Origin: Terriglobia bacterium
GTDB lineage: Bacteria; Acidobacteriota; Vicinamibacteria; Vicinamibacterales; CAVVIG01
Assembly: GCA_020073005.1 (NCBI GenBank)
Contig: JAIQFX010000045.1
Span: 1-61,671 of the forward strand
Length of the DNA stretch: 61,671 bases
Reading direction: 5' to 3'
Shown here piece by piece: positions 1 to 61,671 of this stretch. Within the stretch, counting starts at the first letter, position 1; every line of letters begins with the position of its first letter. The position numbers were made by a program, and so were the translations under genes. The notes beneath the pieces were generated by a model. It worked only from the letters and a program-made list of their open reading frames with translations, had not been told where the DNA came from and did not search any database.

Positions 1-1662
1 CTCGGCACGCCCGATCTCGTCGTGCGCATGCCCGAGCCGTACATCGTCCGCGCGAGCGGCCCGGACGACTTCCGGACGTTCGTCATTCCGATTCCGACGC
101 CGCGTCCCCGCTACGTGCGCGCGCTCGAGTTTCGTCCGGGCAACGCCCGCGTCGTGCATCACGCGAACCTCGGCATCGATCGCACGCAGTCCTCGCGGCA
201 GCTCGATCTGAAAGATCCGGAGCCCGGCTACGTCGGCGGCATGGTGCCTGACGCGCGGTATCCCGAGGGCCAGATGCTCGGCTGGACGCCGGGGCAGGCG
301 CCGCATCCGTCGCCGCCGGGGATGGCGTGGCGGCTGGAGCCCGGCAGCGATCTCGTGGCGCAACTCCATCTGCAGCCGACCGGCAAACCCGAGCCGCTGC
401 AGATCAGCGTTGGCATCTACTTCACCGATGACGCGCCGACGCGCAGCCCGCTCGGCCTGCGCCTTGGCAGCGAGACGATCGACATCCCCGCCGGCCGGCC
501 CGACTACGTCGTCGCCGACAGCTACGTGCTGCCTGTCGACGTCGACGTGCTGGCCGTGCAGCCGCACGCGCACAACCTCGCGCGCCGCATGGAAGCCGCC
601 GCGACCTTGCCCGACGGGACGACGCGATCGCTCATCGCGATCGACGACTGGGACTTCCGCTGGCAGGACGTGTATCGCTACACGACGCCGCTCCTGCTGC
701 CGAAGGGCACGCGGCTTTCGATGCGCTACACGTACGACAACTCCGCCGGCAACGACCGCAATCCGCACCGGCCGCCGGCGCGCGTGGTCTGGGGACAGAA
801 CACCACCGACGAAATGGGCGACCTGTGGATCCAGGTCGTGCCGCGCGACGCCGCGACGCTGACGCTGCTGACGCAGGATTTCCGGCGCAAGGCGCGCGCG
901 GAGGACCTGGCGGCGTACACCAGGCTCCTCTCGGGCGAGCCGGACAACCCGCTTCGGCACGACGCGGTCGCCGCCCTCTACCTCGACGACGGCCAGTTCG
1001 ATCAGGCCATCACGCATTTCCGCCGATCGCTCGCGCTGAATCCCGCGTCGGCGTCGACGCACTACAACCTCGGGTACGCGCTGTCAGTGAGCGGCCGGCA
1101 GGACGATGCCGCGGCCGAATTCGGCGAAGCGCTTCGCCTCGATCCCGACTACGCGCAGGCGCACAACAACCTGGGCGCGGTGCTGCAGTTGCTCGGCCGC
1201 GCGGACGAAGCGCTCGCGCATTACCGCCGCGCCGTCGCGCTCCGGCCCGACAACATCGAAGCGCGCGCCAACCTCGCGCAGCTGCTCTCGGCGCACGGAC
1301 TCGCGGCTGAAGCCGTGGGCGAATTTCAGCAGGTGCTCGCCGTGCGCGCCGATCATCCGCAGGCGCTCGCCGGGCTCGCGTGGGTGCGCGCGACGGCCGG
1401 CGACGATCGGCTTCGCAACCCGGCTGAAGCCGTTCAGCTGGCGGAGCGCGCGGCGGCCGTGGGCGGCCGTCGCGATCTGACGGTGCTCGATGCGCTGGCG
1501 GCCGCGTATGCGGCGGCGGGCCGGTACGACGAAGCCGTCGCGACCGTGCGATCCGGAATCGATCTCGCCGTCGCCACGGGCCGGCCGGCGGTCGTCGTCC
1601 AGCTGCGACAGCGGCTCGAGCTGTATCAACGAGGACAACCGTACCGGGTGCCGTCGCGCTGA
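1..1662 (+). CDS. PHM-like copper monooxygenase with TPR tail, 5' end outside window
   Basis: The gene is open from base 1, so its start lies upstream. The first visible residues (LGTPDLVV) align with about residue 138 of the paralogue at 5650, so a signal peptide and a heme-c site are expected outside the window. Counting codons from base 1, the copper ligands typical of PHM are all visible: His53-His54 (VVHHAN), His123 (LHLQ), His189/His191 (QPHAH) and Met272 in TTDEMGDLW. After about residue 310 come TPR repeats (for example HYNLGYAL, HNNLGAVL) to the C-terminus. Family knowledge: type II copper monooxygenases hydroxylate C-H bonds with O2; the substrate here is unknown. It is followed by a TonB receptor, which suggests a periplasmic role in handling imported or surface substrates. 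Confidence 0.85.
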   Translation, partial: LGTPDLVVRMPEPYIVRASGPDDFRTFVIPIPTPRPRYVRALEFRPGNARVVHHANLGIDRTQSSRQLDLKDPEPGYVGGMVPDARYPEGQMLGWTPGQAPHPSPPGMAWRLEPGSDLVAQLHLQPTGKPEPLQISVGIYFTDDAPTRSPLGLRLGSETIDIPAGRPDYVVADSYVLPVDVDVLAVQPHAHNLARRMEAAATLPDGTTRSLIAIDDWDFRWQDVYRYTTPLLLPKGTRLSMRYTYDNSAGNDRNPHRPPARVVWGQNTTDEMGDLWIQVVPRDAATLTLLTQDFRRKARAEDLAAYTRLLSGEPDNPLRHDAVAALYLDDGQFDQAITHFRRSLALNPASASTHYNLGYALSVSGRQDDAAAEFGEALRLDPDYAQAHNNLGAVLQLLGRADEALAHYRRAVALRPDNIEARANLAQLLSAHGLAAEAVGEFQQVLAVRADHPQALAGLAWVRATAGDDRLRNPAEAVQLAERAAAVGGRRDLTVLDALAAAYAAAGRYDEAVATVRSGIDLAVATGRPAVVVQLRQRLELYQRGQPYRVPSR

Positions 1663-1778
1663 ATCTCAAGGATGCATAAAGTCGATGCCAGCGATGCAAA
1701 AAGGTGATGTTCCGCGGCCGCGTTGATCCAACTTTCCGGTTCGAATAGTGGGAATCGTCAGGGATTGCAACGTCCCCA

Positions 1779-1807
1779 TTGACTCCCGGTACACGTCCGC
1801 GTAACCT
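1779..1807 (+). promoter_or_regulatory. putative sigma70-type promoter of the TonB receptor gene
   Basis: TTGACT at 1779-1784 and TAACCT at 1802-1807 are separated by 17 bp. They lie about 60 bp upstream of the receptor start. This is a by-eye match only. Confidence 0.35.
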
Positions 1808-1866
1808 CCCCGGGAACTCCGACCAACCCGACCTGTTTACACGCGTACTGCATGGAGGGGATAGGC

Positions 1867-4800
1867 ATGGCGAAGAGGATTCTGTTGTCGGTCTTTGCGC
1901 TGGCGTGTCTGCTGGCGCTGCCGACGACCGCTCGAGCGCAGAGCTCGTTCGCTGGCGTCGTCAAGGACGCCACCGGAGCGGTTCTCCCAGGTGTCACTGT
2001 CGAAGCGGCGAGCGATGTGTTGATCGAGAAAGTCCGCTCGGTCTCGACCGACGCGAACGGCGCGTACAGGATTGAGAACCTGCGTCCCGGCACCTACGTG
2101 CTGACGTTCACGCTGCCGGGCTTTGCGACGGTGAAACGGGACGGCGTCGAGCTCCAGTCGAACTTCACGGCGACCATCAATGCCGAGCTCAAGGTCGGCG
2201 CGGTCGAGGAAACCGTGACGGTGTCGGGGCAGTCGCCCGTCGTCGACACGCAGAGCAACAGCAAGGCGCAGGTACTCTCGCGTGACGTCCTCGACGCGGT
2301 GCCGAGCTCGCACACGTTTCAGTCGGTCGGCCAGCTCGTCGTCGGCGTGACGCTGACGGCGCCGGACGTCGGCGGATCGCAGGCGATGCAGCAGACCTAC
2401 TTCACGGTCCACGGTCTGGGCGCGGCCCAGACGTCGATCCTGAACGACGGGATGATCATCAACGGCCTGCAGGGCGACGGCGCCATCCAGACCTACTTCA
2501 ATGAGGGCACCAACCAGGAAATGGTGTACCAGACCGGCGGTGGCAACGTCGACTCACCCACCGGCGGCGTCAAGATCAATCTGATCCCGAAGGAAGGCGG
2601 CAACCGCTTCTCCGGCTCGTTGTTCGAGGGGTACGAGAGCGACAAGATCCAGTCGAGCAACATGACGGACTTCCTCTCGTCGCACGGCGTCACCTCGCTC
2701 GACAAGATCGGCACCTACAGCGACACCGACCTGACGCAGGGCGGACCGATCATGAAGGACAAGATGTGGTTCTTCGGGTCCCTGCGGCTCTTCACCGTGA
2801 ACAAGCCGATTGCCAGCACCTTCGTGGGCGATGGCACCAACGCCGGGGCATTGGCGTGCTACACGGGCGCCAAGTCGTGCGCGCAGGGCGTCGACCAGCA
2901 GCATCAGTACAGCGGATTGCTCCGGCTGACCTACCAGGTGAGCCCGCGCAACAAGCTGTCGGCGTACATGGACCGCATCCACAAGGTGCGCGGCGCGGCC
3001 ATGGGCCCAGGCGACGAGCAGACGACATCGTCGGTGCGGTGGAACTCTCCGCTGTACCTGACCAACAGCGTCAAGTGGGCGTCGACGGTGAGCAGCAAGT
3101 TGCTCGTCGAGGCCGGCTACTCGAGCAACATCGAGCGCTACAACAACCTGTACCCGGACGGCATCGAGCAGCCGACGCCGTTCGTGCCGGGCGCGACCAA
3201 CGTCAACCTGGCGAACAGCGCGTGGGCGTCGGTTGTCCGCCACGTGGACACCGTCAAGAACACTCAGTGGGGCGCATCGGCGGCCGAGACCGGTCAATAC
3301 CCGGACCGCTACAACGCGCAGGCCTCGGCGACCTACGTCACCGGCACGCACAGCGTGAAGTTCGGCTTCCAGGATTCGTGGGGCATCTTCAACCACACCT
3401 ATCGCGCCAACGGCGACCTGTACCAGAACTACCTGAGCGGCGTGCCGTCGACGGTGACGCTGCTCGACACGTCGGTGTGGTCGGCCGAGCGCCTGAACGC
3501 GGGTCTTGGGCTCTACGGCCAGGACATCTGGACGGTCAATCGCATGACGTTGACCATCGGCGGCCGCTGGGAATACGTCAGCGAGTCGGTCGTGGGCCAG
3601 CCGCAGCAGATCGGACGCTGGGCGAACATCCCGGCGTTCGGCGATGTCCAGATGCCGACCTGGAAGACGTTCTCGCCGCGCGTCGCGGCGGTGTTCGACG
3701 TCTTCGGCAACGGCAAGACGGCGGTCCGCGTCGGATTCAACCGGTACCAGGCGGCGGCGACGACGACGTTCGCCTCCCTCTACAACCCGTCGGCGATCGT
3801 GACGGCGTCGGGCGCGTGGACCGATCTCAACAAAGATGACGTGGCGCAGGGAACGCGCGGCTGCGTGTACCTCACCCCGGGCTGCGAGATCAACTTCTCC
3901 GCGGTCGCCAACAACTTCGGCGTGGTCTCGCTGGCGAGCCCGGATTCCGGCATCCAGCGGCCATACGTCGATCAGTTCAACGTCGGCGCGACGCGCGAGG
4001 TCCTGCGCGGCGTGTCCGTGTCGTTCGACTGGTTCCACAACAACAGCAAGAACATCTGGGAGCGGAACAACATCAACTGGACCGCCGCCAGCTATCGGCC
4101 GTTGACCGTGTTCAGCCCCATCGACGGCACGCCGATCACGATGTACGACTACGTGAGCTCGGCGGTCGCGAAGAACGTCGTGCAGGTGGACACCAACGAC
4201 ACCGGCCTGACGCAGAAGTACGACGCATTCGAGTTCAACTTCAACGCGCGGCTGCCAGGCGGTGTCCGGCTCTTCGGCGGTTCCGCCACGGATCGGACCA
4301 TCGCGAACACGTGCAGCGCGGCGGCGAACAACCCGAACTTCCTGATGACGATCGGCGGCGTGAACTACTGCGACCAGAGCCTGAGCAGCATCCCCTGGCG
4401 CACGCAGTACAAGCTCGCGGCGACCTATCCGCTGCCGTGGTATGGCGTCACGGTCAGCGGTTCGTATCAGGGGCTTCCGGGCTACCTGCTCGGCACGTCG
4501 GCCCTGACGGCCGGCGGCGCGGGCGCGCCGAACTTCACGCAGATGAGCGGTCTGGGCACGGCCTGGACCGTCACGGCGGGGACCAACTACGCGGTCTGCC
4601 CGGGCAACTCCGCCTCGCAGGGCTGCGTCGTCGGCCAGCGCGTCGTGCCGGCCTCGTTCGGCCTCGTGAGCTCGTCGCTGTCGGTGCCGCTCGTCGCGCC
4701 GGGCGTCGAGCTGACGCCGCGGTTGAACCAGGTGGACCTCTCGATCGCCAAGCGGATCAGCGTGGGCCACATCAAGATTGATCCGAAGATCGACATCTTC

Positions 4801-4950
4801 AACGCGTTCAACTCGAGCGACTACTTCAGCGTGCGCGGAACGACGTTCGCGCCGACCGCGGCGGCCGGCGTGTCGGGCGGCACGTATCTGTATCCGGGCA
4901 GCATCCTCCAGGGCCGCCTCGTCCGGCTCGGCGCCGTCGTGGCCTGGTAG
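1867..4950 (+). CDS. TonB-dependent receptor, Oar-like, with carboxypeptidase-regulatory domain
   Basis: Outer-membrane receptor of about 1027 residues. I chose the ATG at 1867 because GGAGGGG sits 8 bases upstream and it begins a clean signal peptide (MAKRILLSVFALACLLALP...ARAQ). Residues about 27-110 form a CarbopepD-regulatory-like beta-sandwich (SSFAGVVKDATGAVLPGVTV, then GAYRIENLRPGTYVLTF). A plug region and a long beta-barrel follow, ending in Trp (GAVVAW), the usual terminal aromatic for barrel assembly. Family knowledge: such receptors take up oligosaccharides, peptides or metal chelates using TonB energy. The next genes are secreted redox enzymes. A heptamer array and a strong terminator follow the stop codon, so the gene is probably transcribed alone. 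Confidence 0.93.
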   Translation: MAKRILLSVFALACLLALPTTARAQSSFAGVVKDATGAVLPGVTVEAASDVLIEKVRSVSTDANGAYRIENLRPGTYVLTFTLPGFATVKRDGVELQSNFTATINAELKVGAVEETVTVSGQSPVVDTQSNSKAQVLSRDVLDAVPSSHTFQSVGQLVVGVTLTAPDVGGSQAMQQTYFTVHGLGAAQTSILNDGMIINGLQGDGAIQTYFNEGTNQEMVYQTGGGNVDSPTGGVKINLIPKEGGNRFSGSLFEGYESDKIQSSNMTDFLSSHGVTSLDKIGTYSDTDLTQGGPIMKDKMWFFGSLRLFTVNKPIASTFVGDGTNAGALACYTGAKSCAQGVDQQHQYSGLLRLTYQVSPRNKLSAYMDRIHKVRGAAMGPGDEQTTSSVRWNSPLYLTNSVKWASTVSSKLLVEAGYSSNIERYNNLYPDGIEQPTPFVPGATNVNLANSAWASVVRHVDTVKNTQWGASAAETGQYPDRYNAQASATYVTGTHSVKFGFQDSWGIFNHTYRANGDLYQNYLSGVPSTVTLLDTSVWSAERLNAGLGLYGQDIWTVNRMTLTIGGRWEYVSESVVGQPQQIGRWANIPAFGDVQMPTWKTFSPRVAAVFDVFGNGKTAVRVGFNRYQAAATTTFASLYNPSAIVTASGAWTDLNKDDVAQGTRGCVYLTPGCEINFSAVANNFGVVSLASPDSGIQRPYVDQFNVGATREVLRGVSVSFDWFHNNSKNIWERNNINWTAASYRPLTVFSPIDGTPITMYDYVSSAVAKNVVQVDTNDTGLTQKYDAFEFNFNARLPGGVRLFGGSATDRTIANTCSAAANNPNFLMTIGGVNYCDQSLSSIPWRTQYKLAATYPLPWYGVTVSGSYQGLPGYLLGTSALTAGGAGAPNFTQMSGLGTAWTVTAGTNYAVCPGNSASQGCVVGQRVVPASFGLVSSSLSVPLVAPGVELTPRLNQVDLSIAKRISVGHIKIDPKIDIFNAFNSSDYFSVRGTTFAPTAAAGVSGGTYLYPGSILQGRLVRLGAVVAW

Positions 4951-4957
4951 GAAGAAG

Positions 4958-5006
4958 AGAAGTTAGAAGGTAGAAGTCAGAAGTCAGAAGTCAGAAGTCA
5001 GAAGTA
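4958..5006. repeat. seven tandem heptamers (AGAAGTC)
   Basis: Seven consecutive 7-bp units: two variant units, four identical AGAAGTC units and a final AGAAGTA, 49 bp in all. It starts 7 bp after the receptor stop codon and is much richer in A+T than its surroundings. Confidence 0.95.
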
Positions 5007-5009
5007 AGG

Positions 5010-5044
5010 AGGGCTGGGGGGTGATCCCCTCAGCCCTTTTTTTT
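5010..5044 (+). terminator. Rho-independent terminator after the TonB receptor
   Basis: An 11-bp GC-rich stem (GGGCTGGGGGG with CCCCTCAGCCC, one G-T wobble) closes a TGAT loop and is followed directly by eight T. This is the clearest intrinsic terminator in the window. It overlaps the upstream edge of the next gene's open frame and therefore argues for a start at 5048 or 5060. Confidence 0.9.
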
Positions 5045-5059
5045 GTTATGGTGTACGTC

Positions 5060-5653
5060 ATGTCCCGGTGGTTCGTCGCGCTGGCGTTGCTTGTCGGCGG
5101 GCTGCTCGCGTCCCCTGGGCAAATTGTCCACGCCGCTCCGCAGGTGCGCGTCCAGCAGGTCGATGGCGGCCACGCCGTCGATCCCCTCGCGGCGCCGGCC
5201 GGTTCGAAGGCGATCGTCTTTCTCTTTACCAGCACCGACTGTCCGATCTCCAACCGCTACGCGCCCGAAGTCCGCCGGCTCGCGACGACGTACGGGCCCA
5301 AGGGCGTCGTGTTCCGGCTGATCTACCCGAATCCCGCGGAGAACGCCAAGGGGATCCGCGAGCACATGGCGGCGTTCGCGTACGCGGGCGCGGCGCAGGC
5401 GTTCCGCGATCCGAAGCTCGACCTGGTCAAGTTCGTCGGCGCCACCATCACGCCCGAAGCGGCCGTCGTCGTCGACGGCAAGGTCGTCTATCGCGGCCGC
5501 ATCGACGATCGCTACGTCGATCTCGGTCTCGAGCGGCCCGCCGCGACGACGCACGATCTGGGTGAGGCGCTCGAGGCGGTGGTGACCGGCAGGAAGGTGC
5601 CGCATCCGACGACGCAAGCCGTCGGCTGCTACATCGCCGACTTCGCGCGATGA
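5060..5653 (+). CDS. secreted thioredoxin-fold (redoxin/AhpC-TSA-like) protein
   Basis: About 197 residues from the ATG at 5060; an ATG at 5048 is possible, and starts farther upstream would lie in the terminator. MSRWFVALALLVGGLLASPG looks like a signal peptide. The thioredoxin-fold core carries TSTDCPISNRYAPE with Cys61. The pattern is CPIS, so the resolving cysteine of a classical CxxC is absent; a second Cys lies near the C-terminus (AVGCYI). Family knowledge: proteins of this type occur next to, or fused to, cytochrome-c/copper monooxygenases in Acidobacteria and Planctomycetes. The stop codon overlaps the next start (ATGA, 5650-5653), so the two are translationally coupled. Likely role: thiol or peroxide chemistry, or redox partner, for the downstream enzyme. 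Confidence 0.85.
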   Translation: MSRWFVALALLVGGLLASPGQIVHAAPQVRVQQVDGGHAVDPLAAPAGSKAIVFLFTSTDCPISNRYAPEVRRLATTYGPKGVVFRLIYPNPAENAKGIREHMAAFAYAGAAQAFRDPKLDLVKFVGATITPEAAVVVDGKVVYRGRIDDRYVDLGLERPAATTHDLGEALEAVVTGRKVPHPTTQAVGCYIADFAR

Positions 5654-7623
5654 AAGTCGCGGCCGTCGCGCTCGCGTCGGTTACGCTGGCGACCGTAGTG
5701 CTCGCAACCGTGGCGTCCGGCTTCAGCCGGACCGAGCAAGTCTCGTCTCCCACCTACACCAAAGACATCGCCCCACTCATCGCGGATCGCTGTGGCATGT
5801 GCCACGACGCGGGCGGCGCCGCGCCGTTCGGCCTGCTCACGTACGCCGACGCCAAGCGTCACGCGACGCAGATCGCGACCGTCACGCGCAGCCGCTTCAT
5901 GCCGCCGTGGAAGGCGGATCCGGACAACGGTCCGTTCGTCGGACAGCATCCGCTGTCGGACGCCGAGATCGATCTCATCCGGCGCTGGGTGGACGGCGGC
6001 ACGGTCGAGGGCGATCCGCGCGACTTGCCCGCGCCGCGTCACTGGGCGGAAGGCTGGCGGCTCGGCCAGCCCGATCTGATCGTCACGCTGCCTGAGGCGT
6101 ACACGCTGCAGGCCGAAGGGACGGACGTGTTCCGCATCTTCGTCATCCCGCTGCCCGTGACGAAGACGCGCTTCGTGCGCGGCCTCGAGTTCCGGCCGGG
6201 GAATGCGAAAGTCGTCCACCACGCGAACATCCGCGTCGACAAGACCGCCGCGTCGCGCGCGCTCGACGCAGCGGATCCGGGGCCGGGCTACAGCGGTCTG
6301 ATCCTGCGGTCGGCGGATTATCCGGAAGGACACTTTCTCGGCTGGACGCCGGGACAGGTCGCACCGCTGCTGCCGAAGGATCTCAGCTGGCGTCTGGATC
6401 CGAAAACGGATCTGGTGATCGAGACGCACATGCAGCCGAGCGGCAAGAAGGAAAGCGTGCAGCCGTCGATCGGCCTGTACTTCAGCGACACGCCGCCCAC
6501 GCGCACGCCAGCGATGCTGCGGCTCGGCCGGCAGACGATCGACATTCCCGCCGGCGAGAAGCAGTACATCGTGACCGACTCGTACACGCTGCCCGTGGAC
6601 GTCGAGGTCGAAGCGCTGCAGCCGCACGCGCACTACCGCGCGCGCGAGGTCCAGGGCGACGCGACGCTGCCGGACGGGACGAAGAAGCCGCTCATCCACA
6701 TCGCCGACTGGGACTTCCGCTGGCAGCACGTCTTCCAGTACGAGACGCCGCTGCGCTTGCCGAAAGGCACGACGCTGTCCATGCGCTGGGTGTACGACAA
6801 CTCCGCCGCCAACACGCGCAACCCCGAGCGTCCGCCGAAGCGGGCGCAGTGGGGACAGCGATCGTCGGACGAGATGGGCGATCTCTGGATGCAGGTGCTG
6901 ACGCGCAACGAGCCGGATCTCGTGACGCTGACGCGCCAGTTCCGCGCGAAGGTGGCCGCCGAGGACGTCAACGGCTACGAAGTCGAGATCGAGAAGCATC
7001 CGAACGACATCGGGCTCCACGACGATGCCGCGCTGCTGTACCTCGAGGTGGGCCGTCCCGAGAACGCCGTCGCGCATTTCCAGAAGTCGCTCGCGCTGAA
7101 GGGTGGTTCCGCGCCCGCGCACTACAACCTCGGGACCGCGCTGTCGGTGGCCGGCCGGCTCGACGAGGCCGTCTACGAGTACCGTCAGGCGATTCAGATC
7201 GACGCGTCGTACGCCAACGCGCACAACAATCTGGGCAGCGTGCTGCTGTCGCAGGGCAAGACCGCCGAGGCCGCGCGCGAATTCCGTGAAGTGATCCGGC
7301 TGCAGCCGCAGTCGGCGTCGGGCCTGGCGAACCTGGCGTGGGTGCTCGCGACCGCGTCGCGTCCGGCGGACCGTGACGCGACGCAGGCGGTTGACCTCGC
7401 CGAGCGCGTCGTCGATCTCACGGGCCGCCGTGACGCGCGAGCATTGGACGTGCTGGCCGCGGCCTATGCGTCGGCGGGGCGGTTCGACCGCGCGCAGGAC
7501 GCCGCCAGCGCCGCGCTCCGGCTGCTGCCCGCGGAGCCCCTGGCCTCCGAAATCCGCCAGCGGCAGGACCTCTACCGCCAGGGCCGCCCGTACGTCGCGC
7601 AAGATCCACAATCCAGACGCTGA
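5650..7623 (+). CDS. heme-c / PHM-like copper monooxygenase with TPR tail
   Basis: Protein of 657 residues with three visible parts. Residues 1-30 are a signal peptide whose last part (ASGFSRTE) comes from an in-frame palindromic repeat. Residues 35-125 are a cytochrome-c-like domain with one heme site CGMCH (Cys48, Cys51, His52). Residues about 140-420 are a PHM-like double beta-sandwich with every copper ligand position: His190-His191 (CuH), His260 (ETHMQ), His326/His328 (QPHAH, CuM) and Met409 in SSDEMGDLW, close to the SDEM context of animal PHM. Residues about 430-650 are TPR repeats. Electrons could arrive through the fused heme rather than ascorbate (inference). It is coupled to the redoxin gene by a 4-bp overlap and is a paralogue of the genes at 1, 7755 and 19576. 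Confidence 0.9.
   Translation: MKVAAVALASVTLATVVLATVASGFSRTEQVSSPTYTKDIAPLIADRCGMCHDAGGAAPFGLLTYADAKRHATQIATVTRSRFMPPWKADPDNGPFVGQHPLSDAEIDLIRRWVDGGTVEGDPRDLPAPRHWAEGWRLGQPDLIVTLPEAYTLQAEGTDVFRIFVIPLPVTKTRFVRGLEFRPGNAKVVHHANIRVDKTAASRALDAADPGPGYSGLILRSADYPEGHFLGWTPGQVAPLLPKDLSWRLDPKTDLVIETHMQPSGKKESVQPSIGLYFSDTPPTRTPAMLRLGRQTIDIPAGEKQYIVTDSYTLPVDVEVEALQPHAHYRAREVQGDATLPDGTKKPLIHIADWDFRWQHVFQYETPLRLPKGTTLSMRWVYDNSAANTRNPERPPKRAQWGQRSSDEMGDLWMQVLTRNEPDLVTLTRQFRAKVAAEDVNGYEVEIEKHPNDIGLHDDAALLYLEVGRPENAVAHFQKSLALKGGSAPAHYNLGTALSVAGRLDEAVYEYRQAIQIDASYANAHNNLGSVLLSQGKTAEAAREFREVIRLQPQSASGLANLAWVLATASRPADRDATQAVDLAERVVDLTGRRDARALDVLAAAYASAGRFDRAQDAASAALRLLPAEPLASEIRQRQDLYRQGRPYVAQDPQSRR
5715..5732. 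repeat. family A palindrome inside a signal-peptide coding region
   Basis: GTCCGGCTTCAGCCGGAC: 7-bp arms and a TTCA loop, read in frame as part of SGFSRT. Confidence 0.93.
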
Positions 7624-7712
7624 ACCGGACGTTCGCGGTATGATATGAACCCGTAGCCACCTTCGCGCCCCCGGCGCTTCGGCGTCCAAGGCGCTTCAGG
7701 TGAGTGAGGTCT

Positions 7713-7738
7713 CGTAGCGCGAGCCTTTCAGGCGAGCG
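7713..7738. repeat. family B palindromic repeat in 5' leader
   Basis: Copy of the GAGCCTTTCAGGCGAGCG repeat preceded by CGTAGCGC. It ends 7 bases before the ribosome binding site of the following gene. Confidence 0.9.
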
Positions 7739-7754
7739 TTCAGAAGGAGTCACC

Positions 7755-9134
7755 ATGTCGGACTCGAAGATGTTGAAGACCGGTCTGGTCCTCGTCGCAT
7801 TCAGCGTCCTGCCGCGCCTCGCGATGGCGGCGGATTCTCCCGCGCCGACGTTCACCAAGGACGTCGCCCCGATCTTCCAGGCGAAGTGCGAAGCCTGCCA
7901 CCGCCCGGACAACATGGCGCCCATGTCGCTGCAGACCTACGAACAGGCGCGGCCGTGGGCCAAGTCGATCGCGCAGCGCGTCGGCGCGCATCAGATGCCG
8001 CCGTGGCACATCGACAAGACGGTCGGCATCCAGAAGTTCAAGAACGATCGGTCGCTGACCGACGATCAGGTCGACACGATCGTGAAGTGGGTCGCGGCCG
8101 GCGCGCCGAAGGGCGATCCGAAGGACATGCCCGCGCCGAAAGTGTGGACCGACGACACGAAGGAATGGGCGATGGAGGCCAAGTACGGCCAGCCCGACCT
8201 CCTCGTGAAGTCGCCGGAGTACACGATGCCGGCGGTCGCGCAGGACGCCTGGTGGCGGCCGAACGTGCCGACCAACATCACCGAGCCGCGCTGGGTGCGC
8301 GCGATCGAAATCCGTCCGGTCGGCAAGAACGCCCGCAAGATCACGCATCACGCGCTCGCGTTCCTGCGGCAGACCGAGAAGGACGTTCCGAAGGAGCTCG
8401 TCAGCAACGATCCGAACGTCGCGGGCGAGGGCCTCTTCATGGAATGGGCCGTCGGCAAGAACGGCGACGAGATGCGTCCGGACTCCGGCCGTCTGATGCT
8501 GCCGGGCTCGAGCATCACCTGGGAGATGCACTACCACGCGGTCGGCGAAGAGATCTCCGCGCACACCGAGCTCGCGGTCTGGTTCTATCCCAAGGGCCAG
8601 GAGCCGAAGCATCGCGAAGTGCTCGCGCTCTTCAACACGTTCTCGGCGCCTCCGGGCGTGGCGCTGCCCAACGCGCAGCCGCTCGACATCGCGCCGAACA
8701 GCATCACGACGACCGAAAGCTTTGTCACGCTCCGCGAGAACGCTCGAATCGAGAACTTCCAGGCCCACATGCACCTGCGCGGCAAGGGCATGTCGATGGA
8801 GGCGATCTATCCGGACGGCAAGCGCGAGACGCTGAGCCAGGTGACGGACTTCAACTTCAACTGGCACAACATGTACATCTACGCGGACGATGTGGCGCCG
8901 CTGCTCCCGAAGGGCACGATGCTCCACTTCATCGCGTGGTACGACAACACGCGCAACAATAAGTCGAACCCCGATCCGGATCAGTGGGTCGGCTGGGGCG
9001 ACCGCACCGTGGACGAGATGGGCCACGCGTGGATCAACATCACGTACTACAACGACGCCGACTTCAAGGCGGAGCAGGCCAAGCGCGCGTCGACGAAGAC
9101 GACGACGACCGCGGCCGCGCAGCAGGATCGGTAG
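7755..9134 (+). CDS. heme-c / PHM-like copper monooxygenase, short form
   Basis: 459 residues from the ATG at 7755, preceded by AAGGAG. A signal peptide ending near AMAADS is followed by a cytochrome-c-like domain (CEACH: Cys45, Cys48, His49) and a PHM-like domain. Copper ligands: His198-His199 (ITHHA), His259 (WEMHYH), His338/His340 (AHMHLRGK) and Met422 in TVDEMGHAW. WEMHY and AHMHLRGK closely echo the VHYG and HTHHLGK motifs of animal PHM. It has no TPR tail, unlike the previous gene; it ends in a Thr/Ala-rich tail. A secreted Ig-like protein follows at 9232 after two hairpins. Substrate unknown. Confidence 0.9.
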   Translation: MSDSKMLKTGLVLVAFSVLPRLAMAADSPAPTFTKDVAPIFQAKCEACHRPDNMAPMSLQTYEQARPWAKSIAQRVGAHQMPPWHIDKTVGIQKFKNDRSLTDDQVDTIVKWVAAGAPKGDPKDMPAPKVWTDDTKEWAMEAKYGQPDLLVKSPEYTMPAVAQDAWWRPNVPTNITEPRWVRAIEIRPVGKNARKITHHALAFLRQTEKDVPKELVSNDPNVAGEGLFMEWAVGKNGDEMRPDSGRLMLPGSSITWEMHYHAVGEEISAHTELAVWFYPKGQEPKHREVLALFNTFSAPPGVALPNAQPLDIAPNSITTTESFVTLRENARIENFQAHMHLRGKGMSMEAIYPDGKRETLSQVTDFNFNWHNMYIYADDVAPLLPKGTMLHFIAWYDNTRNNKSNPDPDQWVGWGDRTVDEMGHAWINITYYNDADFKAEQAKRASTKTTTTAAAQQDR

Positions 9135-9152
9135 GCCGGCAGGATCAGTGGT

Positions 9153-9207
9153 GTCCGGCTTCAGCCGGACGGGATTACTTTCAGGGGCGGACAACGGGTC
9201 CGCCCCT
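9153..9207. repeat. two consecutive palindromes between genes
   Basis: 9153-9170 is a family A palindrome (7-bp arms, TTCA loop). 9183-9207 is a second hairpin with 10-bp arms AGGGGCGGAC / GTCCGCCCCT and a 5-base loop. There is no T-tract, so neither looks like a standard terminator. Confidence 0.9.
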
Positions 9208-9231
9208 ACGCATTTGAGGATGACGAATTCC

Positions 9232-10131
9232 ATGAAAACAGAGTGGGTTGCTCTGAGTGTGGCCTGCGCGTTAGGCGCGGGCGTGTTCGTGCACGTCGGC
9301 GCGCAGGGACCGCAGGGTACAGGGCAGACGACGCCGAGCGGATTGCCGCTCTCGCTCGGATTGCGTGAGAAGGGCAGCAGCGTCACGCCCGCGTTCGAGG
9401 GCTGGTACCACAACAAGGACGGCAGCGTCAGCGTGCTCGTCGGATATCTGAATCGCAACACGAAGCAGGAATTCGACATTCCCGTCGGTCCGAACAATCA
9501 CGTCGATCCCGGCGGCCCCGATCAGGGGCAGCCGACGCATTTCCAGCCCGGCCGGCAGTGGGGCGTGTTCTCGATCAAGGTGCCGAAGGATTTCGGCGAC
9601 AAGAAGCTGGCGTGGACGCTGACCGCCAACGGCTTCACCAACTCGATCACGCTGCACACCAAGCCCGAGTACATCATCGAGCCGTACGAGGACGCGGCGA
9701 GCAAGAACCAGCCGCCCGTGATCAAGTTCGAGCCCAACGGCAAGGCCGTGACCGGTCCGCCGAGCGGCATCGCGGCCACGTACACGGCGGCGGTGAACGC
9801 GCCGCTCACGCTCGACGCGTGGGTCACGGACGAGCCGCCGAAGCTCAACGTGCAGACGTTTCCGGGATTCACGCCTCCGCCGCCCGGCGTGAAGTGGAGC
9901 GTGTTCCGCGGACCGGCCCCAGCGAGCGGAGCGAGCGCTGGCAACCTGGTCAAGATCGATCCCGTCAGCCCCAAGATCGACAAGGACACCGCCAAGACAT
10001 CAACGACCGCCACGTTCAGCGCGGCCGGCGACTACATCCTGCGCCTGCAGGCCAACGACTCGACCGGTGAAGGTGGCGGCGGATTCCAGTGCTGCTGGAC
10101 GAACGCGCACGTGCGTGTGACCGTGAAATGA
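9232..10131 (+). CDS. secreted protein of unknown function, Ig-like C-terminus
   Basis: About 299 residues; ATG 9232 chosen over ATG 9220 because GAGGA then sits at a usable distance. The signal peptide (MKTEWVALSVACALGAGVFV) is followed by a region with GWYHNKDGSVSVLVGYLNRN, a long beta-rich middle and a C-terminal sandwich ending AGDYILRLQANDS...CCWTNAHVRVTV, which looks like a PKD/Ig-type fold. I do not recognise a catalytic motif. Its place just after a copper monooxygenase suggests a co-expressed extracellular partner. Residues near PAPASGASAGN derive from a small in-frame palindrome (9919-9941). Confidence 0.8.
   Translation: MKTEWVALSVACALGAGVFVHVGAQGPQGTGQTTPSGLPLSLGLREKGSSVTPAFEGWYHNKDGSVSVLVGYLNRNTKQEFDIPVGPNNHVDPGGPDQGQPTHFQPGRQWGVFSIKVPKDFGDKKLAWTLTANGFTNSITLHTKPEYIIEPYEDAASKNQPPVIKFEPNGKAVTGPPSGIAATYTAAVNAPLTLDAWVTDEPPKLNVQTFPGFTPPPPGVKWSVFRGPAPASGASAGNLVKIDPVSPKIDKDTAKTSTTATFSAAGDYILRLQANDSTGEGGGGFQCCWTNAHVRVTVK
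9919..9941. repeat. small palindrome inside coding region
   Basis: CCAGCG and CGCTGG arms enclose AGCGGAGCGAG, read in frame as an Ala/Ser/Gly-rich stretch. Confidence 0.6.
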
Positions 10132-10153
10132 GGTGACTGGTCACCAGCCACCT
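10131..10153. terminator. hairpin between convergent genes, possible bidirectional terminator
   Basis: AGGTGACTGGT and ACCAGCCACCT pair with one mismatch between the ends of two convergent genes. No T-tract follows on either strand, so termination is uncertain. Confidence 0.3.
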
Positions 10154-10160
10154 GATCCCG

Positions 10161-11579
10161 TCAGAGTGGATACCCCAGCGTCATTCCGAGCAGCGTCACG
10201 AGAATCAACACGACGGGCGTCAGCACGAAGAAGACGACCATCGTGTAACCCATCACGTCCCTCGCGCCGAGCTTGAAGAGCCCGAGGATCGGCAGCATCC
10301 AGAACGGCTGGACGAGATTGGCGAGCGCTTCGCCGAGATCGTAGGTCGACACGATCCAGCCGAGGTGCACGTGCAGCTTGTGCGCCGCGTCCATCACGTA
10401 GGGCGCGATGATCACCCACTTCGATCCGCCTGACGGCACGAACACGCCGAGCACCGCCGAGTACACCGCGACGAGCGGCGGAAACGTCGCCTGCGTCGAG
10501 ATGCGGACGAACACGTCCGCCAGGCGATCGCTCAGGTGCGTGCCCGTGATGATGCCCGCGATGCCCGCGTAGAACGGGAACTGCAGGATCACGCCCCAGA
10601 TCGCCGGCGTCGCGTTTTGCACGGCCTTCATGAGCCGCGCGGGCGTGCCGTGCAGCGCGAAGCCGACGAGCAGGAACGCGAGATTGAGAATGTTGAGGTT
10701 GATGGCGTTGAGCGGCTCGCCGGCCTGCATGAAGTAGCGGACGAGATACGTCCCGCCGAGCGCGACGACGAACCACGTCAGGATCGGCGAGTGTTCCAGC
10801 CAGGCACCCGGCGTTCGCGGTCCGGAGTTTTCACTTTTCTCTTCTAGCTTTTCAGTTTCAAGTGCGATTCCAAGGTCTTTCGCGGTCTTTCCTCGTCCCG
10901 CCGGCGGCGTCGCGAGCCACATCACGAGCGTGACGATCGCGATCTCGATCGGCACGGAGACCAGGCTCTGCCATAAGAAGATCGTGTTCCGGAACGGGAT
11001 GAGGCCGCCCGCCACGAGGCCGCCGTGCGAGACGATGTCACGAATCTGCGGCTGCAGCGCGCCGGGCGTCGCCATCTGCAGCGCCGCCGATCCGCTGAGG
11101 CCCTGCGCCCAGACGCTGCCGATGCCGAGAAAGCTCGCGGCCGCAAGCGCGCGGTAGTCGACGCCGTCAACGCGACGCGCCATCTCGATCGCGAGCACCG
11201 CGCTGAAGACGAGGCTGAAGCCCCAGTTGAGCCATGAGCTCGCCATCGCGAAGACCGCGACGAGCGCGACCGCGCCGCGCGGCGTCCGCGGCCAGCCGGC
11301 GATCGTCCGGATCAGGCGCGCCATCGGCGGCGACGTCGCGAGGACGTGGCCCGTGATGATGATGAGCGCCATCTGCAGCGTGAACGGAATCAGCTCCCAG
11401 AATCCGCGGCCCCACGCGTCGACGATCTGCATCGGGGTCGCGGGCGTCGCCGTCACGCCGGCGACGATCACGAGGACGGTCGCCATCAGCGCGAAGATGA
11501 ACGCGTCGGGCACCCAGCGCTCGGTCCAGTCGGTCAGCGCGAGCGCGGCGCGCGCGATCACTCCAGGTTGTTCTGTCAT
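10161..11579 (-). CDS. atoE: AtoE-family short-chain fatty acid transporter
   Basis: 472-residue integral membrane protein; ATG at 11579 fits the family start (MTEQPGVIARAALALTDWTERWVPDAFIFA). Many hydrophobic segments and typical motifs (WGFSLVFSA, VPSGGSKWVIIAPYV) match the TIGR00366/AtoE family, which imports short-chain fatty acids. The central loop (ALETEKLEEKSENSGPR) is unusually charged and is encoded by A+T-rich degenerate heptamers (10825-10859), so this loop looks like an in-frame repeat insertion. Convergent with 9232. Confidence 0.9.
   Translation of the reverse strand: MTEQPGVIARAALALTDWTERWVPDAFIFALMATVLVIVAGVTATPATPMQIVDAWGRGFWELIPFTLQMALIIITGHVLATSPPMARLIRTIAGWPRTPRGAVALVAVFAMASSWLNWGFSLVFSAVLAIEMARRVDGVDYRALAAASFLGIGSVWAQGLSGSAALQMATPGALQPQIRDIVSHGGLVAGGLIPFRNTIFLWQSLVSVPIEIAIVTLVMWLATPPAGRGKTAKDLGIALETEKLEEKSENSGPRTPGAWLEHSPILTWFVVALGGTYLVRYFMQAGEPLNAINLNILNLAFLLVGFALHGTPARLMKAVQNATPAIWGVILQFPFYAGIAGIITGTHLSDRLADVFVRISTQATFPPLVAVYSAVLGVFVPSGGSKWVIIAPYVMDAAHKLHVHLGWIVSTYDLGEALANLVQPFWMLPILGLFKLGARDVMGYTMVVFFVLTPVVLILVTLLGMTLGYPL
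10825..10859. repeat. degenerate heptamer array inside atoE
   Basis: Five 7-bp units GAGTTTT, CACTTTT, CTCTTCT, AGCTTTT, CAGTTTC, sharply lower in G+C than the gene around it. It encodes the loop ETEKLEEKSEN on the minus strand. Confidence 0.75.
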
Positions 11580-11613
11580 CTCGGGCGCGCGTACCTTAAC
11601 ATAGCGCCACTCG

Positions 11614-12298
11614 ATGCCGCTGTTGTCCGAGAGCGCCGACATCCTTCCCATCCACCGCAGGACTCTGGCCTTCTCCTTCATCGGCTGGATTAGCGACTTC
11701 TACGACCTGCTCCTGCTGACGTTCGTCGTCTCGTCGACGTCGCTCGTCAAGGATCTGGCGCTGTCGCGCGACGAAGTCGCCGTCCTGCTCGGCTTCAAGA
11801 CGATCTGGCTGCCGACGTACTTCCACGAAATCCGCGGGCTGTCGCTCGGGGACTCCGCGTGGCTGCTCTTCATGGATCAGGTCGGCTCGGTCATCGGCTT
11901 CGGCTATGGAGCGACTACTTCGGCCGGCGTCCAAGTGTCACCGCGTTCACGCTGCTCAAAGCCGTCGGGATGACGATGGTCACGCTCGGCTGGACGCTGG
12001 CGGGCGGGTTCACGCCGACGATGTTCGTGTTCATGTTCATCGTCGGACTCGGGGAGGGAACTGGGGCTGCATCGGGCCGTTGATCAACGAGGTCTTCCCG
12101 ACGTCGGTGCGCGCCGCCGCGCTCGGTATCATCTACAATGTCGCGCGCGGCGTGCAGTTCGCGGCGCCGGTGGTCATCGCGTTCGTCGCGGCGCGGTCGA
12201 GCTTCGGCGCCGGTATCGCGCCGGCGGTGCCGTTTTCATTGCTCGCTGCCGCGACGGTCTGGGCCCTGCCCGAAACGAAAGGCGTGCGATTGCAATAA
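11614..12298 (+). pseudogene. decayed MFS transporter (metabolite:H+ symporter type)
   Basis: Homology runs through three frames. 11614 to about 11905 gives the N-terminus and a middle helix (MPLLSESADILPIHRRTLAF, then LGFKTIWLPTYFHEIRGLSL). Another frame gives SDYFGRRPSVTAFTLLKAVG, and a third gives GCIGPLINEVFPTSVRAAAL through PETKGVRLQ. The join DEVAVLLG-FKTIWLP looks like an internal deletion of several helices, since the usual cytoplasmic MFS loop is missing. Frame changes lie near 11905 and 12060. The product cannot be a working 12-helix carrier. It diverges from atoE, with starts 34 bp apart. Confidence 0.85.
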
Positions 12299-12300
12299 TT

Positions 12301-12361
12301 GCAACAGGGTCCGACCCCGGTCTGACCCCGGTCTGACCCCGGTCTGACCCGTGTCGGACCC
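12301..12361. repeat. 11-bp tandem array (GGTCTGACCCC)
   Basis: Begins GCAACAGGGTCCGACCCC, continues with near-perfect GGTCTGACCCC units and closes with an inverted GTCGGACCC. The same array occurs in reverse at 39548-39599. Confidence 0.93.
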
Positions 12362-12369
12362 AAGGCGTT

Positions 12370-13008
12370 ATGGCTCGATACATGCTGTTACTGCTTCTCG
12401 CGCTGATGACGACGCAGCAGGCACCGCCGAAATCGGCCGCGGCTCCCACGGCCGACGATGTCGCGGCGCTGGATCGCTACGTCGGCCGCTATCAGTTCGC
12501 GCCGGCCGTCATCATGACGGTCTCGCGCGACGGCGAGCATTTGATGGTCCAGCTGACGGGCCAGCCGAAGGTCGAGATCATTCCCGACGGCGACAACGAA
12601 TTCTTTCTCCAGGTGATCGACGCGCAGATCACGTTCGAGATGAACGACAAGGATCGCGCGACGGCGCTCGTCCTGCACCAGCTGGGCCGGGATCAGCGCG
12701 CGGCGCGGATCGAGGGCGAGCCCGTCGTGCCGAAAGAGGTCACGGTCGCGCCCGGCGTCTTCGATCGGCTCGCCGGGCAGTACGAGTTCGCGCCGTCGGC
12801 GGTGATCACAATCAGCCGCGAGGGTGCGCACTTCTACGAGCAGCTGACGGGTCAGGGCCGGTTCGAAATCTTCGCGACGAGCGAACGCGAGTATTTTCTG
12901 AAGGTCGTCGACGCGCAGATCACGTTCGAGGTCGACAGCCAGATGCGGACGACGTCACTCGTCCTGCGCCAGGGCGGAAGAGAAATCCGCGCGACGAAGC
13001 TGCCGTAA
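12370..13008 (+). CDS. secreted protein with two tandem copies of a DUF3471-like domain
   Basis: 212 residues. A short signal peptide (MARYMLLLLLALMTTQQAPP) is followed by two homologous modules of about 85 residues: LDRYVGRYQFAPAVIMTVSR...FFLQVIDAQITFEMN and FDRLAGQYEFAPSAVITISR...YFLKVVDAQITFEVD. Such domains are usually appended to serine beta-lactamase-like or other hydrolases; here they stand alone. No catalytic residues are recognisable. The gene starts right after the 11-bp array and has no obvious Shine-Dalgarno. Function unknown; binding or inhibitor roles are possible. Confidence 0.8.
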   Translation: MARYMLLLLLALMTTQQAPPKSAAAPTADDVAALDRYVGRYQFAPAVIMTVSRDGEHLMVQLTGQPKVEIIPDGDNEFFLQVIDAQITFEMNDKDRATALVLHQLGRDQRAARIEGEPVVPKEVTVAPGVFDRLAGQYEFAPSAVITISREGAHFYEQLTGQGRFEIFATSEREYFLKVVDAQITFEVDSQMRTTSLVLRQGGREIRATKLP

Positions 13009-13011
13009 TCA

Positions 13012-13037
13012 CGCTCGGCGAAAGGCCTCGCGCTACG
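13012..13037. repeat. family B variant between convergent genes
   Basis: CGCTCGGCGAAAGGCCTCGC followed by GCTACG; starts 4 bases after the stop codon of the preceding gene. Confidence 0.75.
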
Positions 13038-13039
13038 AA

Positions 13040-13723
13040 TTATTTCAACTCGAACACGTACGCGCGCGGCGCGCCTTCAATCGCTTCCTCGCTGTGGACG
13101 TTGCCGCGCTGCGAGTACGTGGCGGTGAACTTCGTCACCGTCGTGATCGTCGGCGCGCCGGTGCGCGGCGTCGACCGCAGCTTGCCGCTCTCCATCCACA
13201 CGACGACGTTGTCGCGCACGTGACGATGCATCGGGCCGACGTGTCCTTTCGGCCAGGCGTAGTCCCAGATGCGCACGCGCTCGTTGTCCAGCAGCTGCTT
13301 CGCGCCCTCGCGCGGAAACGCCGGCGGCAGATCGCCGGCGTCATCGCTGCCGACGGGCGCGTCCTGCTTCATCTCGATCATGATCGCGCGCAGCGGGACG
13401 TCGCTCGTGCCTTCCTCGATGTGCGTCAGGCCTCTGAGCTGGGCGGTGACGCCGCCCGCGGCGGTCGACACCGAGCGCTTGCGGCCGTCCACTTCCGTGA
13501 TTACGCGATCGCCTGACTGCAGGTACACGCCGGCGAGGTCGTAGAGATGACGATGCAGGGCGGTCGGCTGTCCCTTCGGCCAGGTGACGTCCCAGACCAC
13601 GACGCGCTCGTTCTCGAGGAGCTTCGTCGCGTTCGTCCGCGGGAACGGCGGGGGATAGGACTGTCCGGCGAGACCAATCGACAGCAGTCCGACCGCGAGC
13701 AGTCCGGTGATGATCGAGCGCAT
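13040..13723 (-). CDS. secreted cupin-like protein, two related halves
   Basis: 227 residues from ATG 13723, preceded by GGAGG at a good distance; the longer frame to 13768 has no such signal. Signal peptide MRSIITGLLAVGLLSIGLAG. Two halves share the pattern 'K-LL-ENERV-VWD-WPKG..HRH' (LLENERVVVWDVTWPKG...HRHL and LLDNERVRIWDYAWPKG...HRHV), typical of small cupins with paired histidines as metal ligands. No enzyme activity can be assigned. Divergent from the quinoprotein at 13761. Confidence 0.78.
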   Translation of the reverse strand: MRSIITGLLAVGLLSIGLAGQSYPPPFPRTNATKLLENERVVVWDVTWPKGQPTALHRHLYDLAGVYLQSGDRVITEVDGRKRSVSTAAGGVTAQLRGLTHIEEGTSDVPLRAIMIEMKQDAPVGSDDAGDLPPAFPREGAKQLLDNERVRIWDYAWPKGHVGPMHRHVRDNVVVWMESGKLRSTPRTGAPTITTVTKFTATYSQRGNVHSEEAIEGAPRAYVFELK

Positions 13724-13760
13724 GGGCGGTGCCTCCAGTGGATGGTAGGATACCGCGCAA

Positions 13761-15515
13761 ATGGCCATGGACGCGTTCAGGGTTCAGGGTTCAGGGTTCA
13801 AGGTTCTTGGTTCGGGGTTCGGCGCTCTCGTGGCGCTCGCCGCGAGCCTATCCGTGACGCTCGCCGCCCAGTCCTTCAACTGGCCGCTGCACAATCTCGA
13901 TCTCGCCGGCAGCCGATTCGTGGCGATGGATCAGATCAACCCGTCGAACGTCGCGTCGCTCTCGCCGCGGTGGCTCTTTCAGACCGGCATCATCGACGGC
14001 GTCAGCAACCAGACGACGCCCGTGATCGTCGACGGCACGATGTACGTCACCGATCCGCGCGGCAGCGTCTACGCGCTCGACGCCGCCGACGGCCATCTGC
14101 TGTGGACCTTCGACGTCACCGATCTCATCGGCGGCGGCGCGAAGGCCGGCTACATCTTCCGCAACCGCGGCGTCTGCTACGCGGACGGCATCGTCTATAC
14201 CGGCGCCGGATCGTTTCTGTTCGCGCTCGATGCGAAGACAGGCAAGCCGATCAAGTCGTTCGGCAAGGACGGCCAGGCGAGCGTCATCCTCGACGTGATC
14301 AAAGAGCGGTATCCCGACGTCACGGCCGCGATCCAGCTCGGCTACTGGTTCACGACGGCGCCGCAGATCTACAACGGCGTGATCTACATCGGCAGTACGC
14401 GCAGCGAGAGCCACATCCCCGGCGGCCACGTGCTCGCCGTCGACGCGAAGACGGGAAAAGTCCGCTGGCACTTCAACACGATTCCGCAGGACGGACGCGA
14501 TCAGGGCTGGGAGCTCGCGGGTTCGACGTGGGTCGGCGGCGAGCGCAACGGCGGCGGCATCTGGGAGACGCCGTCGATCGATCCCGAGCTCGGACTCGTG
14601 TACGTCGCCGTCGGCAATCCGTTCGGCGACAGCACGAAGCGCATCGGGACCAATCTGTTCACGGATTCGATCATCGCGCTCTCGCTGAGCGACGGCACGC
14701 TGAAGTGGCACTTCCAGCAGACGCATCACGACGTCTGGGACTACGACTCCGGCAATCAGCCGATCCTTTTCGACATGCAGGTGCGCGGCCAGCGCGTGCG
14801 AGCGCTCGCCGAGGCGAGCAAGAACGGGTACCTCTACATCCTGAATCGCGAGACCGGGCAGCCGGTGCATCCGATCAAAGAGATGCCGGTGCCGACCGAG
14901 TCCACGCGCGCCGGCGAACAGATGTGGCCGACGCAGCCCGTGCCGTTCACCGCGAGCGGCGAGCCGATGAAACCGGTGTCGCCGGTGTTCCCGATCGACA
15001 TTCCCGCGGATCGCGCGGCGACGCGGAAGCTCGCGCCGGTCTTCACGCCGCCGGGGCCGAACGTGATGTACGCGCCCGGCACCGAAGGCGGCGCGAACTA
15101 CGGACCGATCGCCTACAGTCCGCGCACCGGTCTGCTGTACGTGAACGCCGTCGACAGTCCGCTCGGATCCGGCCGGCCGGCGCGCGGCTATTTCTCGGCG
15201 TTCGATCCGACGACGGGCGATCTCAAGTGGCAGCAGACGTTCGACGGCTGGGGGCAGGCGGGATCGGTCGTCACGTCCGGCGGTCTCGTGTTCGTCGGCA
15301 CTGGAAGCAACGTCGCCGGATATTTCTTCGCCTACGATGCGAAGAGCGGCGCGCTGCTGTGGAAGTACAACACGGGCGGCGGCGTCTTCTCGTCTCCCGC
15401 GGCGTACATGGTGAACGGCGAGGAGTTCATCACCGTGGCGTCAGGCGGAGGCGAGCGCGGCCGTCGCGGCGGCGATCTGATTCTGAGCTTCGCATTACCA
15501 AAACGAGCTTCGTAG
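13761..15515 (+). CDS. secreted PQQ-binding-like beta-propeller (quinoprotein)
   Basis: 584 residues from ATG 13761; a GTG at 13830 is an alternative. The N-terminal 'signal' FRVQGSGFKVLGSGFG is encoded by seven tandem heptamers. The rest is a PQQ-type propeller with repeated blade motifs (GSVYALDAADGHLLWTFD, GHVLAVDAKTGKVRWHFN, GYFSAFDPTTGDLKWQQ, GYFFAYDAKSGALLWKYN) and the HHDVWDYDSGNQP segment typical of quinoprotein alcohol dehydrogenases. No heme-c motif is present, so it would need a separate electron acceptor. Substrate unknown. The TAG stop codon lies inside a family B repeat. Confidence 0.87.
   Translation: MAMDAFRVQGSGFKVLGSGFGALVALAASLSVTLAAQSFNWPLHNLDLAGSRFVAMDQINPSNVASLSPRWLFQTGIIDGVSNQTTPVIVDGTMYVTDPRGSVYALDAADGHLLWTFDVTDLIGGGAKAGYIFRNRGVCYADGIVYTGAGSFLFALDAKTGKPIKSFGKDGQASVILDVIKERYPDVTAAIQLGYWFTTAPQIYNGVIYIGSTRSESHIPGGHVLAVDAKTGKVRWHFNTIPQDGRDQGWELAGSTWVGGERNGGGIWETPSIDPELGLVYVAVGNPFGDSTKRIGTNLFTDSIIALSLSDGTLKWHFQQTHHDVWDYDSGNQPILFDMQVRGQRVRALAEASKNGYLYILNRETGQPVHPIKEMPVPTESTRAGEQMWPTQPVPFTASGEPMKPVSPVFPIDIPADRAATRKLAPVFTPPGPNVMYAPGTEGGANYGPIAYSPRTGLLYVNAVDSPLGSGRPARGYFSAFDPTTGDLKWQQTFDGWGQAGSVVTSGGLVFVGTGSNVAGYFFAYDAKSGALLWKYNTGGGVFSSPAAYMVNGEEFITVASGGGERGRRGGDLILSFALPKRAS
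13775..13823. repeat. seven tandem heptamers (GTTCAGG) at a gene start
   Basis: Seven contiguous 7-bp units: GTTCAGG three times, then GTTCAAG, GTTCTTG, GTTCGGG, GTTCGGC. It lies just inside the annotated start of the quinoprotein gene. A change of one unit would shift the reading frame. Confidence 0.95.
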
Positions 15516-15536
15516 CGCGAGCCTTTCAGGCGAGCG
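15511..15536. repeat. family B repeat supplying a stop codon
   Basis: The TAG of CGTAGCGC ends the quinoprotein gene (15513-15515). The repeat runs to within 3 bp of the convergent gene's stop. Confidence 0.92.
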
Positions 15537-15538
15537 AA

Positions 15539-16729
15539 TCACAGATAGCCTAACCACCAATCCCGTCCGCGTTGTTTCACTCCCGCGAACCAGACGCACA
15601 GCGGATACAGCGCGAACACGATGCCGATCCAGATTCCATAGACGACCGGCAGCGAGTAGCCCCATCCCGGCGGGCGCGTCACCGGAAACTGATCGAGGCG
15701 CGCCGACTCGAACATCCAATGCACCTCGCCGTAGCGTGCGTAGCAGACCGCGATCGCGACGAGATGGATCAGCGGCAAGTGCAGCATGAAATAAAACATC
15801 GGCACCTTGCCGAAGGTGAGCGCCGCTTTGAGCACACGTGGTGTTCCGCCATCGAGCATCCACAGGATCAATGATGCCGGCCCCAGCGTCATCATCAAGT
15901 AGAGCAGCGACGGCGGGTACTTATTCGCGTTGAGGAACGACAGCAGCGTCCGCGCCGCCGACGCCTGCGTGGACCAGCGAACGGGATCGCCGTACACGTT
16001 CGCGAATCGCAACAGCACGAACCCGAGCGTCAGGCCGATGCCGAGACGCAGCAGGAATCGGCGCCGGCGCTCGCGATCCCACGTGAACACCTGTCCGAGT
16101 CCGTACCCGGCGGCGCTGACGCCAATCCATGGAATCAGCGGATACGCGACGAAGACGGTGAATCGCGGCGTGTTGACGATCAGATTCTGCCCGTGCAGGA
16201 CGGTCCAGAGCGGCGCGAAGGCGCCGAACGATGCCGCGCGCACGGGATCGAGCAGGTTGTGCAACGCAATTGTCGCGACACCGAAGGCGGTGATCGCCGC
16301 GGCGGGCAGATGCACCAGTCCAGCCAGCGTCACCATCGACCAGCCGAGCGCCCAGAGGATGATCAGGAACGTCACGCGATAGTCGACGTTGAATTGATAG
16401 CCGAAGCAGCGGAGCACGGTCAGTTCCAGCACGATCAGCCAGACGCCGCGTGTGAGCAGGAAGCGCGAGAGCTCGCGGGTCGATCGGCGTCCGCGCGAGA
16501 GGTACGCGCCGGTGCCGACGAGCAGGAAGAACGTCGGCGCGCACAGGTGCGTGATCCAGCGTGTGAAGAAGAGCGCCGCCGTGGCGCGGGCAGGATTCGT
16601 CGGGTCGCCGGCCGCGCCGAAAAAATCCCGTGTGTGGTCGAGCGCCATCAGGATCATGACGACGCCGCGCAGGACGTCGATCGATTCGAGGCGGGTGCGC
16701 GTGGGGACGATGGCGGTGGCGACGGCCAT
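15539..16729 (-). CDS. DUF1624 / heparan-alpha-glucosaminide N-acetyltransferase-like membrane protein
   Basis: 396 residues with about ten hydrophobic segments. The N-terminal RLESIDVLRGVVMILMALDHTRDFF is the family hallmark: the SIDxLRG...ALDH motif holds the proposed catalytic histidine. Family members acylate sugars across membranes or remain uncharacterised (YeiB/HGSNAT relatives). Internal motifs LGWSMVTLAG and YPLIPWIGV agree. It is convergent with the quinoprotein and divergent from the secreted protein at 16804. Confidence 0.88.
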   Translation of the reverse strand: MAVATAIVPTRTRLESIDVLRGVVMILMALDHTRDFFGAAGDPTNPARATAALFFTRWITHLCAPTFFLLVGTGAYLSRGRRSTRELSRFLLTRGVWLIVLELTVLRCFGYQFNVDYRVTFLIILWALGWSMVTLAGLVHLPAAAITAFGVATIALHNLLDPVRAASFGAFAPLWTVLHGQNLIVNTPRFTVFVAYPLIPWIGVSAAGYGLGQVFTWDRERRRRFLLRLGIGLTLGFVLLRFANVYGDPVRWSTQASAARTLLSFLNANKYPPSLLYLMMTLGPASLILWMLDGGTPRVLKAALTFGKVPMFYFMLHLPLIHLVAIAVCYARYGEVHWMFESARLDQFPVTRPPGWGYSLPVVYGIWIGIVFALYPLCVWFAGVKQRGRDWWLGYL

Positions 16730-16767
16730 TCCGCGTCATTATCCGATGAAGTCCGGCCCGTTTGCGC

Positions 16768-16795
16768 GTTGACGCCGGGGACATGCGGGTATAAT
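16768..16795 (+). promoter_or_regulatory. promoter giving a nearly leaderless mRNA
   Basis: GTTGAC (16768-16773) or TTGACG (16769-16774) lies 15-16 bp before a perfect TATAAT (16790-16795). The ATG at 16804 is only 8 bases after the -10 box, so the 5' leader would be one to three bases long. Confidence 0.55.
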
Positions 16796-16803
16796 TCCGC
16801 CCG

Positions 16804-17409
16804 ATGAAAACGACGCTGAGTCTCGCCGGCCTTGGCGTGACGCTCCTGGTCGGCGTGCTCACGGCGCAAACGCCCCAACAGCCGATGCCGAAGGGCCAGA
16901 TGCCGGATCTCGGCCGCCCGACGCGTCCAGGCGACGTCGCCCCGCCGCTCGATTTCAGCGCGTACTTTCCCGGCGCGTGGACCTTCGAGTGGGACGTGCC
17001 GGACGGTCCGCTCGGACCGTCGGGCCGCATCACCGGCACGACGATCTACAAGAGGATCGACGACCGCTTCTTCGAGGCCGACACGGCCGCGACCGGCCCG
17101 GCCGGTCCGTTCAAGCTGCACGAAACGATCGGGTACAACCGCGACGAGAAGTTCCTCTCGCGCTACGTGACCGACAGCCGCGGCTACGCGTACCTGCAGT
17201 CCTCGCCCGTCAGCGGCGACGCCGGCGGCATCTACTACATCTACTTCGAGAGCTCGCCGTTCACGTACAACGGCCACACGATCCGCATCAAGCACAACCT
17301 GCGCCTGCTCTCGCCGCTGAACTATCGCGTGGCGATCAGCGTGTCCGACAACGGCGGTCCGTTCGTGAACTACGGCAATCCGTGGTGGCGAAAGGATGTG
17401 GGGAAATGA
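16804..17409 (+). CDS. secreted protein of unknown function, lipocalin-like
   Basis: 201 residues. Signal peptide MKTTLSLAGLGVTLLVGVLTAQ. The body is beta-rich with PGAWTFEWDVPDGPLGPSGR...FFEADTAATGPAGPFKLHET, resembling DUF1579-type or calycin barrels. No catalytic motif is seen. Its stop codon overlaps an ATG of the PAL-like gene, and AGGAGGGG for that gene lies across the junction, so the two form an operon transcribed from the nearly leaderless promoter upstream. It could be an accessory factor for the PAL-like propeller. Confidence 0.8.
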   Translation: MKTTLSLAGLGVTLLVGVLTAQTPQQPMPKGQMPDLGRPTRPGDVAPPLDFSAYFPGAWTFEWDVPDGPLGPSGRITGTTIYKRIDDRFFEADTAATGPAGPFKLHETIGYNRDEKFLSRYVTDSRGYAYLQSSPVSGDAGGIYYIYFESSPFTYNGHTIRIKHNLRLLSPLNYRVAISVSDNGGPFVNYGNPWWRKDVGK

Positions 17410-17420
17410 GGAGGGGATTC

Positions 17421-18566
17421 ATGCGACGGGCTCTTGCGACATTGTTGATTGGCGCGGCGGTCGTGACGCTGTCGGTACTGTCCGGCTTCAGCCGGACCGT
17501 CTTCGCCCAGGGCGACGGCGGCTACACGCTCGTCGCCAACTGGCCGCATCTGCCGGCCGCCATGTACTTCGGATTGAAGGAACCGCCGCCACCGCCGGCC
17601 GAGCGTGATGCGCAGGCCGCGGCGCGGCGCGCGAGCGGAAGAGGTGCCGGTGGTGCGAGAGGTCCCGGTGGCGCGGGGCAGAACAACGCGATGGGCCCGA
17701 CGAATCAGCCGGGCATCTCCGGCCTCGCGATCGATCAGCACGATCACATCTACGTCTTCAACCGCGGCGTGAAGCCGGTGATGGTGTTCGACACCGACGG
17801 CAACTTGATCCTGTCTGGCGCCGACCAGGTGATCAACGGCAAGAGGATCAATCCGTCGTGGCAGCACTCGGGCGGCGTGGACTGGGACGGCAACGTCTAC
17901 GTCATCGAGCGCGACGCGCACCGCATCGTCAAGCTGAGCCCGAAGCTGGACAAGTTCCTCATGCAGCTCGGCACGACGAACGAGAAGGGCGACGACGCGA
18001 CGCACTTCAATCTGCCGTCGGGCATCGCGACTCTTCATAACGGCAACATCGTCGTCACGGACGGCTACGGCAACAATCGTGTGGTGCTCTTCGACAAGAA
18101 CGGCAAGTTCATCAAGCAGGTTGGGAAGGGCGCCGGCGGTCCGACCGACAAAGGCACGGGGCCCGGCGAGTGGAATCTGCCGCACAAGATTGCCGTCGAC
18201 GCGAAGGAGAACCTCTACATCATCGACCGTGAAGGCCATCGCCTCGAGGTGTTCGACAAGGACCTCAACTACATCCGCGAGATTCGCAACGACTGGAATC
18301 CGTGGGACGTCAACATCTCGCGCAAGGGCACGGAGAGCTTTGGCTGGATCGCCGATCACAAGGACGAGCGCGTCCTGAAGTTCAATCTTGCGGACGGCAA
18401 GATCCTCGCGATGTGGGGCAAGCAGGGCTGGGGCCCGAGCGAGTTCGACTGGGTCCACGGGATCGTCGTCGACTCGAAGGGCGCCGTCTACGCGGCGGAT
18501 ACCTACGGTCAGCGCATTCAGAAGTTCGTGCGGAGCAGCGGCGCCTCAACGGCCGGTCAGCGCTGA
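17421..18566 (+). CDS. NHL-repeat protein of the peptidyl-alpha-hydroxyglycine alpha-amidating lyase (PAL) type
   Basis: 381 residues from ATG 17421, preceded by GAGGAGGGG. The signal peptide contains SGFSRT from a family A repeat; residues 55-95 are a Pro/Gly-rich linker. The propeller keeps the PAL active-site pattern: Arg115 (VFNRGVKPV), His149 (QHSGGVDWDG), Tyr216 in DGYGNNR (DGYCNSR in animal PAL), His255 (NLPHKIAVD), Arg270 (IDREGHRLEVF) and His346 (WVHGI). The three histidines match the zinc ligands of PAL, which cleaves hydroxyglycine intermediates to an amide and glyoxylate. The Met before the last zinc His of animal PAL is Trp here. NHL propellers can have other jobs, but the residue set is specific. 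Four PHM-like proteins are encoded nearby. Confidence 0.85.
   Translation: MRRALATLLIGAAVVTLSVLSGFSRTVFAQGDGGYTLVANWPHLPAAMYFGLKEPPPPPAERDAQAAARRASGRGAGGARGPGGAGQNNAMGPTNQPGISGLAIDQHDHIYVFNRGVKPVMVFDTDGNLILSGADQVINGKRINPSWQHSGGVDWDGNVYVIERDAHRIVKLSPKLDKFLMQLGTTNEKGDDATHFNLPSGIATLHNGNIVVTDGYGNNRVVLFDKNGKFIKQVGKGAGGPTDKGTGPGEWNLPHKIAVDAKENLYIIDREGHRLEVFDKDLNYIREIRNDWNPWDVNISRKGTESFGWIADHKDERVLKFNLADGKILAMWGKQGWGPSEFDWVHGIVVDSKGAVYAADTYGQRIQKFVRSSGASTAGQR
17480..17497. repeat. family A palindrome inside a signal-peptide coding region
   Basis: Identical GTCCGGCTTCAGCCGGAC, in the same reading frame (SGFSRT) as at 5715. Confidence 0.93.
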
Positions 18567-18568
18567 TA

Positions 18569-18594
18569 CGTAGCGCGAGCCTTTCAGGCGAGCG
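18569..18594. repeat. family B repeat between convergent genes
   Basis: Lies 3 bp after the PAL-like stop. On the minus strand it supplies the final Leu-Ala codons and TGA stop (18584-18586) of the convergent gene. Confidence 0.92.
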
Positions 18595-19162
18595 ATGATC
18601 GAAGGCGCATGACCAGCGGCACGATCAGCAGTGCGACGACGACGAGGACCGACGCGAGCGTGCCACTGATCGGCCAGGCGCGAAACTGGCCGGAGAGATC
18701 GATCGTGCCGGACCATGCATCCCCGGCGATCTCTTCGACGACGATGCGGCCGTCGGCGCGGCGGATGGTCATCGGATACGGATCGATCACGAGGCCGTAG
18801 TACCACCGCAGCGTGCGCGCGTCGATCGGCATGCGGCCGCGCATGCGGTAGACGCCGAGGTTCGGAAGATCGCCGGGCACCGCAGGCGGCGGCGCGATGT
18901 ACTCGACCGACGCGGGACGGATCTCGTGGCCGTCCACCCACAGGACGATGCGGTCGCTGAACGGACCGGTGAAGCGCTCGAGCCGCAGTTTGAGCCAGTC
19001 GGGATCGTTGGCGACGTCGAGAACGAACGCGCCGTCGCGCGAGAAGGTGAGCGAGACGCGCGTGCGCTCCAGGTCATGGGCGGATGCCGCCGCCGCGACG
19101 GCGACGAAGACCGCCACGAAGAATGAACGCAGAGCCACGACGAACGCTATGATACGCGCCAT
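18584..19162 (-). CDS. exported, C-terminally membrane-anchored protein of unknown function
   Basis: 192 residues. An N-terminal hydrophobic signal (FFVAVFVAVAAAASA) is followed by HDLERTRVSLTFSRDGAFVLDV, a beta-rich domain, then one C-terminal transmembrane segment (LASVLVVVALLIVPLVMRL). I do not recognise the family beyond a general resemblance to small metal- or ligand-binding periplasmic domains. It ends SSLA with a stop from the family B repeat. Its ATG (19160-19162) overlaps the ATG of the divergent gene (19161-19163). Confidence 0.7.
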   Translation of the reverse strand: MARIIAFVVALRSFFVAVFVAVAAAASAHDLERTRVSLTFSRDGAFVLDVANDPDWLKLRLERFTGPFSDRIVLWVDGHEIRPASVEYIAPPPAVPGDLPNLGVYRMRGRMPIDARTLRWYYGLVIDPYPMTIRRADGRIVVEEIAGDAWSGTIDLSGQFRAWPISGTLASVLVVVALLIVPLVMRLRSSLA

Positions 19163-19532
19163 GAACGCGGTCGTTTTTGTCCTGGGCCTGACGGCGATTG
19201 CCGCCGCTCAGACCCCATCGCAGAAGATCGACATCGTCAGCGTGACGGGATGCCTGCGCGAGACGACGCCGAATACGTGGACGCTCGAGAACGCGACGGA
19301 CCCGGTCCCCAGCAGCGCCAACGCGCCGCCGGCGAAAGACATCCCCGCGACGCCTCCCGTCGGGAAGAATCAGTACCGTCTGATTGGCGTGTCCGAGTTC
19401 AACCTGACGGCGCACAGAGGCCACACGGTCATCATCAAAGGCCTGTTTATCAAGGCCACTCCGATGAGCCGCGTGAACATGACGTCGGTCACGATGGTGG
19501 CCGCGTCGTGCGCGCCGGCTCCAGCGAGATAG
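19161..19532 (+). CDS. small secreted protein of unknown function
   Basis: 123 residues from ATG 19161; ATG 19149 is an alternative. Signal peptide MNAVVFVLGLTAIAAAQ. The mature part (IDIVSVTGCLRETTPNTWTL...GKNQYRLIGV...HRGHTVIIKGLFIKA) looks like a small beta-barrel often seen in Acidobacteria secretomes. Conserved features are VTGCL and the YRLIG...GHTVxIKG core. It precedes the fourth PHM-like gene by 43 bp and may be co-transcribed. Confidence 0.72.
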   Translation: MNAVVFVLGLTAIAAAQTPSQKIDIVSVTGCLRETTPNTWTLENATDPVPSSANAPPAKDIPATPPVGKNQYRLIGVSEFNLTAHRGHTVIIKGLFIKATPMSRVNMTSVTMVAASCAPAPAR

Positions 19533-19575
19533 GCTAAACTAGGGCACTTTTCTCCGCTTACTTGGGGAGGGTTTC

Positions 19576-21204
19576 ATGAAGCGTCTCGTTCCCGTGCTCG
19601 CCGGGACCTTGGCCGTGTCCGCCGCAACGTTAATCACCGGGCTCACCGGCGTCAGCGTGAAGGCTGGCGCGGCGCCGGTCGCGCCCACCTTCGCGAAGGA
19701 CGTCGCGCCGATCGTCTACAACAAGTGCACGATGTGCCATCGCGCGGGCGAAGTCGCGCCGATGGCGTTCATGACGTACGAGGACGTGCGGCCGTGGGCC
19801 AAGGTGATCAAGACCAAAGTGATGGCGCGCGAGATGCCGCCGTGGGGCGCCGATCCCGAGCACTCGCTGAAGTTCCGCAACGATCGCAGCCTGAGCCGCG
19901 CCGAGATGGACACCATCGCCGCCTGGGTCGATGGCGGCGCGCCGCGCGGCAACGACGCCGACATGCCGCCCGCGCCGAAGTTCGCCGAAGGCTGGACCGC
20001 GGGCCGCGAGCCGGACGCGATTCTCGAGATGCCGGTCGACTTCGCGATTCCTGCTGAAGGCGAGCTCGGCGTCCAGATGTTCTATTCGAAAGTGCCGTGG
20101 AGCGAAGACAAGTTCGCGGAGACGCTGGAGATTCGTCCCGGCAATCGATCGGTCGTCCACCACGCCGGCGTCTTCGTCGTCGACATTCCTGAAGGCGCGC
20201 ACATCGACGAGCACGGCCGTCTCGTGAACGCGGAAGGCAAGGCGTCGAACGATCGCGGTCAGGGCCTCGCGGGTCGCGCGGACGTGACGGCGCTGCCGGG
20301 CGCGAACAAGCTGCTGTCGTGGGTGCCGGGCCGCGGCGTCGATCAGCATCGCGCCGACATCGGCAAGCGCATTCCCGCCGGCAAGTACATCAACTGGCAG
20401 ATGCACTACAACCCGAACGGCAAGCCGACCTCCGATCGGTCGCGCCTCGGGATCTGGTTCAACAAGCAGAACGTGACGCATGAGCTGCTCATCCGTCAGG
20501 CGGGCGATCCTCTGGCGACGACCAAGGGCGGGCTCTCGCTGTATCGCGCCGAAGGGAAGGAAGTCGAATACACCGCCGACGAGGGCAGCACGCGCCGCCG
20601 CAGCAAGACGCCGGACATCCCGCCGTACGCCGAGGACTGGTCGCTGACGGGCATCACGCCGGTGACGGAAGACATCACGCTCTACGCGATGTCGCCGCAC
20701 ATGCACCTGCGCGGCAAGAGCCTGAAGTGGGTGATCGTGTACCCGGACGGCCGCGAGCAGACGATTCTGGATGTGCCGAAGTTCGACTTCAACTGGCAGA
20801 TCGAGTACGAGCTCGAGACGCCGCTGAAGATTCCGGCCGGCAGCAAGATCCTCGGCATCGGCAAGTACGACAACTCGCCGAAGAACAAGTGGAACCCGGC
20901 GCCGAATCTGCCGGTGTACTGGTCGGAGCAGAGCTGGGACGAGATGTATCAGCCGTTCACGCTCTACTCGGTCGACAGCCAGGTCGGCCTCCGCTCGGTC
21001 GCTGTCGCACGCGCGTCGACGAGCAGCTTAGGTGGAGTCCTTGTGTACGCGGATCCAACGCCAGTGCTTATCTCAGCGGCACGGATCGCGCAAGGACGAA
21101 GTCGCCGCGGAAGACTCGCTCCGCCCGACTTCCGGCAACGGTTCAGTCGGCGCGCTCAGACGGCACTGACGCCCGGCAGTGCCGCGCGTCCATACCCTCG
21201 GTAG
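19576..21204 (+). CDS. heme-c / PHM-like copper monooxygenase with repeat-derived C-terminus
   Basis: 542 residues; GGGGAGGG precedes ATG 19576. Signal peptide, then a cytochrome-c-like site CTMCH (Cys51, Cys54, His55) and a PHM-like domain with His195-His196 (VVHHAG), His277 (WQMHYN), His375/His377 (PHMHLRGK) and Met457 (SWDEMY). From about residue 470 the sequence (VGLRSVAVARAS...) is translated from a truncated copy of a dispersed element, so the last 70 or so residues are not family sequence and the original end has been lost. Closest in-window relative: the gene at 7755. The catalytic ligands lie upstream of the insertion, so activity may be kept. Confidence 0.88.
   Translation: MKRLVPVLAGTLAVSAATLITGLTGVSVKAGAAPVAPTFAKDVAPIVYNKCTMCHRAGEVAPMAFMTYEDVRPWAKVIKTKVMAREMPPWGADPEHSLKFRNDRSLSRAEMDTIAAWVDGGAPRGNDADMPPAPKFAEGWTAGREPDAILEMPVDFAIPAEGELGVQMFYSKVPWSEDKFAETLEIRPGNRSVVHHAGVFVVDIPEGAHIDEHGRLVNAEGKASNDRGQGLAGRADVTALPGANKLLSWVPGRGVDQHRADIGKRIPAGKYINWQMHYNPNGKPTSDRSRLGIWFNKQNVTHELLIRQAGDPLATTKGGLSLYRAEGKEVEYTADEGSTRRRSKTPDIPPYAEDWSLTGITPVTEDITLYAMSPHMHLRGKSLKWVIVYPDGREQTILDVPKFDFNWQIEYELETPLKIPAGSKILGIGKYDNSPKNKWNPAPNLPVYWSEQSWDEMYQPFTLYSVDSQVGLRSVAVARASTSSLGGVLVYADPTPVLISAARIAQGRSRRGRLAPPDFRQRFSRRAQTALTPGSAARPYPR
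20983..21189 (+). repeat. dispersed MITE-like element, copy 1 (left end missing)
   Basis: Matches copies 2 and 3 from GTCGGCCTCCGCTCGGT onward, through GTGTACGCGGATCCAACGCC, to a degraded right end CCGGCAGTGCCG. The left terminal repeat is absent. The element overlaps and forms the 3' end of the copper monooxygenase gene. Confidence 0.9.
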
Positions 21205-21205
21205 T

Positions 21206-21223
21206 GTCCGGCTTCAGCCGGAC
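21206..21223. repeat. family A palindrome
   Basis: GTCCGGCTTCAGCCGGAC between copy 1 of the dispersed element and the frameshifted fragment at 21252. Confidence 0.93.
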
Positions 21224-21251
21224 GACATCCGCTTCCGCTAAACTGTCTCGA

Positions 21252-21609
21252 ATGTTGTCCAGGCTTCGACCCCTGCTGGCCGGCGGCGATCGTCGATCGC
21301 AGGCGCGGGCCGCGCGTGTGCTGGCGCGCGTGCGTAAGGATCGCGCGCTCGTTCGCGAACTTGTGGCGCTGACGCGCGATGACGACGAGCGCGACGTCGA
21401 GCATCCGCAGATGTTCGTCAAGGCGTGGGCGCTCGACAGTCTGGCGACGCTTTCTCTGACGCATCCGCGCCCTGCGACCCATCGTGCGCCGTTGCCTGCG
21501 AGTGTTCGAGCAATCCCGGAGCAAGGCGCTCGCCGCGCGGGCGCGCCACATTCGCGCCCGCCTTACGCCAGCAACTCTCCGCGCAGGACGGTCACGGCCT
21601 GGCCGCTGA
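21252..21609 (+). pseudogene. frameshifted small HEAT-like/helical repeat gene
   Basis: ATG 21252 opens MLSRLRPLLAGGDRRSQARA...ELVALTRDDD...FVKAWALDSLATLSLTHP. The sense then continues in the +1 frame as ALRPIVRRCLRVFEQSRSKA to TGA at 21607-21609. The two parts join into one helical, Arg/Leu-rich protein of HEAT/alkylation-repair style. A one-base change near 21466 separates them. The 3' end overlaps the convergent PhzF gene by 47 bp. A sequencing error cannot be excluded. Confidence 0.45.
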
Positions 21610-22354
21610 GACGGACGCGGTCGCCTGCCACGGAAACTTTCACCACGCCGCCGCGATCGGACAGCTGGCGGCCCACGAGATCATCCTTCCCGAGACGCGC
21701 GCTCCAGAACGGACCGAGCGTGCAGTGCGCGGATCCGGTGACGGGATCTTCGTCGATGCCGACGCTCGGTGCGAAGAAGCGCGAGACGAAATCGGCGTTT
21801 GGCGACGCCGCGCGGCTCGTGACGATGAACCCGCGGCCGGGAATCGACGCGAGGCGCGCGAGGTCTGGTCGAAGATGGCGGACCGTGTCTTCGCGATCGA
21901 GCTCGATGAGATGGTCGAGGCGGCTTTGCCCGACGTACCTGGGCGGCGCGCCGAGCGCCACAGCGAGATCCACCGGCGGATCGACGGCCTGCGCGTGCGC
22001 GGCCGGAAAGTCGAGCTCGATCCAGTCGCCGCGGCGGACGGCGGTCAGCAGACCGGCGCGCGTGTAGAAGCGCGCGGGCGACGATGTCATGAGGTGGCCG
22101 CCTTCCCAGAGCGCGTGCGCGCTGGCGAGCGTTCCGTGGCCGCACAGCTCGAGCTCCGCCGCCGGCGCAAACCAGCGCAGGTCGTAGCCGTCCACGCGTT
22201 TCCTCAGAAACGCAGTCGCGCCCGCGTTCATCTCGCGGGCGACGAGCTGCATCCACTCCGCGTCCTGATCGTCAGGCAGCACGCACACGGCGGCGGGATT
22301 GCCGGCGAACGCGTCGGTCGTGAACGCATCGATTCGAACAAACGGCAGGCTCAT
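21563..22354 (-). CDS. PhzF-family isomerase-like protein lacking the catalytic Glu
   Basis: 263 residues with the PhzF two-lobe pattern: FVRIDAFTTDAFAGNPAAVC at the start, CGHGTLASAHAL in the first lobe and DEDPVTGSAHCTLGPFW in the second. In PhzF the catalytic Glu sits in MNLSET; here the segment is MNAGATAFL, so the Glu position (about residue 46) is Ala. The protein may therefore be a non-canonical isomerase/epimerase or a binding protein. No phenazine genes are nearby. Convergent with, and overlapping, the frameshifted fragment. Confidence 0.88.
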   Translation of the reverse strand: MSLPFVRIDAFTTDAFAGNPAAVCVLPDDQDAEWMQLVAREMNAGATAFLRKRVDGYDLRWFAPAAELELCGHGTLASAHALWEGGHLMTSSPARFYTRAGLLTAVRRGDWIELDFPAAHAQAVDPPVDLAVALGAPPRYVGQSRLDHLIELDREDTVRHLRPDLARLASIPGRGFIVTSRAASPNADFVSRFFAPSVGIDEDPVTGSAHCTLGPFWSARLGKDDLVGRQLSDRGGVVKVSVAGDRVRLSGQAVTVLRGELLA

Positions 22355-22417
22355 GCCGGTGATGATGCCGCGCGAGCGCGGTCAGCATCCGCGCCAATTC
22401 GTCGATGGACTGCTTTG

Positions 22418-22703
22418 TAGTGCGAGGCTCTAGCCGAGCGTTCGCTTCGCCGCAGCGGCAGTGCCGGTCGTCGGAGCCGATTCGCGCGCCGGGAAGTCGG
22501 CCTCCGCTCGGTACACTTTCGCTCGCGCGGCGACTAGTGCCTCCCTTGTGCTGCTTGTGTACGCGGATCCAACGCCTGTGGTTTTCTCGAGGTCACGGAT
22601 CGCGCGGAACGAAGTCGCCGCGGAAGATTCGCTGCGCCCGACTTCCGGCAACGGCCCCAGTCGGCGCGCTCAGACGGCGCCGACGCCCGGCACTGCCGCT
22701 GCG
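22418..22703 (+). repeat. dispersed MITE-like element, copy 2 (full length)
   Basis: Starts with a family B variant (22418-22440), then 17-bp terminal inverted repeats CGCAGCGGCAGTGCCGG (22451-22467) and its perfect complement (22687-22703). The body matches copies 1 and 3. Together with the 68 bp after it, it fills the whole gap between the PhzF and ADOP permease genes. No transposase is encoded; a frame through it is open but has no known homology. Confidence 0.9.
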
Positions 22704-22771
22704 TCCGAAATCAAGTCGGACGGGGCACGAATTCGCGAACTCGCGACGTGCATGCGCTTAGAATCGGGCCG

Positions 22772-25204
22772 ATGCGCGCGCTCGTTCTCGCCTGCCGGAC
22801 GTTGCTGCGAAGCCCAGGCTTCGCACTTGCTGCCATCGCCTCGCTCGCGTTGGGTATTGGTGCGAACACCGCGATGTTCGCGCTCGCCGATGCGATCCTC
22901 TTTCGTCCGCTGCCTGTGCCCGCTCCCGAGCGATTGGTCCGCATCGACAATGTGGACCCGGCTGACGCCGGCCGTCAGCCGAGGGCGATCGTCGCGTCGA
23001 TGGTGGATGCGCTGCGGACCTCTCGCGTCTTCGCTGGCGTGTGTGGATTCCTGACACCGTCCACCACGATCGACATCGACGGACATATGGCGGAGGTGTC
23101 TGGCGTCATCGCGTCCGGCGATTGCTTCGAGACGCTCGGCGTGCATCCGGCCCTCGGCCGCCTGCTCGCGCCGGGCGACGATCTCGACGGCGCCCAAAAG
23201 GTCACCGCGATCTCATACGATTCGTGGCTCCAGGATTTTGGCGGCCGTCCTGATATTTTGGGACGCACGGTCGGGATGGGCGGCGAGCCGTTTCGGATCG
23301 TCGGCGTGGTGGAGCGCCGATTTCCCGGACTCCTCATCGGGTTTCCTGCGCGCGTCTACTCACCACTGCGCCAAGTCAAGTTACCACCGGATCTGTCGTA
23401 CGCCGCGCTGGGGCAGACCGTGTTCGCGCGCCTCCGCGACGGAGACACCACCGCCGGCGTCGCCGCCCGGCTGGACGCGGAATGGCCGGCGTGGCTGGCT
23501 GCCGCGGCCCCCGGCAGGCTTTCAGGCGCGGCTCGTGATCGGTACCTCAAGCGCAGGCCGCGCGTCACATCCGCGGCCACCGGTATTGATTACACGTTGC
23601 GACGCCGATTCGGGCCGCCGCTGACCGCGCTCGTCGCGATTGCAGCGCTGGTCTTGCTCGTCGCCGCCGTCAACGTCGCCAACTTGCTGCTGGCCCGCGC
23701 CGCCAACCGTCGTCGCGACACGGCGGTGCGCCTTGCCCTCGGGGCGACGCGGTGGCAGATCGCACGACGCGTCCTTGTCGAAAGCGGAATCGTACTGGTC
23801 GTTGCTTTGGCTGCTGGCGTCCTCGTCGCCCATTGGTGCGATCGTCTGCTGGTCGCGATGTTCCGGGCGAGCTCGCCCGGATTCACGCTGGATGTGGCGC
23901 CGGATTGGCGCGCGTTGACGTTTGCCTCTATAGCGGCCGGCCTCGCGTTCCTCGTGTTCGCGCTCGGTCCTGCACTTTCGTCGGCCAACGTCGACTTCAC
24001 CGCGTTCCAGTCGGCCTCGACCCGGACGATTGGCATGCACAGCCGGGCGAGGCGAGCCGTCCTCGTGGCGCAGGTCGCGGTCACGCTCGTGCTGGTCGCT
24101 GTGGGCAGCGTATTCGTGGAGGCATTGGCCTCTTTGCGGAACACGCCGCTCGGCGTCGATGTCGAGCACGTGCTGACCATGCAGCTCTCCCCGCTGCCAG
24201 GCGGTTATCCGAACGGCGCCGCGCCTTCGTCGTACTACCGCACGCTCGTCGAGCGGGTGCAGGCCGTCCCTGGCGTCGCGTCCGTCTCGCTGTCCGCAGA
24301 GCCGCCCTTCGGAACAGTCCCGCGTCCGGTCGACGTCGCAGCCGGGAGCCCGGAGGCGCCGGCCGTCAGCGCGGAGGAACAGATCATCACCGATCATTTC
24401 TTCGAGACGATGAAGATCCCCTTGATCGCCGGCGAAGACTTCCGTCCGTCAGATACAGCGCGATCCGACCGCACGGTGATCGTGAGCGACGCATTGGCGC
24501 GGCGGCTGTTTGGATCTGAAGTGGCCCTTGGGAGACGGATTCGCATCGGCGGGAGCCCGGAACTCCAGACGCTGCAGATCGTCGGCATCGCGCGTGATGC
24601 CGTGCTCTCGCATCCGCAAGGCAGGAACACGCTCATCCTGTACCACAACTGGTGGCAAGCCCCAATTCTGTTTCCGACGCTGGTGATAAGGACACGCGTC
24701 GATCCCATCGCGGTCTCCGCGGCCGTGCGCGACGAGTTGCAGCGGGAACGCCACGAGTTTCCCGCGCGCGTCAGGACGCTTGAAGACAGGTTCGACGGTG
24801 CGGTCGCGCAGGAGCGCCTGCTCGCGTCGCTATCCGCGTCGTTCAGCGTGCTCAGTCTTGCGCTCGCTGCAGTTGGGTTGTACGGCTTGCTCGCGTTCAC
24901 CGTGGCGAGTCGTACGAACGAGATTGGCGTGCGGATGGCCCTCGGCGCGAGCCGTCGAGGTATATTGCAGCTGGTCGTCAGCGACGCGCTGATGGTGGTC
25001 GGTACCGGCGTTGCGATTGGCGTGCCACTCGCTTGGGTTGCGGTGCGAACCGCGTCACGCGTGCTATTCGACGCTCACCCGTCCGGAGTGCTCCCGATCC
25101 TGTCCGCCGTAGCCCTGCTCATTCTGAGCGGCACGATGGCGGCGTCAGCGCCGGCGCTCCGTGCCACCGCCGTCAATCCGGTCGACGCGCTTCGGCACGA
25201 GTGA
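22772..25204 (+). CDS. ADOP-type MacB/FtsX permease
   Basis: 810 residues from ATG 22772. One N-terminal helix ([39 protein letters not shown]) and a MacB-type periplasmic core are followed by three helices, then a second helix-core-three-helix unit ending in [17 protein letters not shown]. This duplicated layout with the NTAMF...ILFRPLP signature is the 'acidobacterial duplicated orphan permease' family, usually found without its own ATPase, as here. Expected role: mechanotransmission-type export or signalling at the inner membrane. The gene is bracketed by inverted copies of the dispersed element. Confidence 0.92.
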
Positions 25205-25318
25205 CGCAGGCGAGACACGAGTTCGATCCAGCGGCGGCCCGAGACCTTCGGATGTCAGGTCAAAGATGTCTTGGCTAGCTGCGTCGCACACATCGTCGAG
25301 AGGTGCAGTCTCAAGAGT

Positions 25319-25607
25319 CGCAGCGGCAATGCCGGGCGCCGGCGCCGTCTGAGCGCGCCGACTGGAACCGTTGCCGGAAGTCGGGCGCAGCGAGTCTTCC
25401 GCGGCGACTTCGTTCTGCGCGATCCGTGACCTCGAGATGACCACTGGCGTTGGATCCGCGTACACAAGCCGCTGAAGCAAGCACGTAGTCGACGCGCGAG
25501 CGATAGGGACCGAGCGGAGGCCGACTTCCCGGCGCGCGAATCGGCGATGGCGACCGGCAGTGCCGCTGCGACGACAAGAACCGCTCGCCTGAAAGGCTCG
25601 CGCTACG
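25319..25607 (-). repeat. dispersed MITE-like element, copy 3 (full length, inverted)
   Basis: Terminal repeats at 25319-25335 and 25554-25570 (one mismatch between arms), then a family B palindrome at 25582-25607. By eye, most bases match copy 2 in the opposite orientation. The gap 25205-25716 holds this element, a hairpin and no gene that I can support. Confidence 0.9.
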
Positions 25608-25608
25608 A

Positions 25609-25632
25609 AGAGTCCGGAAGAAGCCGGACTCT
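25609..25632. repeat. perfect hairpin
   Basis: AGAGTCCGG and CCGGACTCT (9-bp arms) around AAGAAG, directly after the family B end of element copy 3. Confidence 0.9.
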
Positions 25633-25716
25633 ACCGAGTGGGTTCATTGCACAAAAAGCGATCGGGCGTCCAAGGTCAGTGATCCGTCGTCCGGCGCCGC
25701 AATATACTTGTGCGCC

Positions 25717-27293
<1,577 letters not shown>

Positions 27294-27300
<7 letters not shown>

Positions 27301-27328
27301 GAATCTGAAATCTGAATTCTGAACTTCC
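27294..27328. repeat. degenerate heptamer array overlapping a stop codon
   Basis: Units GAATTGA, GAATCTG, AAATCTG, AATTCTG, AACTTCC. The first unit holds the malate synthase stop codon; AGGAGG for the next gene follows immediately. Confidence 0.85.
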
Positions 27329-27340
27329 TCAGGAGGGCAC

Positions 27341-29176
27341 ATGCGTTCACGGCACGCGATCCTCGGCGGCCTTGGCGTTGGTCTTCTCGTCGTCGGCGTC
27401 TCCAGCGCGACCTACCTCCGGGCTCAAGATCCCGCTGACGAAATCCATACCGCGACGATGCGGCCCGTCATCCGCGGACGGGACGTGGCCGCCGCGTCGA
27501 TGAAGCCGGAAGCGACGCAGGCCGCTGAACGCATTCTGCGCGCAGGTGGAAACGCCTACGATGCCGCGGTCGCCGGCCAGGCGGTGCTCGGCCTCGTGGA
27601 CGCGGCGTCGAACGGCGTCGGCAGCGACGCCGTGATCCTGATCTGGGACGCGAAGGCGAAGCAGGTCGTCTCGATCAACGCCGAGGGCACGGCGCCGAAG
27701 CTCGCGACGATCGAGTGGTACCAGAAGAACCTCGGCGGCAAGCTGCCGTCGAGCGACACGCTGCTCTCGGGCACGGTGCCCGGCGTCGTCGACGCGTGGT
27801 ACACGCTGCTCGATCGCTGGGGCACGATGACATTCGCGCAGGTGCTGCAGCCGGCGATCGAAACGGCGGAGAACGGATTTCCGATCGGCGAGCGGATGGC
27901 TGCGGCGATTGAGGGATCGCGCAAGCTGAGGAAGTACCCGTCGAGCGTGAAGGTCTACTACCCGGGCGGCGCGGCGCCGAAGGCGGGCGACATTTTCAGA
28001 AACCCGGACCTCGCGCGCACGCTGCGCAAGCTGGTGGAGGCCGAGAAGGACGCGGCGGGGAAAGGCCGTCACGAAGCGCTGAAGGCCGCGCGCGATCGGT
28101 TCTACAGGGGCGACATCGCCCGCGCGATGGCGAAGTTCTCCGAAGAGCAGGGCGGCTTGTTCCGGTACGAAGACTTCGCGTCGTACACCGACAAGGTGGA
28201 GACACCGGTCTCGGTCGACTATCGCGGCTACCGCGTCTACAAGAATCCTTCGGCGAGTCAGGGTCCGACCGAGCTCTTCGCGCTGAACATTCTCGAAGGC
28301 TACGACCTCAAGAAGCTCGGCCACAATAGCGCCGACTACGTCCATACGAGCATCGAAGCCGTGAAGCTCGCGCTGGCCGACCGCGAGAAGTATCTCGGCG
28401 ACGCCGACTTCGTGCCGATTCCGTACGACGGGCTGCTGTCCAAGGACTACGCGCGCGAGCGGCGCGCGCTCATCGACGCGCAGCACGCGTCGCTCGAGAT
28501 GCGGCCCGGCCTCGCGGAGAAGTTCACCAAGGCGACGGCGCCGCTCGACCGGCAGGTGCACATCAATCTCGACGGCGAGGCGGATCACGAGGGCGACACG
28601 AGCTATCTCGCCGTCATCGACAAGGATCGCAACATGGTGAGCTTCGAGCCGAGCCTGCACAGCGGCTTCGGCACGGGCGTCGTCATGGGCGATCTCGGAT
28701 TCATCTTCAACTGCCGCGGCGACTACTTCTCGCTCGTGGCGGGCGAGGCGAACGCGCTCGCGCCGGGCAAGCGGCCGCGCAGCACGCTGCAGAGCACGCT
28801 CGTCATGAAGGACGGCAAGCCGTTCATGATCGTCGGCAGCCCGGGCGGCGACGATCAGGTGTTCCGCACGATGCAGACGCTGCTGAACGTGATCGACTTC
28901 GGGATGAACGTGCAGGAAGCGATCGAGGCGCCGCGCTGGGCGACGCGCAGCTTCCCGGCGTCGCCGTTCCCGCACACGATGTATCCGGGGGAGATGTCCG
29001 TGGAAGCCCGCGTGCCCGAGGCCGTCCGTCAGGCGCTCACGCAGCGCGGCCACAAGCTGCGCGTCGGCGGCGCGTGGACGATGGGATCGCTGGCCGGGAT
29101 CATCGTAGATCCGAAGACGGGCGTGCTGAGCGCAGGGACAGACCCACGAGTGGATGCGTACGCGATTGCCTGGTGA
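27341..29176 (+). CDS. ggt: gamma-glutamyltransferase family protein, secreted
   Basis: 611 residues with a strong Shine-Dalgarno (AGGAGG) before ATG 27341. Signal peptide, then MKPEATQAAERILRAGGNAYDAAVA. The autocatalytic cleavage site is EGDTSYLAVIDKD, with the Ntn nucleophile Thr at about 420. IVGSPGGDDQVFRTMQTLLN matches the late family motif. It should mature into two chains and hydrolyse or transfer gamma-glutamyl groups (glutathione and relatives) in the periplasm; acylase-type members with other substrates exist. Probably in one transcript with aceB (40-bp gap). Confidence 0.9.
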   Translation: MRSRHAILGGLGVGLLVVGVSSATYLRAQDPADEIHTATMRPVIRGRDVAAASMKPEATQAAERILRAGGNAYDAAVAGQAVLGLVDAASNGVGSDAVILIWDAKAKQVVSINAEGTAPKLATIEWYQKNLGGKLPSSDTLLSGTVPGVVDAWYTLLDRWGTMTFAQVLQPAIETAENGFPIGERMAAAIEGSRKLRKYPSSVKVYYPGGAAPKAGDIFRNPDLARTLRKLVEAEKDAAGKGRHEALKAARDRFYRGDIARAMAKFSEEQGGLFRYEDFASYTDKVETPVSVDYRGYRVYKNPSASQGPTELFALNILEGYDLKKLGHNSADYVHTSIEAVKLALADREKYLGDADFVPIPYDGLLSKDYARERRALIDAQHASLEMRPGLAEKFTKATAPLDRQVHINLDGEADHEGDTSYLAVIDKDRNMVSFEPSLHSGFGTGVVMGDLGFIFNCRGDYFSLVAGEANALAPGKRPRSTLQSTLVMKDGKPFMIVGSPGGDDQVFRTMQTLLNVIDFGMNVQEAIEAPRWATRSFPASPFPHTMYPGEMSVEARVPEAVRQALTQRGHKLRVGGAWTMGSLAGIIVDPKTGVLSAGTDPRVDAYAIAW

Positions 29177-29197
29177 ATCTGTCAGTACGTCGGTCCG

Positions 29198-29521
29198 TCA
29201 GTCTTCCAAGTCTTCGCGAAACACGGGCTGCGACGGATCCAGGTTGCCTTTGAACACGGCTTCAAGGAGTCCGTCGTACGCCTTCTTCGCTTCCGGCAGC
29301 GACTGATATCCGCGCTCGCGCTGCACGGCGCCGCTCTCTGAATAGATCAACGTGAAGTAGCGGCCCTGCGAGTACTGCATCTCGACCAGCGCGTCCGGCC
29401 GATCCGGGTCGCCTCTCTGGCCGAGCACGTCCATCACCGCGACCCACCACCTCCGGCCCTTCGGATCGGTGACCGTCTCGCGCTGGAGGTATTCCCAGTC
29501 GTTGATGCTCCAGAGTGCCAT
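29198..29521 (-). CDS. small cytosolic protein of unknown function
   Basis: 107 residues, no signal peptide or membrane segment. Contains INDWEYLQRETVTDPKGRRW, a WWVAVMDVLG strand and SQGRYFTLIYSESGAVQRER. No family recognised. It lies downstream of the receiver-domain gene on the same strand, separated by a 9-bp-periodic inverted repeat. Confidence 0.7.
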   Translation of the reverse strand: MALWSINDWEYLQRETVTDPKGRRWWVAVMDVLGQRGDPDRPDALVEMQYSQGRYFTLIYSESGAVQRERGYQSLPEAKKAYDGLLEAVFKGNLDPSQPVFREDLED

Positions 29522-29533
29522 AAGACGTATGTA

Positions 29534-29609
29534 CCACTGAGGACACGGAGGGCACGGAGGAAGAACCTGTGTACGACACGGGCCTCCGTGTCCCCCGTGT
29601 CCTCCGTGG
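29534..29609. repeat. 9-bp-periodic inverted repeat
   Basis: 27-bp arms at 29534-29560 and 29583-29609. Each arm is three 9-bp units (for example CCTCCGTGT, CCCCCGTGT, CCTCCGTGG). The right arm ends exactly at the stop codon of the receiver-domain gene. The same 27-mer occurs at 41730-41756. Confidence 0.9.
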
Positions 29610-29978
29610 TTAATCTCTTTTCAGCAATTCAGACAGCGCACGCGCGACCTGCGAGCCGGTGAACGGCTTCGGGATCAGCAGCACCCGCTGCGCCTCGCGC
29701 TTGCGCAGGCTCGCGTCGGCCCGCTCCGGCGTATCGCTGATGATCACGATCGGCAGCGCGCCGAAATCGCCGTGGCCGCGCACCGCGTCGAACTGCGCCT
29801 CGCTCATCTCGTACGACGTGCAGTCCAGGACGAGCGCGTCCACCTTCTGATCGGCGAGCAGGTCGATCACGTCAGGCGTGTATCCGGAGGGGACGACGTC
29901 GTAGCCGTGATCGCGGAGCGCGAACGTCAGCAGCTCCGCGATCTCAGGGGTGTCGTCAATGAGCAGAACGGTCGCCAT
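29610..29978 (-). CDS. stand-alone response-regulator receiver domain
   Basis: 122 residues from ATG 29978. Canonical receiver residues: Asp8-Asp9 (LLIDDTPE), phospho-acceptor Asp52 (LVLDCTS), Ser81-Asp82-Thr83 (VIISDT) and Lys104 (IPKPF). No output domain is fused and no kinase is adjacent, so its partner is unknown. Its start codon overlaps the first base pairs of a heptamer inverted repeat. Confidence 0.92.
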   Translation of the reverse strand: MATVLLIDDTPEIAELLTFALRDHGYDVVPSGYTPDVIDLLADQKVDALVLDCTSYEMSEAQFDAVRGHGDFGALPIVIISDTPERADASLRKREAQRVLLIPKPFTGSQVARALSELLKRD

Positions 29979-30081
29979 TGCGGAATGAGGAATGCGGACT
30001 GCGGATTGAAATGGCGAATTGCGGATTGTGGACCTCAATCAACAGCCAATCCGCATTCCGCGATCCTCATTCCGCAATCTT
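29977..30081. repeat. inverted heptamer array (GCGGAAT type)
   Basis: Left arm units GCGGAAT, GAGGAAT, GCGGACT, GCGGATT from 29980; right arm units CAATCCG, CATTCCG, CGATCCT, CATTCCG, CAATCTT from 30047. Arms are complementary over 32 bp with a few mismatches. The right arm contains the stop codon of the gene at 30067; the left arm touches the start codon of the receiver gene. Confidence 0.9.
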
Positions 30082-30408
30082 GATCCTGGGTTTCTTTCCA
30101 GCGGCAGGTTCGAGATCCAGCGACCAGACCCTCCCGCCGGCGGTGTAATAGGCGCGGTGATCGTTCTCGATCATCGCGCCCCAGGCCTCGAGCGTCCGCA
30201 TCTGGAACGTGTAGCCCTCGAAGTTGGCCTTCGTGTGGCTCAGCACTTCGCTGGTGTGCCAGTTGTCGTTGAGAATCGCGTCGCCCGCGTGGACGCGGAG
30301 CACGGTGTAGTACTTGTCGTGCGCGGCCTCGGGCCGCACGTCGCGCGTCGCGCCGCGCTTCTTGCCTTCCGTGACGATGTAGCTTTCCTGGACGATGGGT
30401 TCAGCCAT
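30067..30408 (-). CDS. small protein encoded last in the 2-oxoacid oxidoreductase operon
   Basis: 113 residues, soluble, no cysteine cluster. Sequence features: ESYIVTEGKKRGATRDVRP, YYTVLRVHAGDAILNDNWH, MIENDHRAYYTAGGRVWSLD. It follows the beta-subunit gene by 9 bp. I do not recognise the family. Its size and position suggest an extra subunit or assembly factor of the complex. The C-terminal residues IAE and the stop are encoded by the heptamer repeat. Confidence 0.78.
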   Translation of the reverse strand: MAEPIVQESYIVTEGKKRGATRDVRPEAAHDKYYTVLRVHAGDAILNDNWHTSEVLSHTKANFEGYTFQMRTLEAWGAMIENDHRAYYTAGGRVWSLDLEPAAGKKPRIKIAE

Positions 30409-30417
30409 GTGCCGTTC

Positions 30418-31482
30418 CTAAACCGTTTGCGCCACGGCGGCGGCCGCTTCGGCCGACGCCATGTCGACGAGGTTCTTCGCGTCGGCGGCCTTGATCAGCG
30501 CCTCCGGAATCGCGACGTTCATCATCTTCCACTGCTGGTTCGCGAACTTCTGCAGCGTGGCGATGTGCTCGGCGTGCAGGTGGCCGAAGCGTCCCTGCAG
30601 CTTCAGGTACTCCGACACCGGGCGCATGCTGGCCGGCCGGAAGCTGTAGTCGAACTCTCGCTTCTCCGGATCCCATTCCCAGATCGGATACAGCCCGCTC
30701 TCGACGACCAGACGGCCCAGATCGATCGACCGCGGCGTCTCGTACACGAAACCCTTCTGGCACGGCGTGTAGATCATCATGAACGCGGCGCCCTTGTGGT
30801 TGAGCGCCTTCCGCACCTTGTTCATCAGATCGATCGGATAGCCCACGCTCGCCGTCGCGACGTAGCAGTGCGGATGGCCCGCCGCCATCATGCGCGCGAG
30901 ATCCTTCGGGAAGAGCGTCTTCGCCTCAGGAACCTTCGGCCCGGGCGGCGAGAAGGTCGTCATGCCGCCGTAGGGCGTGCGCGACGACGCCTGAATGCCC
31001 GTATTCGCGTACTGCTCGTTGTCGTAGCAGATGATCAGGCAGTCGTGGTTGCGGTACAGCGCGCCCGAGACCGACGCGAGACCGATATCAGACGCGCTGC
31101 CGTCGCCGGCCTCGCAGATGATGTTCGGAAACGTGCCCTTCCACTTGCCCTTGCGGATCATCGCTTCGTACGCGGCCGCGACGCCGGCGGTGAAGCTGCC
31201 CGAGCTGCCGATCTGCGTGTGCGCCCACGGCACGTTGTACGGCGTGCACAGATAGGAACTGTTCGCGACGTACATGCATCCGGTCGGCCCGACCAGGATG
31301 GTATTGTCGCCCGCGGCCTTGCTCGTCATCCGGTACTGGATCGACGGCCCGCAGCCGGCGCACGTGCGATGGCCCGGCACGAACGGCTCGGTCGCCGGCA
31401 GCTCGGGGTTGTAGAACCGCGCGCCCTGATTCGGGCTTCCGAGCATCGGCAGCATCTGCCGCTGAACTTCAATGGCTGGCAT
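30418..31482 (-). CDS. 2-oxoacid:acceptor oxidoreductase, beta (TPP-binding) subunit
   Basis: 354 residues from ATG 31482, with GAGGAG upstream. Cysteine ligands for a [4Fe-4S] cluster: Cys41-x2-Cys44 (CAGCG), Cys69 (TGCMY) and a later CQKGF. TPP/Mg motif GDGSASDIG (127-135) with DNEQYANTG (154-162). These are the hallmarks of pyruvate/2-oxoacid:ferredoxin oxidoreductase beta chains. It works with the alpha chain at 31487, 4 bp away. The substrate cannot be read from sequence; pyruvate, an aryl-glyoxylate or branched 2-oxoacid are all possible. Confidence 0.92.
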   Translation of the reverse strand: MPAIEVQRQMLPMLGSPNQGARFYNPELPATEPFVPGHRTCAGCGPSIQYRMTSKAAGDNTILVGPTGCMYVANSSYLCTPYNVPWAHTQIGSSGSFTAGVAAAYEAMIRKGKWKGTFPNIICEAGDGSASDIGLASVSGALYRNHDCLIICYDNEQYANTGIQASSRTPYGGMTTFSPPGPKVPEAKTLFPKDLARMMAAGHPHCYVATASVGYPIDLMNKVRKALNHKGAAFMMIYTPCQKGFVYETPRSIDLGRLVVESGLYPIWEWDPEKREFDYSFRPASMRPVSEYLKLQGRFGHLHAEHIATLQKFANQQWKMMNVAIPEALIKAADAKNLVDMASAEAAAAVAQTV

Positions 31483-31486
31483 GTGA

Positions 31487-32695
31487 TTACTCCTCGAATC
31501 CGACCCAATGGGCGCGTTTTTCGATCTTCCCACGTTTCTGCGCTTCGATCATCTTGTTCGTCATCCAGTAGAACTCTTTCATCACGATCGCTTCGCCGCC
31601 CATGCCGGCCATGAACGAGAAGACGAGCGGGCGCTTCGGAACTTCATAGAGCGCCGCGACCGCTTCCGCGTACAGCGAGCCGCCGCTGCTGACGCTGCCG
31701 AGGCCCATGTTGGTCTCGATGACGCCGACGACCTTGAACTTGCTGAGCGACGCCGCGACCTGCTCGGTCGGGTACGGCCGGTACGTGCGCAGCCGCACCA
31801 TGCCGACCTTCGCGCCGCGCGCGCGCATGTGCCGGATCGCGTGCCGCGCCGTCACGCCGTGCGCGCCCTGCAGGAAGAACACGACCTCCGCATCGTCGGT
31901 CATGTATTCCTCGAGCCACGGATCGTAGCGGCGGCCGAAGATCCGCGCGAACTGATCGTGGATCTCTTCGATGACCGGCATCGCGCCTTCCATCGCGCGC
32001 GCGCGCTCGAGCTGCAGCGGCGGTCCCTGCTCCGGCATGATCTGCGGCCCGTGCGAGACCGGATGCCGCGGATCGAGCGGGTAGGGATGCTTGTAGGGCG
32101 GCAGGAATTCCTTCACCTGACCGGGATCCGGCAGCTCGCAATCGGTCGTGATGTGCGAGACGAAGAATCCGTCCTGGCACACCATCTGCGGCAACAGGAC
32201 GCGCGGATCTTCGCCGATGCGGTACGCCATCAGGTGATTGTCGAACGCCTCCTGCGCGTCGCACGACCAGCCCATCAGCCAGCCCATGTCCCGCGTCGAC
32301 AGCGCTTCGGTGTGCTCGGATCCGAAATCGCCGGGCGGGTCGAGCGTGCGGTCGGCGATCATCATCTGCACCGGCATGCGGGCGCCCGAGATCGGCGAGT
32401 ACAGCTCGAAGGCGAACTGCACGCCGACGCCCGAGCTGCCGGTGAACACGCGCGCGCCGCACGAGGCCGCGCCGTGCGCGATGCTCAGCTGCGAGTGCTC
32501 GCTGTCGGCGACGATGTACTCGGCATCGAGCTCGCCGTTCGCCACCATCTGCGCCAGCGCCATCATCGTCGCCGTGTAGGGCCGGATCGGATACGCGGCG
32601 ATGACGTCCACGTCGGCGTACTTCGCGGCCTGCGCCGACGCGACGCAGCCGTTGATGCGGACGGTTTTCTTTTTTCCCGCAGTTGCAGTAGCCAT
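31487..32695 (-). CDS. 2-oxoacid:acceptor oxidoreductase, alpha subunit
   Basis: 402 residues. N-terminal AAYPIRPYTATMMALAQM corresponds to the YPITP(S/Q)T motif of the family but has Arg in place of the conserved Thr near the TPP. SEHSQLSIAHGAASCGARVFTGSSG and the C-terminal domain (VVGVIETNMGLGSVSSGG) fit the alpha chain. Domain order (pyrimidine-binding, then domain II) is normal. The Arg change is shared with some non-pyruvate members in my recollection, so it may signal substrate choice. Operon order: gamma, GltD-like, alpha, beta, small ORF. Confidence 0.9.
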   Translation of the reverse strand: MATATAGKKKTVRINGCVASAQAAKYADVDVIAAYPIRPYTATMMALAQMVANGELDAEYIVADSEHSQLSIAHGAASCGARVFTGSSGVGVQFAFELYSPISGARMPVQMMIADRTLDPPGDFGSEHTEALSTRDMGWLMGWSCDAQEAFDNHLMAYRIGEDPRVLLPQMVCQDGFFVSHITTDCELPDPGQVKEFLPPYKHPYPLDPRHPVSHGPQIMPEQGPPLQLERARAMEGAMPVIEEIHDQFARIFGRRYDPWLEEYMTDDAEVVFFLQGAHGVTARHAIRHMRARGAKVGMVRLRTYRPYPTEQVAASLSKFKVVGVIETNMGLGSVSSGGSLYAEAVAALYEVPKRPLVFSFMAGMGGEAIVMKEFYWMTNKMIEAQKRGKIEKRAHWVGFEE

Positions 32696-32707
32696 TGTTC
32701 GCTCCAG

Positions 32708-32759
32708 GTCCGCCTAAAGGCGGACGCCACAAAACCGTGGTGTCCGGCTTCAGCCGGAC
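32708..32759. repeat. paired family A palindromes
   Basis: GTCCGCCTAAAGGCGGAC (32708-32725) and GTCCGGCTTCAGCCGGAC (32742-32759), joined by a spacer whose GCCAC and GTGG ends also pair. The second palindrome ends one base before the stop codon of the GltD-like gene. Confidence 0.93.
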
Positions 32760-34592
32760 CTATCCAATGTCCTTCGCCGGACGATCCGGCAGGTTTCTCA
32801 ACTCTTCCGCCTGCCGACCGTGCAGGCCCTGCGTGATCGCGAACGCGGTGTCCATCCGGACGACGCCCGTGTCGAAATCCAGCTCGGGCACGCCTTCGAG
32901 GCAGCCGGTCGGGCATTCCTCGATACACACGCGGCAGCCTTTGCAGTAGTCCACGAGAATCTTGTAGAGGCCGTTCGATCGGTCGTACCGGATGATGCAC
33001 GGCTCCGGGCAGACGAGATAACAGTTGTCGCAGGCGTTGCACGTGCCGCAGCTGAAGCAGCGGTTCGCTTCCTCGATCGCCTGCTCCTCGCTGAACGCCT
33101 GGATGACTTCGTCCTGCGTCTTGCGCCGGCTCGCCGGCGCCAGCATCGCCTGCTGCACGCGCGGGAACTTCGGGAAGTACGTCATGTTCATCCGCGCGAG
33201 ATCGGTGATGACGTCGATCGCGACCATCCGCTCCTGCAGCGGCTCGCCGCGCAGCACCGTGTCCACGTTGAACGCGGTGCGCTTGCCGTCGCCGACGGCG
33301 TTCACGACCATCAGCGGCTGACCCTGTCCGACCTGCACGACGTCGCCGGCCGCGAAGACGTTCGTCGAGCCGAGACGGCCGAAGCGGTCGGCCTTGATGC
33401 CGCCCTTGTCGTTCTTGAATTCATCCGGCAGCCACTTCAGCGCCCCATGCTGGCCGACGGCGATGATCACGTTGTCCACGGCGAAGCGCTCGGGCTTCGC
33501 GTCCTTATTAACGGTGATCGGCGATGCGTTGATCGCGCCGCTGAACTTCGCCGGGTGCAGCTGCAGCGCCTCGACCTTGCCGGTGCCGAGGATCGCCGTG
33601 CACGCGAGACCGTGCTTCAGCTCGACGCCTTCCTCGACCATGTCGTGCAGATCTTCGGGCACGCACGGCATCTCGCTCGCGTTGCCCTCGACCGTGATCA
33701 TCGTCACTTCCTGCGCGCCCTGGCGGTACGCCTCGCGCGCGCAGTCGATCGCGGTGTTGCCGCCGCCGATGACGGCGACGCGCGGGCCGAGCTTCACCTT
33801 CGACGTGCCCATGCCGATGTCGCGCAGGAAGGGAAGGCCGTAATGGACGCCGGCCGTGTCCTCGCCTTCGGCGCGGATGCTGTTCGGGTTGATCAGCCCG
33901 ACGGCGAGAACGACCGCGTCGTAGTTCTTCCGCAGCTCGTCCCAGCTGACGTCCTTGCCGACTTCCGTATTCGTCTTGATCGTGATGCCGAGCTCGACGA
34001 GCCGCTCGATCTCGCGGTCGAGGACGTTCTGCGGCAGAACCCAGTCGGGGATGCCGCCGCGATTGAGGCCGCCGGCCTTCGGCGACTTCTCGAGGATCGT
34101 CACGGCGTAGCCGAGCCGCGCGAGTTGATACGCGGCGCTGTGACCCGCCGGTCCCGATCCGACGACGACGACTTTCTTGCCGTTCGGCTTGCCGGGCTTG
34201 ACGACGTCCTTCGGCAGCGCCTGGCCGAGATCGCCGAGGAACCGCTCGACGGCGCGAATCGAGATCGCCTCGTCGTACTTGCCGCGGTTGCACGCCTGCT
34301 CGCACGGGTGATAGCAGACGCGGCCCGTGACGGAGGGGAAGGGCATGTCTTCCTTGATGAGCGCGTAGGCGTCGAGATACTTGCCGCGCTTCACGAGGTC
34401 CAGATAGCCCTGGATCTTTTCGTTGGTGCCGCAGGCGTTGTTGCACGGCGGCATCTTGTCGCGGTACACGGGCCGAATCGCGCGCCAGTTGCCCGTCGGA
34501 AACAGATCCTGGCCCTTCTGCGACGGAGCCGGTGTGATGCCGGCGAACGGAACTTGCAGCCAATCCGGAATATGAGTGCCTTTGGTCGACAT
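32760..34592 (-). CDS. GltD-like FAD/NAD(P) oxidoreductase fused to a 2[4Fe-4S] ferredoxin domain
   Basis: 610 residues. N-terminal Fe-S region of glutamate-synthase-small-subunit type (CNNACG; CYHPCEQACNRG), an FAD Rossmann fold (VVVVGSGPAGHSAAYQLARL), an NAD(P) fold (VAVIGGGNTAIDCAREAY) and NVFAAGDVV. The last 120 residues carry two ferredoxin motifs: CGTCNACDNCYLVCPEPC and CKGCRVCIEECPTGC. In other 2-oxoacid oxidoreductases the ferredoxin (delta) chain is separate; here it is joined to the NAD(P)H module, so the complex probably passes electrons straight to NAD(P)+. Lies between gamma and alpha genes. Confidence 0.9.
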   Translation of the reverse strand: MSTKGTHIPDWLQVPFAGITPAPSQKGQDLFPTGNWRAIRPVYRDKMPPCNNACGTNEKIQGYLDLVKRGKYLDAYALIKEDMPFPSVTGRVCYHPCEQACNRGKYDEAISIRAVERFLGDLGQALPKDVVKPGKPNGKKVVVVGSGPAGHSAAYQLARLGYAVTILEKSPKAGGLNRGGIPDWVLPQNVLDREIERLVELGITIKTNTEVGKDVSWDELRKNYDAVVLAVGLINPNSIRAEGEDTAGVHYGLPFLRDIGMGTSKVKLGPRVAVIGGGNTAIDCAREAYRQGAQEVTMITVEGNASEMPCVPEDLHDMVEEGVELKHGLACTAILGTGKVEALQLHPAKFSGAINASPITVNKDAKPERFAVDNVIIAVGQHGALKWLPDEFKNDKGGIKADRFGRLGSTNVFAAGDVVQVGQGQPLMVVNAVGDGKRTAFNVDTVLRGEPLQERMVAIDVITDLARMNMTYFPKFPRVQQAMLAPASRRKTQDEVIQAFSEEQAIEEANRCFSCGTCNACDNCYLVCPEPCIIRYDRSNGLYKILVDYCKGCRVCIEECPTGCLEGVPELDFDTGVVRMDTAFAITQGLHGRQAEELRNLPDRPAKDIG

Positions 34593-34623
34593 ACGGTCCC
34601 TTTTTTGTGGTTTATCTTCTTCT

Positions 34624-35271
34624 TCATGCAGTCACGGGGTTCAACGGCATGATGTGCAGTTCCTTCAGCGCGGCCTTGAACGCCGCCTTGTTCGCAATCA
34701 TCGGTTCGATCGTTTCCATCTTCACGATGCCCGTCGTCTTGACGACCGCGGCGATCAGCGGCGCGGCGATGTCGGGCGCGATCGCCTTGCTGCGCTCGGC
34801 GGCGCCTTCGGTCGACAGCCGGTCGAGCCCGAGCTCGCCGAGGCGGTAGTAGAGCCACTTGTGATCCGCGAGCTTCGCGGCGTCGACGCAGACGAGCTGC
34901 GCCAGCCGCTCGGGTTTCGGCACGAAGCGGAGCATGTAGTCCGGCGTGTACTGCGTGTTGATCACGAGCGTGCCGCCCGGCGGCATCCCGCGCATGTAGT
35001 CCCAGCCCTTCACCATCGTCTGCTCGACCAGCACGACGATGTTCGGGTTCTCGTTCTCGTAGGTGAGCGCGTTCTCGATCTCGCTGTCGCTGATGCGGCA
35101 GTACTTCCGCGTCGGCGCGTTCGTGCGGTCCGGGTTGTCGACGTAGTTTTCCATCGCCTGCGCGAACTTGCCTTCGTTGCGCGCCGATGCGGCGATCGAA
35201 TTGACGATGTCGCGGCCTTCCTTGTCCATGATGATGCCGCGCGTCCAGACGGTGAGTTCGGTGTACGCCAT
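34624..35271 (-). CDS. 2-oxoacid:acceptor oxidoreductase, gamma subunit
   Basis: 215 residues from ATG 35271, with GAGGAAA upstream. TELTVWTRGIIMDKEGRDIV and SIAASARNEGKFAQAMENY correspond to the 'GrGGqGvv' start of gamma chains in modified form. Also CRISDSEIE, VLVEQTMVKGWDYMRGMPPGGTLVIN and PEIAAP-like IAPDIAAPLIAAVVKTTGIV near the end. Completes the set of core chains of the complex. The longer frame to 35307 reads into a family A palindrome (ASAFRRT) and is unlikely to be the start. Confidence 0.87.
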   Translation of the reverse strand: MAYTELTVWTRGIIMDKEGRDIVNSIAASARNEGKFAQAMENYVDNPDRTNAPTRKYCRISDSEIENALTYENENPNIVVLVEQTMVKGWDYMRGMPPGGTLVINTQYTPDYMLRFVPKPERLAQLVCVDAAKLADHKWLYYRLGELGLDRLSTEGAAERSKAIAPDIAAPLIAAVVKTTGIVKMETIEPMIANKAAFKAALKELHIMPLNPVTA

Positions 35272-35284
35272 GGTTTCCTCGATG

Positions 35285-35357
35285 GTCCGCCTAAAGGCGG
35301 ACGCCACACTTCAAGACGTGGTGTCCCTCAAGACGTGGTGTCCGGCTTCAGCCGGAC
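35285..35357. repeat. paired family A palindromes at a gene end
   Basis: GTCCGCCTAAAGGCGGAC (35285-35302), a duplicated GACGTGGTGTCC segment, then GTCCGGCTTCAGCCGGAC (35340-35357). The second palindrome encodes the last residues (VRLKPDTTS) and the duplicated segment the stop codon of the AAA gene. Confidence 0.93.
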
Positions 35358-37562
35358 GTCCATTACTTCGTCGAAATCCGTCTTCCGCACTTCAAACGAC
35401 CGCCCGCGGCTGCCGCGCTGGAATTCCGCAATCGCGAGCAGCGCCGCCTTCTTGCACAGGCTCTCGATGTCGGCGCCGGTCATCCCGCCGGTCTTCGCCG
35501 CGACGTCGGCGATCGCGACGTCGTCCGCGAGCGGCACGCGCCGGCAGCAGAGCCGGATGATCGCCTCCCGCGCGGCCGCGTCGGGGTTGGCAAAGCGAAC
35601 GATATAGTCGAACCGGCCGCTTCGCAAGAGCGCAGGATCGACGCGCTCCGGGCGATTGGTCGCCGCGAGCAGGATCACGCCCTTGACGTCGCGCAGGTTG
35701 TCGATTTCGCGCAACAGCTGACCGAGAATTCGCTGGTGCACGTCGGCTCCGAGCTGTTCACCGCTCAGCCGTGGCGCCAGCGCGTCGATCGTGTCGAAGA
35801 AGAGCAGGCACGGCGCCGCGCGCCTCGCCTTCTTGAAGACCTCGCGGAGCGCCTTCTCGGATTCGCCGAGCCACTTCGAGTAGAGCTGCGGGCCGTCGAC
35901 CGCGATCAGCGGGATCTGTTTCTCGCCCGACAGCGCGCGCGCCATCGCGGTCTTGCCGGTGCCCGACGGACCGACGAGCAGGATGCCGCGCGTCGGCGTC
36001 AGGCCGACCTGCCTGTACAAATTGTCCAGATCATCGGCGCCGTCGTGCGCGTGCGCGTGCTGGACGACGGCGTCGAGCAGGCGCTTGATGTCGTCGAGCC
36101 CGCCGAGCGACGCGAACGTCGACGCGCTCTTCTCGATGAAGAACTCGCGCGTCGCGCTCGGCTCGACTTCCTTCAGCCCGGCGACGCAGTCCTCCTGCGT
36201 CACCAGCAGCGTCGACAGATCGGCGTCTTCGTCGGAATTCGTGGCGTCCGCCTTCAGGCGGACCTCTTCGGTGGTGGTCCGGCTGAAGCCGGACCCCACG
36301 GACCGCACCATCGTGAGAAACCGCCGCAGCGCGATCATGCCGATTTCCTGGCACAGGGCTTCGAGATCGGCGCCGACGAAACCATGCGACTGCTCGGCGA
36401 TCGCGCGCAGGTCGACGTCGGGGCCGAGCGGCATCGCGCGCGTGTGGATCCTCAGAATCTGCAGCCGCGCCTGCGTGTTCGGCACGCCGATCTCGATCTC
36501 GCGATCGAATCGCCCGGGCCGCCGCAGCGCCGGGTCCAGCACTTCCGGAATGTTCGTCGCGCCCATGACGATCACCTGGCCGCGCGAGACGAAGCCATCC
36601 ATCAGGCTCAGCAGCTGCGCGACGACGCGCTTCTCGACTTCGCCGGACACCTCGGCGCGCTTCGGCGCGACGGCGTCGATCTCGTCGATGAAGAGAATCG
36701 ACGGCGCGTGCCGCGCCGCTTCCTCGAAGACCTCCCGGAGCTTGGCTTCGCTCTCGCCGTAGAACTTCCGCATGATCTCGGGGCCGTTGAGGTGGATGAA
36801 GTGGACGCGGCTCTCGGCGGCGACCGCGCGGGCCAGCAGCGTCTTGCCGGTGCCGGGCGGGCCGTAGAGCAGGACGCCTTTCGGCGCGAGGATCCCCAGC
36901 CGCTCGAAGATGCGCGAGTGCTTGAGCGGCAGCTCGACCATCTCGCGCACGCGCGCGAGTTCGCGCTCCAGCCCGCCGATGTCCTCGTACGACACGGACG
37001 GCGCCCGCGCCGCGGTCTGCTCGCCCTCGACGATGCGGATGTCCGTGCGCCTGCCGATCACGACGACGCCGTTTGGAATCGTGCGGACGACCTGGAAATT
37101 GATCGCCTTGGCGTACGTCGGCACGCGGACGACGCCGCCCGAGACGACGGGCACGCCGTCGAGATCTTCGAGCATACGCTCGGGCGCGACGATCGCCGGC
37201 GCCGCGCCCGCCCAGAGCGGCGTGAACCGCACGGCGACCGCGGGCGCGTGTTCGACGATCGCGACCGTCACCTGCTCGTCGAGCCCCGCGCCGCAGTTGC
37301 TGCGCGCGGTGCCGTCGATCTGGATCAGGTCGTCGTGGCCCGGCTCCGACAGTTCCGCGCGCGCCACGGTCGTCGTCCGTCCGGTGATTTTCAGAATGTC
37401 CCCGGGACGCGCGCCGATCCGGATGAGGTTGTCGGGCGCCAGCCGCGCAATCGCGTGGCCGGTGTCCTCGACGCGCGCTTCCGCCACGCGCAGCGCGATC
37501 GCGGCCGCCGGCGCGGTCTGCGTGGAGTCAGGGGCTTCGCGATCGTCCGACGGAGACGTCAT
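35328..37562 (-). CDS. Cdc48/VAT-like double AAA+ ATPase
   Basis: 744 residues from ATG 37562. Residues 20-185 are a Cdc48 N-like double-psi barrel region (RVAEARVEDTGHAIARL...GDILKITG). D1: Walker A GPPGTGKT (234-241), Walker B FIDEID with Glu294, and arginine-finger motif RRPGRFDREIEIG. D2: Walker A GPSGTGKT (531-538), Walker B FFDTID in which the catalytic Glu is Thr591. Between D1 and D2, residues about 423-441 (VGSGFSRTTTEEVRLKADAT) are encoded by paired palindromes, and the C-terminus VRLKPDTTS likewise. Such unfoldases remodel proteins; here D2 probably binds but does not hydrolyse ATP (inference). It heads the oxidoreductase operon, 56 bp upstream of gamma. Confidence 0.92.
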   Translation of the reverse strand: MTSPSDDREAPDSTQTAPAAAIALRVAEARVEDTGHAIARLAPDNLIRIGARPGDILKITGRTTTVARAELSEPGHDDLIQIDGTARSNCGAGLDEQVTVAIVEHAPAVAVRFTPLWAGAAPAIVAPERMLEDLDGVPVVSGGVVRVPTYAKAINFQVVRTIPNGVVVIGRRTDIRIVEGEQTAARAPSVSYEDIGGLERELARVREMVELPLKHSRIFERLGILAPKGVLLYGPPGTGKTLLARAVAAESRVHFIHLNGPEIMRKFYGESEAKLREVFEEAARHAPSILFIDEIDAVAPKRAEVSGEVEKRVVAQLLSLMDGFVSRGQVIVMGATNIPEVLDPALRRPGRFDREIEIGVPNTQARLQILRIHTRAMPLGPDVDLRAIAEQSHGFVGADLEALCQEIGMIALRRFLTMVRSVGSGFSRTTTEEVRLKADATNSDEDADLSTLLVTQEDCVAGLKEVEPSATREFFIEKSASTFASLGGLDDIKRLLDAVVQHAHAHDGADDLDNLYRQVGLTPTRGILLVGPSGTGKTAMARALSGEKQIPLIAVDGPQLYSKWLGESEKALREVFKKARRAAPCLLFFDTIDALAPRLSGEQLGADVHQRILGQLLREIDNLRDVKGVILLAATNRPERVDPALLRSGRFDYIVRFANPDAAAREAIIRLCCRRVPLADDVAIADVAAKTGGMTGADIESLCKKAALLAIAEFQRGSRGRSFEVRKTDFDEVMDVRLKPDTTS
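36246..36294. repeat. paired palindromes inserted in frame in the AAA gene
   Basis: GTCCGCCTTCAGGCGGAC (36246-36263) and GTCCGGCTGAAGCCGGAC (36277-36294), between the D1 and D2 coding regions. Confidence 0.94.
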
Positions 37563-37897
37563 GTCGTCGCGGTCTCGACAAGGAGGCGCCGCTGCAGCTG
37601 CGTCACGAAGCGATCGAAGACGGCGACGAGCTTCTGTTGATCGGGGTGGTCCGGCGGTTCGGCCGCGACGGCGACGCCGGTGCGCTCGCTGCCGCTGTCG
37701 CTGAGCCGGATGGTGCCGAGGTTGATGTGCTCGATGGCCCAGCCGTCGGTGCGGACCGAGGTGACCGACAGGCTGAGCACGTCGGGCGTGCTCTCCCACG
37801 GCACGACAATCGCGCTGACGTGACCCTGGGTGCGGGCGTACTCCTCGATCGCGCGGGCGATGACTTTAGGAGCGCCGGAGACGGTGAAAGAGACCAT
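37559..37897 (-). CDS. small protein of unknown function, coupled to the AAA gene
   Basis: 112 residues from ATG 37897. Its stop overlaps the AAA start (ATGA, 37559-37562), so it is the first gene of the - strand operon and translationally coupled. Sequence: VSGAPKVIARAIEEYARTQG, HVSAIVVPWESTPDVLSLSV, then a C-terminal helix FDRFVTQLQRRLLVE. No cysteines and no known domain. Could be an adaptor or regulator of the AAA protein. Confidence 0.72.
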   Translation of the reverse strand: MVSFTVSGAPKVIARAIEEYARTQGHVSAIVVPWESTPDVLSLSVTSVRTDGWAIEHINLGTIRLSDSGSERTGVAVAAEPPDHPDQQKLVAVFDRFVTQLQRRLLVETATT

Positions 37898-37900
37898 CAC

Positions 37901-37983
37901 GAAACCTGAAACTGAAAACTGAAAACAGAAAAGTGCAGGCGGGGCTTCACTTTCAACGTTTCCCTTTTCACTTCTAACTTTCT
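37901..37983. repeat. inverted heptamer array between divergent genes
   Basis: Units GAAACCT, GAAACTG, AAAACTG, AAAACAG, AAAAGTG (37901-37935) face units CACTTTC, AACGTTT, CCCTTTT, CACTTCT, AACTTTC (37949-37983). It fills almost the whole gap between the AAA operon and the GntR gene. Confidence 0.85.
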
Positions 37984-37984
37984 G

Positions 37985-38008
37985 TATACTGGCCCAGTGG
38001 TCGAACCA
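37985..38008 (+). promoter_or_regulatory. -10 box and possible GntR operator at the regulator's own start
   Basis: TATACT at 37985-37990 is 6 bases before the GTG start at 37997. TGGTCGAACCA (37998-38008) is a palindrome of the TGGTnnnACCA form used by FadR-type GntR regulators and sits over the start codon. Confidence 0.45.
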
Positions 38009-38773
38009 GTTAAGGGTCAAAGTCTGACACCCGTCCGGAGCGGTGTCAAGCGTGGATCGCGCAACGCGCGGTCGAGCGTGATCGCCCCGCTCAAGAAGAC
38101 GCGCGTCGCCGAGGCGATCGCCGATCGCATTCGCGAGCTGATCCTCGACCGGACCTTCGCGGCGGGCGAGCCGCTGCCCGGCGAGCGCGATCTCGCCGAG
38201 CGCTTCGGCGTCAGCCGCGGGTCGGTGCGCGACGCGCTCCGCACGCTCGAGACGATCGGCCTCATCGAGACGCGCCACGGCCAGGGCACGTTTCCCAAGG
38301 AGCTCGACCTCGACCGGCTCGTCGCGCCGCTGGCGTCGGTCCTGACCTACAGCCACGATCTGCAGGACGAGTTGCTCGACGTGCGCCGGATGTTCGAGCC
38401 CGCGGTGGCGCGCGCCGCCGCGGCGCGCGTGAGCGGCGAGGATCTCGCCGAGATGGAGCAGCTCATTCACGCGCAGCGGCAGAAGCTGAAGACGGGCCGG
38501 TCGGCGATCGTCGAGGACACGGCGTTCCACGCCGTGCTCGCGCGCGCGACGGGCAATCGCGTCATCGTCCGCATCATGGAGACGCTCAACGATCTGCTCG
38601 TCGAGTCGCGGAAGCTCACGCTCAAGCAGAAGGGCCGGCCCGCGCGATCGCTCAGGGGCCACGAGAACGTCGTGGCGGCGCTGCGTGTGCACGACGGTGA
38701 AGCGGCCGGCCGCGCGATGCTCAATCACATCGATCAGATCGCCGATCTGCTGCAGCGGCCCATTGCGGAATGA
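37997..38773 (+). CDS. GntR-family (FadR subfamily) transcription regulator
   Basis: 258 residues from GTG 37997; a GTG at 38078 is an alternative that removes 27 poorly conserved residues. Winged helix: VAEAIADRIRELILDRTFAAGEPLPGERDLAERFGVSRGSVRDALR with wing GLIETRHGQGTF. The C-terminal helical FCD effector domain holds LDVRRMFEPAVARAAA, EDTAFHAVLARATGN and GHENVVAALRVHD, with the usual Asp/His metal-site positions. Effectors of this group are small organic acids. It probably controls the catabolic genes that follow, and itself. Its last residues IAE and stop come from a heptamer repeat. Confidence 0.92.
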   Translation: MVEPVKGQSLTPVRSGVKRGSRNARSSVIAPLKKTRVAEAIADRIRELILDRTFAAGEPLPGERDLAERFGVSRGSVRDALRTLETIGLIETRHGQGTFPKELDLDRLVAPLASVLTYSHDLQDELLDVRRMFEPAVARAAAARVSGEDLAEMEQLIHAQRQKLKTGRSAIVEDTAFHAVLARATGNRVIVRIMETLNDLLVESRKLTLKQKGRPARSLRGHENVVAALRVHDGEAAGRAMLNHIDQIADLLQRPIAE

Positions 38774-38792
38774 GGATTGCGGGCTGCGATGA
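38765..38792. repeat. heptamer array carrying one stop and one start codon
   Basis: Units GCGGAAT, GAGGATT, GCGGGCT, GCGATGA. The TGA ending the GntR gene and the ATG of the next gene both lie in it. Same unit type as at 29980. Confidence 0.85.
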
Positions 38793-39529
38793 CTGAGATG
38801 ATTCAAGCGGCGCTCGATCAGATCGAGGCGCTGGCGGTGCGTGGACGCCGGCTGAAAGAGACGCGGTCGGTCGACGCGATCCGCGCGTGGCAGCAGGACT
38901 GCGCGGCGCTCGTCAATCAGCTGTCCGGCGGGAGCAAGGCGCACTGGCTGTCGCGCGCGTTCAGCCAGGCGTTTCTCGTCCGCTCGACCGACGGTGGCGT
39001 CGTCGTCGAGGCGTCATCCGCGGAGATTGTCGAGCGGCTGCTGGACGTCCTGTCGCAGGCGAGCGTGTCGGTCGCGCAGTTGGGGACGGGTCTCGGAACC
39101 GACGCGCACCGAGACCCGTCCCCAAGGCGTTTCGAGTTCGTGCACAACGCCGAGCTGCGCCCCGTCCTCGAGCGCGCGCTGACCGACGGCAGAGCGGCGC
39201 TCGACGCCGGCGACGCGCGGCTGGCGCTGATCCTTCTGTCGAGCGTCCTCGAAGCGATCCTTACTGATGCGCTGCGGGGCGCTTCCAGCCCCCAGCCCCC
39301 AGCCACCGAGATTTCGGCCTGGTCTTTTGATGAGCGGATTGCGGCTGCGGAACGCGCCGGTCTGATTCGCGGCGGATGCGCGCGGCTCCCGGTGGTCGCG
39401 CGGCGCTATCAGGATCTCGGGGAGGCCGACGCAACCGTCGCGGCCCAACCGCTCGTCAGCGAGCGCGACGCCCGCGTCACCAGCCAGGTCCTCAACATCG
39501 TCATGCGAGACTTGGATCCCGGCCGCTAG
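38789..39529 (+). CDS. protein of unknown function with two in-frame repeat insertions
   Basis: 246 residues from ATG 38789. Mostly helical: MIQAALDQIEALAVRGRRLK, DCAALVNQLSGGSKAHWLSR, RALTDGRAALDAGDARLALI, LLSSVLEAILTDAL. No known domain recognised. Two segments look foreign: QLGTGLGTDAHRDPSPRR is encoded by a perfect 17-bp inverted repeat, and SSPQPPA by CAGCCCC heptamers. The absence of a frame break suggests the protein tolerates them. Located between the GntR gene and the OFA transporter gene. Confidence 0.75.
   Translation: MTEMIQAALDQIEALAVRGRRLKETRSVDAIRAWQQDCAALVNQLSGGSKAHWLSRAFSQAFLVRSTDGGVVVEASSAEIVERLLDVLSQASVSVAQLGTGLGTDAHRDPSPRRFEFVHNAELRPVLERALTDGRAALDAGDARLALILLSSVLEAILTDALRGASSPQPPATEISAWSFDERIAAAERAGLIRGGCARLPVVARRYQDLGEADATVAAQPLVSERDARVTSQVLNIVMRDLDPGR
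39080..39125. repeat. perfect 17-bp inverted repeat in a coding region
   Basis: Arms TTGGGGACGGGTCTCGG (39080-39096) and the exact complement (39109-39125), 12-base loop. Confidence 0.95.
39286..39306. repeat. three heptamers (CAGCCCC) in a coding region
   Basis: Units CAGCCCC, CAGCCCC, CAGCCAC, in frame in the unknown-function gene at 38789. Confidence 0.85.
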
Positions 39530-39547
39530 ACCTGCGCTAAGCTACGC

Positions 39548-39599
39548 GGGGTCCGACGGGGGTCGGACCGGGGTCGGACCGGGGTCGGACCCTGTTGCA
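39548..39599. repeat. 11-bp tandem array, inverted copy
   Basis: Repeats of GGGGTCGGACC ending CCCTGTTGC: the reverse complement of the array at 12301. It lies just upstream of the OFA transporter ribosome binding site. Confidence 0.93.
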
Positions 39600-39627
39600 G
39601 TTTTTGCCACACGGAGGCGGCCGACCG

Positions 39628-40920
39628 ATGGCACAGAGCGAACCTTCCAGCAGCACGCTGCCAGTCAATCGCTGGCTTCAGCTCGTGGCGGGCGTCATCT
39701 GCATGGTGATGATCGCCAATCTCCAGTACGGCTGGACCTACTTCGTCGATCCCATCAACGCGCGATTCCATTGGGGCCGCACGGACATTCAGGTCGCGTT
39801 CACGATCTTCGTCGCGACCGAGACGTGGCTCGTGCCGGTCGAGGGCTGGTTCGTCGATCGCTTCGGTCCGCGGATGGTCGTGATGTTCGGCGGCGTCGTC
39901 GTCGCGCTGGCCTGGGCGTTCAATTCGATGGCGACGTCGCTGCCGATGCTCTACGCGGGCATGGCGCTCTCGGGCGTCGGGGCGGGCGCGGTGTACGGCA
40001 CGTGCGTCGGCAACGCGCTCAAGTGGTTCGCCGATCGGCGCGGGCTGGCGGCGGGACTCACGGCCGCGGGATTCGGCGCGGGCGCCGCGGCGACCGTCTA
40101 TCCCATCGTGACCACGATCAGCACCTACGGGTACGACAAAGCGTTTCTCTGGTTCGGCGTCGGCCAGGGGCTCGTGATTCTCGTGCTGTCGCAATTCCTC
40201 AAGGCGCCGAAGCCCGGCGAAGCGCCGGCGGCGGCGCGCAAGCTCGCGCAGACGACGCGCGACTTCAGGCCGATGGAGATGATCGGCACGCCGATCTTCT
40301 GGATCCTCTACGTGATGTTCGTGCTCGTGGCGGCGAGCGGGCTCGTGGTGACGGCGCAGGTCGCGCCCATCGCGAAGGATTACAAGGTCGCGACGCTGCC
40401 CGTCAATTTCCTGTTCATCACGTCGACCGTCCTCGTCATGGCCGGCATCGTGGACAACATCCTCAACGGGCTGGCGCGGCCGACGTTCGGGTGGGTGTCG
40501 GATCACATCGGACGCGAGAACACGATGGCCATAGTGTTCGTCGCCGGTGCGTGCGCGTACTGGGCGCTTGGCACGATCGGCAACACGCCGTGGATGTTCA
40601 TCGCGACGGCGGGTCTGGTCTACTTCACGTGGGGCGAGATCTACAGTCTGTTCCCGGCGCTGTGCACGGACACGTACGGGTCGAAGTACGCGACGACCAA
40701 CGCCGGCCTGCTCTACACGGCGAAAGGCACGGCGTCGTTCCTCGTGCCGGTGGCGAGCTGGATCCAGAGCTCCACGGGCGGCTGGCACGCCGTGTTCGTT
40801 GTCGCCACGATTGCGAACCTCGCCGTGGCCGCCGCCGCGCTCTTCGTCATCAAGCCCATGCGCGCGGCGCACCAGGCCGGTCGCGCGGCGGCGCAGGCCG
40901 TTCCCGCGCCCGCGAAATGA
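39628..40920 (+). CDS. MFS transporter, oxalate/formate antiporter (OFA) family
   Basis: 430 residues from ATG 39628, with GGAGG upstream. Twelve hydrophobic segments. QYGWTYFVDPINARFHWGRTDIQVAFTIF and DRFGPRMVVMFGG match the OFA/OxlT branch; ALKWFADRRGLAAGLTAAGFGAGAA is the cytoplasmic hinge motif of this family, and RPTFGWVSDHIGREN the second-half MFS signature. Substrates of the family are small dicarboxylates and monocarboxylates. Its stop overlaps the hydratase start (ATGA). Confidence 0.92.
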   Translation: MAQSEPSSSTLPVNRWLQLVAGVICMVMIANLQYGWTYFVDPINARFHWGRTDIQVAFTIFVATETWLVPVEGWFVDRFGPRMVVMFGGVVVALAWAFNSMATSLPMLYAGMALSGVGAGAVYGTCVGNALKWFADRRGLAAGLTAAGFGAGAAATVYPIVTTISTYGYDKAFLWFGVGQGLVILVLSQFLKAPKPGEAPAAARKLAQTTRDFRPMEMIGTPIFWILYVMFVLVAASGLVVTAQVAPIAKDYKVATLPVNFLFITSTVLVMAGIVDNILNGLARPTFGWVSDHIGRENTMAIVFVAGACAYWALGTIGNTPWMFIATAGLVYFTWGEIYSLFPALCTDTYGSKYATTNAGLLYTAKGTASFLVPVASWIQSSTGGWHAVFVVATIANLAVAAAALFVIKPMRAAHQAGRAAAQAVPAPAK

Positions 40921-41714
40921 CGCCGATTGCGGAGGAGCTGCAGGCGGCCTACGCCGGGCGCCGCCTGATCACGCCTCCATCCGTCCGGCCGGGCGGCCTC
41001 GATCTCGCGACGGCGTACAGGATCGAACACGAGATCGCGCAGTCGCGCCGCGCGGCGGGCCACGCGATCGTCGGCTGGAAAGTCGGCAATTCGAACCCCG
41101 ATCGCTGGGCGGCGCTCAAGCTCGACACCGTCACGTGGGCGCACATGTACGACGACACGGTGCGCTACGCCGACTGGAACGACGCGACGCTCTCCATCGC
41201 GCCGATGCTCTCCCCGAAGATCGAGCCCGAGATCGTTTTCAAGCTCGCGCGGCCGCCGGCGTCCGGCGATGCCGCGGCCGTCCTCGAAGCGACCGAGTGG
41301 ATCGCGCTCGGCTTCGAGATCATCGACTGTGTGTTTCCGGAGTGGAAGGCGACGCCCCTCGATTTCATCGCCTCGCGCGGCGTGCATGCGGCGCTCGTCG
41401 TCGGCGAGCCGGTCTACATCGAGCCGGACGAGATCGCGAAGTTCGCGGGCGAGCTCGCGGACTTCACCGTCCGTCTGCTGAGAAACAACGAACTCGTCGC
41501 GGAGGGGGCGGGCACGAGCGTGTTCAAGAGTCCGGCGCTCTGCGTGGGCGAGTTGGCCGCGGCGATGACGCGCCGCGGCGGCGAGACGCTGCAGGCCGGC
41601 GACGTCATCACCACCGGCTCGTTGACGACCGCGATGCCCATCGCGGCGGGGCAGACATGGATCGCATCGCTCAACGGGATTCCTCCGTCGGCGCTGACGC
41701 TGCGCATCAAGTAG
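40917..41714 (+). CDS. 2-keto-4-pentenoate hydratase / fumarylacetoacetase-fold protein
   Basis: 265 residues, start coupled to the transporter stop by 4 bp. GWKVGNSN, a metal-site triad typical of the FAH fold (PKIEPEIVF; FEIIDCVFPEW) and LQAGDVITTGSLTTAMPIAAG. Family members hydrate 2-oxopent-4-enoate-type products of meta-cleavage or decarboxylate related 2-oxo acids. Without the rest of a meta pathway here, the exact substrate is open. Confidence 0.88.
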   Translation: MTPIAEELQAAYAGRRLITPPSVRPGGLDLATAYRIEHEIAQSRRAAGHAIVGWKVGNSNPDRWAALKLDTVTWAHMYDDTVRYADWNDATLSIAPMLSPKIEPEIVFKLARPPASGDAAAVLEATEWIALGFEIIDCVFPEWKATPLDFIASRGVHAALVVGEPVYIEPDEIAKFAGELADFTVRLLRNNELVAEGAGTSVFKSPALCVGELAAAMTRRGGETLQAGDVITTGSLTTAMPIAAGQTWIASLNGIPPSALTLRIK

Positions 41715-41729
41715 CCTTCACGAAATGAA

Positions 41730-42016
41730 CCACGGAGGACACGGGGGACACGGAGGGAAGTTAGCCACCGAGACACGGACACCGAGGGAAACACGATTAA
41801 CCGCAGAGCGCGCTGAGATCGCAGAGCGCGCTTGACTGAGATTCGGCGGGCGCCGCGAAGCGGCGTCCCAGGCGTCACGAATCAGCAGACGAGCAAGACA
41901 TGGACGGTCGTCGCTCTTGCTCGTCTGCTGATTCGTGCCGCCTGCAAGCGGCCTGCAACGCAGGCCGCCCCGCCGAATCGTCAAGGCGCACCTCCGTTCC
42001 TCCGTGTCCTCCGTGG
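41730..42016. repeat. repeat-filled intergenic region with nested hairpins
   Basis: The 398-bp gap 41715-42112 holds no supportable gene. It contains: the 27-bp 9-mer repeat (41730-41756); a tandem 18-bp duplication around CGCAGAGCGCGC (about 41803-41838); a perfect 22-bp inverted repeat with arms at 41877-41898 and 41915-41936; a nested outer pair ATTCGGCGGG / CCCGCCGAAT (41841-41850, 41969-41978); and an inverted copy of the first repeat (41999-42016). Confidence 0.9.
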
Positions 42017-42112
42017 TTATCTTCTTCTTCGTTCTTCTTCGTGTCTTCGTGGCCACCTTCCGTCCGTACGTCAGTTCCAGTATTGTTGAGCGTCCAGTGA
42101 GGTGACCTGCGC

Positions 42113-43267
42113 GTGAAGAGCGGGCGGCATTTTCTCCAGATTCCCGGGCCCACGAACGTTCCCGATCGCGTACTGCGGGCGCTGGCGCAGCCGACGATCG
42201 ATCATCGCGGGCCGGAGTTCGCCGCGCTTGGGCGTGACGTCATCGATGGACTGAAGCGCGTCTTCCAGACACGCGGCGCCGTCGTCATCTATCCCTCGTC
42301 TGGCACCGGCGCATGGGAAGCGGCGCTCGTGAACACGCTGTCGCCTGGCGACACCGTGCTCATGGCCGAGACCGGACACTTCGCCACGCTGTGGCGCGAC
42401 ATGGCCGCGCGCCTCGGAGTGAACGTCGACTTCGTGCCCGGCGACTGGCGCCACGGGGTCGACCCCGCCGCGATTGCCGCGAAGCTCGACGCCGACAAGG
42501 CACGCGCGATCAAAGCCGTCGCGATCGTCCACAACGAAACCTCGACCGGTGTCACGAGCCGCGTCGCGGACGTGCGCGCGCAGATCGACGCGGCGAAACA
42601 TCCGGCGCTCCTGCTCGTCGACACGATCTCGTCGCTCGGATCGATCGACTATCGCCACGACGAGTGGGGCGTCGACGTCACCGTCAGCGGATCGCAGAAG
42701 GGCCTGATGCTGCCGCCGGGTCTCGGCTTCAACGCGGTCAGCGAGAAGGCGATCGCGGCGTCGAAGACCGCGCGGCTGCCGCGCGCGTACTGGGACTGGA
42801 CGCCGATGATCAAGGACAACGCGTCCGGCTTCTTTCCGTACACGCCCGCGACGAATCTGCTCTATGGTCTGCGCGAGGCGCTGGCGATGTTGACGGAGCA
42901 GGGACTGCCGGCGGTGTTCGCCCGGCACTGCCGCCATGCCGAGGCGACGAGACGCGCCGTTCGCGCGTGGGGACTCGAGGTGCTGTGCGTGAATCCCGCG
43001 GAGTACAGCAGCTCGCTCACGGCCGTGCTGATGCCGGACGGCCACGACGCCGACGCGTTCCGCAGGGTCGTGCTCGATCGCTTCGACATGTCGCTCGGCA
43101 CCGGTCTCGGACAGCTGAAGGGAAAGATCTTCCGTATCGGTCACCTCGGCGACTTCAACGATCTGATGCTCGCCGGCACGCTGAGCGGGGTCGAGATGGG
43201 ACTGGCGGCGTCCGGCGTCCCGTTCACGCGCGGCGGCGTGATGGCGGCGCTCGAGTATCTTGTCTGA
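42113..43267 (+). CDS. class V aminotransferase (alanine/serine--glyoxylate type)
   Basis: 384 residues from a GTG start. FLQIPGPTNVPDRVLRAL and HRGPEF are typical of alanine-glyoxylate/serine-glyoxylate aminotransferases. PLP site: VSGSQKGLMLPPG with Lys196 as Schiff-base lysine and VDTISSLGSIDY with the ring-contacting Asp. Probable reaction: glyoxylate plus an amino donor to glycine plus an oxo acid. It overlaps the next gene slightly (43260-43267), which argues for an operon with the amidase. Confidence 0.9.
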   Translation: MKSGRHFLQIPGPTNVPDRVLRALAQPTIDHRGPEFAALGRDVIDGLKRVFQTRGAVVIYPSSGTGAWEAALVNTLSPGDTVLMAETGHFATLWRDMAARLGVNVDFVPGDWRHGVDPAAIAAKLDADKARAIKAVAIVHNETSTGVTSRVADVRAQIDAAKHPALLLVDTISSLGSIDYRHDEWGVDVTVSGSQKGLMLPPGLGFNAVSEKAIAASKTARLPRAYWDWTPMIKDNASGFFPYTPATNLLYGLREALAMLTEQGLPAVFARHCRHAEATRRAVRAWGLEVLCVNPAEYSSSLTAVLMPDGHDADAFRRVVLDRFDMSLGTGLGQLKGKIFRIGHLGDFNDLMLAGTLSGVEMGLAASGVPFTRGGVMAALEYLV

Positions 43268-44666
43268 TATCTGCCACCTGAGCGCCGTCGAGCTGGCGCG
43301 ACGCATTCGCGCGAAGGAACTCTCCGCGCGCGAAGTCCTGTCCGCGCATCTCGATCAGATCGCGCGCCTCAATCCCACGCTCAACGCGATCGTCACGCTC
43401 GTGGCGGATCAGGCGATGGCGCGTGCGCTGGCGGCGGACGAAGCGCTGGCGCGCGGCGCGGGCGTCGGCCGCCTGCACGGGCTGCCAATCGCGCACAAGG
43501 ATCTGCAACTCACCAAAGGCATTCGCACGACGTTCGGCTCGCCGATCTACAAGGATTTCGTTCCGGCGGAAGACGCGCTGCTCGTCGAGCGCACGCGCGC
43601 GGCCGGAGCGATTCTCGTCGGCAAGACGAACACGCCCGAGTTCGGCGCCGGCTCGCAGACGTTCAACCCGATTTTCGGCGCGACGCTCAATCCGTACGAC
43701 ACGACGAAGACGTGCGGCGGCAGCAGCGGCGGCGCCGCCGTGGCGCTCGCGTGCGGGATGCTCCCGATCGCCGACGGCACCGACATGGGCGGCTCGCTCC
43801 GCAATCCCGCGAGCTTCTGCAACATCGTCGGGATGCGGCCGTCGCCAGGGCGCGTGCCTGGCTGGCCTGCACGCATGGGATGGTCGACGCTGAGCGTCGA
43901 TGGACCGATGGGACGCAGCGTCGCCGACGTCGCGCTGCTGCTCAGCGCAATCGCCGGACCGGATCGCCGCTCGCCGATCGCGCTCGGCGATCCCGGGTAC
44001 ACGTTCGCCGCGCGGCTCGACCGCGATTTCAAGGACATCCGCGTCGCGTGGTGGCAGGACCTGGGGTTTCCCGTCGACGCGCGCGTCCGCGCGATCGTCA
44101 ACGGTCAGCGGCGCGTCTTCGAGTCAATGGGCTGCATTGTCGAAGACGCCCAGCCGGATTTCCGGAGCGCTGATGAGGTCTTCAAGACACTGCGCGCGCT
44201 GGCGTTCGTGACGGCCTACGCCGACCTCGCGAAGGATCGTCGCGCGCTGATGAAGGACACGATTCTCTGGGAACTCGATCGCGGCCAGCGCGTGACGGCG
44301 GCGGACATCGGGCGCGCCGAGCTGAAACGCACGGAGATCTATCATCGCCTGAGGCAGTTCATGGAGCGCTACGAGTTCTTCGTGCTGCCGAGCGTGCAGG
44401 TCCCGCCGTTCGACGTCACGCAGCCGTACCCGGCCGCGATCGACGGCGTCGCAATGGAGACGTACATCGACTGGATGAAATCCTGCTACTACATTTCGAT
44501 CACGGGCCATCCCGCGATCTCCGTGCCCGCCGGATTCACGAGCGACGGCTTGCCGGTCGGACTGCAGATCGTCGCGCGCCATCAGGACGATTGGGGCCTG
44601 CTGCAGATCGCGCACGCCTTCGAGCAGGCGACCGGCACTGACCGTCGCTGGCCAACGCTCGCCTGA
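43260..44666 (+). CDS. amidase-signature family hydrolase
   Basis: 468 residues from a TTG start that overlaps the previous stop by 8 bp. Catalytic triad of the amidase signature: Lys80 (IAHKDLQ), cis-Ser156 (GGSSGGAA) and nucleophile Ser179 (GTDMGGSLRNPAS). Hydrolyses an amide or ester of unknown identity in the cytoplasm; no signal peptide. The last residues (TLA) and the TGA stop lie inside a family B palindrome. Confidence 0.92.
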   Translation: MSDICHLSAVELARRIRAKELSAREVLSAHLDQIARLNPTLNAIVTLVADQAMARALAADEALARGAGVGRLHGLPIAHKDLQLTKGIRTTFGSPIYKDFVPAEDALLVERTRAAGAILVGKTNTPEFGAGSQTFNPIFGATLNPYDTTKTCGGSSGGAAVALACGMLPIADGTDMGGSLRNPASFCNIVGMRPSPGRVPGWPARMGWSTLSVDGPMGRSVADVALLLSAIAGPDRRSPIALGDPGYTFAARLDRDFKDIRVAWWQDLGFPVDARVRAIVNGQRRVFESMGCIVEDAQPDFRSADEVFKTLRALAFVTAYADLAKDRRALMKDTILWELDRGQRVTAADIGRAELKRTEIYHRLRQFMERYEFFVLPSVQVPPFDVTQPYPAAIDGVAMETYIDWMKSCYYISITGHPAISVPAGFTSDGLPVGLQIVARHQDDWGLLQIAHAFEQATGTDRRWPTLA

Positions 44667-44680
44667 AAGGCTCGCGCTAC
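44656..44680. repeat. family B repeat supplying a stop codon
   Basis: CGCTCGCCTGAAAGGCTCGC followed by GCTAC; the TGA at 44664-44666 ends the amidase gene. Confidence 0.93.
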
Positions 44681-44697
44681 ATCCTTGTCTCTCCGCC

Positions 44698-45891
44698 TTA
44701 TCTCACCGCGCCCGACCGGCGCAGCGCGGCGATCTCGCTCTCGCTGAGGCCCGCTTCCGCGAGGATTTCGTCGGTGTGCTCGCCGAGCATCGGCGCGCGC
44801 CGCCTGACGAATGGCGGCGTTCCGCTCATCTTGATCGGCGAGCCGAGCGTCTTCAGATGGCCGAGCGTGGGATGGTCCACGTCGACGACCATGTCGCGCG
44901 CCACGATCTGCGGATCCGCGAACACCTGCGCGTAGTCGTTGATGGGCCCGCACGGAATGTCGTTCGCCTCGAGCAGCGCGAGCCAGTGCGCGCGCGGCTG
45001 CTGCGACACGATCGACTCGATTCGCTCCGCGAGCGCGGCCCGATGCGTCACGCGGCTCGCGTTGTCGGCGAACTCCGGCATCGACCGCCACTCCGGATGG
45101 CCCAGCACGTCGCACAGCCGCACGAACAGCCGTTCATTCGCCGCACCGAGCGTGATGTACCCGTCCGCGCACCTCACGGCCTGATACGGCGCGTTCATCC
45201 GGTGCGCGGATCCGAGCGCGACGGGGATGCCCGCGCCTGAGAAGTACTCGGTCGCTTCCCACACCGAGAGCGCGACGCCCGCGTCGACGAGGGACGTATC
45301 GATCTGTTGTCCCGTGCCCGTGCGATGCCGCGCTTCGACCGCCGCGAGAATCCCGACGAGCGCGAACAGCCCCGCGCTCAGGTCCGTCAGCGGGACGCCG
45401 GCCTTCACCGGCGGGCCGCCGGGCTCGCCCGTGATCGACATGATGCCGGAGACGCCCTGCGCGATCAGATCGAAGCCGCCTTTGCCGCGCTGCGGTCCGG
45501 TCTGGCCGTAGCCCGAGATCGACGCGTAGATCAGGCGCGGATTGATCGCCGAGAGCGCCGCGTAGTCCAGGCCGAGCGACGTCATGACGCCGGGCCGATA
45601 GTTCTCGATTACGATGTCTGCAGTGCGGGCGAGCCGCGTGAAGACCTCGCGGCCCTCGCGCGTCTTGAGATTCAGCACGACGCTGCGCTTGCCGCGGTTG
45701 ACGGCGTTGAAGCTCGGCGTGTCGGTGCCGGCGGCGCCGGGCATCTCGCGCGTCGAGTCGCCAGACGGCGGTTCGATCTTGACGACGTCGGCGCCGAGGT
45801 CGGCGAGGAGCATCGAGCAGTACGGGCCCGCCATGACCTGCGTGACATCGAGCACGCGCAGGTCCTCAAGGGCCCCGGTGAATGTGGTCAT
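44698..45891 (-). CDS. CaiB/BaiF family CoA-transferase
   Basis: 397 residues. VLDVTQVMAGPYCSMLLADLGADVVKIEPPSGD is the class III CoA-transferase signature, followed by NRGKRSVVLNLKTREGREV and DIVIENYRPGVM. The catalytic Asp region is near TDLSAGLFALVGILAA. Moves CoA between carboxylates; formyl-CoA:oxalate, carnitine and bile-acid enzymes belong here, and the OFA transporter upstream makes a C2 acid thinkable but not shown. Its ATG (45889-45891) lies in the left arm of an octamer inverted repeat. Confidence 0.92.
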   Translation of the reverse strand: MTTFTGALEDLRVLDVTQVMAGPYCSMLLADLGADVVKIEPPSGDSTREMPGAAGTDTPSFNAVNRGKRSVVLNLKTREGREVFTRLARTADIVIENYRPGVMTSLGLDYAALSAINPRLIYASISGYGQTGPQRGKGGFDLIAQGVSGIMSITGEPGGPPVKAGVPLTDLSAGLFALVGILAAVEARHRTGTGQQIDTSLVDAGVALSVWEATEYFSGAGIPVALGSAHRMNAPYQAVRCADGYITLGAANERLFVRLCDVLGHPEWRSMPEFADNASRVTHRAALAERIESIVSQQPRAHWLALLEANDIPCGPINDYAQVFADPQIVARDMVVDVDHPTLGHLKTLGSPIKMSGTPPFVRRRAPMLGEHTDEILAEAGLSESEIAALRRSGAVR

Positions 45892-45984
45892 TGAGTCATC
45901 TGGTTATCGGGTCAATTGATTGGAACGATTGAACGATTTCACCATCACTGACCAGATTACCAGATGACTCGATGACCAAATTCG
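45879..45984. repeat. octamer-periodic inverted repeat, copy 1
   Basis: Left arm units GTGGTCAT, TGAGTCAT, CTGGTTAT, CGGGTCAA; right arm units ACTGACCA, GATTACCA, GATGACTC, GATGACCA. A+T-rich. It carries the start codon of the CoA-transferase and supplies GGGGGA just before the crotonase start. Confidence 0.9.
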
Positions 45985-45996
45985 GGGGACACACCG

Positions 45997-46779
45997 TTGA
46001 CTAAGCACACCATCTTCGACGTAGCCGGTCCGATCGCGACGCTCACCTTCAATCGCCCCGAAGCCCGCAACGCGATGACGTGGGCGATGTACGAAGCGCT
46101 CGCCGGCGCCTGCGACCACGTCGACGCCGACGCGACGGTCCACGTGCTGGTCCTGCGCGGCGCCGGCGGCAAGGCGTTCGTGTCCGGCACGGACATCTCG
46201 CAGTTCCAGAGCTTCCGCGATCGCGAGGACGGCATCAAATACGAGGAGCGTCTCGATCAGGTGCTGGACCGGCTGGAGCGCGTGACCAAGCCGACGATCG
46301 CGCACGTGCAGGGCGTCGCCGCGGGCGGCGGCTGCGCGATCGCGCTGACGTGCGACCTGCGCGTCGCGACGCCCGAGTCCACGTTCGGGATGCCCATCGC
46401 GCGGACGCTGGGCAATTGTCTGTCGGCCAATAGCTACGGCCGGCTGCTCGATCTGCTGGGCCCGGGCCGCGTGAAGGATCTGCTGTTCACGGGCCGCTTC
46501 CTCGACGCCGCGGAAGCGCAGAGCTTCGGCCTCGTGACGCGCATCGCCGCGGCTGGCGAGATCGATCGCGTCGTCCACGATCTGGCGATTGAAATCTCCT
46601 CCAACGCGCCGCTGACGCTGCGCGCGACGAAGGAACTCATCCGCCGCCTGCAGACGAAAGGCCGTCTGTGGCCGGGCGAAGACGCCGACGTCGTCGAGAT
46701 GTGCTACACGAGCGAGGACTTCCGAGAGGGGGTTGCGGCCTTTCTGGAGAAACGCCGGCCGCAGTGGAAAGGCAGGTGA
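45997..46779 (+). CDS. enoyl-CoA hydratase/isomerase (crotonase) family protein
   Basis: 260 residues from TTG 45997, with GGGGGA 7 bases upstream. IATLTFNRPEARNAMTWAMYEAL, the oxyanion-hole segments GKAFVSGTDISQF and VAAGGGCAIALTCDLRVA, and ESTFGMPIARTLG are crotonase motifs. Acts on an acyl-CoA, probably a product of the divergent CoA-transferase. In crotonases a second catalytic Glu follows the Met-Pro; here the residue is Ile, so isomerase or lyase chemistry rather than hydration is possible. Confidence 0.9.
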   Translation: MTKHTIFDVAGPIATLTFNRPEARNAMTWAMYEALAGACDHVDADATVHVLVLRGAGGKAFVSGTDISQFQSFRDREDGIKYEERLDQVLDRLERVTKPTIAHVQGVAAGGGCAIALTCDLRVATPESTFGMPIARTLGNCLSANSYGRLLDLLGPGRVKDLLFTGRFLDAAEAQSFGLVTRIAAAGEIDRVVHDLAIEISSNAPLTLRATKELIRRLQTKGRLWPGEDADVVEMCYTSEDFREGVAAFLEKRRPQWKGR

Positions 46780-46780
46780 G

Positions 46781-46883
46781 GTGAATTGGGTCATCTGGTC
46801 ATCTGGTTATCGAGTTATTGGGAGAGAGACTCAATTGCACAATCAATGACCCGATAACCAGATGACTCGATTACCAAATTCAC
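46781..46883. repeat. octamer-periodic inverted repeat, copy 2
   Basis: 32-base arms at 46781-46812 and 46852-46883, complementary with about five mismatches, built of units such as CTGGTCAT and ATAACCAG. The gap 46780-46919 is otherwise empty. Confidence 0.92.
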
Positions 46884-46919
46884 CCAGGTGGCACTCTTCA
46901 TGCGTACTGCGCGCTCGGC

Positions 46920-47285
46920 ATGAGCGTACAGAGCGATGCACTGAAAGAGCGCGCCCTTCAATTTTCACTCGATGTTCTGCGGCTGATCGACAAGTTGCCG
47001 CGCACGATCTCGACTGACGTCATCGCCCGCCAGTTGGCAAAAAGTGCAACCTCCGTGGCTTCGAACTATCGCGCAACTTGCAATGCACGCTCACGCGCAG
47101 AGTTCATCGCGAAGCTTGGCGTCGTGGTGGAAGAGGCAGACGAGTCGGTCGGCTGGCTTGAGCTCATTCTTCGTGCAAAGTGGATCGAGGCGAGGGCTGT
47201 CGAGCCTGTAAAAGATGAGGCGGTGCAACTGCGAGCGATCTTTGCAAGATCAGTGGGGACAGCGCGCCGCAACTACTCGCAATGA
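46920..47285 (+). CDS. four-helix bundle protein (23S rRNA IVS-type family)
   Basis: 121 residues. LKERALQFSLDVLRLIDKLP, ARQLAKSATSVASNYRATCNARSRAEFIAKL and VVVEEADESVGWLELI are the family pattern. These small bundles were first found in intervening sequences of rRNA genes but are common as free genes; their function is unknown. It is flanked on both sides by octamer repeats, and its TGA stop lies in one of them, which suggests it may travel with such sequences. Confidence 0.93.
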   Translation: MSVQSDALKERALQFSLDVLRLIDKLPRTISTDVIARQLAKSATSVASNYRATCNARSRAEFIAKLGVVVEEADESVGWLELILRAKWIEARAVEPVKDEAVQLRAIFARSVGTARRNYSQ

Positions 47286-47317
47286 CCCAATAACCAGATG
47301 ACTCAATGACCCAATTC
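47281..47317. repeat. octamer-periodic repeat, half copy (copy 3)
   Basis: Units AATGACCC, AATAACCA, GATGACTC, AATGACCC: only one arm is present. The first TGA is the stop codon of the four-helix bundle gene. Confidence 0.88.
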
Positions 47318-47321
47318 GGTG

Positions 47322-48716
47322 TCACCGAGGCCGGAACGTTTCAGCAGCTCCGCGCGCCGCGAAGTCCAGCTTTCGATCGCCCACGTGTCCCGTCACGCGG
47401 TACTCGCCGCCCAGTTGCAGAAAGTCGAGCGCGGGGCCGGCCGGCCGCGCGGGCGCGGTCATGCCCATTCTCGTCCTGACCGATCGCTCGGCGGTGAACG
47501 AGAGAGTGACGTCGGTGGACTGGCTGCGTGCGTGGACGAACAATCCCGTTGGCGCCGACGCGCCGTCGCTCGTCTCGCGAATCGTCACGTTCGTCGAGAA
47601 GCCAAGCGGCCCTTTCGCGCTCAGCACGCCGAGGAAGCCGGGCATGCGATCGGGATCGGCGACGTCGGCCGGCGGAAACACGCGGCCGTACACGATCGAC
47701 AGATCGTCGTGCGCCACCTGACCCCACTGCCACCGCACGCCTTCCCAGAATCCCCAGTTGTGATCGTGATAGCCCGTCGCGCGATCGAACGCGATCCGAT
47801 CGCGGCCGATCGTGAGCGCGCCGTTCACGACGCCTGACAGCACCGGCGCCGTGTAGCCCGTCAGCCAGCCTCGCGCGCCGCGAATCGTCGCGGGCGGCAG
47901 CGACTGTCCCGGCGAGGCGTCGAGCGTCAGCTGACCGGACGCCCCGGGCAGCGCGAGATCGATCTGATAGCGCAGTCCGGTGAGCGTGACGCGATTGCCG
48001 GCGATCTCGAAGTCCGGCGCCGACGCGAGCAGCGTGGCCTCGTCGACGTCACCGCCGAGAGAGTAGCTCGTCGTCTGACCGTCGCGCTCGAGCTGCAGCC
48101 GCACGCCCGCGACCCGTCGTCCCGGCGCGGGCGAGGCGGGTCCGGCGAGAAACGTCAGGTAGAAGCGCAGCCGGCCGTCTGGTGTCCGACCGTTGAAGTA
48201 CAACCACTCGGCCCACGACGATGAAAACTCCGGCGCGTTGGGAATCGGATGGAAGCGATCCATCAGCCGCAGCGTGTCGCCCGGCGCCGGATGCGCCCAC
48301 GCGCGGTCGGCGCCGGTGTCGATCCACTCGGCCGCGCCGGCGACCTCGGGATCGCCGATCGCCTTCTGCAGACTCGGGATGCCTGCCCGCACGGAAACGG
48401 CGATCGTCACATCGTCCTTGATCAAATAAAGCGGCGCGGATTTCGATGGCGATACGGCCGTCGCGCGGCGCGCGATGTCTGGCGAGCCAAGGACGCTGCT
48501 CATCACGAAGCGCGCGCTGTCGAGCGATCCGAAGCGCCCGCCGATGACGACCTCGCCGCCGCCCGCGAGCGCCGGCGAGTGCGCCTGCTCGAGAATCACC
48601 TGACCGACGCCGAGCAGCGCCGCCATGATCGCGATGCCGAAGCCGAAACCGCACGCGAGCACGGCGGTACGGATCGGCCGCGTCGCGAGCGAGCGAAGCG
48701 CGAGCCGGAAGATCAT
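47322..48716 (-). CDS. CrtC/AttH-type lipocalin-like protein with N-terminal membrane segment
   Basis: 464 residues from ATG 48716. Residues 1-35 (FRLALRSLATRPIRTAVLACGFGFGIAIMAALLGVGQVIL) look like the first helix of an FtsX permease. The rest is the double lipocalin fold of CrtC/AttH hydratase relatives, with WAEWLYFNGRT and the signature GYHDHNWGFWEG...WQWGQV. Start overlaps the ATPase stop (ATGA). Family members with this context bind or hydrate isoprenoid or other lipids; the operon suggests that it hands a lipid to, or receives one from, the ABC system. Confidence 0.87.
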   Translation of the reverse strand: MIFRLALRSLATRPIRTAVLACGFGFGIAIMAALLGVGQVILEQAHSPALAGGGEVVIGGRFGSLDSARFVMSSVLGSPDIARRATAVSPSKSAPLYLIKDDVTIAVSVRAGIPSLQKAIGDPEVAGAAEWIDTGADRAWAHPAPGDTLRLMDRFHPIPNAPEFSSSWAEWLYFNGRTPDGRLRFYLTFLAGPASPAPGRRVAGVRLQLERDGQTTSYSLGGDVDEATLLASAPDFEIAGNRVTLTGLRYQIDLALPGASGQLTLDASPGQSLPPATIRGARGWLTGYTAPVLSGVVNGALTIGRDRIAFDRATGYHDHNWGFWEGVRWQWGQVAHDDLSIVYGRVFPPADVADPDRMPGFLGVLSAKGPLGFSTNVTIRETSDGASAPTGLFVHARSQSTDVTLSFTAERSVRTRMGMTAPARPAGPALDFLQLGGEYRVTGHVGDRKLDFAARGAAETFRPR

Positions 48717-49396
48717 TCCGCGACGATCCTTCCGCTGTTCATCGCGAGCCGGCGTCCCGCGCGCGCGGCGACCGTCGCGTTGTGCGTCACGACGACGATC
48801 GCGGTCCCGTCGGCGTGGACGCGATCGAAGAGATCCGCGATCTGATCGCCGGTGACTTCGTCCAGCTCGCCGGTCGGTTCGTCTGCGAGCAGAAGCGCGG
48901 GCCGGTTGGCGAGCGCGCGGGCGATCGCGACGCGCTGCATCTCGCCGCCGGACAACTGTGACGGCCGATGATCGATCCGATCCGCGAGCCCGACGTACTC
49001 GAGCAGCTCGCGCGTCCTCGTGCGACGCTCGCTCCGCGATACGCCGGCTTCGGCCTGCGGCAGTTCGACGTTCTCCCACGCGGTCAGCATCGGCAGCAGA
49101 AAGAACCGCTGGAAGACGAAGCCGATGCGCGTCAGGCGGATGCGGCTGCGCTCCGTCTCGTTCAGGCGGGCGACGTCGCGCCCCTCGAACGTGAGCGATC
49201 CGCTGGACGGCTGATCGACGCAGCCGAGCAGGTGCAGGAGCGTCGACTTCCCGCAGCCCGACGGCCCCGTGATCGCCACGTACTCGGCGGGATCGATGCG
49301 AATCGACGCGTGATTGAGCGCCGTCACCGCGCCGGCGGCCATGGGGAACTGGCGCGTCAGATCGCGTCCTTCGATCAGCGGAGCGGCCGGCGTCAT
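48713..49396 (-). CDS. ABC transporter ATPase, MacB/LolD type
   Basis: 227 residues from ATG 49396. Walker [10 protein letters not shown] (44-52), Q-loop [10 protein letters not shown], signature [15 protein letters not shown], Walker [13 protein letters not shown], switch VVVTHNATV. Drives the two FtsX-like proteins encoded upstream (49393-50598 and 50604-51449). Coupled at both ends by 4-bp ATGA overlaps. Confidence 0.95.
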
Positions 49397-50598
49397 GACA
49401 CGATCTCGCTCCGCAGCGTCGCCGCGATCGGCAGGCGCGCGGCCAGCCAGATCGGGTACAGCGCCGCGAGGAGTCCGGTGGCGGTCATCAACGCCACGTG
49501 CAGCGCGACCGTGCGCGGCTCGAAGACGAAGAAATGAATGCGCTCGGGCACGCCGGGCATGTGGCGCAGGATGCGATCGAGCCAGATTGCGAGCGCGCCG
49601 CCGAGCGGCAGCGCCGCGAGACCACCGATGCCGACGAGCAGCGCGGACTCGCACAGCAGGTTCGTCGCGATGCGGCGCCGGGAGAATCCGAGCGCGCGCA
49701 GCGCCGCCACTTCGCCGAGCCGCTGATTCACCGAGATCGTCAGCAGCGTCGCGACCAGCAGGAACGCGAACGCGAGCGTCATGGCGGACAGCACCGTTGA
49801 GATCTGGCGGAAGTACGTGAACGCGTGCTCGTTGAATTGCTCGAGGACCTGATCGTTCGACATCGAGCGCAGCCCCGGCCGCAGCCGGTTGATCGCCGCC
49901 ACGTTGTCAGACGCGCTGACGCCGGGTCGCGACGCGACGAGCACCATCTCCGCTTCGTCGTGCCCCTCGCCGCCGTGCGCCGCGTCGAAGCCCTGCAGGG
50001 TCGTTGTCGCCGCGTCCTCGTCCATCGTCTCGAATCTGGACGTCCCGACGCCGACGACGCGATAGGCGACGGGCGGCAGCGCGGTTCCGGCCCCGCCGAT
50101 GCGCAGCCGGAGCATCGAGCCGGGTTCGAGCTGGAGTGCCCGGGCGAGCGTGACGTTCACGATGATCGGCGCCGGATCCGCTGCCGGCGTATCAGGAAGC
50201 GATGCGCCGCGCACCAGATCCCATGCGCTGCCGACGGCGTTGGCCGTCGTTCCGACGAACGTGACGCTCACCCCGTCGCGCTCCCGGCCGGCGACGAACG
50301 CGAACGCCGTGTCGGTCCGGATGAGCGCGACCTGCTGTACGCCCGGCAGCCGCCGGATGGCGTCGGCCAGCGGCGTCGCGTCGGCGATCGGCAATCGATG
50401 CAGCGCCGATCCCTGTCCGGCGACGCGGATATCGTAGCCGGCGGCGTCGAGCAGATCGCGAAACGACACGAGCATGCCGCGCGACAGCAGCAGCATGTTG
50501 AAGAGCAGCGCGCCGATGACGGCGACGCCGGTCATCGCCAGCACGGCGCGGGCCGGATTGCTGATCACGGTCCGCCAGGCGAGGCCCCACGCGGACAT
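49393..50598 (-). CDS. FtsX-like ABC permease
   Basis: 401 residues from ATG 50598. One N-terminal helix (ARAVLAMTGVAVIGALLFNMLLL), a periplasmic core of MacB type, then three helices in the C-terminal half (LSAMTLAFAFLLVATLLTIS, LLVGIGGLAALPLGGALAI, VALMTATGLLAALYPIWLA). QRLGEVAALRALGFSRRRI is the coupling helix to the ATPase. Family role: outward transfer of lipids, lipoproteins or peptides. Confidence 0.92.
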   Translation of the reverse strand: MSAWGLAWRTVISNPARAVLAMTGVAVIGALLFNMLLLSRGMLVSFRDLLDAAGYDIRVAGQGSALHRLPIADATPLADAIRRLPGVQQVALIRTDTAFAFVAGRERDGVSVTFVGTTANAVGSAWDLVRGASLPDTPAADPAPIIVNVTLARALQLEPGSMLRLRIGGAGTALPPVAYRVVGVGTSRFETMDEDAATTTLQGFDAAHGGEGHDEAEMVLVASRPGVSASDNVAAINRLRPGLRSMSNDQVLEQFNEHAFTYFRQISTVLSAMTLAFAFLLVATLLTISVNQRLGEVAALRALGFSRRRIATNLLCESALLVGIGGLAALPLGGALAIWLDRILRHMPGVPERIHFFVFEPRTVALHVALMTATGLLAALYPIWLAARLPIAATLRSEIVS

Positions 50599-50603
50599 TG
50601 GCG

Positions 50604-51449
50604 TTACCGGCGCACCAGCGCGACGACGTCGCGGCGGAGAAGCGTCCACGATCCGACGAGGCCGGCGGCGATGCCGAGCGGCACGGCCAGCGCGACCGAC
50701 TCGAGCGCGATGCGCGTCGTCACGCGGACGAAGACGAGCGCCGTGTCGTAGCGCCACTGGAAGAAGCGATTGATGGCGCCCTGCGTGGCGAGCGCGAACA
50801 GCACGCCGAAGATCGCGCCGGCGGTCGCGATCAGCAGTCCTTCGACGAGCACCTCGAGCAGAATCGATCGCTGCGAGATCCCGATCAGCCGGACGATGCC
50901 GACCGTCTCGCGTCGCTCTTCCGCGCGCATGACCATCAAGGCGAGCAGAAACGCGGTGCTGCCGAAGACCGTCACGATCGCGATCGCGAAGTGGAAGCGG
51001 TCCAGGACGGCGAAAGGATCGGATCCGTCTTCGGCGCGGGCGGTCGATCGGGCGAAGATGCCGGGCGCGCGCGCCATCACCGACGCGCTGAATGCGCGGG
51101 TGTCGTTCGGATCGGCGAGTCGGATGTTGATCGCGTCAACGGCGTCGGGGGACTCGGCGTCCGCGGGCGCTCCGGCGACGTCGATCAGATCCGGCAGATG
51201 CATCCGCGCCTCGATCCGCCGCGCCGTGAACTTCATCGGATCGGGCGTCGGTTCGTAGATGCCGGCGACGCGGAACCGCTTGCCGCGATGGCCTTGGGCG
51301 TCGAGCGCGATGGTGACGATGTCGCCCACGTGGAGCCTGGCGCCCTCGGCCAGCTGCCGCGAGACGAGCACGGCCGGAATCGTATCCGTGGCTGCCGCGG
51401 ACACGACAGATAGCGCGGCGGCGAGGGCGGCGATGATGAATTTGGTCAT
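50604..51449 (-). CDS. short FtsX-like ABC permease, first gene of the export operon
   Basis: 281 residues. C-terminal three-helix unit is typical (FHFAIAIVTVFGSTAFLLALMV, RETVGIVRLIGISQRSILLE coupling helix, then two helices). The periplasmic core is short and begins almost at once after MTKFIIAALAAALSVVSAAA; the conserved MacB N-terminal half is missing. The ATG and the first residues (MTKF) come from an octamer repeat. Either the gene was shortened and given a new start, or it is a natural half-size permease. Confidence 0.83.
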   Translation of the reverse strand: MTKFIIAALAAALSVVSAAATDTIPAVLVSRQLAEGARLHVGDIVTIALDAQGHRGKRFRVAGIYEPTPDPMKFTARRIEARMHLPDLIDVAGAPADAESPDAVDAINIRLADPNDTRAFSASVMARAPGIFARSTARAEDGSDPFAVLDRFHFAIAIVTVFGSTAFLLALMVMRAEERRETVGIVRLIGISQRSILLEVLVEGLLIATAGAIFGVLFALATQGAINRFFQWRYDTALVFVRVTTRIALESVALAVPLGIAAGLVGSWTLLRRDVVALVRR

Positions 51450-51534
51450 CGAGTCATTTGATTATCTAGTCATTGGACTGGTCAATTGAACGTTCAGTGA
51501 CCAGATAACCAGATGACTCAATGACCAAATTCAC
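51436..51534. repeat. octamer-periodic inverted repeat, copy 4
   Basis: Left arm units TTTGGTCA, TCGAGTCA, TTTGATTA, TCTAGTCA; right arm 51494-51534 with ACCAGATAACCAGATGACTC. It fills the gap between the permease start and the stop of the MFS gene and carries the permease ATG. Confidence 0.9.
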
Positions 51535-52791
51535 CTATTCGAAGGCTTCTTCCGGATGCATCGTCGGCGCGAGCACCGCGCCGAGCAGCAGCAGGCCGAG
51601 CGAGCCGATGAACGGCAGATGCCAGTCGCCGGTCACGTCCGCGATGTAGCCGAACGCGAGCGGCGACAGGATCGCCGCCGCCGCCGATCCCGTGTTCATC
51701 AGGCCGCTCGCCGTCCCCGAGAACGTGCCCGCGATGTCCATCGGGATCGACCACATCGGGCCGATCACGATTTCCGCGAAGAAGAATCCCGCCGCGAGGC
51801 TGAGCGTGATCAGCGTCAGGTCGTGCGTCAGGAACATCGGCAGCAGGCACACGAACGCGCCGAGGAATCCGCCCACGACGACGTTCCGCCGCGCTTTCTT
51901 CAGGTCGCGCGTGCGCTTCAGGATCCCGTCGCTGATCGTGCCGCCGAGCAGGTCGCCGCCGACGCCCGCGAAGAACACCGCGGAGGAGAACAGCGCCGAC
52001 TTCGCGATGTTCTGGCCGTACGCGTTCTGGAAGAACGACGGCAGCCAGTTGAGGTAGAGCCACAACGTCCAGCCGTAGCAGAAATAGACGATCGTCACGG
52101 GCGCCATCCGGCGAATCAGCCGCCCCCATGGCACGCGTGGCCGCGACTCCGGCCCCGCCGCGTGCCGCACGGTCAGCTTCGCCAGTTCGTCGCGCGTGAT
52201 GCTCTTGTGATCGGCAGGGTTGTCGCGGAAGTACCAGATCCAGACGATCACCCACACGAGACTGCAGACGCCGAGCGCGACGAACGATCCGCGCCAGGTC
52301 ACGAGCGCGATCAGCCACGCGACGATGGGCGGGGTGACCGCGTTGCCGAAGCGGGCGAACGCGTGCGTGATGCCCTGCGCGAAGCCGCGCCGGCCGGCCG
52401 GCGTCCAGTCCTGCATCGCGCGCGTCGCGACGGGAAACGTCGCGCCCTCGCCGACGCCGAGCAGGACCCGCACCGCGAACAGCGTCGCGAACGCGCCCGC
52501 GAGTCCCGTCAGGATCGTCGCCGTCGCCCAAATCAGCCCGCAGAGAAAAAGCGTGCGCCGCGGCCCGAAGCGATCGCCGACCCAGCCGCCGAAGATCTGA
52601 AAGAGCAGGTACGGATAGCCGAAGGCGGACAGCGCGAACCCGAGCCGTGTGTTCGAGAGCCCGAGCTCCTTCTGAATCGACGTCGCCGCCGTCGCGATGT
52701 TCACGCGATCGACGTACGTGATCAGGTACATCACGCACAAGAGACCGAGGACGATGGTGGTCGCGGGGAGACGGGACTTGGAATTCGACAA
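51535..52791 (-). CDS. MFS transporter, anion:cation symporter-like
   Basis: 418 residues. VMYLITYVDRVNIATAATSIQKELGLSNTRLG and GGWVGDRFGPRRTLFLCGL, RVLLGVGEGATFPVATRAM are motifs of the ACS branch (hexuronate, galactarate, phthalate or tartrate carriers). Twelve helices can be drawn. The acyl substrate cannot be told. Divergent from the aldo/keto reductase, 20 bp apart. Confidence 0.92.
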   Translation of the reverse strand: MSNSKSRLPATTIVLGLLCVMYLITYVDRVNIATAATSIQKELGLSNTRLGFALSAFGYPYLLFQIFGGWVGDRFGPRRTLFLCGLIWATATILTGLAGAFATLFAVRVLLGVGEGATFPVATRAMQDWTPAGRRGFAQGITHAFARFGNAVTPPIVAWLIALVTWRGSFVALGVCSLVWVIVWIWYFRDNPADHKSITRDELAKLTVRHAAGPESRPRVPWGRLIRRMAPVTIVYFCYGWTLWLYLNWLPSFFQNAYGQNIAKSALFSSAVFFAGVGGDLLGGTISDGILKRTRDLKKARRNVVVGGFLGAFVCLLPMFLTHDLTLITLSLAAGFFFAEIVIGPMWSIPMDIAGTFSGTASGLMNTGSAAAAILSPLAFGYIADVTGDWHLPFIGSLGLLLLGAVLAPTMHPEEAFE

Positions 52792-52811
52792 AGGTTCTAT
52801 AGACTACCTCA

Positions 52812-53843
52812 ATGAAGTACCGACCACTGGCCGACACCGGCGTGTTCGTTTCGGAGCTCTGCCTGGGCACGATGACGTTCGGCGGGCGGGGACAGATCTG
52901 GCAGACGATCGGCGGCCTCGATCAGAAAGCCGTCGACGACATCGTGCACCGCTCGATCGACGCGGGCATCAACTTCATCGACACGGCCAACGTGTATTCG
53001 ACGGGCGAATCGGAGACGCTGCTCGGCAAGGCGCTCGCGGGGAAGCGCGAGGGCCTCGTCCTCGCCACGAAGGTCCGCGGACGCATGGGGCCCGGCGCGA
53101 ATCAGGTCGGGCTGTCGCGCCTGCACGTCATGGAGGCGCTCGACGCGAGCCTGACGCGGCTCGGCACCGACTACGTGGACCTCTATCAGATCCACCGGTT
53201 CGACACGCTGACGAACATCGAGGACACGCTGCGCGCGATGGACGATCTCGTCCGCGCCGGCAAGGTCCGCTACATCGGCTGCTCGAATCTCGCCGCCTGG
53301 CAGCTGATGAAGGCGCTCGGCGTGTCGCGCGCGCAGAACCTCGAGCGCTTCCGCTGCACGCAGTCGTACTACTCGCTTGCGGGACGCGAGCTCGAGCGCG
53401 AGATGATCCCGCTGCTCAAGGACCAGGGGCTTGGACTGCTGGTCTGGAGCCCGCTGGCGGGCGGCTTCCTGTCGGGCAAGTTCACGCGGACCGGCGGCCC
53501 TGGCGACGACGTCAAGGCGCGGCGCGCCACGTTCGATTTCCCGCCGGTCGACAAGGAAAAAGGTTTCCGGATTCTCGACGTCGCGGCGCCGATCGCGGCC
53601 GCGCACGGCGTCAGCGTCGCGCAGGTGGCGCTCGCGTGGATTCTGGCGAACGACGCCGTGACGAGCGTCATCATCGGCGCGAGAAAAATGACGCAGCTTG
53701 ACGACAATCTCAAAGCCATCGATCTGACGCTCTCGGCGGAGGAACTGGCCGCACTGAACGACGTCAGCAAGCTGACCGTGGAGTATCCGACGTGGATGGA
53801 TTCGCTGGGATCGGACCGTCGGCCCGGCGAGCGGCGCTACTGA
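52812..53843 (+). CDS. aldo/keto reductase
   Basis: 343 residues. Catalytic tetrad visible: Asp in NFIDTANVYSTGESE, Tyr in the same segment, Lys in LATKVRG and His in YQIHRFD. NADPH-binding end: SVIIGARKMTQLDDNLKAID. Cytoplasmic carbonyl or sugar reductase of the AKR11/12-like group (LxxTMTFGG start). Converges with the FAD/Fe-S gene, leaving 1 bp between stop codons. Confidence 0.93.
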   Translation: MKYRPLADTGVFVSELCLGTMTFGGRGQIWQTIGGLDQKAVDDIVHRSIDAGINFIDTANVYSTGESETLLGKALAGKREGLVLATKVRGRMGPGANQVGLSRLHVMEALDASLTRLGTDYVDLYQIHRFDTLTNIEDTLRAMDDLVRAGKVRYIGCSNLAAWQLMKALGVSRAQNLERFRCTQSYYSLAGRELEREMIPLLKDQGLGLLVWSPLAGGFLSGKFTRTGGPGDDVKARRATFDFPPVDKEKGFRILDVAAPIAAAHGVSVAQVALAWILANDAVTSVIIGARKMTQLDDNLKAIDLTLSAEELAALNDVSKLTVEYPTWMDSLGSDRRPGERRY

Positions 53844-53844
53844 T

Positions 53845-56751
53845 CTACTTCGGAATCAACGTTCTCAGCAATTCGGCCGGATGCGTGGCGTCGACGCCGG
53901 TGAAGTGTTTCACCTGCTGACGGCATGAGACGCCGGACGCGACGAGCACCGAGCCCGCCCGCATCGCGCGCGCGGCGGGCAAGAGCTTCCGTTCGCCGAT
54001 CTGCCGCGACACGTCGTAGTGCTCGCGCGCGTAGCCGAACGATCCCGCCATGCCGCAGCAGCCCGCATCGAGATCGACGACCGTCGTCTCGGGGATGCGC
54101 GAGAGCAGCGCGCGCGCCGGCGCGAGCAGCCCCATCGCCTTCTGATGGCAATGGCCGTGCAGCAGAATCGTCTGCGGTCCCGATCGCCACGCGATCTTCA
54201 CGCGTCCAGCCTGGCACTCGCGCTCGAGATAATCCTCGAACAGGACGCACGCCTCCGCCACGACGCGCGCTTTGCGCTGCGCCTCGCCGCGCAGCAGCGC
54301 GGGCGCGTCCTCCCGCACGGCCGAGAGACAGCTCGGCTCCAGAAAGACGATCGGCTCGCCCCGCGCGGCCGCGTCGTAGAGCGCACTGGCGTTGGCGTCA
54401 GCCAGTTCTCGCGCGTCATCCAGCAGTCCTTGAGAGACGAGCGGTCGGCCGCAGCAGACGTGCGACGCGAGTCGCGCGCCGACGCCCGCCGCGCCCAGCA
54501 CCTCGAGCGCGGCGACACCAATCTCGGGATGATTGAAGTTCGTGAAGGTGTCGTTGAAGAGAATGGGACCGCGATCGCTCGCCTGAAAGGCTCGCGCTAC
54601 ATCGTTGGAGGTGGCTCGCGCTACAGACTGCGCGAGCGTTCGCCGCGCAAATGCCGGCAGCGTCCGCCGGCGATCGACGCCGAGGATCTGTTCGCCGAGC
54701 CAGCGGCCGGCGGCGCTGTGCGCGGCGAGGTTCGCGATCGGCGCGAACGTGCTCGCCCAGCGCGACAGCGCGTGAATGTGACCGATGGCGCGCGCGCGGA
54801 GCGGCGTGCCGTGGCGTTTCCAATAGCCGGCGAGGAACTCGCTCTTGAAACGGCCGACGTCGACGCCGACGGGGCACTCCGCCTTGCACGCGCGGCATTC
54901 GAGGCAGAGATCGAGAACGTCGTAGACGTCCTGATCGCCAAGCGCCGCGTCGCCGAGCCGGCCGGCCATGGCGAGCCGCAGCGTGTTCGCGCGGCCGCGC
55001 GTCGAATGTGTCTCCTCGCGCGTCGCCATGTAGGACGGGCACATCGTGCCGTCCAGCGTCTTGCGGCAGACGCCAAGGCCGCTGCACATCTCGACGGCGC
55101 GCCCCATCCCGTCGTGCTCGCTGAAGTCGAAGTGCGTCGGCGGATCGGGCGTGACGTACGCCACGCCGTAACGCAGGTTCGAGGTGAGCGGCGGGCAGTC
55201 GACGATCTTTCCAGGATTGAAAACGCCGTCGGGATCGAACGTCTTCTTGATCGTCCGGAACGCCTCGTAGAGCACCGGACCGAACATCTTCTGCGTGAAC
55301 GGCCCGCGGACCATGCCGTCGCCGTGCTCGGCGGACAGCGCACCGCCGAACTCGAGCACGAGATCGGAGACGTCGTTGGCGATGGCCTCGAATCGCTGGA
55401 CGCCTTCGGCGGTCTTGAGATTCACGACCGGGCGCACGTGCAGGCAGCCGACCGACGCGTGCGCGTAGACGCCGGATGCGCTGCCGTGCCGGCCGACGAT
55501 CGCGAGGAAGCGCTCGATGTAGTCGCGCAGCTTCTCCGGCGCGACGGCGGTGTCTTCGACGAACGAGAGCGACTTCGCGTCGCCCTTCATCGCCATCGAG
55601 AGACCGAGCGACGCCTCGCGGAAGCTCCAGATCCGCGCCTGATCGGCGGCGCTCGTCGCGCGCCGCCAGGTGCAGCGGACACCCGAGGCGGCGAGGTCGC
55701 GCTCGAGCGCCTCGAGCCGCGGAGGAAGATCGTCGGCGCGATCGGCGTAGAACTCCACGCACAAGAGCGCGCCGGCGTCCGTCTGAAGAATGCTCCGCCG
55801 CAGCGCGTCGAGCACGGGGCTCTCGCGCGCGTGGTCGAGGATGAACTTGTCCATCACCTCGACCGCCGATGGACCGTGACGCAGGACGAGCGGCGTCGAG
55901 CCGAGCGCGTCGAGCAGCTGCTCGAACTCGATCGCGAGCACCGCCTTCGCGTCCGGCAGCGGAACGAGATTGATCGTCGCCTCGACGACGAGACCGAGCG
56001 TACCCTCGGAGCCGACCATCACTTTGGCGAGATTGACCGGCTTTGCCGCATCGACGAACTCGTCGAGGTTGTAGCCGCCCACGCGCCGCAGGATCTTCGG
56101 AAAGCGGCGATCGATTTCGGCCGCGCATTCGCGCGAGACGCGGCGCACGGCGCGATAGCACGCCGCCTCGAGCGAATCGCCCGAGCAGGCCGCCCCGAGC
56201 TGCGGTCCAGTCAGCGGCCGGAAATGCGCGACCGATCCGTCGCTCAGGACGACGTGCTGCTCGAGCACGTGATTGATGGTCTTGCCGTAGAGGACCGAGC
56301 GCGCGCCGCTCGAGTTGTTGGCCATCATGCCGCCGACCGTCGCGCGGCTCGCGGTCGAGATGTCGGGCGCGAAGCGAAGTCCGTGCGGGCGCAGATGCGC
56401 GTTCAGCGCGTCGAGGACGACCCCGGGCTCGACGCGCGCCCAGCGCCCGGCGACGTTCACTTCGAGGACGCGATTGAGGTACTTCGACATGTCGATCTGC
56501 AGGCCGGGCCCGATCGCCTGTCCCGCCTGCGACGTCCCGCCGCCGCGCGCGGTCACCGACACGCCGTGACGCCTCGCGATCTCGACGGTCCGGACGACAT
56601 CCTCGCGCGTGCGCGGCACGACGACGCCGAGCGGCGTGATCTGGTACACGCTGGCGTCGGTCGAGTAGAGGGCGCGCGAGACCGCGTCGAAGCGGACTTC
56701 GCCGGAGATCTGATCGTCGAGTTCGCGTTGAAGAGTGGGCAAGAGCATCAT
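53845..56751 (-). CDS. FAD-linked oxidase fused to Fe-S/CCG domains (D-2-hydroxyacid dehydrogenase, YdiJ/GlcD-GlcF type)
   Basis: 968 residues. N-terminal PCMH FAD domain (ARGGGTSQAGQAIGPGLQID; ATVGGMMANNSSGARS), FAD-oxidase C domain with GVYAHASVGCLHVRP and GGALSAEHGDGMVRG, two [4Fe-4S] motifs (CSGLGVCRKTLDGTMCP; CLECRACKAECP), then CCG domains (HVCCGRP; DAGCCGMAG). Architecture matches D-lactate, glycolate or D-2-hydroxyglutarate dehydrogenases that feed the quinone pool. Residues near 705-725 (SVARATSNDVARAFQASD) are encoded by family B repeat sequence between the Fe-S and CCG parts. ATG 56751 or 56748 may be the start. Confidence 0.92.
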   Translation of the reverse strand: MMLLPTLQRELDDQISGEVRFDAVSRALYSTDASVYQITPLGVVVPRTREDVVRTVEIARRHGVSVTARGGGTSQAGQAIGPGLQIDMSKYLNRVLEVNVAGRWARVEPGVVLDALNAHLRPHGLRFAPDISTASRATVGGMMANNSSGARSVLYGKTINHVLEQHVVLSDGSVAHFRPLTGPQLGAACSGDSLEAACYRAVRRVSRECAAEIDRRFPKILRRVGGYNLDEFVDAAKPVNLAKVMVGSEGTLGLVVEATINLVPLPDAKAVLAIEFEQLLDALGSTPLVLRHGPSAVEVMDKFILDHARESPVLDALRRSILQTDAGALLCVEFYADRADDLPPRLEALERDLAASGVRCTWRRATSAADQARIWSFREASLGLSMAMKGDAKSLSFVEDTAVAPEKLRDYIERFLAIVGRHGSASGVYAHASVGCLHVRPVVNLKTAEGVQRFEAIANDVSDLVLEFGGALSAEHGDGMVRGPFTQKMFGPVLYEAFRTIKKTFDPDGVFNPGKIVDCPPLTSNLRYGVAYVTPDPPTHFDFSEHDGMGRAVEMCSGLGVCRKTLDGTMCPSYMATREETHSTRGRANTLRLAMAGRLGDAALGDQDVYDVLDLCLECRACKAECPVGVDVGRFKSEFLAGYWKRHGTPLRARAIGHIHALSRWASTFAPIANLAAHSAAGRWLGEQILGVDRRRTLPAFARRTLAQSVARATSNDVARAFQASDRGPILFNDTFTNFNHPEIGVAALEVLGAAGVGARLASHVCCGRPLVSQGLLDDARELADANASALYDAAARGEPIVFLEPSCLSAVREDAPALLRGEAQRKARVVAEACVLFEDYLERECQAGRVKIAWRSGPQTILLHGHCHQKAMGLLAPARALLSRIPETTVVDLDAGCCGMAGSFGYAREHYDVSRQIGERKLLPAARAMRAGSVLVASGVSCRQQVKHFTGVDATHPAELLRTLIPK
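54577..54602. repeat. family B repeat inserted in frame
   Basis: CGCTCGCCTGAAAGGCTCGC followed by GCTACA, plus a partial second copy (GGCTCGCGCTACA to 54625). Both read in frame in the FAD/Fe-S gene. Confidence 0.93.
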
Positions 56752-56765
56752 ATTATCGCGGGTGC

Positions 56766-58619
56766 GTGATCCTGATTCGTCGCCTCGCGGCCGCGCTCGC
56801 CCCCGTCTACGTTGTCTGCCTCGTCTTCCTCCTCACGCGGCCGGCCGATTCGCAGTCGCCCGCGGCGGAGTCCGTGCCGCCGGGCGCGGCGGTGTTCGCG
56901 CAGCATTGTCTCGGCTGCCATGACGGCAACGACGCGCGCGCGCCCGGCCTCGACGCGATGCGCGGCCGCGCGCCGCAGGCGATTGTCGACGCGCTGACCG
57001 CCGGGTCGATGCGCTATCAGGGACTTGCGTTGAGCGGCGACGAGCGTCGCGCGGTCGCCGAGTACATTACCGGCCGCACGCTGCGCGGCACCGTGTCGGG
57101 GGCCACGCTCGGCCGCTGCGCCGCGCGGCCCGCGCTCGGCGATCTCGCCGCGAGCCCGCTGTGGAACGGCTGGGGGCCGGACATCACGAACACGCACGTG
57201 CAATCCGCGGCGCAGGCCGGCGTCACCGCGGAGCAGGTCCCGCAGCTCGAGTTGAAGTGGGCGTTCGGTTTTCCCGACGCGACGTCCGCGTGGGCGCAGC
57301 CGACGATTGCGCTCGGCCGCCTGTTCATCGGCAGCCAGAACGGCACCGTCTATTCCCTCAACGCGAAAACCGGCTGCATCGTCTGGACGTTTGCGGCGCA
57401 CGGCGGCGTGCGCGCGGCGGTGTCGATCGGGCCGCGCGGCGGCGCGGGCCGCGCGACGCGCTACACCGCCTACTTCTCGGATCAGAACGGGTACGCGTAC
57501 GCCGTCGACGCGGCGGACGGCACGCTGCTGTGGAACCGCAAGGTCGACGACCATCCGCTCGTGAGATTGACCGGTTCGCCGGCGCTCTACGACGGCCGGC
57601 TCTACGTGCCGACGTCGTCGTACGAAGAAGGCGGGAAGCCGCCCGGCTACGCGTGCTGCACGTTCCGCGGCAGCCTCGTCGCGCTCGACACGCAGACCGG
57701 CGACGAGGTATGGAAGGCGTACACGATTCCCGATCGGCCGACGCTGATTCGCGAGTACGCGGGCGGCACGCAGATCTGGGCGCCGTCGGGCGGCGCGATC
57801 TGGTCGGCGCCGACGATCGACGTCAAGCGCGGCGCGATCTACGCCGGCGTGGGCAACACCTACAGCGGAAAAGCACAGCCGACAACGGACGCGATTGTCG
57901 CGTTCGATCTGAAGACGGGCGCGCTGCGGTGGGCGCGGCAGATGATGCCGGGCGAGCGCGACGTCTTCGGCTGCACGCCGGGCGAGCTCAACTGTGGACC
58001 GAAGGCCGGACCGGACTTCGACTTCGGCGCGTCGCCCGTACTCGTGACGGCGCCGTCGGGCCGCGATCTGATTATCGCGGGCCAGAAGTCCGGCGTCGCG
58101 TACGCGCTCGATCCCGAGCGCAAGGGACAACAAGTCTGGCGGTACCGCGCGGGCGGTGGCAGCGGCCTCGGCGGGATCCAGTGGGGCATCGCCGTGGACG
58201 GCACGCAGGCGTACTTTCCAATCGCGGATATCTACAGCGAGATGCCGGGCGGCTTGCACGCGGTCAGCCTCGCGACGGGGAAGCGCGCGTGGTTCACGCC
58301 GCCGCCTCCGCCGGTGTGCGGCAGACCGGGCCGCGCCTGCAGCGGCGCGCAGTTCTCGGCCGTCACCGCGATTCCCGGGATCGTGTTCTCGCCGTCGAAC
58401 GACGGCGCGGTGCGCGCGTATTCGACGAAGGACGGCGCGATCGTCTGGACGTACGACGCCAATCACGACTTCAAGACGATCAACGGCGTGCGGGCGAAGG
58501 GCGGATCGATGAACGGTCCGGCGCCGGTCGTCGCCGGAGGGATGGTGTACGTCAGCTCCGGCTACGGCGCGTTCGGCCTGCGTCCCGGCAACGTGCTGCT
58601 CGCCTTCACGCCGAAGTGA
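56766..58619 (+). CDS. secreted heme-c quinoprotein (PVA dehydrogenase-like)
   Basis: 617 residues from GTG 56766. Signal peptide LAPVYVVCLVFLLTRPADSQ, a small cytochrome-c domain with CLGCHDGN, then a PQQ propeller: TNTHVQSAAQAGVTAEQVPQ, QNGTVYSLNAKTGCIVWTF, GGAIWSAPTIDVKRGAIYAGV, LVTAPSGRDLIIAGQKSGVA. N-terminal heme before the propeller is the order of polyvinyl-alcohol dehydrogenase relatives. Oxidises an alcohol in the periplasm and passes electrons to its own heme. Starts 14 bp from the divergent FAD/Fe-S gene. Confidence 0.9.
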   Translation: MILIRRLAAALAPVYVVCLVFLLTRPADSQSPAAESVPPGAAVFAQHCLGCHDGNDARAPGLDAMRGRAPQAIVDALTAGSMRYQGLALSGDERRAVAEYITGRTLRGTVSGATLGRCAARPALGDLAASPLWNGWGPDITNTHVQSAAQAGVTAEQVPQLELKWAFGFPDATSAWAQPTIALGRLFIGSQNGTVYSLNAKTGCIVWTFAAHGGVRAAVSIGPRGGAGRATRYTAYFSDQNGYAYAVDAADGTLLWNRKVDDHPLVRLTGSPALYDGRLYVPTSSYEEGGKPPGYACCTFRGSLVALDTQTGDEVWKAYTIPDRPTLIREYAGGTQIWAPSGGAIWSAPTIDVKRGAIYAGVGNTYSGKAQPTTDAIVAFDLKTGALRWARQMMPGERDVFGCTPGELNCGPKAGPDFDFGASPVLVTAPSGRDLIIAGQKSGVAYALDPERKGQQVWRYRAGGGSGLGGIQWGIAVDGTQAYFPIADIYSEMPGGLHAVSLATGKRAWFTPPPPPVCGRPGRACSGAQFSAVTAIPGIVFSPSNDGAVRAYSTKDGAIVWTYDANHDFKTINGVRAKGGSMNGPAPVVAGGMVYVSSGYGAFGLRPGNVLLAFTPK

Positions 58620-58622
58620 TGT

Positions 58623-58646
58623 CGCTCGGCTGAAGCCTCGCGCTAC
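58623..58646. repeat. family B variant after a stop codon
   Basis: CGCTCGGCTGAAGCCTCGCG followed by CTACG, 3 bases after the quinoprotein stop. Confidence 0.75.
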
Positions 58647-58711
58647 GATTCGAAGCGATTCAATCTGATTTGATCGACGGTTCACACCGATAGTAGAGTT
58701 CCGCGCTGACC

Positions 58712-61671
58712 ATGCGCGTCGTTCCGCTTCACCGATGCCTCGCGGCCACGCTCGCGATCGTCGTCCTCGGCGCAATCGACGTGTCCGCCCAGATCGGATC
58801 CGGAGAGCTGACCGGCATGATCCGCGACCAGGCGGGGGCGGTCGTGCCCGGCGCGACCGTCTCGATCACGTCCCTTGCCACGAACAGCACGCGCGTCGCC
58901 GTGTCGACGCGCGACGGTGTCTACGCGGCGCCGAATCTCGCGCCCGGCGAGTATCGCGTCGACGTGCGAATGCCGGGCTTCCGGCCGCTGGCGCGGGAGA
59001 GCATTCGCGTCGCAACCGGCGAGACCGTCCGGCTGGATTTCGATCTCGCCATCGGGACCGTTCAAGAAGTGCTCACCGTCCGCGCCGGCGCTCCCACGCT
59101 GCGCGCGGAGCGGTCCAGCCTTGGCGCGCTGGTCGATCACGAGGCCGTCGTCCAACTGCCGCTGAACGGCCGGAGCTTCATCGCGCTCGCATCGCTCGCG
59201 CCCGGCGTCGCGCTGCCGCCGGCCTCGCAGTTCCCGCGCATCAACGGCGGACGGCCGCGCACCAACGAGTACTTGTTCGACGGCATCTCGGTGCTGCAGC
59301 CTGAGCCGGGGCAGATCGCGTTCTTCCCGGTCGTCGATGCGATCCAGGAGTTCAAGATCGAGAGCAACAGTCCGCCCGCCGAGTTCGGCCGCTTCAACGG
59401 CGGCGTCGTCAACCTGACGACGAAGGCGGGCGGCAACGCGTTTCACGGCGACGGGTTCGACTTCCTCCGCCACGAGGCGCTCAACGCGACGAACTATTTT
59501 CAAGCTGCGAACGCATCGAAGCCCGAGTACAGGCGGAATCAGTTCGGCGGAACGCTCGGCGGACCGCTGGCGCGCGACCGGACTTTCTTCTTCGCGGACT
59601 ACCAGGGGCAGCGCCAATCGATCGGACGCACGGCGATTTCCACCGTGCCGACGCTGCTGCAGCGGCAGGGCATCTTCACTGAAGCGATCGGCGGGCGCGT
59701 GCCCGGTATCTACAATACGGCGGCGACCACGGGTTCGACTCGCGACGTGTTTCCCGGCAACACGATTCCCGCCGCGAGCCTGGATCCGGCGGCCGTCGCG
59801 TTACTGCAGCACTACCCGTTGCCGACGTCGGCGGGCACGGCGAACAACTACAGCCGGACTGGCGACGAGATCGACAATCAGGATCAATGGGACGCGCGCA
59901 TCGATCAGAGGTTCGCGTCGGCGCGCGATCAGATGTTCGCGCGCCTCTCGTACTTCCGGGACGCGTTCGTCCCCGTGACACCGCTCCCGGATGGTAGCGG
60001 CGTCACGACCGGGACGCCCGGTCCGCAGCGCACGACGGCATGGTCGGTGGCGTCGGATTATCAGCACGTGTTCACGAGCCACGTGCTGAACGAGCTGCGT
60101 GCCGGCGACACGCGCCGGTCCGTCGAGCGGACGGCGGTGCCGCTGCCGACGTACTCAATCAGCGGCTATCAGCAGCTCGGGTCGCCGCCGAACACGGCGA
60201 CCGGCTTCGGCACCGGCGTGACCGAAATTGCGGATTCGCTCACGTGGGTGAGGGGCCGCCACACCGTGAAGGCGGGGTTCGACTGGCGATGGGAGCGGCT
60301 CGACGTCGTCCAGCCGCCGTCGCCGCTCGGCGCGTTCACGTTCAACGCGATCGGCAGCGATCTGCCCGGCGTCGCGAACACGGGCACGCCGCTCGCGAGC
60401 TTCCTGCTCGGCCAGGTGCAGACGTTCTCGATCGACCTGCAGAACGAGCAGATCCAGGAGCGCGCGCATTTCCAGGAATACTTCATCCAGGACGACTGGA
60501 AGGTTTCCGATCGACTGACGATCAATCCCGGCCTGCGTTACACGCTGAACTTCCCGTCGACGGAGATCAACGGCCAGACGGCGGTCTTCAATCTGCAGAC
60601 GCAGCGGCTCGAGTACCCGGGCGTCAATCCCGTACGGCCGCTGAAGAAGAACAATTTCGGGCCGCGCTTCGGGCTCGTGTACCGGCTCACCGATCGGACG
60701 ATCGCGAGCGCGGGCGCGGGACTCGTCTGGATCGAGATGGCGGGCATCACGACGCCGTTCACGACGCCGGCGTTTCCCTTCCTGCAGACCGTCACACAGC
60801 GCGCGCTCGACACGATGTCGCCGGCGTTCGTGCTCTCGAACGGCCCGAGCGTCGCACCGATCCTGCCGACCCCGGACGCGGGGCTGGGGCAGGGCGTGTT
60901 TGCCGTTGACGCGAACCTCGGGTCGGGCTATGTCGAGCAGTGGAACGCGTCGCTGCAGCGCGAGCTGAGTGCGACGACGACGGTCGAGGTCTCGTACATC
61001 GGCTCGCACATCGTCCACGTCGGCATCCCGGACACGAATCTGAATCAGCTGACGGTGGATCAGCTCGCACGGGGCGCTGCGTTGAACACGCGGGTGCCGA
61101 ATCCGTACTTCGGCATCATCCCGCGGTCGTCGTCGCTCGGCGATCCGACGATTCCGCTCGCGCAACTGCTGAAACCGTACCCCGAATACACGACCGTCAG
61201 CCTGTATCGCAACAATGTCGGCACGACGATGTACAACGGCCTGGCGGCCGGCGTCAGGCAGCGGCTGTCGCGCGGCCTGTCGTACTCGATGAGCTACACG
61301 CGGTCCAAGCTCGTGGACGACGCGTCGTCGGTTTTCGACGCGTCGATTCTGACAGGACCGATTGCGAACTACCCGGTGGCCGACAGCTTCGACCGGTCGC
61401 GCGAGCGCGACTATTCGAGCGGCGACATCCCTCACGTCTTCGTTTCTTCCGTGTTATGGGATCTTCCCGCCGGCGCGGGCCGCGCTCGATCTCTGCACGG
61501 CGCGTTCGGCGCGATCGCCAACGACTGGACGCTGGCGGCACTCGTCACGCTGGAGTCGGGCATGCCGATCGCGGTGACGCAGTCGACCAATTTCAACGCG
61601 GCGTTCGGTTTCGGTGTCCAGCGGCCGAATCTCGTCGGCGATCCGATGCTGCCCGCGGATCAGCGGAACGC
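58712..61671 (+). CDS. TonB-dependent receptor, Oar-like, 3' end outside window
   Basis: 986 complete codons are visible and the frame is still open at the window edge. Signal peptide MRVVPLHRCLAATLAIVVLG, CarbopepD-regulatory domain (LTGMIRDQAGAVVPGATVSI; GVYAAPNLAPGEYRVDVRMP), plug with LPLNGRSFIALASLAPG and RTNEYLFDGISV, then barrel strands such as GRHTVKAGFDWRWERLDV, YFIQDDWKVSDRLTINPGLR and GYVEQWNASLQREL. The LPLNGR motif marks the large Acidobacteria/Myxococcus Oar group. Ligand unknown. Only 92 bp separate it from the quinoprotein, so the two may be co-expressed. Confidence 0.93.
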   Translation, partial: MRVVPLHRCLAATLAIVVLGAIDVSAQIGSGELTGMIRDQAGAVVPGATVSITSLATNSTRVAVSTRDGVYAAPNLAPGEYRVDVRMPGFRPLARESIRVATGETVRLDFDLAIGTVQEVLTVRAGAPTLRAERSSLGALVDHEAVVQLPLNGRSFIALASLAPGVALPPASQFPRINGGRPRTNEYLFDGISVLQPEPGQIAFFPVVDAIQEFKIESNSPPAEFGRFNGGVVNLTTKAGGNAFHGDGFDFLRHEALNATNYFQAANASKPEYRRNQFGGTLGGPLARDRTFFFADYQGQRQSIGRTAISTVPTLLQRQGIFTEAIGGRVPGIYNTAATTGSTRDVFPGNTIPAASLDPAAVALLQHYPLPTSAGTANNYSRTGDEIDNQDQWDARIDQRFASARDQMFARLSYFRDAFVPVTPLPDGSGVTTGTPGPQRTTAWSVASDYQHVFTSHVLNELRAGDTRRSVERTAVPLPTYSISGYQQLGSPPNTATGFGTGVTEIADSLTWVRGRHTVKAGFDWRWERLDVVQPPSPLGAFTFNAIGSDLPGVANTGTPLASFLLGQVQTFSIDLQNEQIQERAHFQEYFIQDDWKVSDRLTINPGLRYTLNFPSTEINGQTAVFNLQTQRLEYPGVNPVRPLKKNNFGPRFGLVYRLTDRTIASAGAGLVWIEMAGITTPFTTPAFPFLQTVTQRALDTMSPAFVLSNGPSVAPILPTPDAGLGQGVFAVDANLGSGYVEQWNASLQRELSATTTVEVSYIGSHIVHVGIPDTNLNQLTVDQLARGAALNTRVPNPYFGIIPRSSSLGDPTIPLAQLLKPYPEYTTVSLYRNNVGTTMYNGLAAGVRQRLSRGLSYSMSYTRSKLVDDASSVFDASILTGPIANYPVADSFDRSRERDYSSGDIPHVFVSSVLWDLPAGAGRARSLHGAFGAIANDWTLAALVTLESGMPIAVTQSTNFNAAFGFGVQRPNLVGDPMLPADQRN

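What the first reader, a model, noticed from the sequence alone, without database searches (positions are those of the whole stretch)
1..21204. Four PHM-like copper monooxygenases and a PAL-like lyase: a possible bacterial two-step amidation-type system
Seen: proteins at 1, 5650, 7755 and 19576 each keep the HH, single H, HxH and Met (DEM) ligand pattern of peptidylglycine alpha-hydroxylating monooxygenase, down to phrases like SSDEM and HMHLRGK. The protein at 17421 keeps the three zinc His, the Tyr in DGY-N-R and both Arg of the amidating lyase. Known: in animals PHM and PAL act in sequence to turn glycine-extended peptides into amides plus glyoxylate. Inference: this genome may run a comparable hydroxylation/lyase pair on peptides, N-acylglycines or similar compounds, using heme c as electron donor. 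Malate synthase and a glyoxylate aminotransferase are also in the window and could use released glyoxylate.
Basis: partly seen in the sequence, partly recalled or inferred. Interest (0 to 1): 0.82.

Follow-up and report, generated by a model that had tools for sequence, protein, structure and literature searches.

The report
Bacterial heme-copper oxygenase and lyase set
A soil bacterium carries exported copper enzymes fused to a heme electron carrier, together with zinc-type lyases, that look like the two halves of the animal enzyme that finishes peptide hormones; the two kinds tend to occur together, but what they act on is unknown and is probably not hormone-like peptides.

Summary
All four PHM-like proteins keep the six copper ligands. 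The three with an intact N-terminus also carry a heme c domain (CxxCH plus MPPW). The protein at 17421 keeps all six PAL catalytic residues. AlphaFold models match rat PHM and human DBH (Z 21.4 and 21.7; next unrelated fold 8.4) and rat PAL (Z 34.5, tied with non-enzymatic NHL propellers, so the residues carry that claim).

This genome encodes 18 intact PHM-like and at least 13 site-intact PAL-like genes. The block DUF1579 / PAL / HupE / PHM (16804-21204) is conserved in relatives: PHM lies near the PAL orthologue in 10 of 12 informative loci. In a second phylum, Gemmatimonadota, 48 of 49 PHM-bearing genomes also carry PAL. PAL sits beside a HupE/UreJ permease gene in 66 of 112 cases (0.4 expected).

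Best reading: an exported two-step oxidative cleavage set, with a heme c-fed dicopper hydroxylase followed by a zinc-type lyase. Peptide amidation is not supported. The substrate-carboxylate arginine of PHM is absent in all 37 aligned sequences, and malate synthase is not part of the conserved block. PHM-only genomes also exist. I class it as a new variant of a known kind.

The parts
1..1662 (+). P0001: PHM-like dicopper domain plus C-terminal TPRs; N-terminus (expected heme c domain) cut off by the contig start
   Evidence: ligands HH, H, HxH, DEM; TPR
1852..4950 (+). TonB-dependent-receptor/Oar-like protein with N-terminal carboxypeptidase-regulatory-like domain (by reading); a homologue recurs beside PHM-TPR genes in some relatives
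5066..5653 (+). redoxin/thioredoxin-like protein (subthreshold Pfam), overlapping the next gene by 4 bases; order redoxin then PHM-TPR kept in relatives
5650..7623 (+). P0004: heme c (CGMCH, MPPW) + PHM-like + TPR
7755..9134 (+). P0005: heme c (CEACH, MPPW) + PHM-like
9229..10131 (+). exported protein without Pfam match, conserved beside P0005-type PHM genes
16804..17409 (+). exported DUF1579-like protein; conserved beside PAL and/or the P0010-type PHM
17421..18566 (+). PAL-like six-bladed propeller with signal peptide; R115, H149, Y216, H255, R270, H346 = rat R533, H585, Y654, H690, R706, H786
18584..19162 (-). HupE/UreJ-like gene, here shortened to its exported N-terminal part plus one membrane helix; relatives carry a full HupE_UreJ_2 domain
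19576..21204 (+). P0010: signal peptide + heme c (CTMCH, MPPW) + PHM-like; C-terminal tail after residue ~470 differs from all orthologues

Best explanation
The locus encodes an exported two-step oxidative cleavage set. A PHM/DBH-fold dicopper monooxygenase, fed with electrons by its own N-terminal heme c domain instead of ascorbate, hydroxylates a carbon next to a heteroatom. A PAL-type propeller lyase then splits the hydroxylated product (N-C or O-C cleavage), as PAL does to alpha-hydroxyglycine. A HupE/UreJ-type permease beside the PAL gene probably serves metal supply. Several parallel copies probably handle different small substrates, more likely for nutrition than for peptide signalling. 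Shown: gene content, residues, fold matches, conserved neighbourhood, co-occurrence. Inferred: metal binding, electron transfer from heme to copper, the sequential reaction on one substrate, substrate class, permease role.
For: PHM side: six copper ligands and heme motif invariant in 37 sequences; profile hits only PHM, DBH and cytochromes; model pLDDT 85.6, Z 21.4 to rat PHM (263 residues, 2.8 A) and 21.7 to DBH, next unrelated 8.4. PAL side: all six catalytic positions kept in 26 of 31 family members; rat PAL is matched end to end as one colinear domain; Z 34.5. Coupling: block DUF1579/PAL/HupE/PHM conserved, a P0010-type PHM near the PAL orthologue in 10 of 12 loci with enough sequence (nine of them at 70-94% identity to P0010, one at 54%); other PHM types also lie beside other PAL genes; 8 clusters within 5 kb against 2.3 expected in Acidobacteriota; both present in 26 of 197 Acidobacteriota genomes with odds ratio 34, genera outside the window's order odds ratio 18, p 5e-4; 48 of 49 PHM genomes carry PAL in Gemmatimonadota, also when only PQQ-positive genomes are counted.
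Against: PHM-like genes occur without strong PAL: 16 of 42 Acidobacteriota genomes, one (G009) with at least 12 copies. PAL occurs without PHM (26 Gemmatimonadota genomes) and its closest partner is HupE, not PHM. PHM-PAL adjacency in Gemmatimonadota is at the chance level (2 against 1.9). Fisher tests ignore relatedness within groups. M784 and D787 of PAL are not kept. The PAL fold match is tied with non-enzymatic NHL propellers. Atomic distances in the models could not be measured.
Confidence: 0.5

Rival explanations
1. PHM-like and PAL-like proteins are both active enzymes but work on different substrates. They co-occur because both families expanded in the same soil lineages with many exported oxidases.
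For: Large independent paralogous families; PHM-only and PAL-only genomes; no PHM-PAL adjacency above chance in Gemmatimonadota; PHM genes of this genome are mostly not next to a site-intact PAL gene.
Against: Near-complete PHM-implies-PAL pattern in Gemmatimonadota that survives restriction to PQQ-positive genomes; conserved block at the window locus and adjacency of other PHM types with PAL.
Confidence: 0.3
2. A bacterial peptide or N-acylglycine amidation system: PHM hydroxylates a C-terminal glycine, PAL releases the amide and glyoxylate, which malate synthase consumes.
For: Both catalytic sites intact; same order of steps as in PAM (PMC6529398); malate synthase 7 kb away.
Against: Arg240-equivalent never Arg in 37 sequences, DEM+2/+4 variable; family as close to DBH as to PHM; malate synthase never in the conserved neighbourhood; no short peptide gene was sought or seen; tens of paralogues argue for diverse substrates.
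Confidence: 0.12
3. The PAL-like proteins are non-catalytic NHL propeller scaffolds or sensors, and only the PHM-like proteins are enzymes.
For: Fold equally close to Thin and TRIM71 NHL domains; some tandem copies have lost Tyr and His; the lyase step can be spontaneous above neutral pH (PMC6529398).
Against: Three zinc His, Tyr and both Arg kept together in 26 of 31 and in 13 own-genome copies at about 30% identity, which a scaffold would not need.
Confidence: 0.08

Closest known systems
Rat/animal PAM: PHM domain (1PHM, 6ALA) and PAL domain (3FVZ)
   Same: Both folds; CuH (HH, H) and CuM (HxH, M) ligands; PAL R533, H585, Y654, H690, R706, H786; exported compartment; two enzymes found together
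   Different: Separate genes; heme c domain fused to PHM; many paralogues; Arg240-equivalent absent; PAL M784 and D787 changed; HupE permease partner
Human dopamine beta-hydroxylase (4ZEL)
   Same: Same dicopper fold and ligands, equal structural score (Z 21.7)
   Different: DBH has an N-terminal DOMON domain (from memory), here heme c; DBH works alone on a phenylethylamine
NHL-repeat propellers (Thin, TRIM71, PknD; ScyF NCBIfam model)
   Same: Six-bladed propeller; sequence similarity in the repeats
   Different: Those lack the PAL metal and Tyr/Arg set (from family knowledge for Thin/TRIM); the ScyF model matches only below its cut-off
LPMO-cytochrome fusions (cellobiose dehydrogenase type partners; from memory)
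   Same: Idea of a heme domain feeding a copper monooxygenase outside the cell
   Different: Unrelated folds and a b-type, not c-type, heme

Membership tests
PHM/DBH dicopper monooxygenase superfamily | Two-domain PHM fold | tested here: met
   Z 21.4 to 6ala_C over 263 residues, 21.7 to 4zel; Foldseek E about 1e-13
PHM/DBH dicopper monooxygenase superfamily | CuH ligands H107, H108, H172 and CuM ligands H242, H244, M314 | tested here: met
   Invariant in 37 sequences; five His aligned to rat PHM by profile; the CuH ligand list is in PMC6123673, the CuM list from memory; M314 by the shared DEM motif and by the model range matched to the PHM chain
PHM/DBH dicopper monooxygenase superfamily | Copper bound and O2-dependent hydroxylation | not testable with these tools
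   Needs protein
PHM proper (peptidylglycine-specific) | Arg240 that binds the substrate carboxylate (role from memory of the 1OPM structure) | tested here: not met
   Aligned position Q/S/M/E/A/L/Y/H/I/F/T, never R, in 37 sequences
[quoted passage not shown]
   Z 34.5 to 3fvz, tied with other NHL propellers
[quoted passage not shown]
   All six in the window protein and 25 relatives; roles from knowledge of 3FVZ
[quoted passage not shown]
   W344 and G347 in the window protein; variable in the family; how far these two define PAL is uncertain, so I call the protein PAL-like, not PAL
PAM-like two-step system | Hydroxylase product is the lyase substrate | not testable with these tools
   Only indirect: synteny and co-occurrence
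Heme c domain | CxxCH and distal Met | tested here: met
   CxxCH and MPP invariant in 37 sequences; role of the MPPW Met as ligand is inferred

The most novel reading that the evidence does not exclude
A widespread, undescribed bacterial counterpart of PAM: exported, self-reducing heme c-dicopper hydroxylases that feed products to separate PAL-type zinc lyases with a dedicated HupE-type permease, used by soil bacteria for oxidative N- or O-dealkylation, and possibly related to the ancestor of the animal amidating enzyme.
Probability: 0.35. Interest if true: 0.87.

Novelty: new variant of a known kind. Interest (0 to 1): 0.72.

Why it matters
PAM is treated in the literature held here as a eukaryotic enzyme traced back to the last eukaryotic ancestor (PMC6529398, PMC6919629), with no mention of bacterial pairs found. 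Intact PHM-like and PAL-like sites together in two bacterial phyla would move the pairing of these chemistries into bacteria. They would also supply heme-fused, soluble relatives in which electron entry to a non-coupled dicopper site, a long-debated step, could be tested directly, and point to an overlooked route of organic nitrogen or carbon turnover in soil.

Tried and rejected
Paper searches for bacterial PHM/PAL, Acidobacteria, Planctomycetes, Solibacter, DBH homologues and amidating lyase found nothing on such systems; the PAL structure paper itself was not held. Glyoxylate link through malate synthase rejected as part of the module: no homologue in any related locus. A fusion of NHL and another domain in the 904-aa frame on contig C57 was only a long open frame. 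The PHM beside it has an NHL partner that lost Tyr and His, so it is not a PAL pair. Promoter and terminator scan uninformative. PQQ dehydrogenase served as a control family: it is common (122 of 150) and does not explain the PHM-PAL pattern.

Full report
Observation. The window is a whole contig (G000:C132, 61,671 bases). Four PHM-like proteins lie at 1-1662, 5650-7623, 7755-9134 and 19576-21204, and a PAL-like protein at 17421-18566, all on the + strand. The first is cut by the contig start, so its N-terminus cannot be read. All four keep HH, H, HxH and DEM. The three with a readable N-terminus have CxxCH followed by MPPW. Pfam recognises the PHM-like part only below its cut-off, and NCBIfam not at all.

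Paralogues. The finding is one corner of a much larger set. In the same genome 18 proteins keep all six copper ligands. One more has lost them, one is a fragment at a contig edge, and every one with a readable N-terminus has the heme motif. Of 28 matches to the PAL-like protein, at least 13 keep Arg533, His585, Tyr654, His690, Arg706 and His786 (rat numbering) at about 30% identity.

Folds. A profile of 37 heme-PHM proteins from this and related genomes finds only PHM and DBH (E about 4e-6) and a few cytochromes among PDB sequences. The model of P0010 has mean pLDDT 85.6. It matches DBH 4zel at Z 21.7 and rat PHM 6ala_C at Z 21.4 (263 residues, 2.8 A), while the next unrelated fold (PNGase F type) is at 8.4. 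The PAL model (pLDDT 80.7) matches rat PAL 3fvz at Z 34.5 but Thin and TRIM71 NHL domains about equally well, so the fold alone does not show a lyase. The case for PAL rests on the joint conservation of six site residues (26 of 31 relatives) and on rat PAL being matched end to end as one domain, where most other propellers match in pieces.

Differences from true PHM and PAL. The residue aligned with rat PHM Arg240, which holds the substrate carboxylate (role from memory), is never Arg in 37 sequences, and the positions two and four after the Met ligand vary. The proteins are as close to DBH as to PHM. In PAL, Met784 and Asp787 are replaced. A glycine-extended peptide is therefore not the expected substrate.

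Neighbourhood. The block DUF1579-like gene, PAL, HupE/UreJ-like gene (opposite strand), heme-PHM of P0010 type is conserved in related Acidobacteriota. Among 16 PAL orthologue loci found in a collection of 84,980 species genomes, a P0010-type PHM lies within 10 kb in 10 of the 12 Acidobacteriota-like loci that have enough sequence, and a HupE relative is near in 14 of 16. Two Gemmatimonadota orthologues keep PAL and HupE without PHM nearby. In one relative (G103) the P0010 orthologue lies beside a different PAL gene and the PAL orthologue beside DUF1579 elsewhere. Other PHM types also lie next to PAL genes: PHM-TPR, redoxin, PHM-TPR, HupE and two or three PAL genes in G103 and G143, and PAL with a P0005-type PHM and the 9229-type gene in G069 and G095.

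Co-occurrence. In 197 Acidobacteriota genomes PHM-like genes occur in 42 and strong PAL matches in 33 (counted from the table), both in 26, against 7 PAL-only and 16 PHM-only (odds ratio 34; by genus outside the window's order 18, p 5e-4). In 150 Gemmatimonadota genomes 48 of the 49 with strong PHM matches also have PAL, against 26 of 101 without PHM. This holds within genomes that carry PQQ dehydrogenases, used as a control (48, 1, 26, 47). Relatedness is not corrected for. Physical PHM-PAL linkage is above chance in Acidobacteriota (8 clusters within 5 kb, 2.3 expected, some of them orthologous) but not in Gemmatimonadota. The strongest linkage found is PAL with HupE: 66 of 112 Gemmatimonadota PAL genes have one within 4 kb, 0.4 expected. 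It also appears in a second PAL group of this genome (contig C158).

Interpretation. Shown: two enzyme families with intact sites, heme c fused to the copper enzyme, conserved blocks and co-occurrence. Inferred: the heme domain replaces ascorbate as electron source; the hydroxylase acts next to a heteroatom and the lyase splits the product; HupE serves metal supply. I put about 0.5 on this paired-enzyme reading, 0.3 on both being enzymes that work separately, 0.12 on true peptide or N-acylglycine amidation and 0.08 on non-catalytic PAL-like scaffolds. Against strict pairing stand G009, with at least 12 PHM-like genes and no strong PAL, and the PAL-only genomes.

Novelty. No paper on such bacterial systems was found in the held library; reviews place PAM in eukaryotes (PMC6529398; PMC6919629). 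The folds and sites are known, while the heme c fusion, the scale in soil bacteria and the HupE partner appear undescribed in what I could search. I file it as a new variant of a known kind.

Noticed in passing
18584-19162 (-): HupE/UreJ-like gene shortened to 192 aa; its closest relative (L075, 70% identical) and L055/L056 carry longer forms, with a HupE_UreJ_2 domain in L055. Natural truncation or assembly error not decided.
   Followed up: partly
about 20985-21204: C-terminal tail of P0010 after 'VDSQ' shares nothing with its orthologues, which end within about 15-20 residues there; possible frameshift or recombination.
   Followed up: partly
L040 (G000:C158:1-7500): Tandem array of four or five PAL-like genes next to a divergent HupE gene at the contig start.
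   Followed up: partly
L059:13557-14642, L060:3365-4492: PAL-like copies that lost the Tyr and zinc His sit beside intact copies in the same cluster, as if pseudoenzymes.
   Followed up: no
Gemmatimonadota genomes, e.g. G259:C33, G271:C13, G241:C42: HupE-PAL gene pair (mostly divergent) in 59 genomes, also in genomes without PHM; a strong, apparently undescribed gene association.
   Followed up: partly
L055, L056, L061, L063, L071, L080, L084, L086: Recurrent neighbours near PAL/PHM genes: DUF1587/1592/1588/1585 cytochrome proteins, DUF1552 proteins, ankyrin-repeat proteins.
   Followed up: no
9229-10131: Exported protein with no Pfam match that follows P0005-type PHM genes in several relatives (L044, L061, L062, L064).
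   Followed up: no
11614-12298: Transporter-like reading frame broken by a stop; longer open frame in L075, so probably a decayed gene or sequence error here.
   Followed up: no
G009 (L069, L070): At least 12 PHM-like genes, four or more in tandem, in a genome with no strong PAL match: counterexample to strict pairing.
   Followed up: partly
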